A DNA stretch of 64,000 bases. Source: Diplonema papillatum (lineage: Eukaryota > Euglenozoa > Diplonemea > Diplonemida > Diplonemidae). Location of the stretch: contig JAPJBO010000211.1 of the NCBI GenBank assembly GCA_030068145.1, forward strand, positions 62,001 to 126,000, in the 5' to 3' direction. This document shows, in pieces, positions 1 through 64,000 of the stretch. The number at the start of each line of letters is the position of its first letter. The stretch's first letter is position 1. The notes under the pieces were generated by a model, which was given only the letters and a program-made list of their open reading frames with translations, did no database searches and was not told where the DNA came from. The translations under genes were made by a program, and so were the position numbers.

Positions 1-2
1 CG

Positions 3-611
3 GTGGCGGAGATCACGAGGGGCTCCATCGTGGCCACCCCGGCGTGCACGTTCGGCGGCTGGGACATCGACGAAATCGCGGTGGTCACCGCGGCGGTCTG
101 GTCGTGGGGGCTCGCCCGCCTGCAGTGCACCGGAGGGCACACAGGGCACCAGTGGCAGACCTACGTTTCGCCGCTCTTCGGGTGGTCCGCCTCTGCGGAG
201 ATCGTCGAGGGGGTGCCGGCTGTGATCCCGTTCTACGCGGCTGCGCCCGAAGGGCTGAGCAACCTGCTGCTTCGGTTCACCACCAGCGACGTGACCCACT
301 CGGCGACTGTCGGTGGGATTTCGATCACCCTGGCGTCGTACGGGGGCGCCGCGTGTCAGGCGTCGACGATGCGCGGCCTGCTGCAGAGGGAGGTGACCGA
401 GGTGGCGGCCCTGTGTGCGTTCGCCGCGGGCGATCTGGAGAGTGTGCACGTCGTCAACGACAGCGCGGACGGGTGGATCGTCGACGCCGTCGAAGTGTTC
501 TCCGCCGGCTCGTGGACGGCCCTCCGCGTCGACGGGCGGGGGCCGCCGTACAACCGCTGGGTGAAGAAGACGCTCGCCGGCCACGAAGACGCGACGTTCC
601 TCTGGCTGTGA
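3..611 (+). CDS. 3' end of an unidentified gene, possibly with a PLAT/LH2-like C-terminal module
   Basis: An open frame of about 202 codons enters from the left edge and ends at TGA 609-611. The first in-frame GTG is not taken as a start, because no ATG or 3' splice site is visible and the exon probably continues upstream. GC-rich codon use resembles the exons of the protease genes. The last 70 residues include GWIVDAVEVF, a Trp a few residues later and NRW near the end. That spacing recalls PLAT/LH2 domains, where a GWFLDKVEV-type strand precedes a terminal RW. I see no transmembrane segment after it. The rest of the protein is not recognised, and it does not match the three proteases nearby. 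The coding call is reasonable; the domain call is weak. Confidence 0.5.
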   Translation: MAEITRGSIVATPACTFGGWDIDEIAVVTAAVWSWGLARLQCTGGHTGHQWQTYVSPLFGWSASAEIVEGVPAVIPFYAAAPEGLSNLLLRFTTSDVTHSATVGGISITLASYGGAACQASTMRGLLQREVTEVAALCAFAAGDLESVHVVNDSADGWIVDAVEVFSAGSWTALRVDGRGPPYNRWVKKTLAGHEDATFLWL

Positions 612-2067
612 GCACCGGACGTCCCAACCGCGTACCACAGCGCACCCCGTGCCCCGCATAAACCCCCCTCTCGCATACAATTTACATTATTTGCGTCCAA
701 AGAATGTCAATTATGCACGGCGGTATGCAACTTATATACGAGTTTCGTACCGAAATTAGCCGATATCGTACATTGGACACGGTATGCAAAGTGGATTCGG
801 ATGTAAATTACATGCGAGTGGGGGGTTTAGTAGTAATTGTCCAGGAGCGTTTGAGACTCCGGTGGCGCGCAATGGGGCAGCGCGAAGGGAGAGGGTCGGT
901 TTCGGGCACAGGCGCAAGGGCTTCCCTCCTCGCCATCCTCCTCCCTGGCTCACACGCATAGTGTAAGAATCCTTTTCCGTAAGAATGCTTTGCGTTCAAT
1001 GAAAGGGAGAAAACTACACGGGATGCACGTATGATGGGGTAACCCCCCGAGATAGCCACCGAACGGTGAGATAACCCGATTAAACCGAACATATGTGTCC
1101 GGCTCGTCGGAATAGGGTTAAACCGCGAATGCAGAAAAAACAACAACCGTCCATTCTTTCCAGCCCTTCCCAACATCCCATCCACAGCATCTATGGTCGA
1201 CCTGAACCCTATAACGCCGACCCTCTAAACCACAAGTGACACGCCAACAGAATGAACTTAGGACTCAAATCGAGCGAATATTGCCGGAAACACAGCGAAG
1301 CTTCCAGGAAATCGCTTGAAGACGTCCTCAAAAAGAAATGAAAAGTTCTCGCACCAGCAAACAGCGCAGTGGTTCGTCAACACACCACTCCTGAATGACC
1401 CTTGTCTTTGTGGACCCTGTTTTCGCCAAAACCTCTTTGCGACAGCAACATGCCATTGTTTCATTTTGCTCCAAAATACCCAACGTCTCCCTGCAAAAAA
1501 CTATCACCCACCTCACGGTTTCGAGCCACGCAGCGCCGGAGTCCAATCCTTCCCAGGCTTTGGCTACGAAGCGTGCGGCCGTGGCACCCTCCTCTCATGC
1601 GCCTGAGCGCGATTTTCCTCTCTCGCCGGGCAAACGCAATTCTTTTTGAACAAGGGTTGCGGGGCCCTTAGAGTGGCGACAAGAGTTTTTGAGATGCGAT
1701 CCGAGACCAGAGACTGCTACAGCGTGTTTTCTGTCTTGCTCTCTCTCTCTCGTCCATCCTCTCACTTTCTTGTGGGAGCCGGCACCAACCTGCTTTACGT
1801 GACAACCAAGTGCGCACACGAAAAGCGAACTTTCACTCTAAAAGAAGTGCCAGATCCGTTTTTCTTGACACAAAAAGACTCCCTCTCCTCCGGTCGCGTC
1901 ACCGTAAAAGAGCCGCCGCAACGAAGAAAGGGGTGCACTTCTTTCTCCCCAGGCTCACGCAGGCCTACACGCAAGAGCCTATGGACCACCACGAACTACC
2001 CAGTGCTCGCGCTAAGGAAGAATGGTCGAAGAGAAAGTCTGGCGAGCTAGAAGCGATTTTTGGATTA
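612..2067. other. Intergenic, no gene seen
   Basis: No frame here looks coding on either strand: open frames are short, mutually overlapping and compositionally biased. A short piece near 1817-1840 resembles a dispersed sequence also found around 18140 and 46570. Otherwise nothing is recognised. Confidence 0.5.
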
Positions 2068-2165
2068 ACAATGCACAAAGCTTTGTTGGTACCAAGCATT
2101 AGTAGTTGGCAGCGTTCTGCATGAATTTTACCAACGCAGGTGAGTTCCGCTAGCGCGCACGAACA
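2068..2165 (+). repeat. Dispersed repeat R1, copy 1
   Basis: A roughly 95-bp sequence, starting with a TTGGTACTAAGNATTAGTAG-type core and ending near GGTGAGTTCCGCTAG. It recurs at 12797, 24286, 25845, 31420 and 32572. This copy keeps a consensus splice-donor-like GCAG/GTGAGT. Copies are on the same strand and diverged. Confidence 0.7.
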
Positions 2166-2416
2166 AATGTGTTGGGCTGTTTCTAAGAGTGTGGCCGGCG
2201 TATCGGCCTCAGTGCAAGCACGCAAACCGCCAACGAAATATGCAACCCACCTCCAAGCATTCTGATTGCCCTTTCTGATCTTGTCTTACTTCCGTCATCA
2301 GCTGAAAGCGTAGCCAGCGGGCAGGGAGCTGGAGCAACCCTCCCTTCCTTCCCTCCTGCCGCCCGTAGCGCGCAGAGAACCACGTACCTTTCCAGGCACG
2401 TTCTTGCAGCATTCTC

Positions 2417-2716
2417 CGTACACGGTGGAGTCCAGCCCTAGAAGCACGAGTTGCAGAGGGTATCCACCTGAAAGGCGGGTGTGCTGCCCCCGCTACACCC
2501 CAATCCCGTGCCGAATAGCTGCCGCAGCTTTCCGAGGCTGGACTCCAGCCGCAGAAGCTTGGGTTAAAAAGCTGAGGTTGTGGCTGGATTTAAAAGAGAT
2601 ACGGCTGTCGCACTCGGGTGTACACGCGTTTTCGTTGCACGCCTGCTTTTCGGGTGCGATTCGGGCACACCCTCTTTCCCCCGGCTTCTGAGGCTGGGCT
2701 TCACCGTGTAGTAGTG
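2417..2716. mobile_element. R6 inverted-repeat (MITE-like) element, about 300 bp
   Basis: The left end reads TACACGGTGGAGTCCAGCCC. The right end is its near reverse complement, ending GGGCTTCACCGTGTA. Shorter relatives with the same ends lie at 17664-17838 and 21022-21170. No coding capacity is seen, so it would be a non-autonomous element. Confidence 0.6.
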
Positions 2717-2917
2717 AGGGGAGTGAAGGGAGGGGCTCCCGTTTCCTTAAACCCCTGCGGAAGTGACAGCTGCCCTCAATTCTAGGTGTGAATCGGGCAC
2801 ACCCTCTTATCTCCGGCTTCTGAGGCTGGGCTTCACCGTGTAGTAGTGAGGGGAGCGGGAAGGGAGGGGCTCCCGTTTCCTTAAACCCCTGCGGAAGTGA
2901 CAGCTGCCCTCAATTCT
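2707..2917. repeat. Tandem duplication of about 130 bp at the R6 right end
   Basis: The segment containing GTAGTAGTGAGGGGAG and GGGGCTCCCGTTTCC occurs twice (starts near 2707 and 2837) with few differences. It duplicates the last part of the R6 element and its flank. Confidence 0.75.
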
Positions 2918-4260
2918 TCACTTTCCTTGTTTGATGCTGATGGAAGCGAAGTTGATTTCGAAACTGCGTGCACTCGGCGGCCGAGTGCAGAGACACCCGA
3001 TCTGGCTTCACGGGAATGGGCAAGGCGCAAGGAAACAGAAAAGAGTGTCTGGTGTCTCGGAATGATGCGCAACACATTCGCGGGGCACGCGGTCGGAATG
3101 CGGTGCAGGATGGGTCACTGGCGACTCTCAACACGCACGCCGAACTGAAAAAATGAAACGGAACTCAAACGAAGAATTGTAGCGTCGGATTCACAGGACT
3201 GCGGTGATGCAGCAGCTCAGGTCCGCGTACCTACATAAGGAGGCCACAGAAGAGCTGTTGTTGACGTCGTGGGCGGCACGTTGCGAAGCCGGATCTCGTT
3301 GCGTTAGTTGTTAATGTCTCTTACGAAGCCCCTCCATCCATCCCCAACTCGCCGGAAACACTTCAAAGCATGGATCTAGTCAGAGGGCAAGCATTCTGAG
3401 GTGATGGTCTGCATTCACAGCCGTTCAGGTGACTACCTTTCCGAACGCACCAATCGTGCCCCACCACAAGGACCGTGGTAGACAGCGGCAAGGCAGTGTG
3501 GTGCAGTTCCAGGGGATCGGAGTGGACCGGCTTTTAAGGAAGAGCCTGGGACAAACGAAACATGTCGTCACTCATCACAACCCGTATGTCACCGACAGCC
3601 AACGACACAGGCACCGACACTCCCAGCTGCTGGTACACAGCCAACAGTGCAGCGAACGGAAAATAAGAAAGCGAAGTGTTCGAAACACGACACTGCTCGC
3701 TGCTCCGCGTGTGCAAGAAGACGTCTCCCCCCGGATACATGTCAGCCAACAGCCACAGGACACGAAGCAGGGAGCCATTGCCAAACGAGGCTACAGTTAC
3801 GGACAGCGCGTGGCAGCAAGAAGGAGCGTCAGCTGTGATGTGAGGAAGCCTGCGGCCTGGCCATACTCCGCAACAGGGGTTACCCATACATGAATTCTAT
3901 CACACAACCAGACAAACACACCCGAAAGAAGACAACCAACTTGCTTTTCTAACACCGGGACTTACACATCTTGTTTACAAAAGGAAACACGCCACGGACG
4001 TAGTGCGCAAAAGGGTTGCTTGTTCTTTGCCAGAGCTTCTGCTTGAAGGGGGGGAGCAGCACCTGGTCGGTCGTCGCTCGCTCGCCTTGTAGGCCCCGCC
4101 TCGCGAGCTTTCATGCGCAGCCGTCCCGAAAAAAGGTGAACGCGCGCCCCGGTCGGTGACTGACTCTGCGAGGGCAGCACGCCGTCGCACCTGCGGTGGT
4201 ACACACTTAGGGCGCGGCCGCTGTTCCTCTCTCTTCCCCGCCACTCGGCGACCCCCCTAC
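2918..4260. other. Intergenic, no gene seen
   Basis: Short overlapping frames only; none shows a recognisable domain or the codon character of the protease exons. Confidence 0.45.
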
Positions 4261-4303
4261 TTCTGCGGGTTCCCTTTCGTCCGCCGCAAGGGAACCCGCA
4301 GAA
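4261..4303. promoter_or_regulatory. Perfect 16-bp hairpin upstream of gene A
   Basis: TTCTGCGGGTTCCCTT (4261-4276) and its exact reverse complement AAGGGAACCCGCAGAA (4288-4303) are separated by an 11-nt loop, 338 bp before the gene A start. It could be an operator-like site, an RNA hairpin in the 5' UTR, or a relic of an inverted-repeat insertion. Confidence 0.45.
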
Positions 4304-4640
4304 GACAGGAGAGAGCCTTTCTTTCTCCCGGAAAGCACCGGCTGATCCACGTCGATCCGCCGTTTGTTTCCCCCCCACCCCGCTGGTGATCGGGACCAGC
4401 CTTCCCCCCCCCCCATCGGTTTGCGCTTTTTCGAGTCCGATTCGTCGCTGAGTATCCTTTGGACTCCGTCGGTTCCCTTTTTTTTTTTTTTTTTTTTCCG
4501 GCTCCGCTTCTTCTGTTTCTCCTCTCCCCCCGCCGACGACCCGAGGGGCGGTTGATTTTCCTTGGTCAGGTCTTCTCTAACCCGGCGGAGTTTTGTTGCT
4601 TTCTTTCTCGAAGAAAGCCACCAAGTCGCCACCGGAATAG

Positions 4641-7600
4641 ATGATGGCGGCGCGCGTTCTGGTTTTGGGACTCGCGGCGATCGTGCTGCATGCACTAAGC
4701 GCGCTCGGGCAGGTCCAAGAGGAAGAATACGTGCTGGTCGGTGACATCCAGGTGCCGACCCGGTTTGCGAGGCATGCGAACCCGCTGGGCGCCGCCGCCT
4801 TCACTACGAAAGCGAAGCTTTGGCCATCGGGGCAGGTCAACTACGCCATAGCCGACGACAGCACGAACCCTGCAAACCCGGCTGGGCACTACTTGACGCA
4901 GACCGACCCTCGGATCGCCGATGCGGTGGCGCATTGGGAAGACAAAACCTGCATCCGCTTCCAGAAATGCGCCAGCGCCGCGGCGTGCGTAGTGCCGTAC
5001 ATCCTCTTCGTCTCCGACGATTCGAGCTGCAACTCGCCACTGGGCAACCAGGGTTCTATCAATCGGATCAACCTCGCGAGCTCGTGTACTACAGGTGCGC
5101 CCCTAGGGTTGGCAGTATTATTGGGCTGACCGTTTATAATACAAATAATACAATTACAACAATTGTGACTGCAACTCGCTAGGCAGCACTGACTTTCTGG
5201 TGGGGGGTGTGTGACTATTGGGCAAGTGGAAGCACTAAGCCCGACTGACTGGATACTTTGGTGGCGTTCACGGCTGAGGGAACGCATAGGGTTGATTGTA
5301 TTATGTATTATTTGTAGTGTTGTATTATTTAAACACCTTGCTACAGACGGAATTTTCTAGCGTTATTTGTGGATTAGAAGGTCGGTATTTTAAAGTCTCC
5401 GGTTGACCGTAGAGGCTTGGGTTGAGAAAAGTGAGAGGGTGCCGCTCGTCTCGGGTGATGTGTCGTTCCGTTGTGAAACTCATCACGAAACAACGAAAGA
5501 GGTGCTAGCCTCATGTCCACCGTGTACTGGTGTATTGTTGTGTATTATTCTATCAGGGCGAGTGCCCTGAGTTTTTTAACTGATTGCCCAGACACGGTTG
5601 TAGGGGCCTTCTCCCCGTGACGGATTCGCCTGTGCTCTAGTAGCACGGGTGGTCCTGGCTGTGACGAGCTACGAACAGCCGCCCGACAAACCAGACACAC
5701 ACCGCAGTCCTGTCTGCAGACACTCAGGTTCCGCGCTGATGATGGTCCGCCTTATGTGTCCGTGGCTTAAAGGACCGAAACACGGCGCAGACGGGACCAG
5801 TGCGGTGTTGAGCACATACCCATTCCAAGCACGTTCTTGCAATCCCCCACCAGAAAGTCCAAAAATACCATGGTAAAGAAAGTAGAAGGAGAAAAAGAAG
5901 TTGTCGACAACGAAAGAAAAAAGAACAGAAAATAAGACTCTGCATTCCGCGAAGAAGACTTGGTGCTAGCATCAAACACATTCGAAGCAAGTAGCGCCTT
6001 AACACGAAACTAAGATTTTCGCCCCGTGCATTGCTTCCAGTGCGTTGTCTGTGCTTCACCGATTCACTTTTTGTTCTGGATAGGTTCCGGTGTGTCACCT
6101 GTGCTTCACCTAAATACGTTCAGGCTGCATGGCCCGGGGACGGCATTGCGCCGCCCGTCACCCCCATTCACTTTCACACAGGCAGCGTCATCCACGAAAT
6201 CGGGCACAGTCTCGGGCTCTCCCACGAGCACACGCGCAACGACCGCGACAGCTTCGTCGCCGTCGACACGTCGCTGATCTCGTCGGGGAAGGAGCACAAT
6301 TTCGCGTACACGGGCACCAACGGGCGCGACATCGGGCGGTACGACTACGCGAGCATCATGCACTACGGCTCGACCGCCTTCTCGACGACGGGCTCCCCGA
6401 CGATCGTCGCGCCGCAGCCCATCGGGCAGAGGGTCCGCCTCTCCGACGGGGACAGGGAGACGATCGACTTCATGTATAACGGGTGCTCGGCGCAGTTTGA
6501 CGCCCCGCGGTGTATCTCGAACAGGCAGACCGGATCGACGGTGCTGATCCCGCATTCGAAGGAATTTCGCGTCGAGTTCAACGCGGAGTGGACCTCCGGC
6601 GAGTCGCTGGTGGTGGGCTACGCCGCGACGACCGCGACAGGCGCCGGCGTGACGTTCTCGCGGGCCGACGGGAGCGTGCTGGGAGACAGCGGCGTGGCCC
6701 AAATCGGGTTCACGCCGCCGGCGGCGGCGGCGGGGGGGGCGTACGTGCTGGGCGCGTCGTTCACCGGTGGGGGGGTGAGCACGACTTGCTTGGTCGAAGT
6801 CGAAGTCGCGTCGTCCAGCGTCGTGTGCTTCGGGAAGTCATCCGATGACCTTTCCGCGTGTTCGGGCCACGGGACTTGCACGGCAGACGCGTTGAGCCCT
6901 TGCCAGTGCGAGGCTGGGTATGGGGGTTTGGAGTGCCAAGGGTACGAAACCTGCCCTGATAACATCCAGCACGCGTTCGACGAAGCTGATGACCTCGACT
7001 GGTACGGCGCGGAGCTGGACGCGAGCTACGCCGTGTCGGAGGGTTCCGCGTACTGGCCGTCCGGCTCCTTCGGATACTACTCCCTACCGTCGGCGAGCAC
7101 GTTCACGTACGTCGCGTTCCACGTGTCCCGCCTGGCGGCCGGCAACGCGCACCCCTCGTTGTCGTTCAGGGACAAGTCGGGGCTGATCTGCTGGGAGCTG
7201 CTCCTCAACGACGACTTCCAGCTCGCCAACTACGACGGTGCCAACGCGCAGACGAAGAAGCGGGTCCTGCCGACAACGTGGTACTTCGTCGAGCACGTAT
7301 GAGTTAGGAGCGTTTATTAGTAGCTTCACTAGCTAATCTATAGCGTTTATTGTGTGTTTAGAGGTTCGGTGTTTTAGGGCAGTTTATCTTGCGGCTTGCC
7401 CTTTACTGTATTGGTTGGTGCCAAAAAGACGCAGGCAGGCGTGTTTTGGTGGTCGATCAGAATTCCCAACCTGAAAATGACACAGGGTACTTCCAAAGTG
7501 GAAAAAACGATCAACCGGCACGCACAAACAAAGCAGGGCACGGCGTTTGCGCCCGAATTTGCGAAAGCGAGGCACGGCTGGGATAGCGGTTCTATCTGGA

Positions 7601-10600
7601 GTTCTACGTACCTGTTGAACGCCTTAGCCTTGGTTTGTTCTAGCGCCATCGCATTCTCCAGCGTCCCAGCTTTTCTAGCGTCCCAGCTTTTCTAGCGGCG
7701 CAGACGTTATAGCGTTTTAGCCTTTTCTGGCGCCTTAGCATACATATCTAGCGCCCTAGCTTTCCTAGCATACATCTCTAGCGCCCTAGCTTTCCACGGC
7801 TTAGCATACCCCGAGCTTTTCAAGTGGCGCCGACAGTTGTAAGATCTTAGCTTTTCTGGTGTCCTAGCGCACTTGTGTAGCTTCTTACCCTTTCTAACGT
7901 CATAGCATACTTCTCCAATGCCCTAGCTTTTCTAGCGGCGCGGACCTCGTTAGTGTCTTAGCTTTTCTAGCGCTCAGCGTACTTCTGCAGCGTCGTACTT
8001 TTTCTAACGTGATATCATACTTTTCCAGTGTTCCTAGCTTTTCTAAAGGTGCGGACCTTGATATTGTCTTAGCTTTTCTAGCGCCTTGGCGTACTTCTCC
8101 AGCGTCGTACCTTTTCTAACGTGATATCATACTTCTCTGGTGCCCTAGCTGCTGCAGAGGCGCGGACATTCTTAATGGCTTAGCTTTTCTAGCGCCTTAC
8201 CGTGATAGCATACTTCGCGCCCTCGCTTTTCAAGCAGCGCGGAACCACGCGTACTTATCTCGCCACGTCTCGCAGATCATTGACCAAACGAAGAAAACCG
8301 TGACGCTGCGCATCGACGGCGCCGTGGTGCACGAGGATTACCCGCTGAACGCGGGGTCGTCATGCGCCACCGACGGCCTGAAAACCTTCGCCTTCTTCGA
8401 AGGCGGGTGGCTCGACGACTTTCGGCTGTACTGCCACTCCTACGTCGAGCTGTCCGGGAGCCTTCTGCAGTCGGACCACGGCGACTACACCGCCGGCGGC
8501 GCCGCGCTCACTTTGACGATCGAGGGCGAAGCTGACCAGTGGGTAGACTCCGCGGCGACGAAGCAGTTGATCCTCGAAGGACTGCAGTCGAACTACCCGC
8601 AGGAGGCCGGCTGGGACGGGAAAAAAGACGAGTTGCTGGACGTGAGCCGGATCGTGATCGACGGGTCACGGGTGACGATAGGCCCGCTGAAGCCGGTGGC
8701 GGGGTTCGCGCCGGCGGTCGACGCGTTGGTGACGCTGCGCCTGCTGCCGGAGATGCTGGCCAAAGGCGCGTTGCCAGTCGGCAGCGAGGAGCTGTCGTTC
8801 AAGGTGCACGGGACCTGCACCGCCTCCGCGTCCTTCGACTTCGAGAACGCGAACGAGCTCGTCCTTGCGTCGAGCATGGAGTACTCGACGGCCCAAGCCG
8901 CGACCACTGGAGGGACGTCTGCCCGCTTCCTGGACACGGATGGATCAGTTCTGAGCGTCAATCTCGATTCCTCACAACCAGTCTCGATATCGTTTCACGT
9001 TTGGTTACCCGCTGGAAGCAGCTATCTCGCAGTCGACGTCTCATCCACCGACGGGTCTAATCCGTTGACGCTGCTGGTTGGCTACGGGCAGAAGTTCGCG
9101 TGTATGACCAACGGCGCCGTGCATAGCAGTACCGGTCCTACAGTTGCGGTTGAAACGTGGTACTCGGTCAACCTGCAGTTCGACTGGTCGTCGAGGACGG
9201 TGTCTATATCGGCAAACGGGGCGGATTTCGACGCGGTGATACCGCTTCCTACCGACATGGCGGATGTCGTTGCCCTGGGGCTGTACAGCTTCCGCCTGGG
9301 CGCGCACATCGATGACATCCGGGTTAGCTGCCCGCATCACGCCCCGGCGACTGCGTTGCCTTCCGAGGAGTGCGTGCCGGTGGGGACGCCGGCGCACGTG
9401 CTGTTCTACCCCGGGTCCGATGAGCTGGACCATGCCTCCGATTCCATCGCGGTGGTCCCGTCGTCAGCGGAGGACTGCGCCCTGGCGGGTGTCGCCTGCG
9501 CGGCGCTGGGCGCGTGCTCCGACTCCAACGGCCACGTCTCGGCCGCGAGCCACGGCGCTGTGTCGTGGGGCGCGACGTTCGACTCCCTGCAGAGCTCGAC
9601 GCGGTACAACGTCTGCTACTACGTCTCCGGACTGAGCGGCGGGTCGTGGCTCATGCTCGATACCCCAATCGAAACGTGCGCTGGCGCAGGTATGTCGCAC
9701 ACACGGCGAACCGCTCTACCCCTCGCATTTGCCGTATAAGATCGAAGATCTCGAAGGATTTAAACCAATCGTGTAGTGTGCAATTCCCTCATATCCCCCA
9801 ACACTTGAAAACTTGATCCCTTATGTCCCGATAGGATTGCCTGGGGATTCCAACGAGAGCCAACACGACTACATGACGGCTGGAAAATTAAAGCTGTTCC
9901 AACGAGAACTGACTTCTACGTGGTTATTACCCTGTCGCCAAACCCGAGAAACGCCGTATATTTCCCCCTCGCTTGTCCACCCACCCGTGGCCCTGCTTTT
10001 AAAGCCCGGTCTCTGGAGGCATCATAGAGTACCTTTGCACGGTCTTTTTACGCCTGTTTTTCACGAAGCATCGTGTGCAAGGAGAAGAGTTCAAGAACCA
10101 CTTTCCCAGAATCTCCAACGAAATGTCTCGTTGCATTCGGCCTCGCGAACATGTGCCTGGCAGGCAGGCACGATTCGAGTTTGCGGAAGGATTACAGAAA
10201 CTGGACGACACAAATCCTGGAACACCAAGCAGCCTCCGAGGCATTTGTCAAGGAATTGGCCTGAGCCACATCAGGAAAGCGGATCTCGGGGTCTTCGCCT
10301 GCAAAGACCAAGTGTGACTGCGCACAAAGTCAGCGGGACCGTGTCCCCGACACAACCAGAGGCACTTACTCTGCCGGGAATCACTTCCAGAGGTGTCAAA
10401 ATGGCTGGTCTATTTTCCGTATGTCCCCTTCCCACGCATGCGTATTGACAGAGCCCGCTCCGGAGCCTGTGTATGCTAGAAAAAGTACCAACTCTCCACA
10501 GCGCTTTCAACTGTTTCACCACCAACTGGTTCTCCATCCACTGCGGCGCCCTCGACTACTGCACCACCGACTGCAGCACCACCAACAGCAGCTCCACGAA

Positions 10601-12480
10601 CCTTGTCACCACCAACAGTGGCTCCATCAACCATGGCACCACTAACAGTGGCTCCGCCAACCACGGCACCGTCAACCTTTTCACCACCAACAGTGGCTCC
10701 GTCAACCGTGGCACCACCAACAGCTGCTCCATCAACCATCGCACCACCAACAGCTGCTCCATCAACCATCACACCACCAACAGCTGCTCCATCAACCGTG
10801 GCACCACCAACAGCTGCTCCATCAACCGTGGCACCACTAACAGTGGCTCCATCAACCATGGCTCCATTAACCATAGCACCACCAACAGCTGCTCCATCAA
10901 CCATGGCTCCACCAACAGCTGCTCCATCAACCATGGCTCCACCAACAGCTGCTCCATCAACCATGGTACCACCAACATCTGCACCATCAACCTCGGTACC
11001 ATCCACAGTGGCTCCGTCAACTACGGCTCCGCCAACCTTGGCACCGCCAACAGCTGCACCATCAACCTCGGCACCACCAACAGCTGCTCCATCAACCATG
11101 GCACCGCCAACAGCTGTTCCATCAACCTCAGTACCATCAACAATGGCTCCGTCAACTACGGCTCCGTCAACCTTGGCACCACTAACAATGGCACCGCCAA
11201 CAGTGGCGCCCCTGACCCCGGTACCACCAACGGCAGCACCACCAACCATGGCGCCGCTAACCGCAGCTCCGTCCACGGTGCCGCCAAGAACAGTGGCTCC
11301 GCCGACGGCGGGGCCTCCGACGGCCGCTGCGGCGGCAACAGCTCCACCACTAACAGTGGCACCACCAACAGTAGCACCACTAACAGCGGCACCGCCTACA
11401 GTGACACCACCAACAGTGGCACCACTAACAGTGGCACCGCCAACAGTGGCACCACCAACAGCGGCACCACCAACAGCGGCACCACCAACAGTGGCACCAC
11501 TAACAGCGGCACCGCCTACAGTGACACCACCAACAGTGGCACCACAAACAGTGGCACCGCCTACAGTGGCACCACTGCCTACAGTGACACCACCAACAGT
11601 GGCACCACTAACAGTGGCACCGCCAACAGTGGCACCACCAACAGCGGCACCACCAACAGTGGCACCACTAACAGCGGCACCACCAACAGTGGCACCACTA
11701 ACAGCGGCACCACCAACAGTGGCACCACTAACAGCGGCACCACAAACAGTGACACCGCCAACAGTGGCACCGCCAACAGTGGCACCACTAACAGCGGCAC
11801 CGCCAACAGTAGCACCACTAACAGCGGCACCGCCAACAGCGGCACCACTAACAGTGACACCGCCAACAGCGGCACCGCCAACAATGGCACCGCCAACAGT
11901 GGCACCGCCAACAGCGGCACCGCCAACAGTGGCACCACTAACAGTGGCGCCGCCAACCCCGCCAACCGTAGCACCACCAACAGCGGCACCGCCAATAGTG
12001 GCACCGCCAACAGAGGCACCACCAACAGTGGCACCACCACCAGTGGCGCCGCCGACAGTGACACCATCAGCAACCCCGCCACTCCCGACGGCAACGACGG
12101 TGTCAACCGCCTCGCCGTCTGTCGCACCCGCGCCTCCGCCGGCAGCACCGACGCCGCCGCCCGCCGACGCGCCCGGCGAATCGGACCCGGGCCAAGCTCC
12201 GTCCGACGACGAGCTGGCGTCGGAGGCGGCGGGCGGCGGCGGGCAGGGGCTCGACACGACGCTCGTCGCGTCGCTGACCGCGGTGGCCGCGGCGATGGCC
12301 GCCGTGGCCCTCGCATACTTCCTCCGGGTGCACGGGCCCGGCGCCGTCAAAAGGCCGAGCGAGCTGCGCGCCCGCACCGACTCGGGCGACGTAAACGACT
12401 CCCCGTACCAGCAGCACCTCGAAACCCCGCCCGGGTCGCACGAGCCCATGGCGTTCCACCCCGACGACCTGCCTTTCTAA
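4641..12480 (+). CDS. Gene A: astacin-like (M12A) membrane metalloprotease with EGF, beta-sandwich modules and mucin-like stalk
   Basis: Proposed join 4641-5094, 6182-7296, 8276-9689, 10502-12480 (about 1653 aa). All introns are GT-AG and phases match (1, 0, 1). A signal peptide (residues 1-23) is followed by LVGDIQVP near 33-40, like the FxGDI Asp-switch of astacin propeptides. The zinc site is HEIGHSLGLSHEH (His156, Glu157, His160, His166) and the Met-turn is SIMHY (209-213). Then come an EGF-like module (Cys 378-403), a concanavalin/LamG-like region, a conserved spacer domain, a second beta module and a gene-A-only Cys module (about 877-994). A Pro/Thr/Ala stalk encoded by exon 4 precedes one TM helix near 1581-1602 and a short tail. 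Predicted role: cell-surface endopeptidase. Substrate is unknown. The start is the first ATG of the frame; a second ATG follows immediately. Confidence 0.85.
5552..5848 (+). repeat. Dispersed repeat R5, copy 1, in intron 1 of gene A
   Basis: About 297 bp from ATCAGGGCGAGTGCC to GTTCTTGCAATCCCCC, nearly identical to 27386-27688 in the same orientation. A short open frame runs through both copies but matches nothing I know. The end motif (CATTCCAAGCACGTTCTTGC) has weak echoes near 2392 and 22744. Confidence 0.8.
7388..7535 (+). repeat. Dispersed repeat R3, copy 1, in intron 2 of gene A
   Basis: Shares AAAAAGACGYAGGCAG, GATCAGAATTCC and CGATCAACCGGCACGCAC, in the same order, with 26173-26312. 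Partial copies lie at 58713-58795 and, more diverged, near 29980-30110. Confidence 0.7.
7655..8240 (+). repeat. Degenerate minisatellite filling most of intron 2 of gene A
   Basis: Loosely repeated blocks built from AGCTTTTCTAGCG, CCTTAGCATACTTCTCCAG and GCGCGGAC. Units are irregular, so the array is old. Confidence 0.65.
9729..10060 (+). repeat. Dispersed repeat R7, copy 1, in intron 3 of gene A
   Basis: Begins near CGTATAAGATCGAAGATCT and includes a CCCTCGCTTGYCCACCCACCC-like block. Related copies lie at 18199-18500, about 20500-20690 and 36130-36400. It makes up a large part of the predicted intron 3 (9690-10501), which B and C lack. Confidence 0.6.
10560..12080 (+). repeat. Coding repeat array of gene A (APPTVAPLT-type stalk)
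   Basis: In-frame 15- and 30-bp units encode (A/S)PPTVAPLTAAPPT-like repeats. Density of Thr and Pro suggests an extended, O-glycosylated stalk. The regular unit keeps other frames open on both strands; those frames are artefacts. Confidence 0.85.
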
Positions 12481-12796
12481 CAGACCTAACCCCCCGGCAA
12501 CTGCGGGCGGGCTGCGTGTCCGGAACCGCGCAGCAGCAAAATCTCGTCACTCTCCACCAACAAAAAAAAGCAAATAAGCAAGAAAATGAGAGAAAGGAAA
12601 AAGGAAAAGAGAACGGATTGAAAGCAGAACCACCAGGATAACAAGAAACGGCGAAAGAGACACCAGACCGTACATCAACCCCGGTTGATTGTCGGCAACA
12701 CAAAAGAAGACTCGAAACGAACGTGAAAAACAATTCCAATCCTGGAAGGGAGAGTCTCGAGTCAACTCGACGGGGGTTTCTTTCTTTTCGTGTTAA
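12481..12796. other. 3' flank of gene A
   Basis: Purine-rich A/G stretch with no gene. No clear AATAAA signal is seen close to the stop codon. Confidence 0.4.
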
Positions 12797-12890
12797 TTGT
12801 TGGTACTAAGAATTAGTAGTTTGGCAGCGCACCACATGAAACTTGCTGGAGCGGGTGAGTTTCGCTAGTGCGCACGAACAAGGCAAACAT
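12797..12890 (+). repeat. Dispersed repeat R1, copy 2
   Basis: TTGGTACTAAGAATTAGTAG core and GGGTGAGTTTCGCTAGTGCG tail, as in the other R1 copies. Confidence 0.65.
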
Positions 12891-12974
12891 ACCGAGCATC
12901 AGGAGGGAAAGAGCTGAACTTCCTGCACCCCTCGTCGAATCAAACTGAGGTCGATCGAGGGTGAAACCAATCTT

Positions 12975-13020
12975 GCGCTTATCGGTGGATGCCTTGGCTC
13001 TGCCCGTTAACGCAGCCACG
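12975..13020 (+). pseudogene. Short 5.8S rRNA 5'-end-like fragment
   Basis: ATCGGTGGATGCCTTGGCTC (12981-13000) closely matches the conserved 5' region of eukaryotic 5.8S rRNA (GCGGTGGATGTCTTGGCTC type) and is followed by an AACGCAG echo. Only about 45 bp is alike, so it is a fragment and could be chance. Confidence 0.45.
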
Positions 13021-13024
13021 CATT

Positions 13025-14205
13025 TTTTTAGAGTTTTTTATTCGGGGGGGAGGAAGCTCAAGCTAGCTCCGACCACTGCACCCTCTGCCGATACTCGCTA
13101 GCCGTCGACGCTCATGACAGCAGCCCCATCCTGAAGTGCACATACTGCCGACGCGTCGCTGCTGCTGTGTGCGCTCGGATTGGCGCCGCTCAAGCGGCTG
13201 TCTTAAGTCACTCGTTTGTTTGTAAATATTGCTCCGTTCTTCTCCCTGACTTGCTCCCGGATTAGGACGACACATACTACTACTACTACTATTCGGGGGG
13301 GGGGGAGGTCCCATGTGAATAGCGAAGCATCGTGAAACCGCAAACCCGCGAAAGCTACGGCTCACCGACGCGGCTGTCGTCTTTCCCTCGGTCCGATGCG
13401 TGCTCGACGCCGCCGCGAGCGCCCGAAGGGGGGGATGCCAACCGCGAGAATGTATGCAGGAGCTGTTGAGTTCCGCTGAAAACCTTGGTCAGGGACGTGT
13501 TGCTGCCCTTTGCTCCGTTTGCATCGTTTCGGCTTGCTGCAAGTAGCTCCCCGCTTTCGATGCTCAACAAAACTCCCCGCATACAAAGCGCAGATTGAAT
13601 ACCTTCGGCCACACATCCACTCGCCGGAAGGTGAGAGGATAGGAAACCATTATTTGATGAATATCTCGACTTAAAGTTTCTTCGGTGGGGGAAAAAAGAA
13701 ATGAACCAGTGTGTCCTGCGTGGCGTGGTCCTGTCTTTGTATTACAAACGCCTCTTTCCGGCAGCGAATGATCTTTGCTCTCAGCGCACACAACGACCCA
13801 GCCAACAAGATGCTCCGCCAGGGTTCGGGAGCTCGTGTGGATGGGAATAATCCCTTGGGGCAGGAAGGAAGGGGAAAGAAGAAGAACCCGACAAAACTAC
13901 CGACAAAACTAGCCCCGCAAATAAACTTTACAACGCTACGACGCTGATGCTGGCCAACGTGTACGTAGAGTCTGTGGAAACCATATTAGAAAGAACACGT
14001 ACAAAATCAGTTCCTTGCGGAGGAGCATCCTCTTGGAAGCTCTTCACGGCAAAGAAGCGCCGTTCAGGGAACAGTGAGTGTGCGGAAATGGGTCCGGGCA
14101 GCACTCGAAACCTTCGTGCACTTTTCGAGGGTCGAAAGGAAAACCGTAGTACTACCTCGTCACCGGAATTTCGGGAAGGCCCAACTTGGAGTGCGCAACT
14201 GTGAG
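13025..14205. other. Intergenic, no gene seen
   Basis: Contains a short TAC microsatellite (about 13273-13290) followed by a G-run. Open frames are short and unconvincing. Confidence 0.45.
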
Positions 14206-14214
14206 TCCCGTGAA

Positions 14215-14575
14215 TAGCTGGTGCGTTGTGGGGCCCACGATTCCCGAGAATAGCCGTGCATTGTGCAACACTATTCCCGGGAAAAGCCGTGCCTGGTGGT
14301 GCGACACTATTCCCGGAGTAGCCGTGCATTGTGGTGCGACACTATTTCCGGGAATAGCCGTGCATTGTGGTGCGACACTATCCCCGGGAATAGCCGTGCA
14401 CAATAGCCGCGTGGTGCGACACTATTCCCGGGAATAGCCGTGCACAATAGCCGCGTGGTGCGACACTATTCCCGGGACGTTGTGGCACTATTCTCAGGAA
14501 TAGCCGGTGCACCGCGGTGTGGCACTATTCCCGGGAATAGCTGGTGCACAGCGATGCAACACTATTAGGGGTGCA
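14215..14575. repeat. Palindromic minisatellite, about 36-bp unit
   Basis: About nine units of GTGGTGCGACACTATTCCCG plus GGAATAGCCGTGCATT. Most units contain CTATTCCCGGGAATAG, a perfect 16-bp palindrome or close to it. Units vary by small indels. Confidence 0.8.
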
Positions 14576-14952
14576 CCTCCGTGCACTTCACGTGAAGTTC
14601 GCGGGATCCAGTCAAGAACCTCCCATGAACCTCACATGAACTTCGCGCATCCAATGGATAATGTTTTTTGGGCATCGTATCATTATGACGTCACTAGGGG
14701 GATTTGCGCAACTCAGCTCCTACCCTTCCGTCCTTACTTTCTGGTTCTACTTCCAGCTTTTCCCTTACTTTACAATTGTGACGTGTCACGAATTTCTAGA
14801 TAACGTCCGCTCTAAAAGATTCGACGCGGCTTCGTGCATTGGTTAACGAATCAGGACGCAACCAAACCCACTACCCTGTTGCGCCTGACAACGACAACAC
14901 TTCCAAACGAAAATGTTCCCATCTGGCTCGGTCCGAAATTCCTTGGTTTCAG

Positions 14953-15185
14953 ATAAGGGCAAAATTCGCTTATATCCAAAAGTCAAATTTTCGTTTCGCT
15001 TATATCCCAGTTTGGATATTAGCAAAACGAAAATTGGCTCATTGGATATGTGCGCGAAGTTTGGCTTTTTTGGGTATAAGCGAAACGAAATTTGGCCATT
15101 GGATATAAGCGACACGAAATTTGGCGTTTTGGATATAAGCGAAACGAAAATTTGACTTTTGAATATAAGCGAATATTTCCCTTCA
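14953..15185. mobile_element. Fold-back element with about 44-bp inverted arms
   Basis: The left arm (14964-15007) and right arm (15131-15174) are reverse complements with about one mismatch. The arms contain GCTTATATCC and TTTCGTTTCGC. Between them are further direct copies of GGATATAAGCGAAACGAA. Confidence 0.7.
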
Positions 15186-15334
15186 GATAAATAAATGACC
15201 TGAAATAGGCGGTTCGGACAGCCAGCCAGACGGAAACGACCACAACTGTAGTGGGCAGTGTGGGGCTGGCCGGGGCCGGAGCTCAGCCCGGGATCATTCC
15301 CAGGCCCGGTGAGCCTCGGCTGTCCCGTGGAGCC

Positions 15335-15495
15335 CAGCTCTCCGGGCCTGGGAATGGAAGTGTCCCCTGTTTCAGTAGTAGCATCCATCGCCAGCCGGGG
15401 CTCTCCGGGCCTGGGAATGGATCTACTGGTAAACCAGTAGAAAGTGTCCCCTGTTCCAGTAGTAGCATCCATCGCCAGCCGGGGCTCTCCGGGGC
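15335..15495. repeat. Local GC-rich tandem repeat
   Basis: Repeats of CTCTCCGGGCCTGGGAATGG and AGTAGTAGCATCCATCGCCA alternate two to three times. Confidence 0.7.
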
Positions 15496-17655
15496 TGAGT
15501 TCCAGCCGCGGCCAGCCCCGGGCCAGCCCGCACGCTGCTCCGGGGCAAAAGCGCCTCAGTCAAATCACATCATGCTTGCTTCAGTCGGAGTTTGCAGTTC
15601 GACAACCCTGTCCGCTCATCGGGCAAGGGCCACCATCCTTCAAACCAGTCTACAACAACAAACCGGTGTTCGTTTCCTCGTCTAAACGAGTACAATCGAA
15701 CACAACAAACCTTCAAAAGAAAAGAATAATGAACCCCCCAACAAACTAGACGGCAGTGAAGAAAAAGGCACCAGCCCCCGAATGCTTGTATGGTGACATA
15801 CCCACAGTTTTGGAGAATTCTCAGAGTCTCTATCAGTACTGCTGTACCGGATGAAGCAGGATGGATAGAAGAACTGCCGGCTCCCGAATGGCGGGACAAC
15901 CAACTTCCCGGAGAAGTGAGACCTTCCAGATGGAAGAAGCCTTCATCGGCTCGCGGCGTGGCTGGGGCCGATATCTAGATCGTGCTGGTGGGATGGTGCC
16001 GAATAGACTCGACCGACAACGGCCGACTGGAGGTATCAGACTTGTTCAAGTGACAGCTACGTGCGGGGCGAACCCACACGACCCACTTGTTGCGGGAACT
16101 ACGCACGTTCTGTTGATAACTACATTGATCGCGCATGGGCCTGCCTGTATTATCATGTGGCCACATGTTGAGATATATACCATTCGTACCGTCCACCCCG
16201 CGATGGCCTTTGCCCACGCTAAACGTTCGTAATTATAAAGTTTTAGCGAATGGCACAAAACCGCAGTGGAGAGGCTCCGTGCCGCTATGGTTCAGACTTG
16301 TCGTCGAATCGTGGCGGGCAGGTGCTCTCGCACCACCCGAGCTGAGCACAGCAGGGTGGCCCGCTGAACCGTGTGGGACTGTCCTGGCCATAGCCTCTTA
16401 GTCAGGGAGTCGGCCGCACCTTCAACAAATGAGACTGATCCGTGGCTTCGGGCGCCCTTTCTTTGCCTCAGCCGCGTTTTATTCCCTCGAACTTTCGATC
16501 CCCCAAACGCTTCCAACGACCTTTTCGGCGCTGTTGTAAGAACGAAAGGAAGAATAGCAAACGCTGAAAAAGTTCGCCGTTTCTGTGGACGACGCGGCGA
16601 GCGCAGAAGGTTCTGAGGTCCACCTCGACATGGGTGTAAACCGACGTAACGAACAGCATTTTGGCAAACCGAACTTCCGCTCTAAAAAGTTAGGTTCAGG
16701 AGCTCTCAACAGAACCCTGCAGAAGCTATTTAGAAAGAACAAAACCCGACACCCGCAATCCTGTTATTCCACCCGTAACGCTAAACATCAATAACTGCGA
16801 TATCACCCAAAAGAGTTATTTGAAAGGGAGGCTATAGAAAACCGACACGATCCTGTTATTCGACAGGTAGCGCTAAAAAATTGAAAACTCCGCCTTTTCA
16901 ACAAACACAAGACCCATTCTATTCTGAACCAGCCTACATAATAATCGACAGCAGGTATACTTCAGAAAAGGGGATCAGCACAGGTTCTTTATAATGAACG
17001 AGCATTGCAATCGAGAACAGAAACCAACAACAAGTTTGTCGTACCAGACGCAAGAGACTCAATATTCACCGACTCATAACATACCGTGGTAGGGAACTTC
17101 TCTCTTCTTTTTTCGGTTTACCAGCTTCGGCTGACACCATTTGCGCACTTAACCATGGTTAAGAAGACGACTGAAAGCACAGACACAAAGATAGCTCAAA
17201 GCATTTGCAAAATAACACGAAAAGCCTCTAGGCAAAAGCCTTTTTTCACATCTATTCCTATCACACCGCTGACGCTTTGCGGGAGAAAACTCCCCGTGCT
17301 CGATAGCTGGGAAAAGCGACTCCAAACTCCACTCGCCACCCCGGTCTGCGGGAGAAGAGTATCCTTTTTAACCGCAACACTTCGAAGCCCACCCTGCTCC
17401 CCTCCAAACTAAGATCCGCAAACCCGGGTTTGCGCCTTAGGAGAACAGAAAACCAACTCTAAGACACCGCAATTTCCAATACTTTCTCCACTGATACTCC
17501 ACCGATCACGAACATGACACAACAAGACGCCGAGAGTGATACTAAAGCTGCCGGCATCCAGGGATTATGCTGCATGGTTAAAAAGGATTCTTTTTAAACC
17601 ATGGGGGTTTCTGGTGAAAACCTTTTTGTGCTCCTGCAGGCCAGGCTACAGGTCT
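15496..17655. other. Intergenic, no gene seen
   Basis: No convincing coding frame. A short sequence near 17217-17262 (ACGAAAAGCCTCTAGGCAAA) recurs near 50503, inside intron 1 of gene C. Confidence 0.4.
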
Positions 17656-17663
17656 CCCACAGA

Positions 17664-17838
17664 CCTACGGTGGGGTCCAGTCTCAGAGGCAGCTGGAGTT
17701 AAAAAAGCAGGTGTCACACCCGCGTTTCGGGTGTGGATTTACACGCATTTTGGTTGTAGCACACCCGCTTTTCGGGTGTGACTCGGACACACCCTCTTTA
17801 GCTCAAGCTTCTGAGACTCGACCAGACTCGACCTCACC
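17664..17838. mobile_element. R6 inverted-repeat element, copy 2
   Basis: Left end ACGGTGGGGTCCAGTCTCAG; right end is the diverged complement ending GACCTCACCGT. The core repeats CACACCCGCTTTTCGGGTGT-like sequences. Confidence 0.55.
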
Positions 17839-18198
17839 GTATACAGGTACAGGTTCATAATACCTGTAGCTGCGGCCATACCAGCATTGTACCCCACCTC
17901 CCATTTCCACCTATGAAATCAGGCACATCCGAAGACTCCGCTGGCCATCTTTGTATGATCCACAACGTGACACATTGGGTTGTCGACTTGTACAGTGTGT
18001 CACTACAGCAATGATTCACGAGCTACTGTGAAGCTGCTGCACAAGCGTCGACTCGACTGCAAGCTCACGACTGTCCTACTAACTTAAAATCGACAGTTGT
18101 AACGTTTTTGTGAGACTGCCGGAGTACCGGAGTTTCAAGCGAACTTTCACTCACACAAGTCCCTTTTTTTTTCCCACGCGCAGCGTGGGGAAATTTTT

Positions 18199-18500
18199 TT
18201 GTCGTATAAGATCGCAGATCTTAGAAGATTAATATATCCGACGAATACCTAACACTCGTTACAGGTTGAATAACCCCGTCGCTATCCCGAAAACATCGTA
18301 ACTTCACCCCTCGCTTGCCCACCCACCCTTGCCCCCTTTTTCTGAAGCCGTGTCCTGAGGCGTCACGACGATTGTGACAAACACACCGAATCACTGCTTG
18401 ACCTTTCTACTTTCGATTTATGCATCACCCGCGACGGTGAAGACGAAGCAGCAGACGGAGCCAGTATACGCAGTAGGAGGAGGATGTATTACTGGCCATT
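18199..18500 (+). repeat. Dispersed repeat R7, copy 2
   Basis: CGTATAAGATCGCAGATCTT start, CCCCGTCGCTATCCCGA and a CCCCTCGCTTGCCCACCCAC block. It continues into a TGACCTTTCTAC segment that is also found in the 36.1-kb copy. Confidence 0.65.
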
Positions 18501-18504
18501 GATT

Positions 18505-18704
18505 GAGGAGACTGCCAGTTGCGATAGATCAAAGGAGGTAAATGTGCTGTAGCCCACACGAAACACAGGTAACCCTGGGTTTAGTGGCGGGCGTAAGCGT
18601 TCAACAAAAGAAGAAAAACAAAAAAGACCCACTTTGCAGTTGTATTGTTTTCTCCCCCTCTAGCCTCCTTCGAAATGAGCACAAGGCAGTCCCTCGAGTA
18701 TTTC
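18505..18704 (+). repeat. Dispersed repeat R2, full copy with splice-like signals
   Basis: Reads GAGGAGACTGCCAGTTGCGA, then ACACAG/GTAACC (donor-like), then a T/C-rich tract ending CTCTAG/CCTCC (acceptor-like), then GAAATGAGCACAAGGCAGTC. Related full or partial copies lie at 22351, 29065, 29364, 31551, 61433 and 62768. Confidence 0.75.
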
Positions 18705-19468
18705 TGGCCAGGTTGACTTTTTAACCGGGATTTTCCTGAATTTCGGGGATTAGAATAACCCCTGCCGGCATCGGACAAAAAAAAAAAAAAAAAGAAAGGA
18801 AAACGTCCAAAAAAAGAAGAAAAACAGTCTAAAAAAAAACAACTGCGCAATGTGTTGTCAATTCCATTGGTTACGTCATTTCGTTCTTCTTTGTCTCCTT
18901 ACCCGAAAAAAAAAAAAAAAAGAGAAAAAAATGACCGGTAGAAAACACTCGGTAATACGCCCGTTTTTCTTGGATGCGCACGTGCATTGCAGGGAAACGG
19001 GCCGCCAGTTGCGATACTAGTGTGTTACCCCTCCGCAGGGATATTTGCAGAACGTGATGTGCGTACCTGCTGAGGGTACCTCAGTGGCCCTCAGGCAGCT
19101 TGGGTGGGCGGACAGCGGTGGGCACTACTAGGTCATCGACTACCTGCTGGATCGGGCAGTGCTCTGCGTCTGCATGCACTACTGTAGTGTTGCATAGTGC
19201 GTTGCTCAGGTAGTCGAAGGCCTGACAATCACACTAATGCAACAACTGTACACTACTGTAGTTAGTGCGTACGTCCGTCCGTCACAGTAAGATTTTCCTT
19301 GTTTAAAATTCACCTTCGTCGAAAATTTTTATAAAACTCAAAAAAAAAAATTCAATAGGGTCCCCTACAGAAATCCGCGAAATAGCCTATAACCAGTCCA
19401 GGTGTCAGGATACTATAAATATTTGTGGCTTCAAAACCCGTCCGTCCGTCACACGGGTAGCAACAGTG
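18705..19468. other. Intergenic with A-tracts and short repeats
   Basis: Poly-A runs near 18778-18794 and 18905-18920. A 50-bp segment at 19207-19260 (GTAGTCGAAGGCCTGACAAT) recurs near 63134-63180. No gene seen. Confidence 0.45.
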
Positions 19469-19703
19469 TACCACGCAGGGTCAAAACCTTGTGTCTTTCT
19501 GGTACATGGCCACCAATTCTTTTCCGGAAAAAAACAATGGGGTTTTTAAATTTTAATTTTTGGAACAAACACTGCATTAATTTTTGATGAGGTAGGGCAA
19601 TTTGTTTTTTTTTATTCGGAAATTTTTTCCAATTTTTTTTTGGGGGGCCATCGGCCCTGCGGCAGCGTTTAAAAAAGACACAAGGTTTTGACCCTGCATG
19701 GTA
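19469..19703. mobile_element. R12 MITE-like element, copy 1 (235 bp)
   Basis: The left end TACCACGCAGGGTCAAAACC and right end GGTTTTGACCCTGCATGGTA are inverted repeats, and matching sequence continues further inward. A second copy of 240 bp lies at 59460-59699. The interior is A/T-rich and has no coding capacity. No clear target-site duplication is visible. Confidence 0.75.
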
Positions 19704-20499
19704 CATGGTGCATACATCCTTAGGAACTAAGAAGCGGTTGGTATCACCAACGGCTGGAACCAACGGGTGGTAGCGTTCTCTTTGAACATGCCGGGGGGAA
19801 GATTCGCCACGGTCGTGGGTGAATGTGTCCTGAAGCCAATCTCCTCCCCAACACATCGCCTGGGGTCTCTATCGGGTTGCAGTTCATTCGCTGCTACGAA
19901 AGGAGAATACACACTGCACTCTATTTAGTGGATTGGCGGATCCCCCAAAAACGCGAAAAAATAATTAATTGCACCACTATTAAATTAGAAATCCACTAAT
20001 TCGATGACCGCTAATTACCAACCTCTCAATTCGAAGAATTGCGACGGTGGTGAAGGAGGAGGCTAGCTGGCTTGAGTGTCTGAGCTTGATGGGCTATACC
20101 GTTTCCTCCGGCTCGCTACGCGAGCCGGAAAATTAATTATTAGCAACTGGAACACGGGAGAAATCTTAAGTATTCCATCCACTAGTTAGATGACCACTAG
20201 ATGGAGGACCACACGTTATATGACCATTAATTAGAGTGCTGTGGGTAACCCACCTAGTAGTTGTGTGTTGTGCCTCCGTATCTCTCGCTCTCTCTCTCTC
20301 TCTCTCTCTAGCCTCCGTCGAATATAGCACTTTTCCCTGGACGAACTGCGTACCCTACGTCCTGTCCTCTCCAGATACAGGAAGGCATCAACCCTCGCTC
20401 ACCGTTGTGCTAGCCCCCCCCCCCCAGCGAGAGCGGCTGTGTGGGGGAAGAGAAGCCCGATCCTCTGCAGGGCTTCTCGCGTTGTTTGTCGGTACAGGA
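19704..20499. other. Intergenic; hairpin and possible transposon-end sub-repeats
   Basis: CCGGCTCGC/GCGAGCCGG forms a 9-bp hairpin near 20109-20130. Direct sub-repeats of CCACTAATTCGATGACC type lie at about 19992 and 20178. A CT microsatellite is at about 20281-20310. No gene seen. Confidence 0.4.
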
Positions 20500-20690
20500 C
20501 GCTAGTGTCTTAGAAGATTCGGTAATAACCGGCTAACAGCCTTACCGTGGTGCAGGACTTTTCTCTCTCCCCCCCATATCACAACCTCATGCCCTTGCTT
20601 ACCCACCATTGCCTTCCGTTGGAGATGCGGGAAACCCACAAAGACCTTCGGCAGTTGGTTCACTTTTACTTAAGTTTTTACCAAACATGA
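20500..20690 (+). repeat. Dispersed repeat R7, diverged copy 3
   Basis: Shares GTCTTAGAAGATT, a CATGCCCTTGCTTACCCACC block and spacing with the other R7 copies, but is more degraded. Confidence 0.45.
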
Positions 20691-21021
20691 AATGCTGGAG
20701 GAAATGAGAAGCTCGTCGCCGCAAACCGTGGCGTTTTCACTTGCGTCCTGAATCCAGCTTTACGTATAAAAACGATCAGGCACTGCGTTCAACGAAAACA
20801 ACTCTCTCTTGCCATCATCATCATTAGTTTTGTATCAGCCGCGGTTGTGCGAGTGGCGAGCTCTTATCTCCCCTTTTTTCGCAGCGGCACTGAGACCGGA
20901 GCCGATGCAGCACAAAACCCACGACGACAGTATATTTGCGGGCGTGGCTGCAAAGCCGCAGAACGCTTCGTGCGTACCGGAAAGGAGGCGCAAAAGAAGG
21001 GGCGGGGGAACCAGCCAATCC
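20691..21021. other. Intergenic, no gene seen
   Basis: Short overlapping frames only. Confidence 0.35.
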
Positions 21022-21170
21022 ACGGTGAGGTCCAGCCTCAGAGGCTGGACTTAAAGAGGGTGTGCTACAATCAAAACGCGTGTAAATTCACACCCGAAAA
21101 AGGGGTGTGACACCCGCTTTTTAGCTCCAGCTTCCACTCCAGCTTCTGAGGCTGGACTTCACCGTGTAGA
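21022..21170. mobile_element. R6 inverted-repeat element, copy 3 (about 150 bp)
   Basis: CACGGTGAGGTCCAGCCTCA at the left and its complement TGAGGCTGGACTTCACCGTG at the right. This is the cleanest R6 copy. Confidence 0.7.
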
Positions 21171-21250
21171 AGGTTGGCTGGAAAAAGAAAATAAATAGAT
21201 GAAGACACCAATCTGTACGCCCATACGGGATCGTCGGAAACGCAAAAACC

Positions 21251-21412
21251 GTACACCGCGAGAGTAGGAGAAAGTAGAAACTAGAGTTTTCGTTGACCGC
21301 ACTACCCTGTGCCCAAATCCTGGACGTGGTTTCAGGTGGCAAATTGGCAAACGATCATGATCGGAAGGTCCTACTTGGGCGGTTCAGTTTCCTCACACAT
21401 TGCATGTGGCTA
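21251..21412 (+). repeat. Dispersed repeat R16, copy 1
   Basis: About 160 bp containing CTAGAGTTTTCGTTGACCGC and GATCATGATCGGAAGGTCCT, repeated at 62438-62602 in the same orientation at roughly 90% identity by eye. Confidence 0.75.
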
Positions 21413-22350
21413 AACAAAAAATCCTACCTCTTCCACCAATTTAGTTAGATAGGGCCGCTGCCCTACCCGGCTGGCCCGGCACGACACTGTGTGTCAGAAC
21501 CCCGCCGGAAGAGAAACTCTGCCGAAAGGAATCGACCGCCTTCACTCTGACAACTTGCTGTCCTTGCTGTCGTCGACGGGGAGGGGGAGGAAAAAGAGAA
21601 AGCGTGTGTGCGCGGTAAATTACAACACATGCTGGGTACACCTACGTGGGTACTAGCAACCATCTCTAGCGTCGGATACTACAATACGAGATGCGTACGT
21701 GAAAGCTGCATTACCACCGAAGGCCGGACAAACCTGCACCCGAACTTCTTGCCTGGTGGTGTAGCTTCTGCTTCTTTGAAGACTAATGTTCAGGGGACTG
21801 TGGAAACCCGGGTTTTCCGGTTTCGGTTTTTCGAAAAAATAAAAATAATTCGGGATCGTCGGAAACACAACAACTCATAAATTTTGATTTCAAGTGTGTA
21901 CAGTCTGCAGTTACACGGCGCGTCACGGTGTGTCACTGCAATTCGAAGCTTTTCACTTGCCATCTCCGTAGTTTGATAGACGTGCACACCACCACCGCAA
22001 GCTTATATATCACCACCCCCCTCCGTCCCCTTGTTTGCGTGCGCGGGGCGACGGTTCCAGGCACTTAGACACCCACAGGCACCGCAGAGCCCCAAAACCG
22101 GGGTTTTGGCTGAAACCGGCTTTTTTGCTCGGTCAGACAAAGAGCTAAAGTCCCCCTACCTCCCAGCCTGCGGAGTAAAAAAAAATGAAGGTTGCAATCA
22201 GGGAAAGAGCCTTTTTGTTGATGGAAGACTCGAACCGAGTCGGACAGCGTCTGCGAAGGCGGGTTCTGACCTCCCCGGCCCGTCGCAGGCTCAGCCTGTC
22301 ACGGCGCTCTGCCAGACTCAGGAGAGTAGCCGCAGAGTCAGCCTTTTTTT
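21413..22350. other. Intergenic, no gene seen
   Basis: No recognisable coding frame on either strand. Confidence 0.4.
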
Positions 22351-22560
22351 TGTATACGCACCTGCTTTGTAGGAAGCTTTGAGGAGACTGCCGCAGTTGC
22401 GAAAGATCAAAGGAGGTAAGTGTGCTGCACGAAACACAGGTAAATCTGGGTTCAGTGGCGGGCGTAAGCGCTCAGCAAAAAATGACCCACTTTGTAGTTG
22501 TATTGGTTTCTCCCCCCTCCAGCCTCCTTCGAAATGAGCACAACGCAGTCCCTCGAGTTT
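22351..22560 (+). repeat. Dispersed repeat R2, full copy
   Basis: Starts at TGTATACGCACCTGCTTTGT. It holds two donor-like sites, GGAG/GTAAGT and ACACAG/GTAAAT, and the acceptor-like CCCTCCAG/CCTCC, and it ends CAGTCCCTCGAG. Confidence 0.75.
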
Positions 22561-22845
22561 TATTGTGGGAGACTCAAGCCGAACAAAAGGTATCCACAGA
22601 TACACAAGAAGGGCAGTGTTTGTGTCGGTCAGCCTGTTGTCATGCGGCTTCGCCTTCTCGTTCCCCGGTTTCGGATTTATTTCCCAAACAGGGCGGTCCC
22701 GCGTTTTTCAACCGACTCAGGCCGTACGGTGTCGGATGCAAAACCATTCCGAGCACGATCTTGCATTCCCACTCTCATTGCTTCTTTCACGGCGGGGGGG
22801 ACGGACCGTAGCATCTGGTGGTGTTGATTCCGACACTCCTGGTCT

Positions 22846-23402
22846 GATCATGGCCTTGTCACTCTTCCCTGGGTCTGATCATCGGCCTTGTCACTCTTCC
22901 CTGGGTCTGATCATGTGATCATGGCCTTGTCACTCTTCCCTGGGTCTGATCATGGCCTTGTCGGGTCTGATCATGGCCTTGTCACTCTTTCCTGGGTCTG
23001 ACCATGGCCTTGTCACTCTTTCCTGGGTCTGATCATGGCCTTGTCACTCTTCCCTGGGTCTGATCATGTGATCATGGCCTTGTCACTCTTTCCTGGGTCT
23101 GATCATGGCCTTGTCACTCTTCCCTGGGTCTGATCATGGCCTTGTCACTCTTTCCTGAGTCTGATCATGGCCTTGTCACTCTTTCCTGAGTCTGATCATG
23201 GCCTTGTCACTCTTTCCTGAGTCTGATCATGGCCTTGTCACTCTTCCCTGGGTCTGATCATGGCCTTGTCACTCTTTCCTGGGTCTGATCATGGCCTTGT
23301 CACTCTTCCCTGGGTCTGATCATGTGATCATGGCCTTGTCACTCTTCCCTGGGTCTGATCATGGCCTTGTCACTCTTTTCTGGGTCTGATCATGGCCTTG
23401 CC
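22846..23402. repeat. 31-bp minisatellite, about 17-18 units
   Basis: Unit is TGATCATGGCCTTGTCACTC plus TTYCCTGGGTC. Variants replace GGG with GAG or insert an extra TGATCATG, so the array is imperfect. GATCATG-containing units form small palindromes. Confidence 0.9.
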
Positions 23403-24285
23403 GCAAGGTCCCAGCCGCACCAAATTGACCCGTGCCGATGTCTCGTCCCCCGAGAGCAACATCATCGACCCGGACCACCGCCAGATGCTACGCCGCAGCC
23501 CCGCTTTTCTGCTTTTTTTTTTTCTTCACGAAATTGTTCCGGCGTGACCGCATCTAGCCCCAACCAGCAGTTTTGGATACGACATCCGTCAAAACGAAGG
23601 ACCACTGAAGTTCAAAGATAGCCGCGACACAGCAAAGAGAACTGCCTACAGTCACAACAGAAAAGGACACGAAAAGACGTCGGACACACCAACAAACAAA
23701 CACAAAATAAAAAACAAAAAACAGTCGAAAACCTTTGTCGAAAAAAGGTCGCCTCAAGCGACCTTTCACACCAAAAAGCAAGTTGGAAAGCTCTTCGAAA
23801 CTTGCCAACATTTTCCAAGTTCCTGCTCCCGCGCCGTTAGGCGAGAGCAAATAAGCTCGAAGGGAAAACGTGTCCAGAAGAGTGGGGGTTTCTCCCGAGG
23901 TTGGGGGGGGGGGGGGGGGGTGTTTTTGGGGGGGGGCGCCAATTTCTGCCCCCCTTGGGGCAGTATTTGATACAGCTACAAAGATCGCTTGCAGCGGTTT
24001 TACGAGAACTTGTGTAGGTTTAATCCACCTTCGGTGCGGTTGCCTTCGGAGCCATAGGCGCCGACCCGGCGTGCGAATTAAACTCATGTTTGATGCGCTG
24101 TTCTACCAAACGGACCTCGGCTCCGTCCTTTGGCCGGACCGCTGACACTACGGGATCCTCGGTTGTGCTCCTTAGCTGGATTGCCAGCTCGGTGGGAAGA
24201 GCTGGCCAAACTCGAAGGATACTGTTTGGTAGAGTTCGCTCCTGCCGACGCTTGCACGAAATTAGCTGACATTAAATTGCACAAA
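23403..24285. other. Intergenic with long G-runs
   Basis: An 18-base G-run (23903-23920) is followed by a 9-base G-run (23928-23936), a potential G-quadruplex. No gene seen. Confidence 0.5.
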
Positions 24286-24412
24286 TAATGCACAATGCAT
24301 TGTTGGTACTAAACATTAGTAGTTAGTAGCGTGCATGAAAACTAACGCAAGGCCGAGGGCGAAACCCCCTTGTAGTTGTATTGCTTCTCCCCCACTAGCC
24401 TCCGTTGAAGAA
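24286..24412 (+). repeat. Adjacent R1 and R2-tail fragments
   Basis: TTGGTACTAAACATTAGTAG (R1) is followed within about 60 bp by CCCTTGTAGTTGTATTGCTT and CTAGCCTCCGTTGAA (R2 tail). This supports R1 and R2 belonging to one composite unit. Confidence 0.55.
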
Positions 24413-24752
24413 AGAAGAAGGAAAGCTAGGCACCGGGATCTTCCTGACGAGCACGCAACCCGGTGACCATAACCAAGAGTCGAAGATTAGCATTGAAAAA
24501 ACTTCCTGGCTTTTCGCGCCGTAGCAGAACGACCACACCCTACCCAATCTCAAACACCCCCCTAAACACGATAGGGGACTTCACAAGGTTTCGCAACGGA
24601 GTGACACATCACCCCGAAACGAGCAGCACCCTCCACTCTTCTCAACCCTCTCAACCCCCCTCCTTACCGAAGCCTCTACGGTCAACCGGAGACTTTAAAA
24701 CACCGACCCTCGAATCCCCAAATAACGCCAAGAAAAAGAAAAAGGCCGCACC
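24413..24752. other. Intergenic, no gene seen
   Basis: C- and A-rich stretch with only short frames; nothing recognised. Confidence 0.35.
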
Positions 24753-25022
24753 GGGTCCAGGAACGTGACGGTTAATCACAGCTTGCAAAGCTTGAGTCGG
24801 AGGCAGCACACAGTGCCACAACCCCGTCCGCTCTGCCCTGTGGCTGACCCGTCTCGACGAGCTTGTGTTCAGCGCAAGCGCCAAGCCCCAAGGTGCGCCA
24901 CGCCTTGATGCTTTAGTTTGGGAAATCGGTAGCAGCCACTTGACCCGTAGGCCCGTGGCTCTGCAGTACCGCCGAACACGTGAAGCTTCGCACCCGTGTA
25001 GCAGGCTTTCCCTGGTACCTCC
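24753..25022 (+). repeat. Dispersed repeat R4, copy 1
   Basis: About 260 bp containing GCTTGCAAAGCTTGAGTCGG and CCGCCGAACACGTGAAGCTT. The same sequence occurs inverted at 50214-50456 in intron 1 of gene C. R2-tail-like sequence follows immediately (CCCTCTAGCCTCCGTTG). Confidence 0.85.
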
Positions 25023-25584
25023 CCCTCTAGCCTCCGTTGAAAGAAACACAAGGCAGTACTTTCCCAAGGAAAATCCGATTCGCCGAGAGTCACCTGGCGG
25101 CCTTGTATACCGCCGGTGCTTCAAAGCGATTTTTTCGAGGCCACCGCCTTAATGTTCTCATTCCCCACCAGCGTCGCTTTCGCGTCCTCCTGGACGTGAG
25201 CCATGCATCCCCCCAAACCCACCCGGTGCGTATTAGCTTTAAAAGAACCCATTCGACGAAGGTCACCCGGAGACTCTAAGATCCCGGATTCTCAAGCGAA
25301 CTACAACTCTAAAACGAAAACGCAACCCGCGCAATTTTGCCTCTCAAAGTCTTAGCTTTTCCGCGGAGTAGTAATTCGACAAAAAAGGCACAGCAGGTTT
25401 TGCCGCCCGCTTATTATTTATTTTTCGTGGGAAAATAAGACTTGTTTCTTTGAAGACTACCATAACAATGCAAACGACAGGTTTGCCGCTGCCAGAGAAA
25501 CAAAAGTAGCTTGATTGTAATATTATATCCTCGAAGTCTGTCGTGCACCCCCATGTCCTCGACAAGCTTGAGCGCCAGCTCCTG

Positions 25585-25730
25585 CGGCCCCTAGGCCCGA
25601 GCGATTTGCACGTCAACACCGCAACGGACCTCCACCAGGGTTTCCCCCGGCTTTGCCCTATCCAGGCATAGTTCACCATCTTTCGAGTCCCACTTCATGT
25701 GGTCAGCAGCAAGATCAGCAGCTTTCTGGC
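25585..25730 (-). pseudogene. 28S rRNA fragment, degraded
   Basis: On the minus strand the sequence contains CGAAAGATGGTGAACTATGC followed by CCTGGTGGAGGTCCGTTGCG and GACGTGCAAATCG. These match in order a conserved stretch of eukaryotic 28S rRNA (GAAAGATGGTGAACTATGCC, CTGGTGGAGG, GACGTGCAAATCG). Flanking sequence diverges within about 50 bp, so it is an isolated fragment. Confidence 0.75.
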
Positions 25731-25844
25731 TTCACCGTTACTCCAACCGTACAGCGCGGCAAGCGGACAGGAGCGGTGGACGAGAAGGACCGACACAAGC
25801 ATAGGAGTGAGATTTTTGTTATTGTGCTAGCAAACGCAAATGTG

Positions 25845-25930
25845 GGTTTACTAAGAATTTGTAGTTGGCAGCGTACTACGTGCAACTCTCCAATACAAGT
25901 GAGTTCCGCTGGGTGCGCACAAACAAAAGA
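25845..25930 (+). repeat. Dispersed repeat R1, copy 4
   Basis: GTAGTTGGCAGCGTACTACG and TGAGTTCCGCTGGGTGCGCA, as in the other copies. The 5' part is missing. Confidence 0.65.
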
Positions 25931-26172
25931 AAGCCCCACCTGGTGTTATCCACAGAGCAGGCCACACCCAAATCCTGCAGAAGTCGAAGTTTCCATTTTG
26001 GTTTCACGTTTTTCGTAACAATTAATTGTAAACAAAGAGAACGCTGGCAGCGTGTTTGGGAGAATATTAGCCTGCTACCGATCATATTCACACACCATCA
26101 CTCACTAACAGGCTAATCCTCCCCCGGCACGTACAAATACACATCGCGCCTATTCTTTTTAGTACTATCAAT

Positions 26173-26312
26173 CTTGTGGGTTGCCCTTCGATGTATTGTG
26201 CAGGCTAAAAAGACGTAGGCAGCGTGTTTTGGTGGTTGATCAGAATTCCTTACCTGAATACACACAGGGTAAATACAAGTGGGAAAACGATCAACCGGCA
26301 CGCACAAACAAA
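26173..26312 (+). repeat. Dispersed repeat R3, copy 2
   Basis: AAAAAGACGTAGGCAGCGTG, GTTGATCAGAATTCC and CGATCAACCGGCACGCAC, as in intron 2 of gene A. Confidence 0.7.
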
Positions 26313-26720
26313 CGACCACCACGTACCCGCTCGGGTACGAGGAAGAAAGCCACCCAAAAATATGCGACACCTAAACTTTGCTGAGATCCCGCAGAATTCA
26401 TGTATTTGCGATTTGGATAACACCACCCTTACTAGTTTTCTTTTCCTGCCCGAGCGTCGAATCTGCCTTCGTGCGTGCGGGTATCCCAGCGGTACCGAAA
26501 CTGTAGAGACTGTGTTAGTTTTGTTATTGCGACAAGCAGGGCAGAGCCAAAGGACCTTCATGACCAGTCCTCGGTTTCCAATCTGTTTGAAAGTCGTTTC
26601 CTCGTCCATTCAGAATTGAAAGCTTTGGTAATGATTCGGCAAGATATTACCTTGATTAATTACGGACTGGAGTGTAATACATTAGAAGCAATGGATGATA
26701 TCTAAACCTGTCAATGCACA

Positions 26721-27084
26721 CAATTGGTGGACAAGTCTGTTCGCGGTAATTCCAGCACCAATAGCGTATATTAATGCTGCTGCTGTTAAAAAGCTGTGTA
26801 GTGTTTCCCCTTCAGCCTCCGTCGAACAAAGCACCCGAGACGCGCACTACTTCTTAAGGAGAGCGCGACTTATAGCGCGCGGAAGAGCGAGCCAATAGCA
26901 TGTTTGTGATGCTCCTAAATGTCCTAGGCTGCACGCGCACTATCTTGAAGAGGATGGGAAATCTTTTGAACTTGCGTCGTGATGAGGATCGATGATTGCA
27001 ATTGTTCTCCTCGAATGAGGAATGCCTAGTAGGCGCAAGTCATCAGCTTGCACTGATTTCGTCCCTGCCATTTGTACACACCGC
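26721..27084 (+). pseudogene. 18S rRNA pseudogene with a large internal deletion
   Basis: Two blocks of 18S rRNA are in correct order and strand. Block 1 (26721-26803) is the 530-loop region: CAATTGGTGGACAAGTCTG, then CGCGGTAATTCCAGCACCAA and TAGCGTATATTAATG. The GTGCCAGCAGC core is missing. Block 2 (26848-27084) is the 3' domain: ACTTCTTAAGGAGAGCG, GTTTGTGATGCTC, GGCTGCACGCGCACTA, GGCGCAAGTCATCAGCTTGC and CCATTTGTACACACCGC. The several hundred bases normally between them are absent, and a short R2-like piece lies at the junction. Similarity may begin weakly upstream (from about 26600). It is not a functional rRNA gene. Confidence 0.85.
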
Positions 27085-27385
27085 ACCCAGTGGACCTCCG
27101 AGTATAGTCTAACCATCCTCGGGCAGTCGATGGCATGAGCAAGGCCCTGTCTCCGGAATGTCACGGTTTGTATCCAACACCGAACGAAGCCAGTGGGGGA
27201 TTCTTGTAGTAGTTTCTTTCCAGTGGGGGGGCCTCGGAAGTAAAGCCGGAGGCCAGGGCATTTCGCAACCCCTCTCCGCATAATGTGTGCGTAGTCCCTG
27301 CGAAAGGAACTCCTCCCCAATCGGAAGTTTCTTTGACCACCGTAAAAAGAAGAAAGTTGGTGCTGCCTAGCGAGTCGCAGTCGCA

Positions 27386-27688
27386 ATCAGGGCGAGTGCC
27401 CAGTGCCCCGTTTTTTAGCTGATTGCTCAGACGCGGTTGTAGGGGCCTTCTCCCCGTGACGGATTCGCCTGTGCTCTAGTAGCACGGGTGGTCCTGGCTG
27501 TGACGAGCTACGAACAGCCGCCTGACAAACCAGACTCACACCGCTGTCCTGTCTGCAGACACTCAGGTTCCGCGCTGATGATGGTCCGCCTTATGTATCC
27601 GTGGCTTAAAGGACCGAAACACGGCGCAGACGGGACCAGTGCGGTGTTGAGCACATACCCATTCCAAGCACGTTCTTGCAATCCCCCC
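27386..27688 (+). repeat. Dispersed repeat R5, copy 2
   Basis: Near-identical to 5552-5848 in intron 1 of gene A. This copy follows the 18S pseudogene and ends in a C-run. Confidence 0.8.
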
Positions 27689-27779
27689 CCCCCCAATCGG
27701 ACGAATTGATCCGCTCGGCTCTTTCTTTGCCGTCCCAGCAATACCGTTTCAGTTTGAAGCCTCGAGTACCTACGAGTGC

Positions 27780-28060
27780 TCTGTCGTGGGTACGGGCACT
27801 GCAGGTGTTTTGCTCTGCCGGTAAGGGTGCACCGTAGGTATCACGCAGGCGGTACCGCGCACTGGCGTGCACTGCAGGTGTTCCGCTCTGCCGGTAGTGG
27901 GCACTGTCGGTATTGCGATGATGCATTGTCGTCGGTACCGTGCACTGCACGTGCTACGCTAATCCATGTGGTTCATGTACTCAAAAGAACTCAATGCTAT
28001 GCTCTGCCGGTAGTGGGCACTGTCGGTACGACGCACGGTCAGTGTCGTCGGTGCCGGGGG
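27780..28060. repeat. Degenerate repeat R11, array 1
   Basis: Irregular repetitions of CTCTGCCGGTAGTGGGCACT and GTCGGTA motifs. A related array lies at 33355-33790. Confidence 0.65.
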
Positions 28061-28089
28061 GAATTCTCCGTCGGCAGCTTGCTTCACTA

Positions 28090-29064
28090 GCACTAAGAAG
28101 AAAAGGGGGAAAATACGGGCTTTGGCGCACGAGTGGAGAAGCCCCCGAGAGAGACAGCCACCATGTGTGAGGAAGCAGGCTGTCCCAAGAGGTCACTGGC
28201 GTTATGCTGTTCGGCTGTCGCCGAAGTTAGCGACACGCTGCAGCCACACGCCAAGATGATAAATGGCTTCCCTTTGGGCAGTTGTATCCACCCGGTGTTG
28301 TCCCCACTCAGGCTCACTAAGGCCGCGGGGTTGGATCGAGTAGGATTGTCCGGGCCATGGAAAAGCCAGCTCCATCCCCTCCTGATAAACGACACTTTGA
28401 GGTTAGCGTGCAGGATATCTTGAGCGATGGCCTGCATCAATCAAGTCTATGTGACTACCCCATTCCATCGTACCGTGTCGTGCTTCAGGCGCGTGCACCC
28501 ATACGAATCCAATCGTCTTCGCGCGGTCGCTTTGCGTCCTTTCCCGGTGTGCATGCCTCTGCGATTCCTACCGTACATTGACCGAAGTATCCGGCCCCAG
28601 GAAATGTTATGCAGCGCTAGGGGTAGGGATGACCATGTGATACACCATGGTGGTTTGGGTTGGAATGCAAAGAATCTGTGGCGCATCGCCGCCGGCGCGG
28701 TTATCTCTTCGCACGCGATGGCGTCATGCTTTCGCCTCTTAAGCTCGTCTTGGTCGTCGCGCTCAGGCGCGCGCTTGGTGCTTCGCTTCTTCTTCGATTG
28801 CTAGTCGAAGTTCATCAGTTGCGCGCTGTTTTCTAGTTCTTCTCGGCGCTTGGGCGATGGTCGTGTTGCCTTCAACTGCACTTCTATGCATCCTTCGCGC
28901 CTTGCCAGAACACCATGGTGGACCGTGATCCGCTGTGATGAACAGCGGCAGGCAATTCGATGCAGCTCCACCACGCGGCCCAAGCAACAAGTCAGCTTCC
29001 CGGCGCTTCGTCGGAAAGCGGGCGCTTCCGTTTCGTAGAAAACCCGATCCCCGCTACTTTTTTT
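28090..29064. other. No confident gene; possible decayed coding remnants
   Basis: Open frames exist on both strands. The minus frame at 28447-28804 is rich in Lys/Arg and open for over 100 codons, but it has no recognisable domain. The segment 28930-28985 (CAGCGGCAGGCAATTCGATG) is echoed near 46790. Confidence 0.35.
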
Positions 29065-29312
29065 TGTATAAGCACCTGCTTTGTAGGAAATGCTTGGAGA
29101 CTGCCAGTTGCGATAGATCAAAGGAGGTAAACGTGCTGTAGCCCACACGATACACAGGTAGCGGCGGGTCTACCCCTACACGACAAGACACACAAACACA
29201 ACAGGTCCAAGTCCTGAGTGAGAAAACAACACACGGTGGGTGTAAGCGAAGAACAATACAACAAATAACGCTGACAAATCAGATTGTGTTTGTATTGTAT
29301 TTGCCCCTACCT
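29065..29312 (+). repeat. Dispersed repeat R2, copy with internal insertion
   Basis: TGTATAAGCACCTGCTTTGT start and ACACAG/GTAGCG donor-like site. Later GTGTTTGTATTGTATTTGCC recalls the pyrimidine tract, displaced by inserted sequence. Confidence 0.55.
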
Positions 29313-29363
29313 CTATATTTCCTCCCTTCCCTTCGGAGTCAAGGCAGCTACGTCAAATATTCT

Positions 29364-29488
29364 TTGTATAAGCACCTGCTTTGTAGGCAATACTGAGGAG
29401 GCTGCCAGTTGCAAAAAGTCTCAAAGGTGGTACTCATCGGCATGCCGATCTATCGAAATGAGCAACCCGGGCAGTCCCTCGAGCGTTT
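29364..29488 (+). repeat. Dispersed repeat R2, internally deleted copy
   Basis: TGTATAAGCACCTGCTTTGT head joined to GAAATGAGCAACCCGGGCAG tail; the intron-like middle is missing. Confidence 0.6.
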
Positions 29489-30290
29489 TTTGTTTGTGTC
29501 TAGCCTTTTCAGTAGATAATAGGTGCACCAGGCGCAGCTTATCTTCTCGTCGTGCGAAAAGTGCGTTACGAACCTCAGCCGCCCGGATCAGCTTTTGTTT
29601 TCCCACCTCCCTTTTTGGAACCCTTCAACCTAGTTGCTTACAACGCAGCTCGTTATAGGGCTTTGCTTATGAAATGCCCACCAACGCGCACGCACCCACC
29701 CACGCTTTCTCTCTCTCTTTCCTTCCTTGAAGTCAGTTCTGAGAGGCTTGAGGAAGGGAAACACAGTGAGCAAGGCAATCAATTCCCGTTTCCTTTTTTT
29801 TCTTCACCATCTCTCCTTTCATCGTGCGACAGCCCCGAGCAAACACAACTACACCAAAAAGACACGTGCAACCAGTACCCGTCAATCACAAGTGCTCACA
29901 CCCCACAACAACAACAAACCACACGTACACACACAGACAGCCCAACAACAACCAACGCTCTCTTGCGGGATACATAATGTATTGCGAAGGCGTAAAAAAA
30001 AAGACGTAGGCACACGCGTGCCTCGAAGGTTGGCCAGACTTCCAGAGTTCCTAACCTGCACAGCGGGAAGGCGGGACGTCCAACAACCGGCGCGCGCAAA
30101 CCAAAGAACACGAACCAGCCGGGAGAAGACGTCGAAAGACCCAGCTCCTTGCTGGCCCGCAATGTTGTCCCTGGGTGTTTGGCCTGAACGTATTTAGGTG
30201 GAGCACAAGGGGCGACACACTGGAATTTATCCGGAAGAAAAAGTCACACTGCGAGTAGCTGTATAACTTCTTGATGCTGTGCAGCTTCTT
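29489..30290. other. Intergenic, no gene seen
   Basis: Contains a diverged R3-like stretch (about 29980-30110) and CA-rich sequence. No coding frame is supported. Confidence 0.4.
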
Positions 30291-30294
30291 TCAC

Positions 30295-30420
30295 AGCAAA
30301 CGAAGAGTCTCAGGTGAAGCAGTCAGTCAATGGGAATTGCAGAAGCATGAGACTCATCAGGTCGTCGAACGCATTAGCGGGCTGGGTTCGCCCATGCCCA
30401 TCAGCAGTTGAGTGTCGCTT
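30295..30420 (+). pseudogene. Degraded 5.8S rRNA and start of an ITS2-like segment
   Basis: GGAATTGCAGAA, then ACTCATCAGG and TCGAACGCATTAGCG, follow the order and spacing of the 3' half of 5.8S rRNA (CGAATTGCAGAA, GAGTCATC, GAACGCA). CCCATGCCC and GTTGAGTGTCGCTT follow, as in many ITS2 starts. The 5' half is poorly conserved. The sequence to about 30660 is ITS2-like in composition only. Confidence 0.65.
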
Positions 30421-30740
30421 GAAAATCTAATCTCACAGACTGCGTTCGACTCTTGATTCGATGGTGATTGGCTTGCTGATTATTGTTGATCGAGTTGAAT
30501 CGGTTTGAATCGAGAATGTGGCGGTGCAAAGATCACTTAACCCGATCGATGTTCTGTTTGAAATTCTGAGTCCGAGAACAAGCATCGCATATCTTCTGGA
30601 ATTGAATCGCAAGGCTTGATGAAATTGGATGGTGTTTGGTCAATGGATCTTCAATGAGAGCGACTGACGATTTCCAAAAAATCGTCTAGTCTCACCACCC
30701 GTACTTTCACGGCAGAAATAATTAGGGCGGGCAGCGGCTT

Positions 30741-31064
30741 CACAACTTCGTGTCGCAAGACAATTTTTCCGACCCAGCCTCATGCGCAAACTACGCACGA
30801 GAAACGGTGCCGTATGCTGCTACCACAGGATGGTAGGTGGATGGGTAGATGCATCCGTGCTGCATCGTATCCCGATACCTAGCAACCACGAGCTCGTGGT
30901 GGCACATCCTGGGTGGTATGAGGACGTAGTATGTACACCAACGAGTAGAGTGTATACATACTACTACATACTACCATACATACTACCCTATAACACAACT
31001 TCGTGTCGCAAGACAATTTTTCCGACCCAGCCTCATGCGCAAACTACGCACGAGAAACGGTGCC
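30741..31064 (+). repeat. 71-bp direct duplication
   Basis: The segment CACAACTTCGTGTCGCAAGA through GAGAAACGGTGCC at 30741-30811 is repeated identically at 30994-31064. Confidence 0.9.
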
Positions 31065-31419
31065 TTGGCCCATCCGAGGCGGGTGAGCTTTTACGTACGG
31101 AGTTGAGTAAAGGGGGGGGTCGAATCCAAAACTAGAAACCTACCACTTGGGTGGTCCTAAAATGCTGGGGAAATCCAAAATAACTGTTCGGATGCTCGTT
31201 TAGGCTGAATTAATGGCTGCAGAAAGCAAAAGAAAAACAAGACAGAATCATCTCCCGCAAGGCAATGCAGCCCAAACCCAAGCGAGGGGGAAAAGCGGGA
31301 AAGTGTCCCGCTTTTACACCGTTTCCCCCCCACGCCTCTCCCCAAAAAAGCAGAGGGCCCCATATTTACGGAGTCTCACACTCCCACCATTTCGTTTTTT
31401 TTTTTATTTTGTGTTAACA
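31065..31419. other. Intergenic, no gene seen
   Basis: Holds one R14-type G-run end (GTAAAGGGGGGGGTCGAAT at about 31107-31125), matching the ends of the element at 60384-60552. Confidence 0.5.
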
Positions 31420-31693
31420 ATGCATTGTTGGTACTAAAAATTAGTAGTTGGCAGCGTACTACATGAAACTTTCCACAGCAGGTGAGTTCCGCTAGTGCGC
31501 ACAAACAAAAGAAAGCGCCATACTAATCTTCTCTTCAATTTCTTTGTTAGAGTTATAGCACCCGCTTTGTAGGAAATGCTTGAGGAGACTGCCAGTTGCG
31601 ATATCAAAGGAGGAAAGGTGCTGTAGCCCACACGAAACACAGGTAAATCTGGGTTGCCTTCGAAATGAGCACAAGGCAGTCCCTCGAGCATTT
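31420..31693 (+). repeat. Composite R1 + R2 copy
   Basis: A complete R1 (TTGGTACTAAAAATTAGTAG, CCACAGCAG/GTGAGTTCC) is followed 40 bp later by R2 (GCTTTGTAGGAAATGCTTGA, ACACAG/GTAAATCTGG). R2's pyrimidine tract and acceptor are deleted and its tail CAAGGCAGTCCCTCGAG follows directly. Confidence 0.7.
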
Positions 31694-32570
31694 TTTGGCA
31701 AACCCCCGGTCGTTGTAATCATTAGCGTGCAAATGACTCCCCACTATAGGACAACACGAGCAGTGTCCGACGAAGCCCCCCCGTCAATACCACCCAAGAA
31801 GTGTGGCAAGAGTCCCATCTCCCACAGCGCCGTACGAGGTAGTGCAGTTGCAGGCGATAGCCTGCATTAGTCACCAGGGTGAAATGCATAATTGTAGGCA
31901 CCTAGTCGTCTCCGGCGCTTGCGCTTCTTAGGTCGTGTCCCAAAGCTTCCTTCGAACGGCGCCATGCACGGCGCGTTGTCCATCAGCTCGTCGAGAATGA
32001 TTACGTCAAGCTACAATGGAACCTCCCGGGTACAAGGTGCATTGCGAAGGAGCTTTTCTGCCATCCTTCTCCTCCTTCGAGCCTCTCCGGACCTTGCGAA
32101 CACTGGCCTTCTGTACCGCAAAAAACTGGAAAGGCCATCCGATAGTATATATCCAAGGGGAACCCCCGTGGCCATCGTGCTCCGAGCTCATGCCTTATGG
32201 CGGCAGATCCGACGGATCGAGTCGGAGAAGAGTATGGCCGCCGTCACGCTTTCCATTCGAACGCCTCCCGAGACTCTCGGCGGTGTCGAACCGGAAATCG
32301 CGTATTCCGTTCTTTTTCAAAAAATAGTACACGTGTACTGAACACTCGACGTCCATTCAGGCCCCACGAGCGACAGCTCGGGACTCGGGTATTTCCCCTA
32401 CTGGCTCCGTAAAGTCTGAGCTGAGCTGGTGGACTGGAGATGGCGCCAGGATATAGGAGTATCAACAACTGGCAGAGGAAGAAGTAGACGGAAGCAAGAG
32501 TTGAACCTGTTTCGAAGAGAAGGCTTCAGCGCCCGGAAGTTTCTCGTTTCCCCCCGCCTTCTGTTGTGTT
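31694..32570. other. No confident gene; possible decayed minus-strand coding remnant
   Basis: On the minus strand near 31900-32180 a conceptual frame with one stop contains LDVIILDELMDNAPC followed by a Lys/Arg-rich block. It reads like an old protein-coding relic, but no family is recognised. Confidence 0.25.
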
Positions 32571-32571
32571 A

Positions 32572-32655
32572 ACACAAAATGCATTGTTCGTACTAAGTAT
32601 TAGTAGTAGGCAGCGGACTACATGAAACATACCAAAGGGTGAGTTCCGCCAGCAC
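32572..32655 (+). repeat. Dispersed repeat R1, copy 6
   Basis: TGCATTGTTCGTACTAAGTA and GGGTGAGTTCCGCCAGCAC. Confidence 0.65.
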
Positions 32656-33354
32656 AAACAAAGATACCGCCGTACCAATCTTTGCTTTTTGGTTTGGAGG
32701 CACAACCACCCCAAGCTTTCATATCCTACCCCCCCTGCCCCGTCGAAGGCACGAATGGGGATGTCGAAACCACAAAAGTAGCAGCAGCGAAGATACACTG
32801 ACAACTTTCCCCGCTTGTATCAACCACCTTTTTTAGCAACACCGCGCGTATCTACCACCTTCGTCTTAGCAACGCAGACGCTTTTTTTTTGTCCCCTTTT
32901 TGCAGTTTACTGAGGGAATAGGAGCAAGACGCATGGCTAGATGAGCACGACCACCTCGAATCGACACCAGAATAACTCGGGGTGGCTTCGACGACTAGTA
33001 ATATCCCGGTAAATGTGTAGCAGACCTTGCACGATGTGCTTCGCACAGCGAGCCGCGGCAAACAATTCGTCCGTAGACTTTGAATCGTCGGTGGTGCTTC
33101 CACCAGTGTTCGCGCATTCCGCAGCAGTAGCTACCGCGACTTGGCGGTAGATCGTATCGCATGCGGCCGCTGCTGCACTTGAAAAAGTGACGCACAACGT
33201 GCTAAGCACTCTCAAGCAAGCTGTGCAAACCACCGTCCGTCAGGCCGTGGAATGACAGCAATGCACACGAAATGTTTAGCAGCTCCCACGCAAACCGTGC
33301 GCACGTCACCGTCGGACTTCGGTTTGACTGCTGCAGTTGCGCACAGTTGGCAAG
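32656..33354. other. Intergenic, no gene seen
   Basis: Only short overlapping frames; nothing recognised. Confidence 0.4.
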
Positions 33355-33790
33355 ACGCAGTGACGGTACCGCGCACTGACGGTACCATGCACTGTCATCG
33401 ATACCAGGCACTGCGGGCATTATGCTCTGTCGGCAACACATGCGCCTCTGCTCTGTCGGTAATACGCAGTGCGCATAATACCTTCAGCCACGTGATATGC
33501 ACTGAAGGCATTATGCGTTGTCGTCGTGCAGGTGCTATGCTTTGCCGGCAGTAGGCACTGCTGGTAACACGCAGGGGCGGTATTTCGCACTGACGGTAAT
33601 ATGCACTGTCGTCGGTACCGAGCACGTTCAGGTATTGTGCTTCTTGCCGGTAGGTGTGCACTGTTCAGCACTACGCAGTGGCGGTTTTGCGCACTGGCGA
33701 GATTTCGCACTATCGTCGGGACCGGACTCTTCTGGCAGTCTGCCAGTACATAAAGCACTGCCGACGATACGCCCAGTTTCCGGTGCGCGT
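33355..33790. repeat. Degenerate repeat R11, array 2
   Basis: Repeated CACTGNCGGTANNRNGCACT and TGCTCTGTCGG-like motifs, related to 27780-28060. It keeps frames open for long stretches without being coding. Confidence 0.65.
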
Positions 33791-34371
33791 CGACAGTTCG
33801 ACAAAATATATACACGGTGAAAACAATCAATTCGTCCCCTCCCTTCTTTGCACCCGTTCCATCGTCCGCCGTCTACTACTCCGCTCGTCCCCACAGCAAG
33901 CCGCGCGACAGCGCCTTGCGAGGAAAACAATAATGAGAGACGGCAAAACAAAATATATGGGAAAAGCGAAGGAAAATAAAGAAGCGAAAAAAAGCAAAAA
34001 AGCAAAAAAGAAACTGAGCGAATACCGCCGGAAAAACAGAAAGAAAGAATTACAGGCAAAACAATTCATTACCCCCTCTTTTCATTTTCGCTACGCGAAA
34101 GCAAAGCAGAGCGACTCTTGGGTTCTTCAGACGTTCCGTTTCTGCGCGTTGAAAGATTCATCCCGGTGGCAATTCTGCCATAGTGCAACAAACCGGTGGA
34201 GGCGGCACCGTTCGACCGTATCATGTGGCTGGAAACCTCTTTGTAGAGTTTTTACTCCTAAGAGTTTCTTCTGCGTGACCCAGGGGCCGTGGTCCAGCGA
34301 GGTCTCTCTCGAACAGCGTACAACCAAAAGTTCGCCAAACCCCTGTCTTCCCGTATTGCCACAACCAGCCC
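33791..34371. other. Intergenic, low complexity
   Basis: A-rich stretch (33930-34060) encoding only Lys-rich translation in an open frame. No gene is supported. Confidence 0.4.
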
Positions 34372-34503
34372 GGAGACTTAAAATCCCGGAGTTTCAACCA
34401 GAAGAGTCTACGAGAAACTAGACCGGTCCACACCTTCCTAATAGACTGTGATAGACCGACGAATACAGCTCCAGCCAGGTCTATGCAGCTCCAGGATACG
34501 GTT
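34372..34503 (+). repeat. Dispersed repeat R8, copy 1
   Basis: GAAACTAGACCGGTCCACAC, ATAGACCGACGAATACAGCT and GCAGCTCCAGGATA, repeated at 46562-46704. One copy precedes the pseudogene and the other lies between B and C. Confidence 0.75.
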
Positions 34504-34504
34504 G

Positions 34505-34627
34505 ACCCTGATAGGGATAGACCTGATAGGGATGGTCCTGATAGGGATGGACCTGATGGGGATGGATGGCCCTGATAGGGATGGACCTGATAGGGATGGC
34601 ATTGATAGGGATGGACCTGATAGGGAT
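34505..34627 (+). repeat. 15-bp minisatellite ACCTGATAGGGATGG
   Basis: About eight imperfect units abut the protease-type coding repeat of the pseudogene. An abbreviated version follows R8 copy 2 near 46706. Confidence 0.8.
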
Positions 34628-36093
34628 AGGCACCTGCTACCAATATACCTGCTACCAAGGCACCTGCGACCAATGCACCTGCCACTAATGCACCTGCTAC
34701 CAATGTACCTGCGACCAATGCACCTGCTACCATTGTACCTGCGACCAATGCACCTGCTACTAATGCACCTGCGACCAATGCACCGCTTGGCTACACTGTT
34801 TGCCCTGACAACTTGGAGTTCACCTTCGACGACGTAACCGACCTCGACTGGTCGAATTCCGTGATCGACGCATCGCTTAGCGCCAAAGGCGGCAGCTCGG
34901 CCTACTTCGGGTCGGCGGCATACGGCTCGTTTACTGTAGCCACCCCAAGCCGGTACACGTACATTTCTTACCGGATGGCCCGCGACCTGGCAAGCCCCGA
35001 TGACCCTGTCTTGCAGTTTTTCGACGCGACCAGCCGGATGTGTTGGCAAACGACTATGCAAGCGGGCACTTTTGTGTTCACCTCCGAGGCCTCAACCTTC
35101 ATATCTTTGACCGTGGAGACGAAGAGGTTTTACTTCGCGGAGCATCTGATCGACTACGACACCGGGACGATATCCGTCCGCATTGACGACCCAAACCCAA
35201 CGTGCCTGCTTTTTTGACTTCCGGGGTTGCAGGGGCTGTCTTCTTGAACAAAGGCTGGCTCGATGAGGTGCGGATGTACTGCCATTCGTATCTGCAGATG
35301 ACAGGCACTCTGACAGAGCCTGGACAACGTGACCTGGTCAGCGGCGGCCTGACGTTGACGGTCGTAATCGAAGGAGACGTCGATTCCTGGGTGGACACAG
35401 AGGCCACGAAGCAGGCGCTCATAGGCGGCTTCACTGCCGACGAGGTCTGCGTGTCGCCCAACGGGTGGAACGCGCTGAAGTCAACGATGATGAACACTTC
35501 GCTGATCACCATTTCGGGGTCGACGTGACCCTGGGCCCGCTGAACGCGGCGGCTTCGTTTTCCGCGTTGCTGTCGACGGTGATCCCCTTGGTTTTGAAGC
35601 CGAGCATGGTGCAAAGTGGTAGTCTGCCCCTGGGGAGCGACGACCAGTCCTTCACAATCCCCGGGGCTTGCGCCGGCTCGACCGAGTATTCGTTCGACGA
35701 CGGGCTGCCTTCGGGACTGAGTGCGACCGCCTTCGGCTTAGGCAACACCACCTTTAGCGAAGGAACCCACTCGCTTGAATTTCTGAAGACGGGGCTCGTC
35801 GTGCCGATGTTGGTGACGGCTCAGGGGGCGGCTGTAAGGCCGGATACGGTGTCATACTACGTTCAACACGCGTGTCCATCAGCATCGACGGCGTTGCGGA
35901 CGCAGCGAATCTGGCTCTTCCGTCCGACTTTCAGTCGGTGAACCGGGTGAGTGCGTACACGTTTTCTCTGCCCTCATTCATCGACAGCGTCCAGGTGGAG
36001 TGTTCTACTTGTGTTGGCGCCACTAATGCACCTGCTACCAATGCACCTGCGACCGTTTCACCTGCAACCAGTGCGCCTGCTACCACACTCTAG
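34628..36093 (+). pseudogene. Chimeric protease-family pseudogene
   Basis: Eleven or so NAPAT-type units (34628-34785) run directly into GYTVCPDNLEFTFDD, which in B and C follows the EGF module. The signal peptide, pro-region, catalytic domain and EGF are all absent. Beta module 1 is intact to about 35190, where a short replacement deletes the IDG to NCLTSG stretch and shifts the frame. A 1-base deletion at about 35525 (ACGTGACC against ACGATGACC in C) breaks the spacer domain. About 190 bp of beta module 2 is deleted at about 35868. After a few NAPAT units a TAG ends the frame at 36093, and no TM helix follows. Where aligned, it is very close to B and C. It likely arose by recombination through the repeat stalk. 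Confidence 0.85.
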
Positions 36094-36129
36094 ATCGTAA
36101 TTAGGGCGGCTGTAATTCGAGTACATTTT

Positions 36130-36400
36130 AATTAGTCGTATACGATCGAAGATTAATACTGTTCCGACGAGAACTAACACTTGTTCAAAGCTTATTACCC
36201 CGTCGCCATCCCGAGAAAACCACCTTAAGTTACCCCTCGCTTGCCCACCCGCCCTTGCCATTTTTTCAAGTCCAGTGCGCTGAGGCGTCACGATGACATA
36301 CACACGAGAATCTTTGCATGACCTTTCTACGTTGGTTGCGCACCATCGATCTTGCATCACGCAGGAGCAAGGGTGAGAGCAGCGAGTACGGAGGCGTCTA
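36130..36400 (+). repeat. Dispersed repeat R7, copy 4
   Basis: CGTATACGATCGAAGATTAA, CCCCGTCGCCATCCCGA, CCCCTCGCTTGCCCACCCGC and TTGCATGACCTTTCTACG. It lies between the pseudogene stop and the satellite. Confidence 0.7.
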
Positions 36401-36450
36401 GCTGCGCTGACACGACCTGTAAACGGCCCCCCGAAAACACCCTGTTGCTG

Positions 36451-39400
36451 TTGACTCAGGCCGATGCGGGCTACATGGCAACCCCTAGTAACAGTGAACA
36501 TCCCATCAAAGTAACAGTGTTGACTCAGGCCGATGCGGGCTACATGGCAACCCCTAGTAACAGTGAACATCCCATCAAAGTAACAGTGTTGACTCAGGCC
36601 GATGCGGGCTACATGGCAACCCCTAGTAACAGTGAACATCCCATCAAAGTAACAGTGTTGACTCAGGCCGATGCGGGCTACATGGCAACCCCTAGTAACA
36701 GTGAACATCCCATCAAAGTAACAGTGTTGACTCAGGCCGATGCGGGCTACATGGCAACCCCTAGTAACAGTGAACATCCCATCAAAGTAACAGTGTTGAC
36801 TCAGGCCGATGCGGGCTACATGGCAACCCCTAGTAACAGTGAACATCCCATCAAAGTAACAGTGTTGACTCAGGCCGATGCGGGCTACATGGCAACCCCT
36901 AGTAACAGTGAACATCCCATCAAAGTAACAGTGTTGACTCAGGCCGATGCGGGCTACATGGCAACCCCTAGTAACAGTGAACATCCCATCAAAGTAACAG
37001 TGTTGACTCAGGCCGATGCGGGCTACATGGCAACCCCTAGTAACAGTGAACATCCCATCAAAGTAACAGTGTTGACTCAGGCCGATGCGGGCTACATGGC
37101 AACCCCTAGTAACAGTGAACATCCCATCAAAGTAACAGTGTTGACTCAGGCCGATGCGGGCTACATGGCAACCCCTAGTAACAGTGAACATCCCATCAAA
37201 GTAACAGTGTTGACTCAGGCCGATGCGGGCTACATGGCAACCCCTAGTAACAGTGAACATCCCATCAAAGTAACAGTGTTGACTCAGGCCGATGCGGGCT
37301 ACATGGCAACCCCTAGTAACAGTGAACATCCCATCAAAGTAACAGTGTTGACTCAGGCCGATGCGGGCTACATGGCAACCCCTAGTAACAGTGAACATCC
37401 CATCAAAGTAACAGTGTTGACTCAGGCCGATGCGGGCTACATGGCAACCCCTAGTAACAGTGAACATCCCATCAAAGTAACAGTGTTGACTCAGGCCGAT
37501 GCGGGCTACATGGCAACCCCTAGTAACAGTGAACATCCCATCAAAGTAACAGTGTTGACTCAGGCCGATGCGGGCTACATGGCAACCCCTAGTAACAGTG
37601 AACATCCCATCAAAGTAACAGTGTTGACTCAGGCCGATGCGGGCTACATGGCAACCCCTAGTAACAGTGAACATCCCATCAAAGTAACAGTGTTGACTCA
37701 GGCCGATGCGGGCTACATGGCAACCCCTAGTAACAGTGAACATCCCATCAAAGTAACAGTGTTGACTCAGGCCGATGCGGGCTACATGGCAACCCCTAGT
37801 AACAGTGAACATCCCATCAAAGTAACAGTGTTGACTCAGGCCGATGCGGGCTACATGGCAACCCCTAGTAACAGTGAACATCCCATCAAAGTAACAGTGT
37901 TGACTCAGGCCGATGCGGGCTACATGGCAACCCCTAGTAACAGTGAACATCCCATCAAAGTAACAGTGTTGACTCAGGCCGATGCGGGCTACATGGCAAC
38001 CCCTAGTAACAGTGAACATCCCATCAAAGTAACAGTGTTGACTCAGGCCGATGCGGGCTACATGGCAACCCCTAGTAACAGTGAACATCCCATCAAAGTA
38101 ACAGTGTTGACTCAGGCCGATGCGGGCTACATGGCAACCCCTAGTAACAGTGAACATCCCATCAAAGTAACAGTGTTGACTCAGGCCGATGCGGGCTACA
38201 TGGCAACCCCTAGTAACAGTGAACATCCCATCAAAGTAACAGTGTTGACTCAGGCCGATGCGGGCTACATGGCAACCCCTAGTAACAGTGAACATCCCAT
38301 CAAAGTAACAGTGTTGACTCAGGCCGATGCGGGCTACATGGCAACCCCTAGTAACAGTGAACATCCCATCAAAGTAACAGTGTTGACTCAGGCCGATGCG
38401 GGCTACATGGCAACCCCTAGTAACAGTGAACATCCCATCAAAGTAACAGTGTTGACTCAGGCCGATGCGGGCTACATGGCAACCCCTAGTAACAGTGAAC
38501 ATCCCATCAAAGTAACAGTGTTGACTCAGGCCGATGCGGGCTACATGGCAACCCCTAGTAACAGTGAACATCCCATCAAAGTAACAGTGTTGACTCAGGC
38601 CGATGCGGGCTACATGGCAACCCCTAGTAACAGTGAACATCCCATCAAAGTAACAGTGTTGACTCAGGCCGATGCGGGCTACATGGCAACCCCTAGTAAC
38701 AGTGAACATCCCATCAAAGTAACAGTGTTGACTCAGGCCGATGCGGGCTACATGGCAACCCCTAGTAACAGTGAACATCCCATCAAAGTAACAGTGTTGA
38801 CTCAGGCCGATGCGGGCTACATGGCAACCCCTAGTAACAGTGAACATCCCATCAAAGTAACAGTGTTGACTCAGGCCGATGCGGGCTACATGGCAACCCC
38901 TAGTAACAGTGAACATCCCATCAAAGTAACAGTGTTGACTCAGGCCGATGCGGGCTACATGGCAACCCCTAGTAACAGTGAACATCCCATCAAAGTAACA
39001 GTGTTGACTCAGGCCGATGCGGGCTACATGGCAACCCCTAGTAACAGTGAACATCCCATCAAAGTAACAGTGTTGACTCAGGCCGATGCGGGCTACATGG
39101 CAACCCCTAGTAACAGTGAACATCCCATCAAAGTAACAGTGTTGACTCAGGCCGATGCGGGCTACATGGCAACCCCTAGTAACAGTGAACATCCCATCAA
39201 AGTAACAGTGTTGACTCAGGCCGATGCGGGCTACATGGCAACCCCTAGTAACAGTGAACATCCCATCAAAGTAACAGTGTTGACTCAGGCCGATGCGGGC
39301 TACATGGCAACCCCTAGTAACAGTGAACATCCCATCAAAGTAACAGTGTTGACTCAGGCCGATGCGGGCTACATGGCAACCCCTAGTAACAGTGAACATC

Positions 39401-39453
39401 CCATCAAAGTAACAGTGTTGACTCAGGCCGATGCGGGCTACATGGCAACCCCT
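36451..39453. repeat. Perfect 69-bp satellite, 43 full units plus 36 bp
   Basis: Unit starts TTGACTCAGGCCGATGCGGG and ends CATCAAAGTAACAGTG. Starts fall exactly every 69 bp from 36451 to 39418, and all units I read are identical. Since 69 is divisible by 3, one frame stays open through the array on each strand: a 23-residue repeat in a 1070-codon plus-strand frame, and a 23-residue repeat in a 1184-codon minus-strand frame. There is no start context, known domain or substitution pattern to favour coding. Confidence 0.97.
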
Positions 39454-39837
39454 GCTCAACATGTGTGCACGCGGGGGGCTCAGGGCCACATTCATTGCGA
39501 ATGTGTTCGTGGTGTCGGCCGCAGGAGGAGTCTTTTTGGCCAGCCAAAGAGAGGAAAAGAGTGAAAGAGTACGTACAGTAAGAGAACGAGTGTAAAAGAA
39601 CGGAGGCAGCACAAAACTACCAGACCAGCGGAGGCCACCGCAAAAAGATTCTCACCTTTTCCTCATCCCTCAAAACCAGCAGCAATAACAACAACCCCCC
39701 TACAACCGGTCAAAATCTGCAAACCCCAGGTCTAAACAAGTACCCTACAATTACACAAAACCAAATCAAGAAACAAAAAGAAAATCCAATGTATCTTTCG
39801 TCGTCGCTCGTGAGTTTCAAGCTCCCCTCCCTCTCTC
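39454..39837. other. Flank between satellite and gene B promoter
   Basis: A-rich, no gene seen. Confidence 0.4.
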
Positions 39838-40179
39838 TCTGAACTTGCTCGGAGGATCTGCCCGTCGCTCTTGCAGTCTTTGCGTGTTTCGTTCTTTTGA
39901 CCAACAACGGTCCACCCCCGGTACGCCGTTTTTTGGTCGCGTCTTGATCGCGTCGGTCCAAGCCGGATCAAGTAGATCAACTACTCCGCGCACGCTCGGG
40001 GGGTGCCCTTCTTGCTTTTTTTAGCAACCGCCTCTGCTACCACGCTTCGAACGTCAACGCAGACACGAGCGTGGTAGTGACCCTCACCGCAAACCTATTC
40101 CTCGCCTTCCCTTGTGTTCCCGTAAACCGGAACAACTGCGAACGGTCGTTCTCCCGTCTGCAGTATCGTTGGTCTTGCT
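39838..40179 (+). promoter_or_regulatory. Gene B upstream region, shared with gene C
   Basis: From CTCTGAACTTGCTCGG to the ATG this region matches 47742-48187 upstream of C. The last 230 bp or so are most alike, including GGAACAACTGCGAACGGTCG. It contains a hairpin, CTACCACGCT (40037-40046) with AGCGTGGTAG (40068-40077). No TATA box is evident. It probably holds the promoter and 5' UTR. Confidence 0.55.
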
Positions 40180-43100
40180 ATGCAGCGCGTCCGCGTTGCT
40201 GCGGCGCTGGCTTGCGTCGGGTGGCACGTGGCCGCCGTTGAAGGACGGCTGGCGGAGGCCGGGCTGGACTATTTCCTAGTCGACGACATGCAGGTGCCCC
40301 TGGAGTACAGCCGGCACTCGAGCCCGCTGAGCGCGATCTCGTTCAAGACGAAAGCCTCGCTTTGGGACCAAGGGAAGCTCAACTACGTCATCGAAACCGC
40401 GGCCACCAACCCGAGCTCCCCAGCCGACTCCTTCCTGGCCGACGATGACGCCCGGATCAGCGCGGCGGTGGCCCACTGGGAGGCCAACACGTGCATCCGG
40501 CTCACCAAGTGCGCTTCAGAAGCCGTCTGCGTGCAGCCGTACCTTCTCTTCGTCTCCGACGCGGAGCACTGCAACTCGCCTGTAGGCCGCCGGGCCAGCG
40601 GCGTCAACCAAATCAACCTCGCCACCGCTTGCTCGACAGGTATGGGTTTGTTTCAAGTGACGAGCGAGGGGAAGGAATCAAAAGACAGGCGCTTTGCAAC
40701 ATTTGCGCGTGCCGTTTGATCCTTATTCCCCTAACGTTTACCTATTTCATTTTTAAGTTACCGACCCCCCCCCCCCCCCCCCCCCCCCGGGTCCCCCCGT
40801 GAACGTGTCACCCCCTTTTGTACAAAAGTCCGCTGGGTGACATACTCAAGGGGGGTGACATACTTAAGGGCTTGCAGAGGTCATCTGAGCCTCGGCTGGG
40901 GGGAAACGTCTTCTACGACAAGAGGCTGAATGCTGGGCCCATGGCAAGGTACCAGATGCTGAAAGACCTGCCCGACTACCAACCCCAGCTCCTCAGGGCC
41001 TCCTGCCGGCAGGGAGACCCTGCCAACGCGCTGGACCTCGACGCAACAACTGCGGCAAGCTCGAACGACTGGGCATAACGCGCCGCAGGCCGAACCAATG
41101 CGCCACATTGACGATCGGACGCGTGACCAGGCACGAACGCGAAGAGAGATAATTGAACCGTTGCAAAGCAGACCAGTTGACGATCGGACGCGTGACCAGG
41201 CACGAACGTGAAGAGAGATGTTTGAACCGTTGCAAAGCAGACCAGTGGCATGAATGAGGTACGTGATATGTGATTGTCATCATAGGCGATCCACTGCTCT
41301 CCTTCTCGCGCATGGCAGACATAATGGCCCTAGGCTCGGGTGCTTCCGGCTCAGCATTCGCTTAAACTTCTGCATTGAACGCCCTGAGTTTCAAGTGTCC
41401 CGATTCATCGAGGGAATCCTTGAGGCACCTAAACGTACAGGGTACTTGGGTTGTTTGTATATGAGAATTACACCTACTTTAAAATACTACGAGGAGTCGG
41501 GACTGTCTTCGAAATCAAGTCAAAGCGTACACATCTGATCATGAATTCAACGACACCGCAGGAGCCGTGATCCATGAAATAGGCCACAGCTTGGGGCTCT
41601 CCCACGAGCAGTCCAGGAATGACAGAGACAGTTTCGTGGCGGTGGACTTCACGCAGATCGAGGAGGGTTTTGAGCATAACTTCGACCAGACCGGCGCGAA
41701 CGGGCGGGACGTCGGGGCGTACGACTACCGGAGCATCATGCACTACAGCTCGCGCTCGTTCGCCATCGGCAGCCTGCCCACCATTGTGTCACCGGTGGCT
41801 ATCGGGCAGCGGTCGGGACTGTCGGACGGTGATGTCGCTGGGATACAGTTCTTGTACAACGGCTGTTCCGACACGTTCGCGGCGCCGAAGTGCATCGTCA
41901 GCAGGGATACGACCGAAGTGCTCCTGATCCCTCACTCACAGGACTTCTTGGTCGAGTTCAATGCGGAGTGGGATGCGTTGTCGTCGATGACAGTCACCTA
42001 CGGGTCAACCACCGCGCCCGACACCACGTTTCAGGTAGCCTCGGGTTCGAATGTCGGCGACTGCGGATCGACGCAGTTGACATACAACCCGTCTGACGCC
42101 GATGCGAACAGCGTCTTCGTCTTGGCCGCCACGTTTACTTCGACCGGGATTGGCGCTGAGTCGACTACTTGTCAAATTCAGGTGAAAGTGGCATCCTCGA
42201 ACCAAGTGTGCTTCGGGATCGCAGCGGACGATCCGAACGTGTGCAGCGGGCGTGGGACGTGCACGTCAGACAAGCTAAGTCCTTGCTCGTGCACAGGCGA
42301 GTACGGCGGGTTGCAGTGCCAAGGCTACGCTGTTTGCCCTGACAACTTGGAGTTCACCTTCGACGACATAACCGACCTCGACTGGTCGAACTCCATGATC
42401 GACGCATCGCTCAGCGCCAAAGGCGGCAGCTCGGCCTACTTCGGGTCCGAGGTATACGGCACGTATACTGTGGCCACCCCAAGCCGGTACACGTACATTT
42501 CTTACCGGATGGCCCGCGACCTGGCAAGCCCCAATGACCCTGTCTTGCAGTTTTTCAACGCGACCAGCCAGATGTGTTGGCAATTAACTATGCAAGCGGG
42601 CACCCTTGTGTTCACCTCCGAGACCTCAGCCTTCGTATCTTTGACCGTGGAGACGAAGAAGTTTTACTTCGTGGAGCACCTGATCGACTACGACACCGGG
42701 ACGATGTCCATCCGCATTGACGGAATGGTGCAAGTTGAAGATTTCGCGGTGAATGCTGCTTCTAACTGCTTGACTTCCGGGGTTGGAGGGGCTGTTTTCT
42801 TCTACGAAGGCTGGCTCGATGAGGTGCGGATGTACTGCCATTCGTATCTGCAGATGACAGGCACTCTGACAGAGCCTGATCAAAGTGACCTGGTCAGCGG
42901 CGGCCTGACGTTGACGGTCGTAATCGAAGGAGACGTCGATTCCTGGGTGGACACAGAGGCCACGAAGCAGGCGCTTATAGACGGCTTCACTGCCGACGAG
43001 GTCTGCGTGTCGCCCAACGGGTGGAACGCGCTGAAGTCAACGATGATGGACACTTCGCTCGTCACCATTTCGGGTTCGACGATGACCCTGGGCCCGCTGA

Positions 43101-45349
43101 ACGCGGCGGCTTCGTATTCCGCGTTGCTGTCGACGGCGATCTCCTTGGTTTTACAGCCGAGCATGGTGCAAAGTGGTAGTCTGCCCCTGGGGAGCGACGA
43201 CCAGTCCTTCACAATTCCCGGGACTTGCGCCGGCTCGACCGAGTATTCGTTCGACGATGGGCTGCCTTCGGGACTGAGTGCGGCCGCTTTCGGCTTCAGC
43301 AGCACCACCTTTAGCGAAGGAACCCACTCGCTCGAATTCCTGGATACAGGTTTCGTCGCGCCGATGTCGGTGACGGCTCAGGGGGCGGCTGTAAGGCCGG
43401 ATACGGTGTCATACTACGTTCGACACGGGGATAACACCAAATACGTAGGCTTCGAAGTGGAGAGCCCGGACTCTGCGTCCCTGCAATTGCTTGCCGGCTT
43501 GGAATCGAAGTTGGCTGTAGGGTTTGGCTCGTTCCAGGGATCGGTAGCTGCCATTTCGGTAGACGTCTGGTACTTCGTGTCAATTTCGTTCAACTGGACA
43601 GCGAGGACCGTGTCCGTCAGCATCGACGGCGTTGCAGACGCAGGGTTGGCGAATCTGGCTCTTCCGTCCGACTTTCAGTCGGTGAACCGGGTGAGTGCGT
43701 ACACGTTTTCTCTGCCCTCATTCATCGACAGCGTCCGAGTGGAGTGTTCTACTTGTGTTGCCGCCACTAATGCACCTGCTACCAATGCACCTGCGACCAA
43801 TGCGCCTGCGACCAATGCACCTCCTACCAATGCACCTCCTACCAAAGCACCTCCTACCAGTGCACCTCCGACCAAAGCACCTCCTACCAATGCACCTCCT
43901 ACCAAAGCACCTCCTACCAATGCACCTCCTACCAAAGCACCTCCTACCAGTGCACCTCCGACCAAAGCACCTCCTACCAATGCACCTCCTACCAAAGCAC
44001 CTCCTACCAGTGCACCTCCGACCAATGCACCTCCGACCAAAGCACCTCCTACCAATGCGCCTGAGACCAGTGCACCTGAGACCAATGCATCTGCTACCAA
44101 TGCATCAGCTACCAAAGCACCTGCTACCAAAGCACCTCCTACCAATGCACCTCTTACCAAAGCGCCTCTTACCAAAGCGCCTCCTACCAAAGCACCTCCT
44201 ACCAATGCGCCTGAGACCAGTGCACCTGAGACCAATGCATCTGCCACCAATGCATCTACCAATGCACCAGCTACCAAAGCACCTCCTACCAAAGCACCTC
44301 CTACCAATGCACCTCTTACCAAAGCGCCTCTTACCAAAGCGCCTCCTACCAAAGCACCTCCTACCAATGCGCCTGAGACCAGTGCACCTGAGACCAATGC
44401 ATCTGCCACCAATGCATCTACTAATGCACCTGCTACCAATGCACCTCCTACCAATGCACCCCCTACCAAAGCACCTCCTACCAAAGCGCCTCCTACCAAA
44501 GCACCTCCTACCAATGCGCCTGCGACCAATGCGCCTGAGACCAGTGCACCTGAGACCAATGCATCTGCCACCAATGCATCTACTAATGCACCTGCTACCA
44601 ATGCACCTCCTACCAATGCACCCCCTACCAAAGCACCTCCCACCAATGCAAATCCTGAGACAATCGCTCCTACAACCGCTCCTGAGACAACCGCTCCCGA
44701 GACAACCGCTCCTGAGACACCCGCTCCCGAGATAACCGCACCCGAGACTACCGCTCCGGAGACTAGCAGCCCAGAGATCGTCAAGAAGTGGCTGGCATCT
44801 CTCAAGTTCGAAGTGGATCTGACCTCCAATTCGGTAGGTGCCACCGGATTGCGACTGGTTTTAGAGCTTGAAAAACTGTTTCCAAACGCAGGTTTCGAGT
44901 TTGAGACTGCCTGTGTGACGAAGGTGGGCGCGGCACAGGTCTGCCACAGTAGCTCTGATCTGCTGAGCAGCGTCGATAACAATCCCGATAGTAGGCTTAT
45001 TCGCGAGGCCAACGTGCAACAGGCAACATCAGACCAGTGGGATTTCTTCTTCAGTGTCGCTCAGGACCGGGTGTCCGCAGCAAGCTTGCAGGCTACTGTT
45101 TACGCGTCGGCCGTGTCTATTGCCGCTGTAGTCTCCCCGGCCGCTACGTTGGCGAGTGTCGGTGTCACGGTGCTTGAGACACCTGCTCCACCCACAGACG
45201 ACGATGATGACTTGTCAAAGTTTGCCATTGCCGGCATTGTTGCCGGATGCGTTCTTTGCATAGCGTGCGCTGCGGCCATCGGTGTCGTCCTCAGAAAAAG
45301 GATCACACTGAAATACGCGACTGAACCAATTGATGAACGCACAGTGTAG
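40180..45349 (+). CDS. Gene B: astacin-like (M12A) membrane metalloprotease, paralogue of C
   Basis: Proposed join 40180-40639, 41562-45349 (about 1415 aa); GT-AG intron, phase 1, same place as in A and C. Signal peptide 1-22. The Asp-switch-like motif is FLVDDM (32-37), so GDI has become DDM. Zinc site HEIGHSLGLSHEQ with His158, Glu159, His162 and His168; Met-turn SIMHY near 211-215. An EGF-like module (about 381-406) precedes beta module 1, a conserved spacer domain (about 586-710) and beta module 2 (to about 886). The stalk (888-1226) is APPTNAPPTK-like. Unlike A and C, a unique region of about 140 residues follows the stalk, before a TM helix (about 1374-1398) and a basic start to the tail. 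Predicted cell-surface protease; substrate unknown. Introns 2 and 3 of A are absent. Confidence 0.87.
40765..40788 (+). repeat. 24-base C-run in intron 1 of gene B
   Basis: Uninterrupted C-run followed by GGGTCCCCCC. Its length is prone to sequencing error. Confidence 0.8.
41110..41247 (+). repeat. 69-bp tandem duplication in intron 1 of gene B
   Basis: Two units beginning GACGATCGGACGCGTGACCA (41110 and 41179) differ at a few positions. The unit length equals that of the satellite but the sequence is unrelated. Confidence 0.9.
43768..44680 (+). repeat. Coding repeat array of gene B stalk
   Basis: In-frame 15-bp units of the ACCAAAGCACCTCCT type encode TNAPP/TKAPP repeats. Higher-order blocks repeat, marked by ETSAPETNASATNAS. 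Confidence 0.9.
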
Positions 45350-45413
45350 TAAAAATCAACGTACGCCGGCAAAGACCGGCACCCAGCGAGACTAGAGGTA
45401 GCAGTTAGAGTTC

Positions 45414-45886
45414 GGGCGAACTAAGTTCTGGTGGGCGAAGCAAAGTTCTGGTGAAGCAAAGCTCGGAAGCAAAGTTCGGGCGAAGCTAAGTTCTGGTGGG
45501 CGAAGCAAAGTTCTGGTGAAGCAAAGCTCGGAAGCAAAGTTCGGGCGAAGCTAAGTTCTAGTGAAGCTATGTTCTGGTGAAGCAAAATTCGGGCGAAGTT
45601 CTGGTAAAGCTAAGTTCGAAGCAAAGTTCTGGTGAAGCAAAGTTCGGAAGCAAAGTTCGGGCGAAGCTAAGTTCTAGTGAAGCTATGTTCTGGTGAAGCA
45701 AAATTCGGGCGAAGTTCTGGTAAAGCTAAGTTCGAAGCTAAGTTCTGGTGAAGCAAAGTTCGGAAGCAAAGTTCGGGCGAAGCTAAGTTCTAGTGAAGCT
45801 GTGTTCTGGTGAAGCAAAATTCGGGCGAAGTTCTGGTAAAGCTAAGTTCGAAGCTAAGTTCTGGTAAAGCAAAGTTTGGACGATGC
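45414..45886 (+). repeat. Minisatellite just downstream of gene B
   Basis: Nested repeats of GAAGCTAAGTTCTGGTGAAG and AAAGTTCGGGCG form a higher-order unit of 116 bp (anchors at about 45563, 45679 and 45795). Confidence 0.85.
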
Positions 45887-46561
45887 TAAGACTCTTGTAG
45901 ACTTCGCCCCCGGACCCCAAAAGGCTCGTTAGAGCTATTATCATACCTCTAGCCTCCTAAAATTGGACTCTAAAGAATTGAACGGGAAAAACACGCATAT
46001 AAAATCCCGCCCAACAACACCCCAAGCGCATATACATACCTTCTCCGGTAGCTCCCAGTTCAGCCAACTTCCGCGACCTTCTTAAAAGGTCCCCCAGTGT
46101 CCTTCCGCATAGACGGAAGAGCTCCCCCGCGCAAGGGTGCTTACCCCCGCGAGTAAACGGGTGCTTCTTTCCAGGGCAGGTATTCTCATCTTGCAAGGTG
46201 ACCGCTTCCTTACGGGCCCTGACGCACGCCTGCATCCTCTCCATCCAACGCTCTGTGTTTCGCTTGCTTCTAGGCAAATCCCCGTTTTCACATTTCTTCT
46301 CTCTCCAAGTTCTCTCCTCGTGTTGGCACCACGAAGCGAGGTCCATCGCTGCTAGCCGGCCGGAAATAAAACCACACTATATACCCGCACTTTGTGGAGC
46401 CTGCAGGAGAGCATGTTTTCATATGCTTTCAGCAGACTACCCCGGTGTATGCGAAAAATGCCCGTGGTTCCGGATTGTTTATTACCTCTTGCTCAGTAGT
46501 AAGGTCTTTTGCAAAGGGGTTGTCGTGTGAGCTGTGCAAAAGCATCTCCTCGGCATCACCC
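45887..46561. other. Intergenic, no gene seen
   Basis: No supported coding frame. Confidence 0.4.
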
Positions 46562-46704
46562 GGAGACTTTTCAAGCGAAGTTTCACTCCAAAAAGTGCAC
46601 GAGAAGAGTCGCTGAAACTAGGCCGGTTCATACCTTCCTGATAGACCGCGATAGACCGACGAATCCAGCTCCAGACAGATCTAGTGCAGCTCCAGGATAG
46701 GGTT
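46562..46704 (+). repeat. Dispersed repeat R8, copy 2
   Basis: GAAACTAGGCCGGTTCATAC, ATAGACCGACGAATCCAGCT and GCAGCTCCAGGATA, as at 34372-34503. Confidence 0.75.
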
Positions 46705-47741
46705 GGACCTGATAGGACTGGGCCTGCTAGAGATGGACCCGGACCTGATAGACCGTGGTGTGCACCGCGGTTCACCGTGATGTACAGCGGCACACAATTC
46801 GATGCAGTTCGAGGAAATACAGATGAACCGGCTTAGAAACGGTACCATGACTAACAGTCGCCTACTACGGCCAACGACACGCTGCCGAAAACGTGCCTGG
46901 CGTGTGGCTATAACTTGCGATACCAACGAATTCACAGGAGGGGGGGAGGGGAAACGAAAAGGAAAACAAGGCCAGCCTGGTCCAAGGGGTGGTCAGAGCT
47001 CGTATTGCCCCCTGTCGCTGCCACCCCCGCCCGCAGCGCCCTTTCCTTCTCACTGAAGAGTAAGCCGTCGGACGCAAACACACACCCGCCGCGGAAAAGC
47101 GAGATTTTCCGCTTTTTCTTTTTCGGGAAAGAAGGACGGCTCGTCTATCTTTTACTGCGGATCAGCTCCAAATCGGACCGATTTCCGCCGATTTCTTTTG
47201 AGCTCTAACCAACACACCGCCGTCACAAGCAACTAACTGAGCGACTGTCGCCGGAAGATACCAAAAACAACACACAAATAAGAGGTCGAAAGGCAACGAA
47301 CTGGCGTTCGTAGTTGAAAGCAAAAACAAATCAAAAAACACAACGTGTCTTTCTTCTTTAGCCATACTTCAACTTCTTTGAGCACCATTCGAAAAGAGTA
47401 CCGTGAAATAACACGTCGCTCTCTCTCTCTCTCACGACTTCCCGGTCTCACTTTGCCCGTGTGCGCCACCGTTTCGCACTTGCAGCTGGACACCACTACT
47501 TCTTTAAACAAACAAAGCTACGCACCAAGCTCCGTATTCGTTTCGACGCCGACAACGTGTGAAGCGACGAGCAACCGAGACACTGACAGCATCACCGAAG
47601 ATTTTGCTGTCGATAAAAAGCAAGTCAAAAAAAGGAGCGATCACGCCTCCGCCGCCCGGTGTTCGGGGCTGGGTCAACAACGCAGGCCGCCGGTCCTCTG
47701 GCTCCCCTCTCTCTCGTAGCTCGTGAAGTTCTAGATCCCCT
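46705..47741. other. Intergenic, no confident gene
   Basis: A 124-codon plus-strand frame (47345-47719) is Ser/Thr-rich and has no recognised domain; I do not call it a gene. Confidence 0.35.
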
Positions 47742-48187
47742 TTCTCTCTGAACTTGCTCGGGTCGCTGCGGTCTTTACGCGCTTCGTTCGTTGGACCACC
47801 CCCGGCACGTCATTTTGGTGTGAGATCGTCCGGAGCTCTTTCATTTTTGGTTACGAAGTTCTTGGCCGCTCTCTCTCTCTCTTCCCCCTCCTCCAGTTCA
47901 CGAGGAGAACACACGTTCGTAACCGATTTTCCCTTGAGTCCTGATCGCGTCGGTTCAAGTCGGACCAAGTAGATCAACTGCTCCGCACGCTCGGGTGCGC
48001 CCTTCTTGCCTTTTTTAGCAACCGCCTCCGCTACCACGCTTCAAACGTCAACGCGGACACGAGCGTGGCAGTGACCGAGCGACGGACACCCCGCCGCAAA
48101 GCTATTCGATCGTCTTCCCCTTTGTTCCCGAAAACCGGAACAACTGCGAACGGTCGTTCTCCCGTCTGCAGTATCGTTGGACTTGCT
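47742..48187 (+). promoter_or_regulatory. Gene C upstream region, shared with gene B
   Basis: Matches the gene B upstream region, with an inserted CT-rich stretch of about 100 bp (47820-47930). The hairpin is kept with one mismatch: CTACCACGCT against AGCGTGGCAG. The last 60 bp before the ATG are almost identical. Confidence 0.55.
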
Positions 48188-51100
48188 ATGCAGCGCGTCC
48201 GCGTTGCTGCGGCGCTGGCTTGCGTCGGGTGGCACGTGGCCGCCGTTGAAGGGCAGCCGGCGGAGGCCGGGCTGGACTATTTCCTGGTCGACGACATGCA
48301 GGTGCCCCTGGAGTACAGCCGGCACTCGAGCCCGCTGAGCGCGATCTCGTTCAAGACGAAAGCCTCGCTTTGGGACCAAGGGAAGCTCAACTACGTCATC
48401 GAAACCACGGCCACCAACCCGAGCTCCCCAGCCGCCTCCTTCCTGGCCGACGATGACGCCCGGATCAGCGCGGCGGTGGCCCACTGGGAGGCCAACACGT
48501 GCATCCGGCTCACCAAGTGCGCTTCAGAAGCCGTCTGCGTGAAGCCGTACCTCCTCTTCATCTCTGACGCGCAGCACTGCAACTCGCCTGTAGGCCGCCG
48601 GGCCAGCGGCGTCAACCAAATCAACCTCGCCTCCGGGTGCTCGACAGGTACGGGGTTTCACTTTAAGTGAGGAGCGAGGGGAAGGAATCAAAGGTGCTCG
48701 CTTCGCCTTGTTTGCGCGTGCCGTTTTGATCCTTCATCTTGTATCGACCTCTTTCATTTTCAGGTTATCAGAAAGTTCTGATCAACCACCAATACGCCCT
48801 AATTAAGTCTTTTAGCCCGCACAAATTGGTATCATTGTGCCAATGCACCCCCCGCCCGATCGAACGTTGTCGTGCCATTCCTGGATGTAGTGCAACACGT
48901 GTGGGCGGACTCTGAGTTGCCCCGGAGCAACCTATCTTTTATTTTTTTTTTCGGTGAGAAAAAACACGCAGTCTTTTTTCGCTTGGTCTTATTCTCCCAA
49001 CAATATAGGTGAACACCCAAACACACACCTTCTCCCTTTCCGGTTTTTTGGCGCCACTGACCCGCAGGTCAGGGGAAAAAACTTCAAATTCCCTCCCACC
49101 CGTCCCTTGGAAAGGGGAGTTCGCACGGTTTCGTATTTGAAAACCCTTGCTCCTCCGGTTGGATTTCCTTCCGCGTGATTGGCACACGGAAGAGGGTACC
49201 CCGCAGAAGTGTTTCCTCCTGCGAGTCAACGGGCCCTCTTTTTCCGTAGCGGGAAGAATTCAATTGACCGGCCCCCCTCGCAACCTCGCAAGGACGGGAG
49301 CAAGGTGGTCCTGTGTTTCTCCACGGGACCCCGACGCTCGCTACGTCGTAATAAAAACCCAAACGCAGAATAGTCTCTTCTTCCTCCTCTCGAACGTCTT
49401 CCTCCAACGTGTATTCTTGTTTTCTTGCCGACCCTCCTAACACCATGCAAAAAGATCGGCCGAGAGAATTTTTTTTGACCTTTTTTTGTGAACCGTGATT
49501 TTTTTTTAGCCAGCCAATTTCGTTTTGTTGGCTAAGCGGAAAACCCCTGGACCCGGGGACCAAAAAATATGTGCGTGGTTCGTGGGTCTTTACCAGATGC
49601 GGGGCACCGGGCATGGAAACTACAGGTTTTCATTGGGAAGGACGGGAATCGACCCACTGGTTCATTTCTTTGCTGGCCCATGTAGCAGACCTTTTTCGGC
49701 GAATTTGTGCTCACGTTCAGTTCCTATGAAGAGAACCGTGAAAACTACCCGGGGACCACAAAATTATGTGCGTCTTTCAAGAAGAAGGGAGTTCCCGCGG
49801 GTTCCGGGTTTGCGGTACTTTCCATTTCTTTTTCGGGAAACTTGCAGGATCGGCACGCCGAATACAAGAGGTACCTCTCGTATTCGACCCGACAACGACA
49901 GTTACTACACTTGATCTTAGCCAAAAGGCCGAGAAGGTATGCCCAGAATCAGGAGAAAGCAAAAGCAGGTGTGTGGAAGATCAAGCGCGGATGATGCGCT
50001 GAAGACAGGAAACGAGAAAAAGGGTGGCCCAGGGGGCATTGCCACGGCCTTAGTTTTGGGTTAGAATACAACGCATCTGTTGCGATTATCTGCATCGCCT
50101 GTAGAACGTAATCGAGTTTCGTAGTTTTGGGTAGAACGTAAACAATCGGTGGCCTTTCGTGGCTACCTCTTAGAGCGCACCGTGTCATGTTTGAATTTCT
50201 ACCAGTACGGTTAGGTACCAGGAAAGCCTGCTACACGGAAGCCAAGCTTCACGTGTTCGGCGGTACTGCAGAGCCACGGGCCTATGGGTCAAGTGGCTAC
50301 CGATTTCCCACACAAAAGCATCAAGGCTTGGCGCACCTTGGGGCTTGGCGCTTGCGGTGTCGTCGAGACGGTCAGCCACAGGGCAGAGCGGACGGGGTTG
50401 TGGCACTGTGTGCTGCCTCCGACTCAAGCTTTGCAAGCTGTGGTTGACCTGGACCAGGAGCGGCCTTTTTCGTTTTTCAAAAACAAAACTACGCATTTCT
50501 TCACGAAAAGCCTCTCGGCAAAAACCCGTTTTCACACTTCTTCTTCTTCCCGCAGCTGTTGTATGGATCGCCTGCATACACTCAGCTACGCGTGCCTTCA
50601 TTGCGAAGGTTACTGCTGCGGCCTTCTGGGTGGCAGCTGTGTGCTGTGTCAGGTCAAGTAGCGAGATCTGGGGCCCTGTGATGTATGCAGGGCTGCATCC
50701 TCGTGTTGTAGCCGTGTTGTGTATAAGGTTTCGTGAGGGCCTGGTCAACCACCTCATCACTGAAGGGCACAAACCTTTCGCGACCGTGATTGGACAGTCG
50801 GGATTGCCGGGGGCGGGTCTCCATGAAGAAGAGAAAAGTAAAGCAAAACCTGCCCCCTGCGCCTGCTGTCTCCGGCTGCTTCGACGACACATACTACTAC
50901 TAGGGGCAGCAGGACACCTTGTCCAGGTGGGTAGCGTCACCTCCCCGATGCGAGCTGATTGCCGGATGGATGCGGGCAACTGCACCTTTGTACCACCGAC
51001 ACCCTCTGGGTGCTTCCAGGTTACGCGCAATCGGGGGTTTGAAACATGATGATTAATATCAAAAGCCCGCACCCACACGGCGTTGACTGTGTCTGGTCTT

Positions 51101-54100
51101 TGTAAGGGCTGCCTTGATGTTACTTTGATCAAACTCACACTTGGTATCGCATGACACTAGCTCTCGTGCTCGTGCTGGTTGAGGAGTGTGCGCAGGAAAC
51201 TAGCGGGATACCCTGCTGATAAGCTCTGCCACACTCGGGGTGGCGTCAAGGCGCTTGCGGGCCTCAGCCCTGTTTTTCTCCACCGCATTTTCATCATATC
51301 TTGCTCTCTACAGGGCTTCCCTGGTCGTCCTGACGTTCCTCCCGAACTCAACATTTCGTCTCTGGGGGTCTTAGGGCCATTTTGGGTACTGCCAGGGTGA
51401 TACACATCTGTGCATGAATTCAACGACACCGCAGGGGCCGTGATCCACGAAATAGGCCACAGCTTGGGGCTCTCCCACGAGCAGTCCAGGAATGACAGAG
51501 ACAGTTTCGTGGCGGTGGACCTCACGCAGATCGAGGCGGGCTACGAGCTGAACTTCGACCAGACCGGCGCGAACGGGCGGGACATCGGGGCGTACGACTA
51601 CCGGAGCATCATGCACTACAGCTCGCGCTCGTTCGCCATCGGCAGCCTGCCCACCATTGTGTCACCGGTGGCTATCGGGCAGCGGTCGGGACTGTCGGAC
51701 GGTGATGTCGCTGGGATACAGTTCTTGTACAACGGCTGTTCCGACACGTTCGCGGCGCCGAAGTGCATCGTCAGCAGGGATACGTCCGAAGTGCTCCTGA
51801 TCCCTCACTCACAGGACTTCTTGGTCGAGTTCAATGCGGAGTGGGATGCGTTGTCGTCGATGACAGTCACCTACGGGTCAACCACCGCGCCCGACACCAC
51901 GTTTCAGGTAGCCTCGGGTTCGAATGTCGGCGACTGCGGATCGACGCAGTTGACGTACAACCCGTCTGCCGCCGATGCGAACAGCGTCTTCGTCTTGGCC
52001 GCCACGTTTACTTCGACCGGGATTGGCGCTGAGTCGACTACTTGTCAAATTCAGGTGAAAGTGGCATCCTCGAACCAAGTGTGCTTCGGGATCCCAGCGG
52101 ATGAACCGAACGTGTGCAGCGGGCGTGGGACGTGCACGTCAGACAAGCTAAGTCCTTGCTCGTGCACAGGCGAGTACGGCGGGTTGCAGTGCCAAGGCTA
52201 CGCTGTTTGCCCTGACAACTTGGAGTTCACCTTCGACGACATAACCGACCTCGACTGGTCGAACTCCGTGATCGACGCATCGCTCAGCGCCAAAGGCGGC
52301 AGCTCGGCCTACTTCGGGTCCGAGGGATACGGCACGTATACTGTGGCCACCCCAAGCCGGTACACGTACATTTCTTACCGGATGGCCCGCGACCTGGCAA
52401 GCCCCAATGACCCTGTCTTGCAGTTTTTCAACGCGACCAGCCAGATGTGTTGGCAAACGACTATGCAAGCGGGCACCCTTGTGTTCACCTCCGAGACCTC
52501 AGCCTTCGTATCTTTGACCGTGGAGACGAAGAAGTTTTACTTCGTGGAGCACCTGATCGACTACGACACCGGGACGATGTCCATCCGCATTGACGGAATG
52601 GTGCAAGTTGAAGATTTCGCGGTGAATGCTGCTTCTAACTGCTTGACTTCCGGGGTTGGAGGGGCTGTTTTCTTCTACGAAGGCTGGCTCGATGAGGTGC
52701 GGATGTACTGCCATTCGTATCTGCAGATGACAGGCACTCTGACAGAGCCTGATCAAAGTGACCTGGTCAGCGGCGGCCTGACGTTGACGGTCGTAATCGA
52801 AGGAGACGTCGATTCCTGGGTGGACACAGAGGCCACGAAGCAGGCGCTTATAGACGGCTTCACTGCCGACGAGGTCTGCGTGTCGCCCAACGGGTGGAAC
52901 GCGCTGAAGTCAACGATGATGGACACTTCGCTCGTCACCATTTCGGGTTCGACGATGACCCTGGGCCCGCTGAACGCGGCGGCTTCGTTTTCCGCGTTGC
53001 TGTCGACGGTGATCCCCTTGGTTTTGAAGCCGAGCATGGTGCAGAGCGGCACTCTGCCCCTGGGGAGCGACGACCAGTCCTTCACAATCCCCGGGATTTG
53101 CGCCGGCTCGACCGAGTATTCGTTCGACGACGGGCTGCCTTCGGGACTGAGTGCGACCGCTTTCGGCTTCAACAACACCACCTTTAGCGAAGGAACCCAC
53201 TCGCTCGAATTCCTGGCTACAGGTCTCGTCGCGCCGATGTCGGTGACGGCTCAGGGAGCGGCTGTAAGGCCGGATACGGTGTCATACTACGTTCGACACG
53301 GGGATAACACCAAATACGTAGGCTTCCAAGTGGAGAGCCCGGACTCTGCGACGGTCCTGCAATTGCTTGCCGGCTCCGGGTCGAAGTTGGCTGCAGGGTT
53401 TGGCTCGTTACAGTCATCGACAGCCGCCATTTCGGTAGACGTCTGGTACTTCGTGTCAATTTCGTTCGACTGGACAGCGAGGACCGTGTCCGTCAGCATC
53501 GACGGCAATGCAGACGCAGGGTTGGCGAATCTGGCTCTTCCGTCCGACTTTCAGTCGGTGAACCGGGTGAGTGCGTTCACGTTTTCTCTGCCCTCATTCA
53601 TCGACAGCGTCCAGGTGGAGTGTTCTACTTGTGCTGGCGCCACTAATGCGCCTGCTACCAATGCACCTGCCACCAACGCACCTGCTACCAATGCACCTGC
53701 GACCAATGCACCTGCTACCAATGCACCTGCGACCAATGCACCTGCTACCAATGCACCTGCGACCAATGCACCTGCTACCAACGCACCTGCTACCAATGCA
53801 CCTGCTACCAGTGCACCTGCTACCAATGCACCTGCCACCAATGCACCTGCTACCAATGCACCTGCTACCAACGCACCTGCTACCAACGCACCTGCTACCA
53901 ATGCACCTGCTACCAATGCACCTGCTACCAATGCACCTGCTACCAATGCACCTGCCACCAATGCACCTGCTACCAATGCACCTGCTACTAATGCACCTGC
54001 TACCAACGCACCTGCGACCAATGCACCTGCGACCAATGCACCTGCTACCAGTGCACCTGCTACTAATGCACCTGCTACCAATGCACCTGCGACCAATGCA

Positions 54101-57100
54101 CCTGCTACCAATGCACCTGCCACCAACGCACCTGCTACCAGTGCACCTGCTACTAATGCACCTGCTACCAATGCACCTGCGACCAATGCACCTGCTACCA
54201 ATGCACCTGCGACCAATGCACCTGCGACTAATGCACCTGCTACCAGTGCACCTGCTACCAGTGCACCTGCTACCAATGCACCTGCGACCAATGCACCTGC
54301 GACTAATGCACCTGCTACCAATGCACCTGCCACCAACGCACCTGCTTCCAGTGCACCTGCTACTAATGCACCTGCTACCAATGCACCTGCGACCAACGCG
54401 CCTGCGACCAATGCACCTGCCATCAACGCACCTGCCACCAGTGCACCTGCGACCAATGCGCCTGCTACTAATGCACCTGCTACCAGTGCACCTGCTACTA
54501 ATGCACCTGCGACCAATGCACCTGCTACCAACGCACCTGCCACCAATGCACCTGCTACCATTGCACCTGCGACTAGTGCACCTGCCACCAACGCACCTGC
54601 TACCATTGCACCTGCGACCAACGTGCCTGCGACCAATGCACCTGCTACCACCGCACCGGTCACCAGTGTACCCATTTCCAGTACACCTATCACCAGTGCA
54701 CCGGCTACTACCGCACCTGCGACCAATGCACCAGCTACATCTGCACCAGCCACCAGTGCACCTGCCACCAATGCACCAGCCACATCTGCACCTGCTACCA
54801 GTGCACCTGCGACCAATGCACCTGCGACTAATGCGCCTGCTACTAATGCACCTGCCACCAATGCACCTGCTACTGATGCACCTGCCACCAGTGCACCTGC
54901 GACCAATGCACCTGCCACCGACGCACCTGCTACCAGTGCACCTGCACCTGCACCTGCTACCACCGCACCGGTCACCAGTGTACCCGTTTCCAGTACACCT
55001 ATCACCAATGCACCTGCTACAGCTGCACCGGCCACCAATGCACCTGCCACCAGTGCACCTGCTACCACCGCACCTGCCACCAATGCACCTGCTACCAACG
55101 CACCTGCCACCAATGCACCTGCGACTAATGCACCTGCTACCAGTGAACCTGCTACCAGTGCACCTGCCACCAATGCACCTGCTACTGATGCACCTGCCAC
55201 CAGTGCACCTGCGACTAATGCACCTGCGACCAATGCACCTGCGACCAATGCACCTGCTACCAATGCACCTGCGACCAATGCACCTGCTACCACCGCACCG
55301 GTCACCAGTGTACCCGTTTCCAGTACACCTATCACCAATGCACCTGCTACAGCTGCACCGGCCACCAATGCACCTGCTACCACCGCACCTGCCACCAATG
55401 CACCTGCTACCACCGCACCTGCCACCAGTGCACCTGCTACCACCGCACCTGCCACCAATGCACCTGCGACTAGTGCACCTGCTACCAGTGAACCTGCTAC
55501 TAGTGCACCTGCCACCAATGCACCTGCTACTGATGCACCTGCTACCAGTGCACCTGCTACCAGTGCACCTACGACTAATGCACCTGCTACCAGTGCGCCT
55601 ACCACCAATGCACCTGCCACCAACGCACCTGCTACCAGTGCACCTGCGACCAACGCGCCTGCGACCAATGCACCTGCTACCACTGCACCGGTCACCAGTG
55701 TACCCGTTTCCAGTACACCTATCACCAATGCACCGGCTACCACCGCACCTGCGACCAATGCACCTGCTACCAGTGCACCTGCTACTAATGCGCCTGCCAC
55801 CAATGCACCTGCTACTAATGCACCTGCTACCAGAGCACCTGCGACCAATGCACCTGCCACCAACGCACCTGCTACCAGTGCTGCGACGAACGCGCCTGCG
55901 ACCACTGCACCTGCGACCAATGCACCTGCTACCACCGCACCTGTCACCAATGCACCCACATCTGCACCTGCTACCAGTGCACCTGCTACAACCGCACCTG
56001 CCACCACCGCACCGGTCACCAGTGTACCCGTTTCCAATACACCTATCACCAATTCACCTCCTACTAACGCACCTGCTACCAGTGCACCTGCCGCCACCGC
56101 ACCTGCTACCTTTGCACCTGCTACTACCGCACCGGTAACCAGTGTACCCGTCTCCAGTACACCTATGACCAATTCACCTCCTACCAAGGCTCCTGTGACC
56201 AACGCGCCTGCTACGAGTGCACCTGCGACCAACGCACCCGCTACCAGTGCACCTGTCACCAACGCACCTGCCACCATTGCACCTGCTACCAACGCACCTG
56301 CTACCAGTGCACCCGTCACCAACGCACCCATTTCTAATGCACCTGCCACCATCGCACCTGCTACCCGGGCACCACCTACAAGTGCGCCATCAACGAATCA
56401 ACCTTCCAATGCACCCGCTACTGACACACCGTCTGGTGCACCACCTACCAACGCACCCCTCACACAGGCGCCATTCACCAATGCGCCAGCCACAACTGCA
56501 CCAAGCACAGACTCACCCACAGACGTACCACCGACGAACACACCTTCCAATGCACCCCAGTCTGGTGCACCCACGACCGATGTACCCCTCACACAGGCAC
56601 CACCTACCGACGCACCCCTCACACAGGCACCACCTACCGACGCACCCCTCACACAGGCACCACCTACCGACGCACCCCTCACACAGGCACCACCTACCGA
56701 CGCACCCCTCACACAGGCACCACCTACCGACGCACCCCTCACACAGGCACCACCTACCGACGCACCCCCCACACAGGCACCACCTACCGACGCACCCCCC
56801 ACACAGGCACCACCCACCCGTGCACCGCCGACCAGGGCGCCGCCCACACATGCGCCTCCCACGAACATGCCCACGGTCGCTCCGCCGACGGGCGCGCCAG
56901 TGTTCAACCCGTTTACCTTAGTTCCCGAGCTCCCCCGTGTGACCCAAGTGCCCACTGCTTTCCCGCCGTTGTCCTTCACGCCGGCCCCGACCACGTCGGT
57001 TCCGACCGAGAGCCCGGCTGTCGGCCAGGGGGGTGCCAGCCCGGCCCCGGGGGGCACGGAAGACCCCGCACAGGCAGCGCTCGCGCCGGAGGAAGACTCC

Positions 57101-57361
57101 GACGAGCCGCCGACGGCCGCGATCGTGGCCGCCACCGCGGTCGCCGGGGTGCTGGCCGCCGGGGCTGTCGTCGGCGTCGTGCTCGTCAAGACGGGCGTGG
57201 TCGCCTTCGGCGCCGCGGCTGCCGGGGGCGGCGCCGCCGCTGGCGGCGCGGGTGCCGGCGCGGGGGGCGCCGCGGCGGTCCAGGGGGCCGGTGTCGGGCA
57301 GGCAGTGGCTGCGGGGGACGGCGCGTTCTTGTTCGATCCGCGGTTCGACGTCATCGTGTAG
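48188..57361 (+). CDS. Gene C: astacin-like (M12A) membrane metalloprotease with a very long stalk
   Basis: Proposed join 48188-48647, 51435-57361 (about 2128 aa); GT-AG intron of 2787 bp, phase 1. Residues 1 to about 886 are nearly the same as gene B: signal peptide, FLVDDM (32-37), zinc site HEIGHSLGLSHEQ (His158, Glu159, His162, His168), Met-turn SIMHY with Met213, EGF-like module (Cys 381-406), beta modules and spacer domain. The stalk (about 889-1965) is a much longer (TNAPA)n array interrupted by TTAPVTSVPVSSTPIT blocks, then a LTQAPPTDAP array. One TM helix lies near 2047-2070, followed by a Gly/Ala-rich tail ending FLFDPRFDVIV. The tail differs from those of A and B. Predicted surface protease held far from the membrane. 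Confidence 0.87.
49841..49940 (-). ncRNA. U2 snRNA-like sequence, antisense in intron 1 of gene C
   Basis: Reading the minus strand from 49940, the sequence starts ATACCTTCTCGGCCTTTTGG and continues CTAAGATCAAGTGTAGTA. This is the canonical U2 5' end, with stem-loop I (CGGCC/TTTT/GGCT) and the branch-point-pairing GTAGTA. A strong hairpin follows (49860-49885, an 11-bp stem with one G-T pair), where stem II would be. The usual stem IIa sequence and a clear Sm site (AATTTTTGG type) are not evident at normal spacing; AATTTTGTGG lies too far along, near 49770. It is either a divergent functional U2 or a pseudogene with an intact 5' domain. Confidence 0.75.
50214..50456 (-). repeat. Dispersed repeat R4, inverted copy in intron 1 of gene C
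   Basis: Reverse complement of 24753-25022, with indels. It ends beside the 50503-type sequence shared with about 17217. Confidence 0.85.
51059..51380 (-). pseudogene. Possible decayed coding remnant in intron 1 of gene C
   Basis: A minus-strand frame reads AEARKRLDATPSVAELISRV and later CEFDQSNIKAALTK, with two internal stops before its final TGA. It has a protein-like, helix-forming character but no recognised family. It may be a transposon or host-gene relic. Confidence 0.25.
53642..56390 (+). repeat. Coding repeat array of gene C stalk, (TNAPA)n
   Basis: 15-bp units ACCAATGCACCTGCT with synonymous third-base variants and Asn/Ser/Thr/Asp swaps. Higher-order blocks carry ACCGGTCACCAGTGTACCCG. 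Other frames and the antisense strand stay open for up to 933 codons as a by-product. Confidence 0.95.
56590..56815 (+). repeat. 30-bp coding array in gene C, LTQAPPTDAP
   Basis: About eight near-identical units of CACCCCTCACACAGGCACCA plus CCTACCGACG. The last two change Leu to Pro (CCC for CTC). Confidence 0.93.
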
Positions 57362-58712
57362 ACGGGTCCTTTCGCAGGGGGAGGCGGGGGCCCCAGGGCA
57401 GTGCTGGCTGCCAATGCCTGCAAACGCGTTCGCTCCGATCCCGTTTTGCAGTGCAACCATTGCAAACGTTTCCTTTTCCTTTGCTGCGAGGGAGAAGAGG
57501 AAGTGCGCCGGATCATCTGGTGATTCCTCGGGCTCGTCAGACTCACAGCGAATGTGAAGCGCGCGCCGGAGACAAACAGTACGCCGGACAAGAAGCGACC
57601 GAAGCATGACACGATGCGTAGCCCGCAGCGGCTTGTGCAGTCTATCGTCACAGTTTGTTGCTGTATATCAAGTTCAAACCGCTGCTCCCACGTCGGTTGC
57701 CCACGTCCTCGAACTATTCTCAAGCTGGAATTGGGCGTGAGCTAAGGGTTGCTTCTTTGAACCCTGACGTAGAATCCTCGGTGGGCACTTCTGGTCGCGG
57801 GATGAACTGTGAGCTGGCTTAAGGTGTCCGAGTGATCGCTCATCCGATATGTACGATGTTGTCGGCGCGTGCCTCTGCGCACGGCAATGCAGAACTCGTC
57901 GCGGACGAAGTCACATTGCCCCCCTCAATTTACGACAAGCTGACCACGGTACTTCCAGGTCGACATCTGCTCTTACAATCGCTATTGTACACAGTAGGAA
58001 CTGGAGCAAAGCGCACGGCAAGATGGGCACACCACCCGAACCTACAAGAGGAGAATTCGGGTAGGTTGGGGCGGGTCTTCTGAGACTGGTTTCTTTTTGT
58101 GTGCGTGTGCGACGAGGCGACTCTCGCTTTGTGCTGGCTGTTCGCTCTGTCAGCTATCCGTCCCCTGCCACTGGGCTCGTCAGGAGTTTCCCGGAAACGT
58201 CTACGTGCGCAATGTTTCTTTCTGTAGCGAGGAGAGATGGTAGAGATGGGCCGTGCACTCTACTCGTCTCGCTTTGCACGCTCTTCCGTATCCCCGTTCG
58301 GACACGCTGGGTTGTTCACAGTAACGCCGCTGGTTGTCCCTTATGCGTTTGGTGTATGCGTAAGCGCTTTCATCCCCATGCAACCTGATCTCTGGATACT
58401 TTTACTACCGGCACGGCGCGATGGAGGAAACGAATTTGGATCCGTTGTGACTTTTCTTCCTTTTCACGGTTTCTGACACTCTTTCAAGGATCGGCAGCCC
58501 TTTTGTTCTTGTTCTTGACCCTATGCTTCCTGACTTTTCAGGAGCACGCGCGCACCCTCCGTGCAGACCAACTTGGGCAGTAATTGCTCGCATCCGTGCC
58601 TCAGACCGATCGCTTTGAACTTCGTTCCTCATAGAAACTAAACGAGATGACGGGCCGATCGACTCCCACATCTCCTCTCCATACCTCTTTTTAGAACCAA
58701 CAATCTTCGGGG
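57362..58712. other. 3' flank of gene C, no confident gene
   Basis: An 83-codon frame (57832-58083) contains LPPSIYDKLTTVLPGRHLLL and looks slightly protein-like, but no family is recognised. Confidence 0.35.
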
Positions 58713-58795
58713 GTTCCCTTCAGTGTATCGTGTGGCTATAAAGACGTAGCCAGCGTGATTGAGCGGGGGTGGTTGATCAGAATTGCTAACCTTTG
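58713..58795 (+). repeat. Dispersed repeat R3, partial copy
   Basis: AAAGACGTAGCCAGCGTG and GGTTGATCAGAATTGCTAAC. Confidence 0.6.
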
Positions 58796-59459
58796 ACACA
58801 TTTTGTTCTATTCTCTGCATGTTCGAATGTGTGAGGAGCCTGAGCCGCACGAGAGAATTTGATCGTGACCAGTCGCCACCTTAAAACCACGTTCCGGGAT
58901 CTGGGCTCAGGGTAGTTGTGCGGCCAACGAGAAACTCTTGTTCCCATCTCAGCAAAACTACGAACCTCTTCTCATGCCCCCGCGGCGGCGTGCGCTTTTT
59001 TCCTTCTGAGGAGCTCCACCGCTTCGTTATCCTCAGCGGCAGTACCAGAGTTGCGACTAGTCTCTGTTTGTTGTCAGAGCCCCCGGATTCACGACCTACT
59101 CCTTGACCCCACCCCCCTGCATCTTCATAGTAAAGCGGGCCCTGCCCTAGCACCATCGCCCTCTAAGGTGATCTGTCCCCACGCGCCGTTATCGGGAACG
59201 CATGGGGCATTCGTGCTCGTCTTTTCTGTGGTCAGATGTGTGTGGCGCGGACTTTCTTTCTGTGTGAGTGCCTGTGTGTGCGTGAGTGAGAGTATCCGTT
59301 TGTGCGTGTATGTTGTGACATCCTTGCCTATTCATGGTGGAAAGAGTCCGCTGTGCAAACCAGTTGAACGAAGGCCTCAAGGACCTGGTGCAACCGTTGT
59401 CCATCCACCTAACTAGTAGTATCCCATGGCCTTCTGAAGTACCTCAGCCATTACATGCG
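58796..59459. other. Intergenic, no gene seen
   Basis: Short frames only. Confidence 0.4.
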
Positions 59460-59699
59460 TATCATGCAGGGTCAAAACCTTGTGTCTTTTTGGTAACAGG
59501 GGTTTAGACCAAAAAAATGGCCAACCACTTTTTCTGGAAAAAAAAATGGGGTTTAAAAAAAAATTGGAACAAATGCTGCGGTGATTTTTGATGAAGTTGA
59601 GCAAAGCTTTTTTTTTCCCCCCCCAAATTTCTTCTTGGGGCCGTCGGCCCCGCGGCAGCGTTTACCAAAAAGACACAAAGGTTTTGACCCTGCATGGTA
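59460..59699. mobile_element. R12 MITE-like element, copy 2 (240 bp)
   Basis: CATGCAGGGTCAAAACCTTG at the left and GGTTTTGACCCTGCATGGTA at the right. The inverted match runs over 30 bp with one indel, through GTGTCTTTTTGGTA. The interior matches 19469-19703, including GGCCCYGCGGCAGCGTTT. Confidence 0.8.
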
Positions 59700-59823
59700 A
59701 AACGTTCTGTAGACCTCACAGCACTGCCGGAATGTGTAGTCGCTGGTATGCCGTCATGGCGTACATCACCCTGATCACTCTGGCACAGCCAGTACGGCAG
59801 GGTATCGCTCAGAAACAACAAGT

Positions 59824-59941
59824 ACCGTAGTAGGAGTCTGTTAGTTTCCTGCCGTTGCGGAAAAGAAAAAAAATATAGAAAGACCGTAGTAGGAGTCTGT
59901 TAGTTTCCTGCCGTTGCGGAAAAGAAGAAAAAAATAGAAAG
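59824..59941 (+). repeat. 59-bp tandem duplication
   Basis: Two units starting ACCGTAGTAGGAGTCTGTTA at 59824 and 59883, nearly identical. Confidence 0.9.
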
Positions 59942-60383
59942 AAAGAAAGCGGCACAACCAAGTAAAGCGAGACTCAGCAGAAGCTGAGATGTTACTACCC
60001 TGTACGAATCCAACAACCTGCGCGAGAGTTAAAATTAGTAGCCTGTCTCGCACCCCCTGCACGATCCACATCATCGGAAAAAAGTAGGAATCCGGTTGCG
60101 GCTGGTGCACTAAAAGCGAAAACGAAGCATCCTCATTCTTATGTTTCCCCTCATGGGCGAGGGGATAGGCATCTGTGCCGAAAAAGGTCAGACCCGAGCT
60201 GAGTGTTACATTCGGGGCGAAACGTGGCCGCCCGCTTTTTTGCAGCGGCATGCTTCTCGTTTTCTCCAACATTGAGGGTTGCTCCGAATCTTCTCAGTGG
60301 GAGCACCGGGCAAAAAGCGCGCCAGCACGTCCCCCCCGAAACACACCACACTCTTTCCCCACGGTAGTTTATTTACGAAACCC
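59942..60383. other. Intergenic, no gene seen
   Basis: Short frames only. Confidence 0.4.
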
Positions 60384-60552
60384 AAGTAAGGGGGGGGGTC
60401 GAATAAGAACACTGTGTTATTATTCGATTTGTCGAATAATAATAATAGTTCCGGGTAGCCGAACAGTAGCAGGATCAAATAGTGGTAGTGTTTTTAGACA
60501 ACCAGACGTGTGTCAAGTAACTGTTATTATTCGACCCCCCCCCCCTTTACTT
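60384..60552. mobile_element. R14 inverted-repeat element with G-run ends (169 bp)
   Basis: AAGTAAGGGGGGGGGTCGAATAA at the left is mirrored by TTATTCGACCCCCCC ending TTTACTT at the right. One half-end also occurs near 31107. The interior has TATTATTCG repeats and no coding capacity. Confidence 0.65.
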
Positions 60553-61432
60553 ATATACCGAAACAGTCTAAAAAGGTGCCACGAGAAAAGCCGACAGCCG
60601 CTGCGCAACGGCTTTATTGTGTAAAGCTGCCTAGCCCGTGAGAAAGTGCATGCTACTCTGCGTGGTTTACGTACTCAGTGCTCAACGGTTTTATCACGTG
60701 GGCGGGAGATCACCTCCCTCAAGTGGTCACTCACCTTTAACACATACTTCAACTCTGTTAGCACGCGCAATCTTGCGGGTTTTGCCTGCATTGCATACCG
60801 AAGGCTACATATTATGTAGACAACGCGGGTCGGTGCGCCGGAGCTTCCAACCCAATTCGAAGCAGGGGGCACGAGCACGAGACGGAGTCAAACAAAACAA
60901 AACCGCCCGTTTTACAAGTAAAAAAGTACAAAATGGCAAAAAAAGAAGAAATAACACCGCCGGAAACACACAAAAAATAATATGCAAAACAAACCAAACC
61001 CGCGCATCTCTTTCCCTTTTTTTTTTTTTTTTTTGCTCTTCGTATTTCGTATTAACAGTATTAACAATGAATTGCGTATCGAAGGAGAACTCTCCTGCAG
61101 CATGTTCGGGACGACATGGACTCACCGATCGTCTCGCACTAATTCCCCCCCGCGTAATACGCCGGAACCAGTGCAATGCGAGCTGTGTGTGCTTGGTGGA
61201 CGCCCTTCGTCACAATCGGCCAACAGCTGTAGGGACACATCACAAAATGCCGGCAAGAGCATGCATGCCACACTCCGTACCTGAAAGGTGAGACGGGAAG
61301 CATCGGTTCACTCTGTTAAACAACGAAACCAACACTTTAACGCAATGGGAGCTGTGTGTTTGTAGCAGCCCCTCGCCAATCGCGCACGGCGTTGCCATAC
61401 GTAACACGAGCCCGAAACATTCAATGCGATAC
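60553..61432. other. Intergenic, no gene seen
   Basis: A- and T-rich tracts (poly-T near 61017-61034). No supported frame. Confidence 0.4.
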
Positions 61433-61541
61433 AGGGGGCGTAGTCGTTCAACAAAAAGGACCCACTTGTAGTTGTATTGTTTTCTCTCTCTCTAGCCTCC
61501 GTCGAAATGAGCACAAGGCAGTCCCTCGAGTATTTTACAGA
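61433..61541 (+). repeat. Dispersed repeat R2, 3' half
   Basis: GCGTAGTCGTTCAACAAAAA, pyrimidine tract CTCTCTCTCTAG/CCTCC and GAAATGAGCACAAGGCAGTC. The acceptor-like side is intact. Confidence 0.7.
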
Positions 61542-61582
61542 CCAACGTACCGAAAGCTTCACTTTTCCGGTGACCGAACAAA

Positions 61583-61756
61583 GTCTCTGCTGGCGGCTCC
61601 GGCTTACTGGCCGCACAAGTGACTGCCCTCGATACAGTGTGTCTCTGCTGGCGGCTCCGGCTTCCTGGCCGCACCAGCGACTGCCCTCGATACTGTGTTA
61701 GTCTCTGCTGGCGGCTCCGGCTTACTGACCGCACAAGCAACTGCCCTCGATACAAA
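61583..61756 (+). repeat. About 59-bp tandem repeat, three units
   Basis: GTCTCTGCTGGCGGCTCCGG starts at 61583, 61641 and 61701, each ending near GACTGCCCTCGATAC. Confidence 0.9.
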
Positions 61757-62437
61757 CACGATGTCTGGGCGATAGGGTCTCGGGCCCGGGACCCCCGACC
61801 AAAAATAATAGGGGGGAAGGTGCGACTGACATTCTCTGATCCTGTCGGTTCAGGCTGGTTCAGGAGTGCTACCTTTTACCGGAGTATTACTATTTTTGAA
61901 AGCGCAGGGAATAGCTGAGTAGCCTTCTTGAGTTTGTGCTATCCACGATTTGGGGAGTCGGGAGAACCTACGAAGGACCGACCCCCCCGTTCGTGAGAAA
62001 AAGCAAAGAAGAAAGAAGCCAGCTCCACCCCGATTTCTTCTGGTGTCGATTCGAGGTGGTCGTGCTCATTTAGCCATGCGTCTTGCTCCTATTCCCTTGG
62101 TAAACTGCAAGGAGCCTTACCGTAGTCACGAACAATGGTGGTCCGGACAGGAGTTGTTTTCTCGTCCTTGTCAGGTATTTTTAGGGGGGTCCGAGGTAAA
62201 ACAACCTTCCAGATTTTAGCCCAGGAAACCTGAGTCCCACTGCACAACTCGACGCATCGCAAGAATAAGTGCAAACCCCCCTGACGAGACAAATGTGAAA
62301 GCGGAAGAGCGGGACATTCGCCTCAAACTGCAGGAATGTATGAGGAAGTGAGTTTGACCAACAACACTGCACGGAAAATAATTATTTGTTTCGTCAGTGA
62401 ATAGAGCCGGACCCCTCAAAACCTAGAATCAAACCCC
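61757..62437. other. Intergenic, no gene seen
   Basis: Short frames only. Confidence 0.4.
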
Positions 62438-62602
62438 GTGCACCGCGAGAGTAGGAAGTAGAAAGGGAAACTAGAGTTTTCGTTGACCGCGCTACCCTGA
62501 GCCCTAATTCTGGACGTGGTTTCAGGTGGCAAATTGGCAAATGATCATGATCGGAAGGTCCTACTTGGGCGTGTCCGTTTCCCCACACATTGCATGTGGC
62601 TG
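62438..62602 (+). repeat. Dispersed repeat R16, copy 2
   Basis: CTAGAGTTTTCGTTGACCGC and GATCATGATCGGAAGGTCCT, as at 21251-21412. Confidence 0.75.
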
Positions 62603-62767
62603 AAAAGAAAAGGCGTCGTTGAGAACGTGGTTGCGCGAAGGCCTGTCTTGTGGGTTACACCACGACGGAAGCGCGCCAAGAGTGACCCATCCGGTGTCAC
62701 GTAGCATAAGGCAGGCATAGTGTGGTCATCGGCATGCCGATGACTACCCACTTTCACAACAATACTC

Positions 62768-62936
62768 CAAGATCAAAGGAGGTCAATGTGCGGTGGCCCA
62801 CACGAAACACAGGTGAATCTGGGTTCAGTGGCAGGCGTAAGCGTTCAACAAAAAAGAGCCACTTTGTAGTTGTTGTGTTTCTCCCCCTCTAGCCTCCTTC
62901 GAAGTAAGCACAAGGCAGCCCCTCGAGTATCTTATA
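62768..62936 (+). repeat. Dispersed repeat R2, full copy
   Basis: ATCAAAGGAGGTCAATGTGC, ACACAG/GTGAAT donor-like site, CCCCCTCTAG/CCTCC acceptor-like site and a GCACAAGGCAGCCCCTCGAG tail. Confidence 0.75.
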
Positions 62937-64000
62937 CTGACACATCCACGGCGTGGTATGTTTTGTTCCAGAGGGCAACCTACAAAGGAAAGGCAATGGT
63001 CAGCAGGACGGAAACAAGAGACCACTGCCCGTTCTGCCCCCGTGGCAAATCTACCAGTGCAGTCATGCGCCGGTATTTTTCCACCAAACACCTGAAGCAT
63101 GCTGTCAAATATACTGTCACAGAGCGTTCCTCAGGGTAGTCGAAGGCCTGACAATCACACGAATGCAACACATTGTAGTGACCCCTCCGAACGGCCTCCC
63201 TGGCCCTGGCCCACGCCTGATGCCGCAACCCCTTAACCCGGGCGGCGGCTCTTTGGCATGAGCCAGGCACCCCAAGGGGAGCAGCGCGAGAGGCATCCAC
63301 GCTTCAAAGGCCCACGCACTAATGCAACAACTTTTGGGCAACAACCAGGAACACACTGGTAGGTGAGCAGCGACACCTCCCGAAAGTGAGCCAAGGGCGA
63401 AGGACGTATCTGCGGCTGCTGCGGCAGTTGCCCGGTGGCAACCCCACACGCAGAACGCGGGGAAGGGGAACGTGTTTTCCCAACTGCATTGAAGCCCCTC
63501 TTCCCGACCGTGGCATCCGAGGAAGGGGCAAACTTGGAGGGTGCTACGGTAGCCGTGCGCGGGTCTTGGGCGCGTGCCTCGTGCAGGGCGGGTTTGTGAT
63601 CCGCCGCGAAGTTCTCTCCTGGTGCAATCCGGAGAGACCGGTGTCGAGTATTGGTTCACAGCCGGTTCCCTCGGGCGGCAACCTTAAGGGAGAGAGAGCG
63701 CCAGACACAATCCATCTTAAAAAGGACCACACACTAATGCAACAAATTTACTGTTGGCCGCCACTTACACACAAGGGAGCGAAGAACGGAACGTCGGGAT
63801 CGTGAGAAGGAGTCCCAAAAACGAAGCAGCACCGACGTGGAAGCACATTCCAAGAACAGCCAAGCAGGCCTCCCAAAGCAGGGGGGAACCACGGCGGTGG
63901 AGTAACGACGCTCACTCGACCGATAATGCCCCTTGTCAATGCCACCCAACGACTGTAGCACGCATGCACTGCCGGGCGCCAGCGTCTGTCAAGAGCATGC
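62937..64000. other. Right end of window, no confident gene
   Basis: A sequence shared with about 19207-19260 lies at 63134-63180. CACTAATGCAACAA recurs at about 63318 and 63734. A plus-strand frame near 63020-63110 has CPFC, then KHLKH 20 or so residues on, a C2H2-like spacing. It is too short and isolated to call. Confidence 0.35.

What the first reader, a model, noticed from the sequence alone, without database searches (positions are those of the whole stretch)
4641..57361. Tandem family of stalked, membrane-anchored astacin proteases
Three intact same-strand paralogues and one broken copy share an order I do not recall from described astacins: signal, short pro-region, M12A catalytic domain, one EGF, two concanavalin/LamG-like modules around a conserved spacer, a Pro/Thr/Ala stalk of about 340-1080 residues, one TM helix. 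Motifs are read directly; membrane topology and the surface role are inferred. Stalk lengths, membrane-proximal regions and tails differ strongly between paralogues while the ectodomain is conserved, suggesting diversified placement or signalling.
Basis: partly seen in the sequence, partly recalled or inferred. Interest (0 to 1): 0.75.

Follow-up and report, generated by a model that had tools for sequence, protein, structure and literature searches.

The report
Stalked lectin-like astacin proteases in Diplonema
A single-celled marine predator, Diplonema, carries protein-cutting enzymes that appear to sit on its cell surface on long stalks and to carry modules of a sugar-binding type, a new arrangement of mostly known parts.

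The parts
4641..5094 (+). G1 exon 1: signal peptide, pro-region (YVLVGDIQVP), N-terminal half of astacin domain
6182..7296 (+). G1 exon 2: HEIGHSLGLSHEHTRNDRD...SIMHY, IG1 module, EGF-like, first part of LG1
8276..9689 (+). G1 exon 3: rest of LG1, SPC module (8441-8818), LG2 (8822-9334), extra module FN (9356-9688)
10502..12480 (+). G1 exon 4: Pro/Thr/Ala stalk, TM helix (about 12259-12315, worked out by hand from residue numbers), tail
34631..36090 (+). broken copy: PAT repeat running into LG1-SPC-LG2 pieces in changing frames, no catalytic domain found
40180..40639 (+). G2 exon 1: weak signal peptide, pro-region (YFLVDDMQVP), N-terminal half of astacin domain
41562..45349 (+). G2 exon 2: catalytic half (41562-41866), IG1 (41867-42205), EGF-like (42206-42334), LG1 (42335-42841), SPC (42845-43228), LG2 (43232-43750), stalk (~43.76-44.83 kb), membrane-proximal domain, TM (about 45236-45292), 18-residue tail
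48188..48647 (+). G3 exon 1: weak signal peptide, pro-region, N-terminal half of astacin domain
51435..57361 (+). G3 exon 2: catalytic half (51435-51739), IG1 (51740-52078), EGF-like (52079-52207), LG1 (52208-52714), SPC (52718-53101), LG2 (53105-53626), stalk (~53.64-57.09 kb), TM (about 57131-57187), Gly/Ala-rich tail

Best explanation
These are pre-pro astacin metallopeptidases (M12A) of the diplonemid Diplonema papillatum, anchored in the cell membrane by a C-terminal helix. Shown by sequence: a leader (clear in G1, weak in G2/G3), a pro-region, a complete zinc site, an Ig-like-sized module, an EGF-like module, LamG-like jelly-rolls alternating with a second module (SPC), a Pro/Thr/Ala repeat stalk that behaves as coding DNA, a TM segment. 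Inferred: the pro-region keeps the enzyme latent until cleaved; the stalk, 26-27% Ser/Thr, is O-glycosylated and extended and lifts the ectodomain clear of the cell coat; the jelly-rolls hold glycan-rich material (prey wall or matrix) while the protease cuts protein in it, feeding peptides to a cell known to take up amino acids. Stalk length changes by gain and loss of 15-nt units that keep the frame, so reach can evolve quickly while the catalytic end is conserved.
Against: No expression, localisation or activity data. Fold is not function: no glycan contact residue was tested, and the model is good for LG1 only (SPC blocks 28-73). Five of 27 rows depart from the long zinc signature (L003, L004, L018, L030, L032) and three of them (L003, L004, L030) lose HExxH, so not every member need be a protease. 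In 22 other regions scanned for a Pro/Thr-rich frame only 4 had one that is not a microsatellite (L015, L017, L019, L024), with a clear TM in 2; G0 had none, so anchoring is not shown family-wide. The codon-position contrast is weak in G1. G2/G3 leaders are weak.
Confidence: 0.55

Rival explanations
1. The proteases work on the cell's own surface: sheddase or coat remodelling, comparable in role to gp63 in kinetoplastids or meprin beta in animals, rather than in feeding.
For: TM anchoring, differing tails and membrane-proximal regions (G2's own domain, an EGF-like stretch before the TM in L017) fit placement and regulation. The same genome also has M8 (gp63-type) matches, 17 rows on 10 contigs.
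Against: The number of loci (about 40) and the glycan-type modules are more than self-processing would seem to need; no substrate is known.
Confidence: 0.25
2. Secreted or shed digestive enzymes: the stalk is a cleavable linker and the working form is soluble.
For: Proline/threonine linkers are common in secreted modular hydrolases (recalled); 18 of 22 other regions, the multi-module ones among them, showed no stalk frame in the DNA read.
Against: A TM segment and tail in all three window genes and at L015 and L017.
Confidence: 0.2
3. Gene-model artefact: the stalk is a 15-nt minisatellite beside a secreted astacin and is not part of the protein.
For: The arrays are minisatellites, open in two (G3) or three (G1, G2) of six frames; a second codon test failed for G2.
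Against: Third-codon-position excess in the proposed frame in all three genes; in G2 and G3 the stalk lies in the same uninterrupted frame as catalytic half, EGF and LamG-like modules, and a TM and stop follow in frame.
Confidence: 0.04

Closest known systems
Meprins (M12A; membrane-anchored astacins of animals)
   Same: Astacin catalytic domain, EGF-like module, single C-terminal TM helix; solved meprin beta chains match G3's catalytic half, best E 1.1e-15.
   Different: No MAM or TRAF match at E up to 1 in the exons scanned; LamG-like/SPC modules and a long repeat stalk instead.
BMP1/tolloid astacins
   Same: Closest solved catalytic domain by phmmer for G1: TLL1, E 2.9e-22.
   Different: No CUB match in the exons scanned; TM-anchored.
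LegP-type bacterial astacins (NCBIfam NF045530)
   Same: G1 and G2 catalytic domains score higher to this model (172.5 and 175.8 bits) than to Pfam Astacin (139.8 and 137.2 bits).
   Different: Below that family's cut-off of 300 bits; other modules not part of that model.
gp63/leishmanolysin (M8) of kinetoplastids
   Same: Metzincin surface protease family of the sister group, in gene clusters (recalled); M8 also present in this genome.
   Different: Another peptidase family; usually GPI-anchored (recalled).
BT_1020 (5mqr) jelly-roll domain and sialidase/GH16 relatives
   Different: 13% identity; glycan binding not tested.

Membership tests
Astacin, MEROPS M12A | HExxHxxGxxHExxRxDRD zinc signature | tested here: met
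   present in G1, G2, G3; 22 of 27 genome rows
Astacin, MEROPS M12A | Met-turn SxMHY | tested here: met
   present in G1, G2, G3; 22 of 27 rows
Astacin, MEROPS M12A | profile match over the curated cut-off across the joined domain | tested here: met
   137-140 bits against 22.5, three genes
Astacin, MEROPS M12A | pro-region with an aspartate-switch motif (FxGD in animal astacins, recalled) | tested here: inconclusive
   YVLVGDI in G1, YFLVDDM in G2/G3; the match to proastacin chain 6ht9 starts at G1 residue 29, where the motif lies (that alignment was not displayed)
Astacin, MEROPS M12A | peptidase activity | not testable with these tools
   needs expressed protein
Meprin | MAM and TRAF domains | tested here: not met
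   no Pfam match in the seven exon translations scanned at E up to 1
BMP1/tolloid | CUB domains | tested here: not met
   no Pfam match in the seven exon translations scanned at E up to 1
LegP NF045530 | score over the curated cut-off | tested here: not met
   172.5 (G1) and 175.8 (G2) of 300 bits
Concanavalin A-like/LamG fold | jelly-roll fold of LG1 | tested here: met
Laminin_G_3 (PF13385) | profile match | tested here: inconclusive
   6 of 37 members match at E up to 1, best 2.6e-4; G3's LG1 did not
EGF-like | six-cysteine module over cut-off | tested here: inconclusive
   six Cys read by eye; Pfam scores below cut-off
Single-pass membrane protein | leader plus one C-terminal TM helix | tested here: inconclusive
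   C-terminal segments 2.10, 2.82, 2.42 over 19 residues; leader clear only in G1; weaker hydrophobic stretches inside G2 and G3; topology not tested

The most novel reading that the evidence does not exclude
Diplonemids independently built a large, old arsenal of astacins in which the protease is coupled to repeating lectin-like jelly-rolls and an undescribed partner module (SPC), some of them set at a distance from the membrane by a rapidly length-evolving mucin-like stalk; this is a non-animal radiation of astacins of a scale not expected if astacins outside Holozoa are only scattered horizontal transfers.
Probability: 0.35. Interest if true: 0.65.

Novelty: new variant of a known kind. Interest (0 to 1): 0.5.

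Why it matters
A 2023 review (PMC9848320; abstract, section 2.3 and two passages read) reports fewer than 400 astacin sequences scattered outside Holozoa, Discoba among the groups named, and proposes horizontal transfer from holozoan donors. So astacins in this supergroup are not new as such, but one diplonemid genome with about 40 non-transposon loci and several architectures is a large test set for that view. The authors of the genome paper call diplonemids among the most abundant marine microeukaryotes, and D. papillatum is genetically tractable (PMC8611851, abstract start seen in a listing). The genome paper's main text has no hit for protease, peptidase or astacin (supplements not searched), although peptides are a known food. 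The family makes the question of how this cell digests prey protein testable, and SPC looks like an uncharacterised module.

Tried and rejected
A photosynthetic alga was my first guess for the source; PF00504 gave 0 matches, and the leader core shared by diplonemids and kinetoplastids (recalled) gave 613 exact matches against 0 for its reversed control. The long open frames at 36058-39651 on both strands are a 69-bp satellite, 43.6 copies, not a stalk. A Pfam scan of 129 other open frames of 95 aa or more in the window found no gene (one match, E 0.0062, taken as chance). Single-sequence structure prediction of 750 residues failed (mean pLDDT 33). Relatives of G3's ectodomain or of SPC in viral contigs and of SPC in genome contigs: none confirmed; these scans are pattern-limited, and metagenome contigs was not scanned. 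SPC and IG1 against solved structures: nothing convincing (best E 0.17 and 0.026); the fold rows barely test SPC. dN/dS of G2/G3 (0.025/0.038) is uninformative at this distance. A codon test on fixed 15-nt units gave a synonymous excess for G3 (0.54 against 0.33 expected) and G1 (0.52 against 0.32) but not G2 (0.24 against 0.35); it used 86 of 181, 46 of 52 and 33 of 58 units, since registers drift. I then used the lag test, which skips unit pairs with more than five differences; no shuffled control was run for it. A listing on LegP and astacin was seen and not read further.

Results against my reading: five of 27 rows depart from the zinc signature; 18 of 22 other regions showed no stalk frame, G0 among them; G0 and G1 are placed weakly in the tree, and on the catalytic half alone G1's nearest rows are G2 and G3. 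Left out of the 16-row tree: the short paralogues with catalytic domain and IG1 alone, and L003 and L004.

Full report
Source. The window is G000:C211:62001-126000 of a 271-Mb genome. A spliced-leader core recalled for diplonemids and kinetoplastids occurs 613 times, its reversed control 0 times; the places listed (about 100) all have the form ending TTTATTG, and two fetched copies carry the whole leader as I recall it for Diplonema. Contig C1 is 1,009,103 bp, exactly the length of the contig of the longest validated gene cluster in Diplonema papillatum (PMC10161547, passage). No light-harvesting family was found. I take the organism as settled.

Genes. Using paralogue alignment and splice sites I modelled G1 (four exons, 1653 aa), G2 (two exons, 1415 aa) and G3 (two exons, 2128 aa); the introns are GT-AG and the frames close. 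The catalytic domain is split by a phase-1 intron just before HExxH; joined, it scores 137-140 bits to Pfam Astacin, and G1's aligns without a break to TLL1 and BMP1 across that junction. The upstream copy G0 (window -10.3 to -2.5 kb) was seen by tblastn and was not modelled to its end; no stalk frame was found between it and G1. The broken copy keeps a PAT repeat that runs into LG1-SPC-LG2 pieces in different frames; no catalytic domain was found there.

Modules. Profiles built from the window modules were run over six-frame translations of most loci I held (the short copies L001, L002, L005-L008 and L013 were skipped). LG1 and LG2 profiles, after three rounds, find each other's members, so I treat them as one family. 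The spacer SPC is a 128-residue module: 61 matching rows in the genome, nine of them in one 2985-residue open frame at C1121, where it alternates with LG. So LG-SPC is a repeating unit, and the window genes hold one and a half of it. LG-SPC also occurs at C100 (four copies), a contig without a row in the astacin list.

Stalk. The arrays are 15-nt minisatellites and are open in two or three of six frames, so openness proves nothing. But at lag 15 neighbouring units differ 6.6 (G3), 3.7 (G2) and 1.8 (G1) times more at position 3 than at position 1 of the proposed frame; the excess over position 2 is clear in G3 and G2 and small in G1, and lags 30, 45 and 75 point the same way. A simpler test failed for G2. 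I read this as selection on the protein. Ser/Thr makes up 26-27% of the stalks; NxS/T sites number 0, 8 and 0 in G1, G2 and G3. The TM segments are followed by different tails; G2 also has a membrane-proximal domain without a trusted Pfam match (best Podoplanin, E 0.11), L017 an EGF-like stretch there, read by eye. Of 22 other regions, L015, L017, L019 and L024 showed a Pro/Thr-rich frame that is not a microsatellite, with a clear TM in L015 and L017, a borderline one in L019 and none in the stretch of L024 that I held.

Family. PF01400 gave 139 rows, a lower bound. By hand count 60 fall in two classes (28 and 32) of near-equal score, nearly all in long frames, of which I read one each (L012, L014): LINE-like elements. 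Another 49 rows touch the HExxH half elsewhere, short fragments included; after removing six evident duplicate-contig rows and three repeats within one gene about 40 loci remain. The other 30 rows are mostly N-terminal exons. In a 16-row tree of five modules, G2 and G3 join the multi-module genes (SH-aLRT/bootstrap 99.6/100), while G0 and G1 fall elsewhere with weak support; with the catalytic half alone G1 is nearest to G2/G3. G2 and G3 match at 97% over the ectodomain, while their first introns align only in short stretches at the ends; about 240 bases upstream also match, within a 90% block. Recent duplication with intron replacement, or exon conversion, would both fit.

How it works. See Best explanation: the sequence supports a TM-anchored metallopeptidase with jelly-roll modules on a translated stalk; latency, glycan capture, O-glycosylation and a feeding role are inferred. 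D. papillatum takes up amino acids, uses peptides and polysaccharides and is argued to rupture live prey (PMC10161547: abstract, passages and sections 7, 8 and 15 seen).

Known or new. G1-G3 meet the sequence criteria for M12A that I tested, the pro-region motif being unsettled. Not meprins (no MAM/TRAF), not tolloids (no CUB), not LegP by cut-off, although G1 and G2 score higher to that model than to Pfam's astacin profile. The review PMC9848320 names Discoba among groups with a few astacins. Text searches listed no paper on diplonemid astacins; the one paper holding both words, a PGK review (PMC7729029, passages), concerns nematode astacins. Subscription papers and supplements were not searched, so absence from print is not shown.

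Noticed in passing
L012:3053-7531 (-), L014:1754-6547 (+); 60 of 139 rows by hand count: LINE-like elements whose first large open frame holds a captured astacin fragment. In L012 the two astacin exons are joined without the intron, so a spliced mRNA was the likely source; the closest host gene among the loci held is L029 (C153), 80% identical over the first 145 residues. Two classes, 28 and 32 rows; only one copy of each was read.
   Followed up: partly
L003, L004 (C538, C15) and L030 (C534): Astacin paralogues without HExxH (NLVGH, NLIGH; HEICL in L030) but with other conserved residues: candidate pseudoproteases.
   Followed up: partly
window 36449-39453: 69-bp satellite, 43.6 copies at 100% matches, open on both strands.
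   Followed up: no
L037 (C1121), open frame of 2985 aa: Astacin with nine SPC and at least eight LG modules in one open frame.
   Followed up: partly
L028 (C556): Three successive catalytic-half copies behind one N-terminal exon, reminiscent of the repeated gene parts described for this genome (PMC10161547 section 7).
   Followed up: no
genome, e.g. C91:17062-23064, C192:18273-30207: Spliced-leader cores at regular spacing (about 2.0 and 6.0 kb), and two fetched copies followed by GC after TTATTG.
   Followed up: no
C3, C184, C829, C1308, C1572: gp63-type (M8) matches inside open frames of 3330 to 9229 residues.
   Followed up: no
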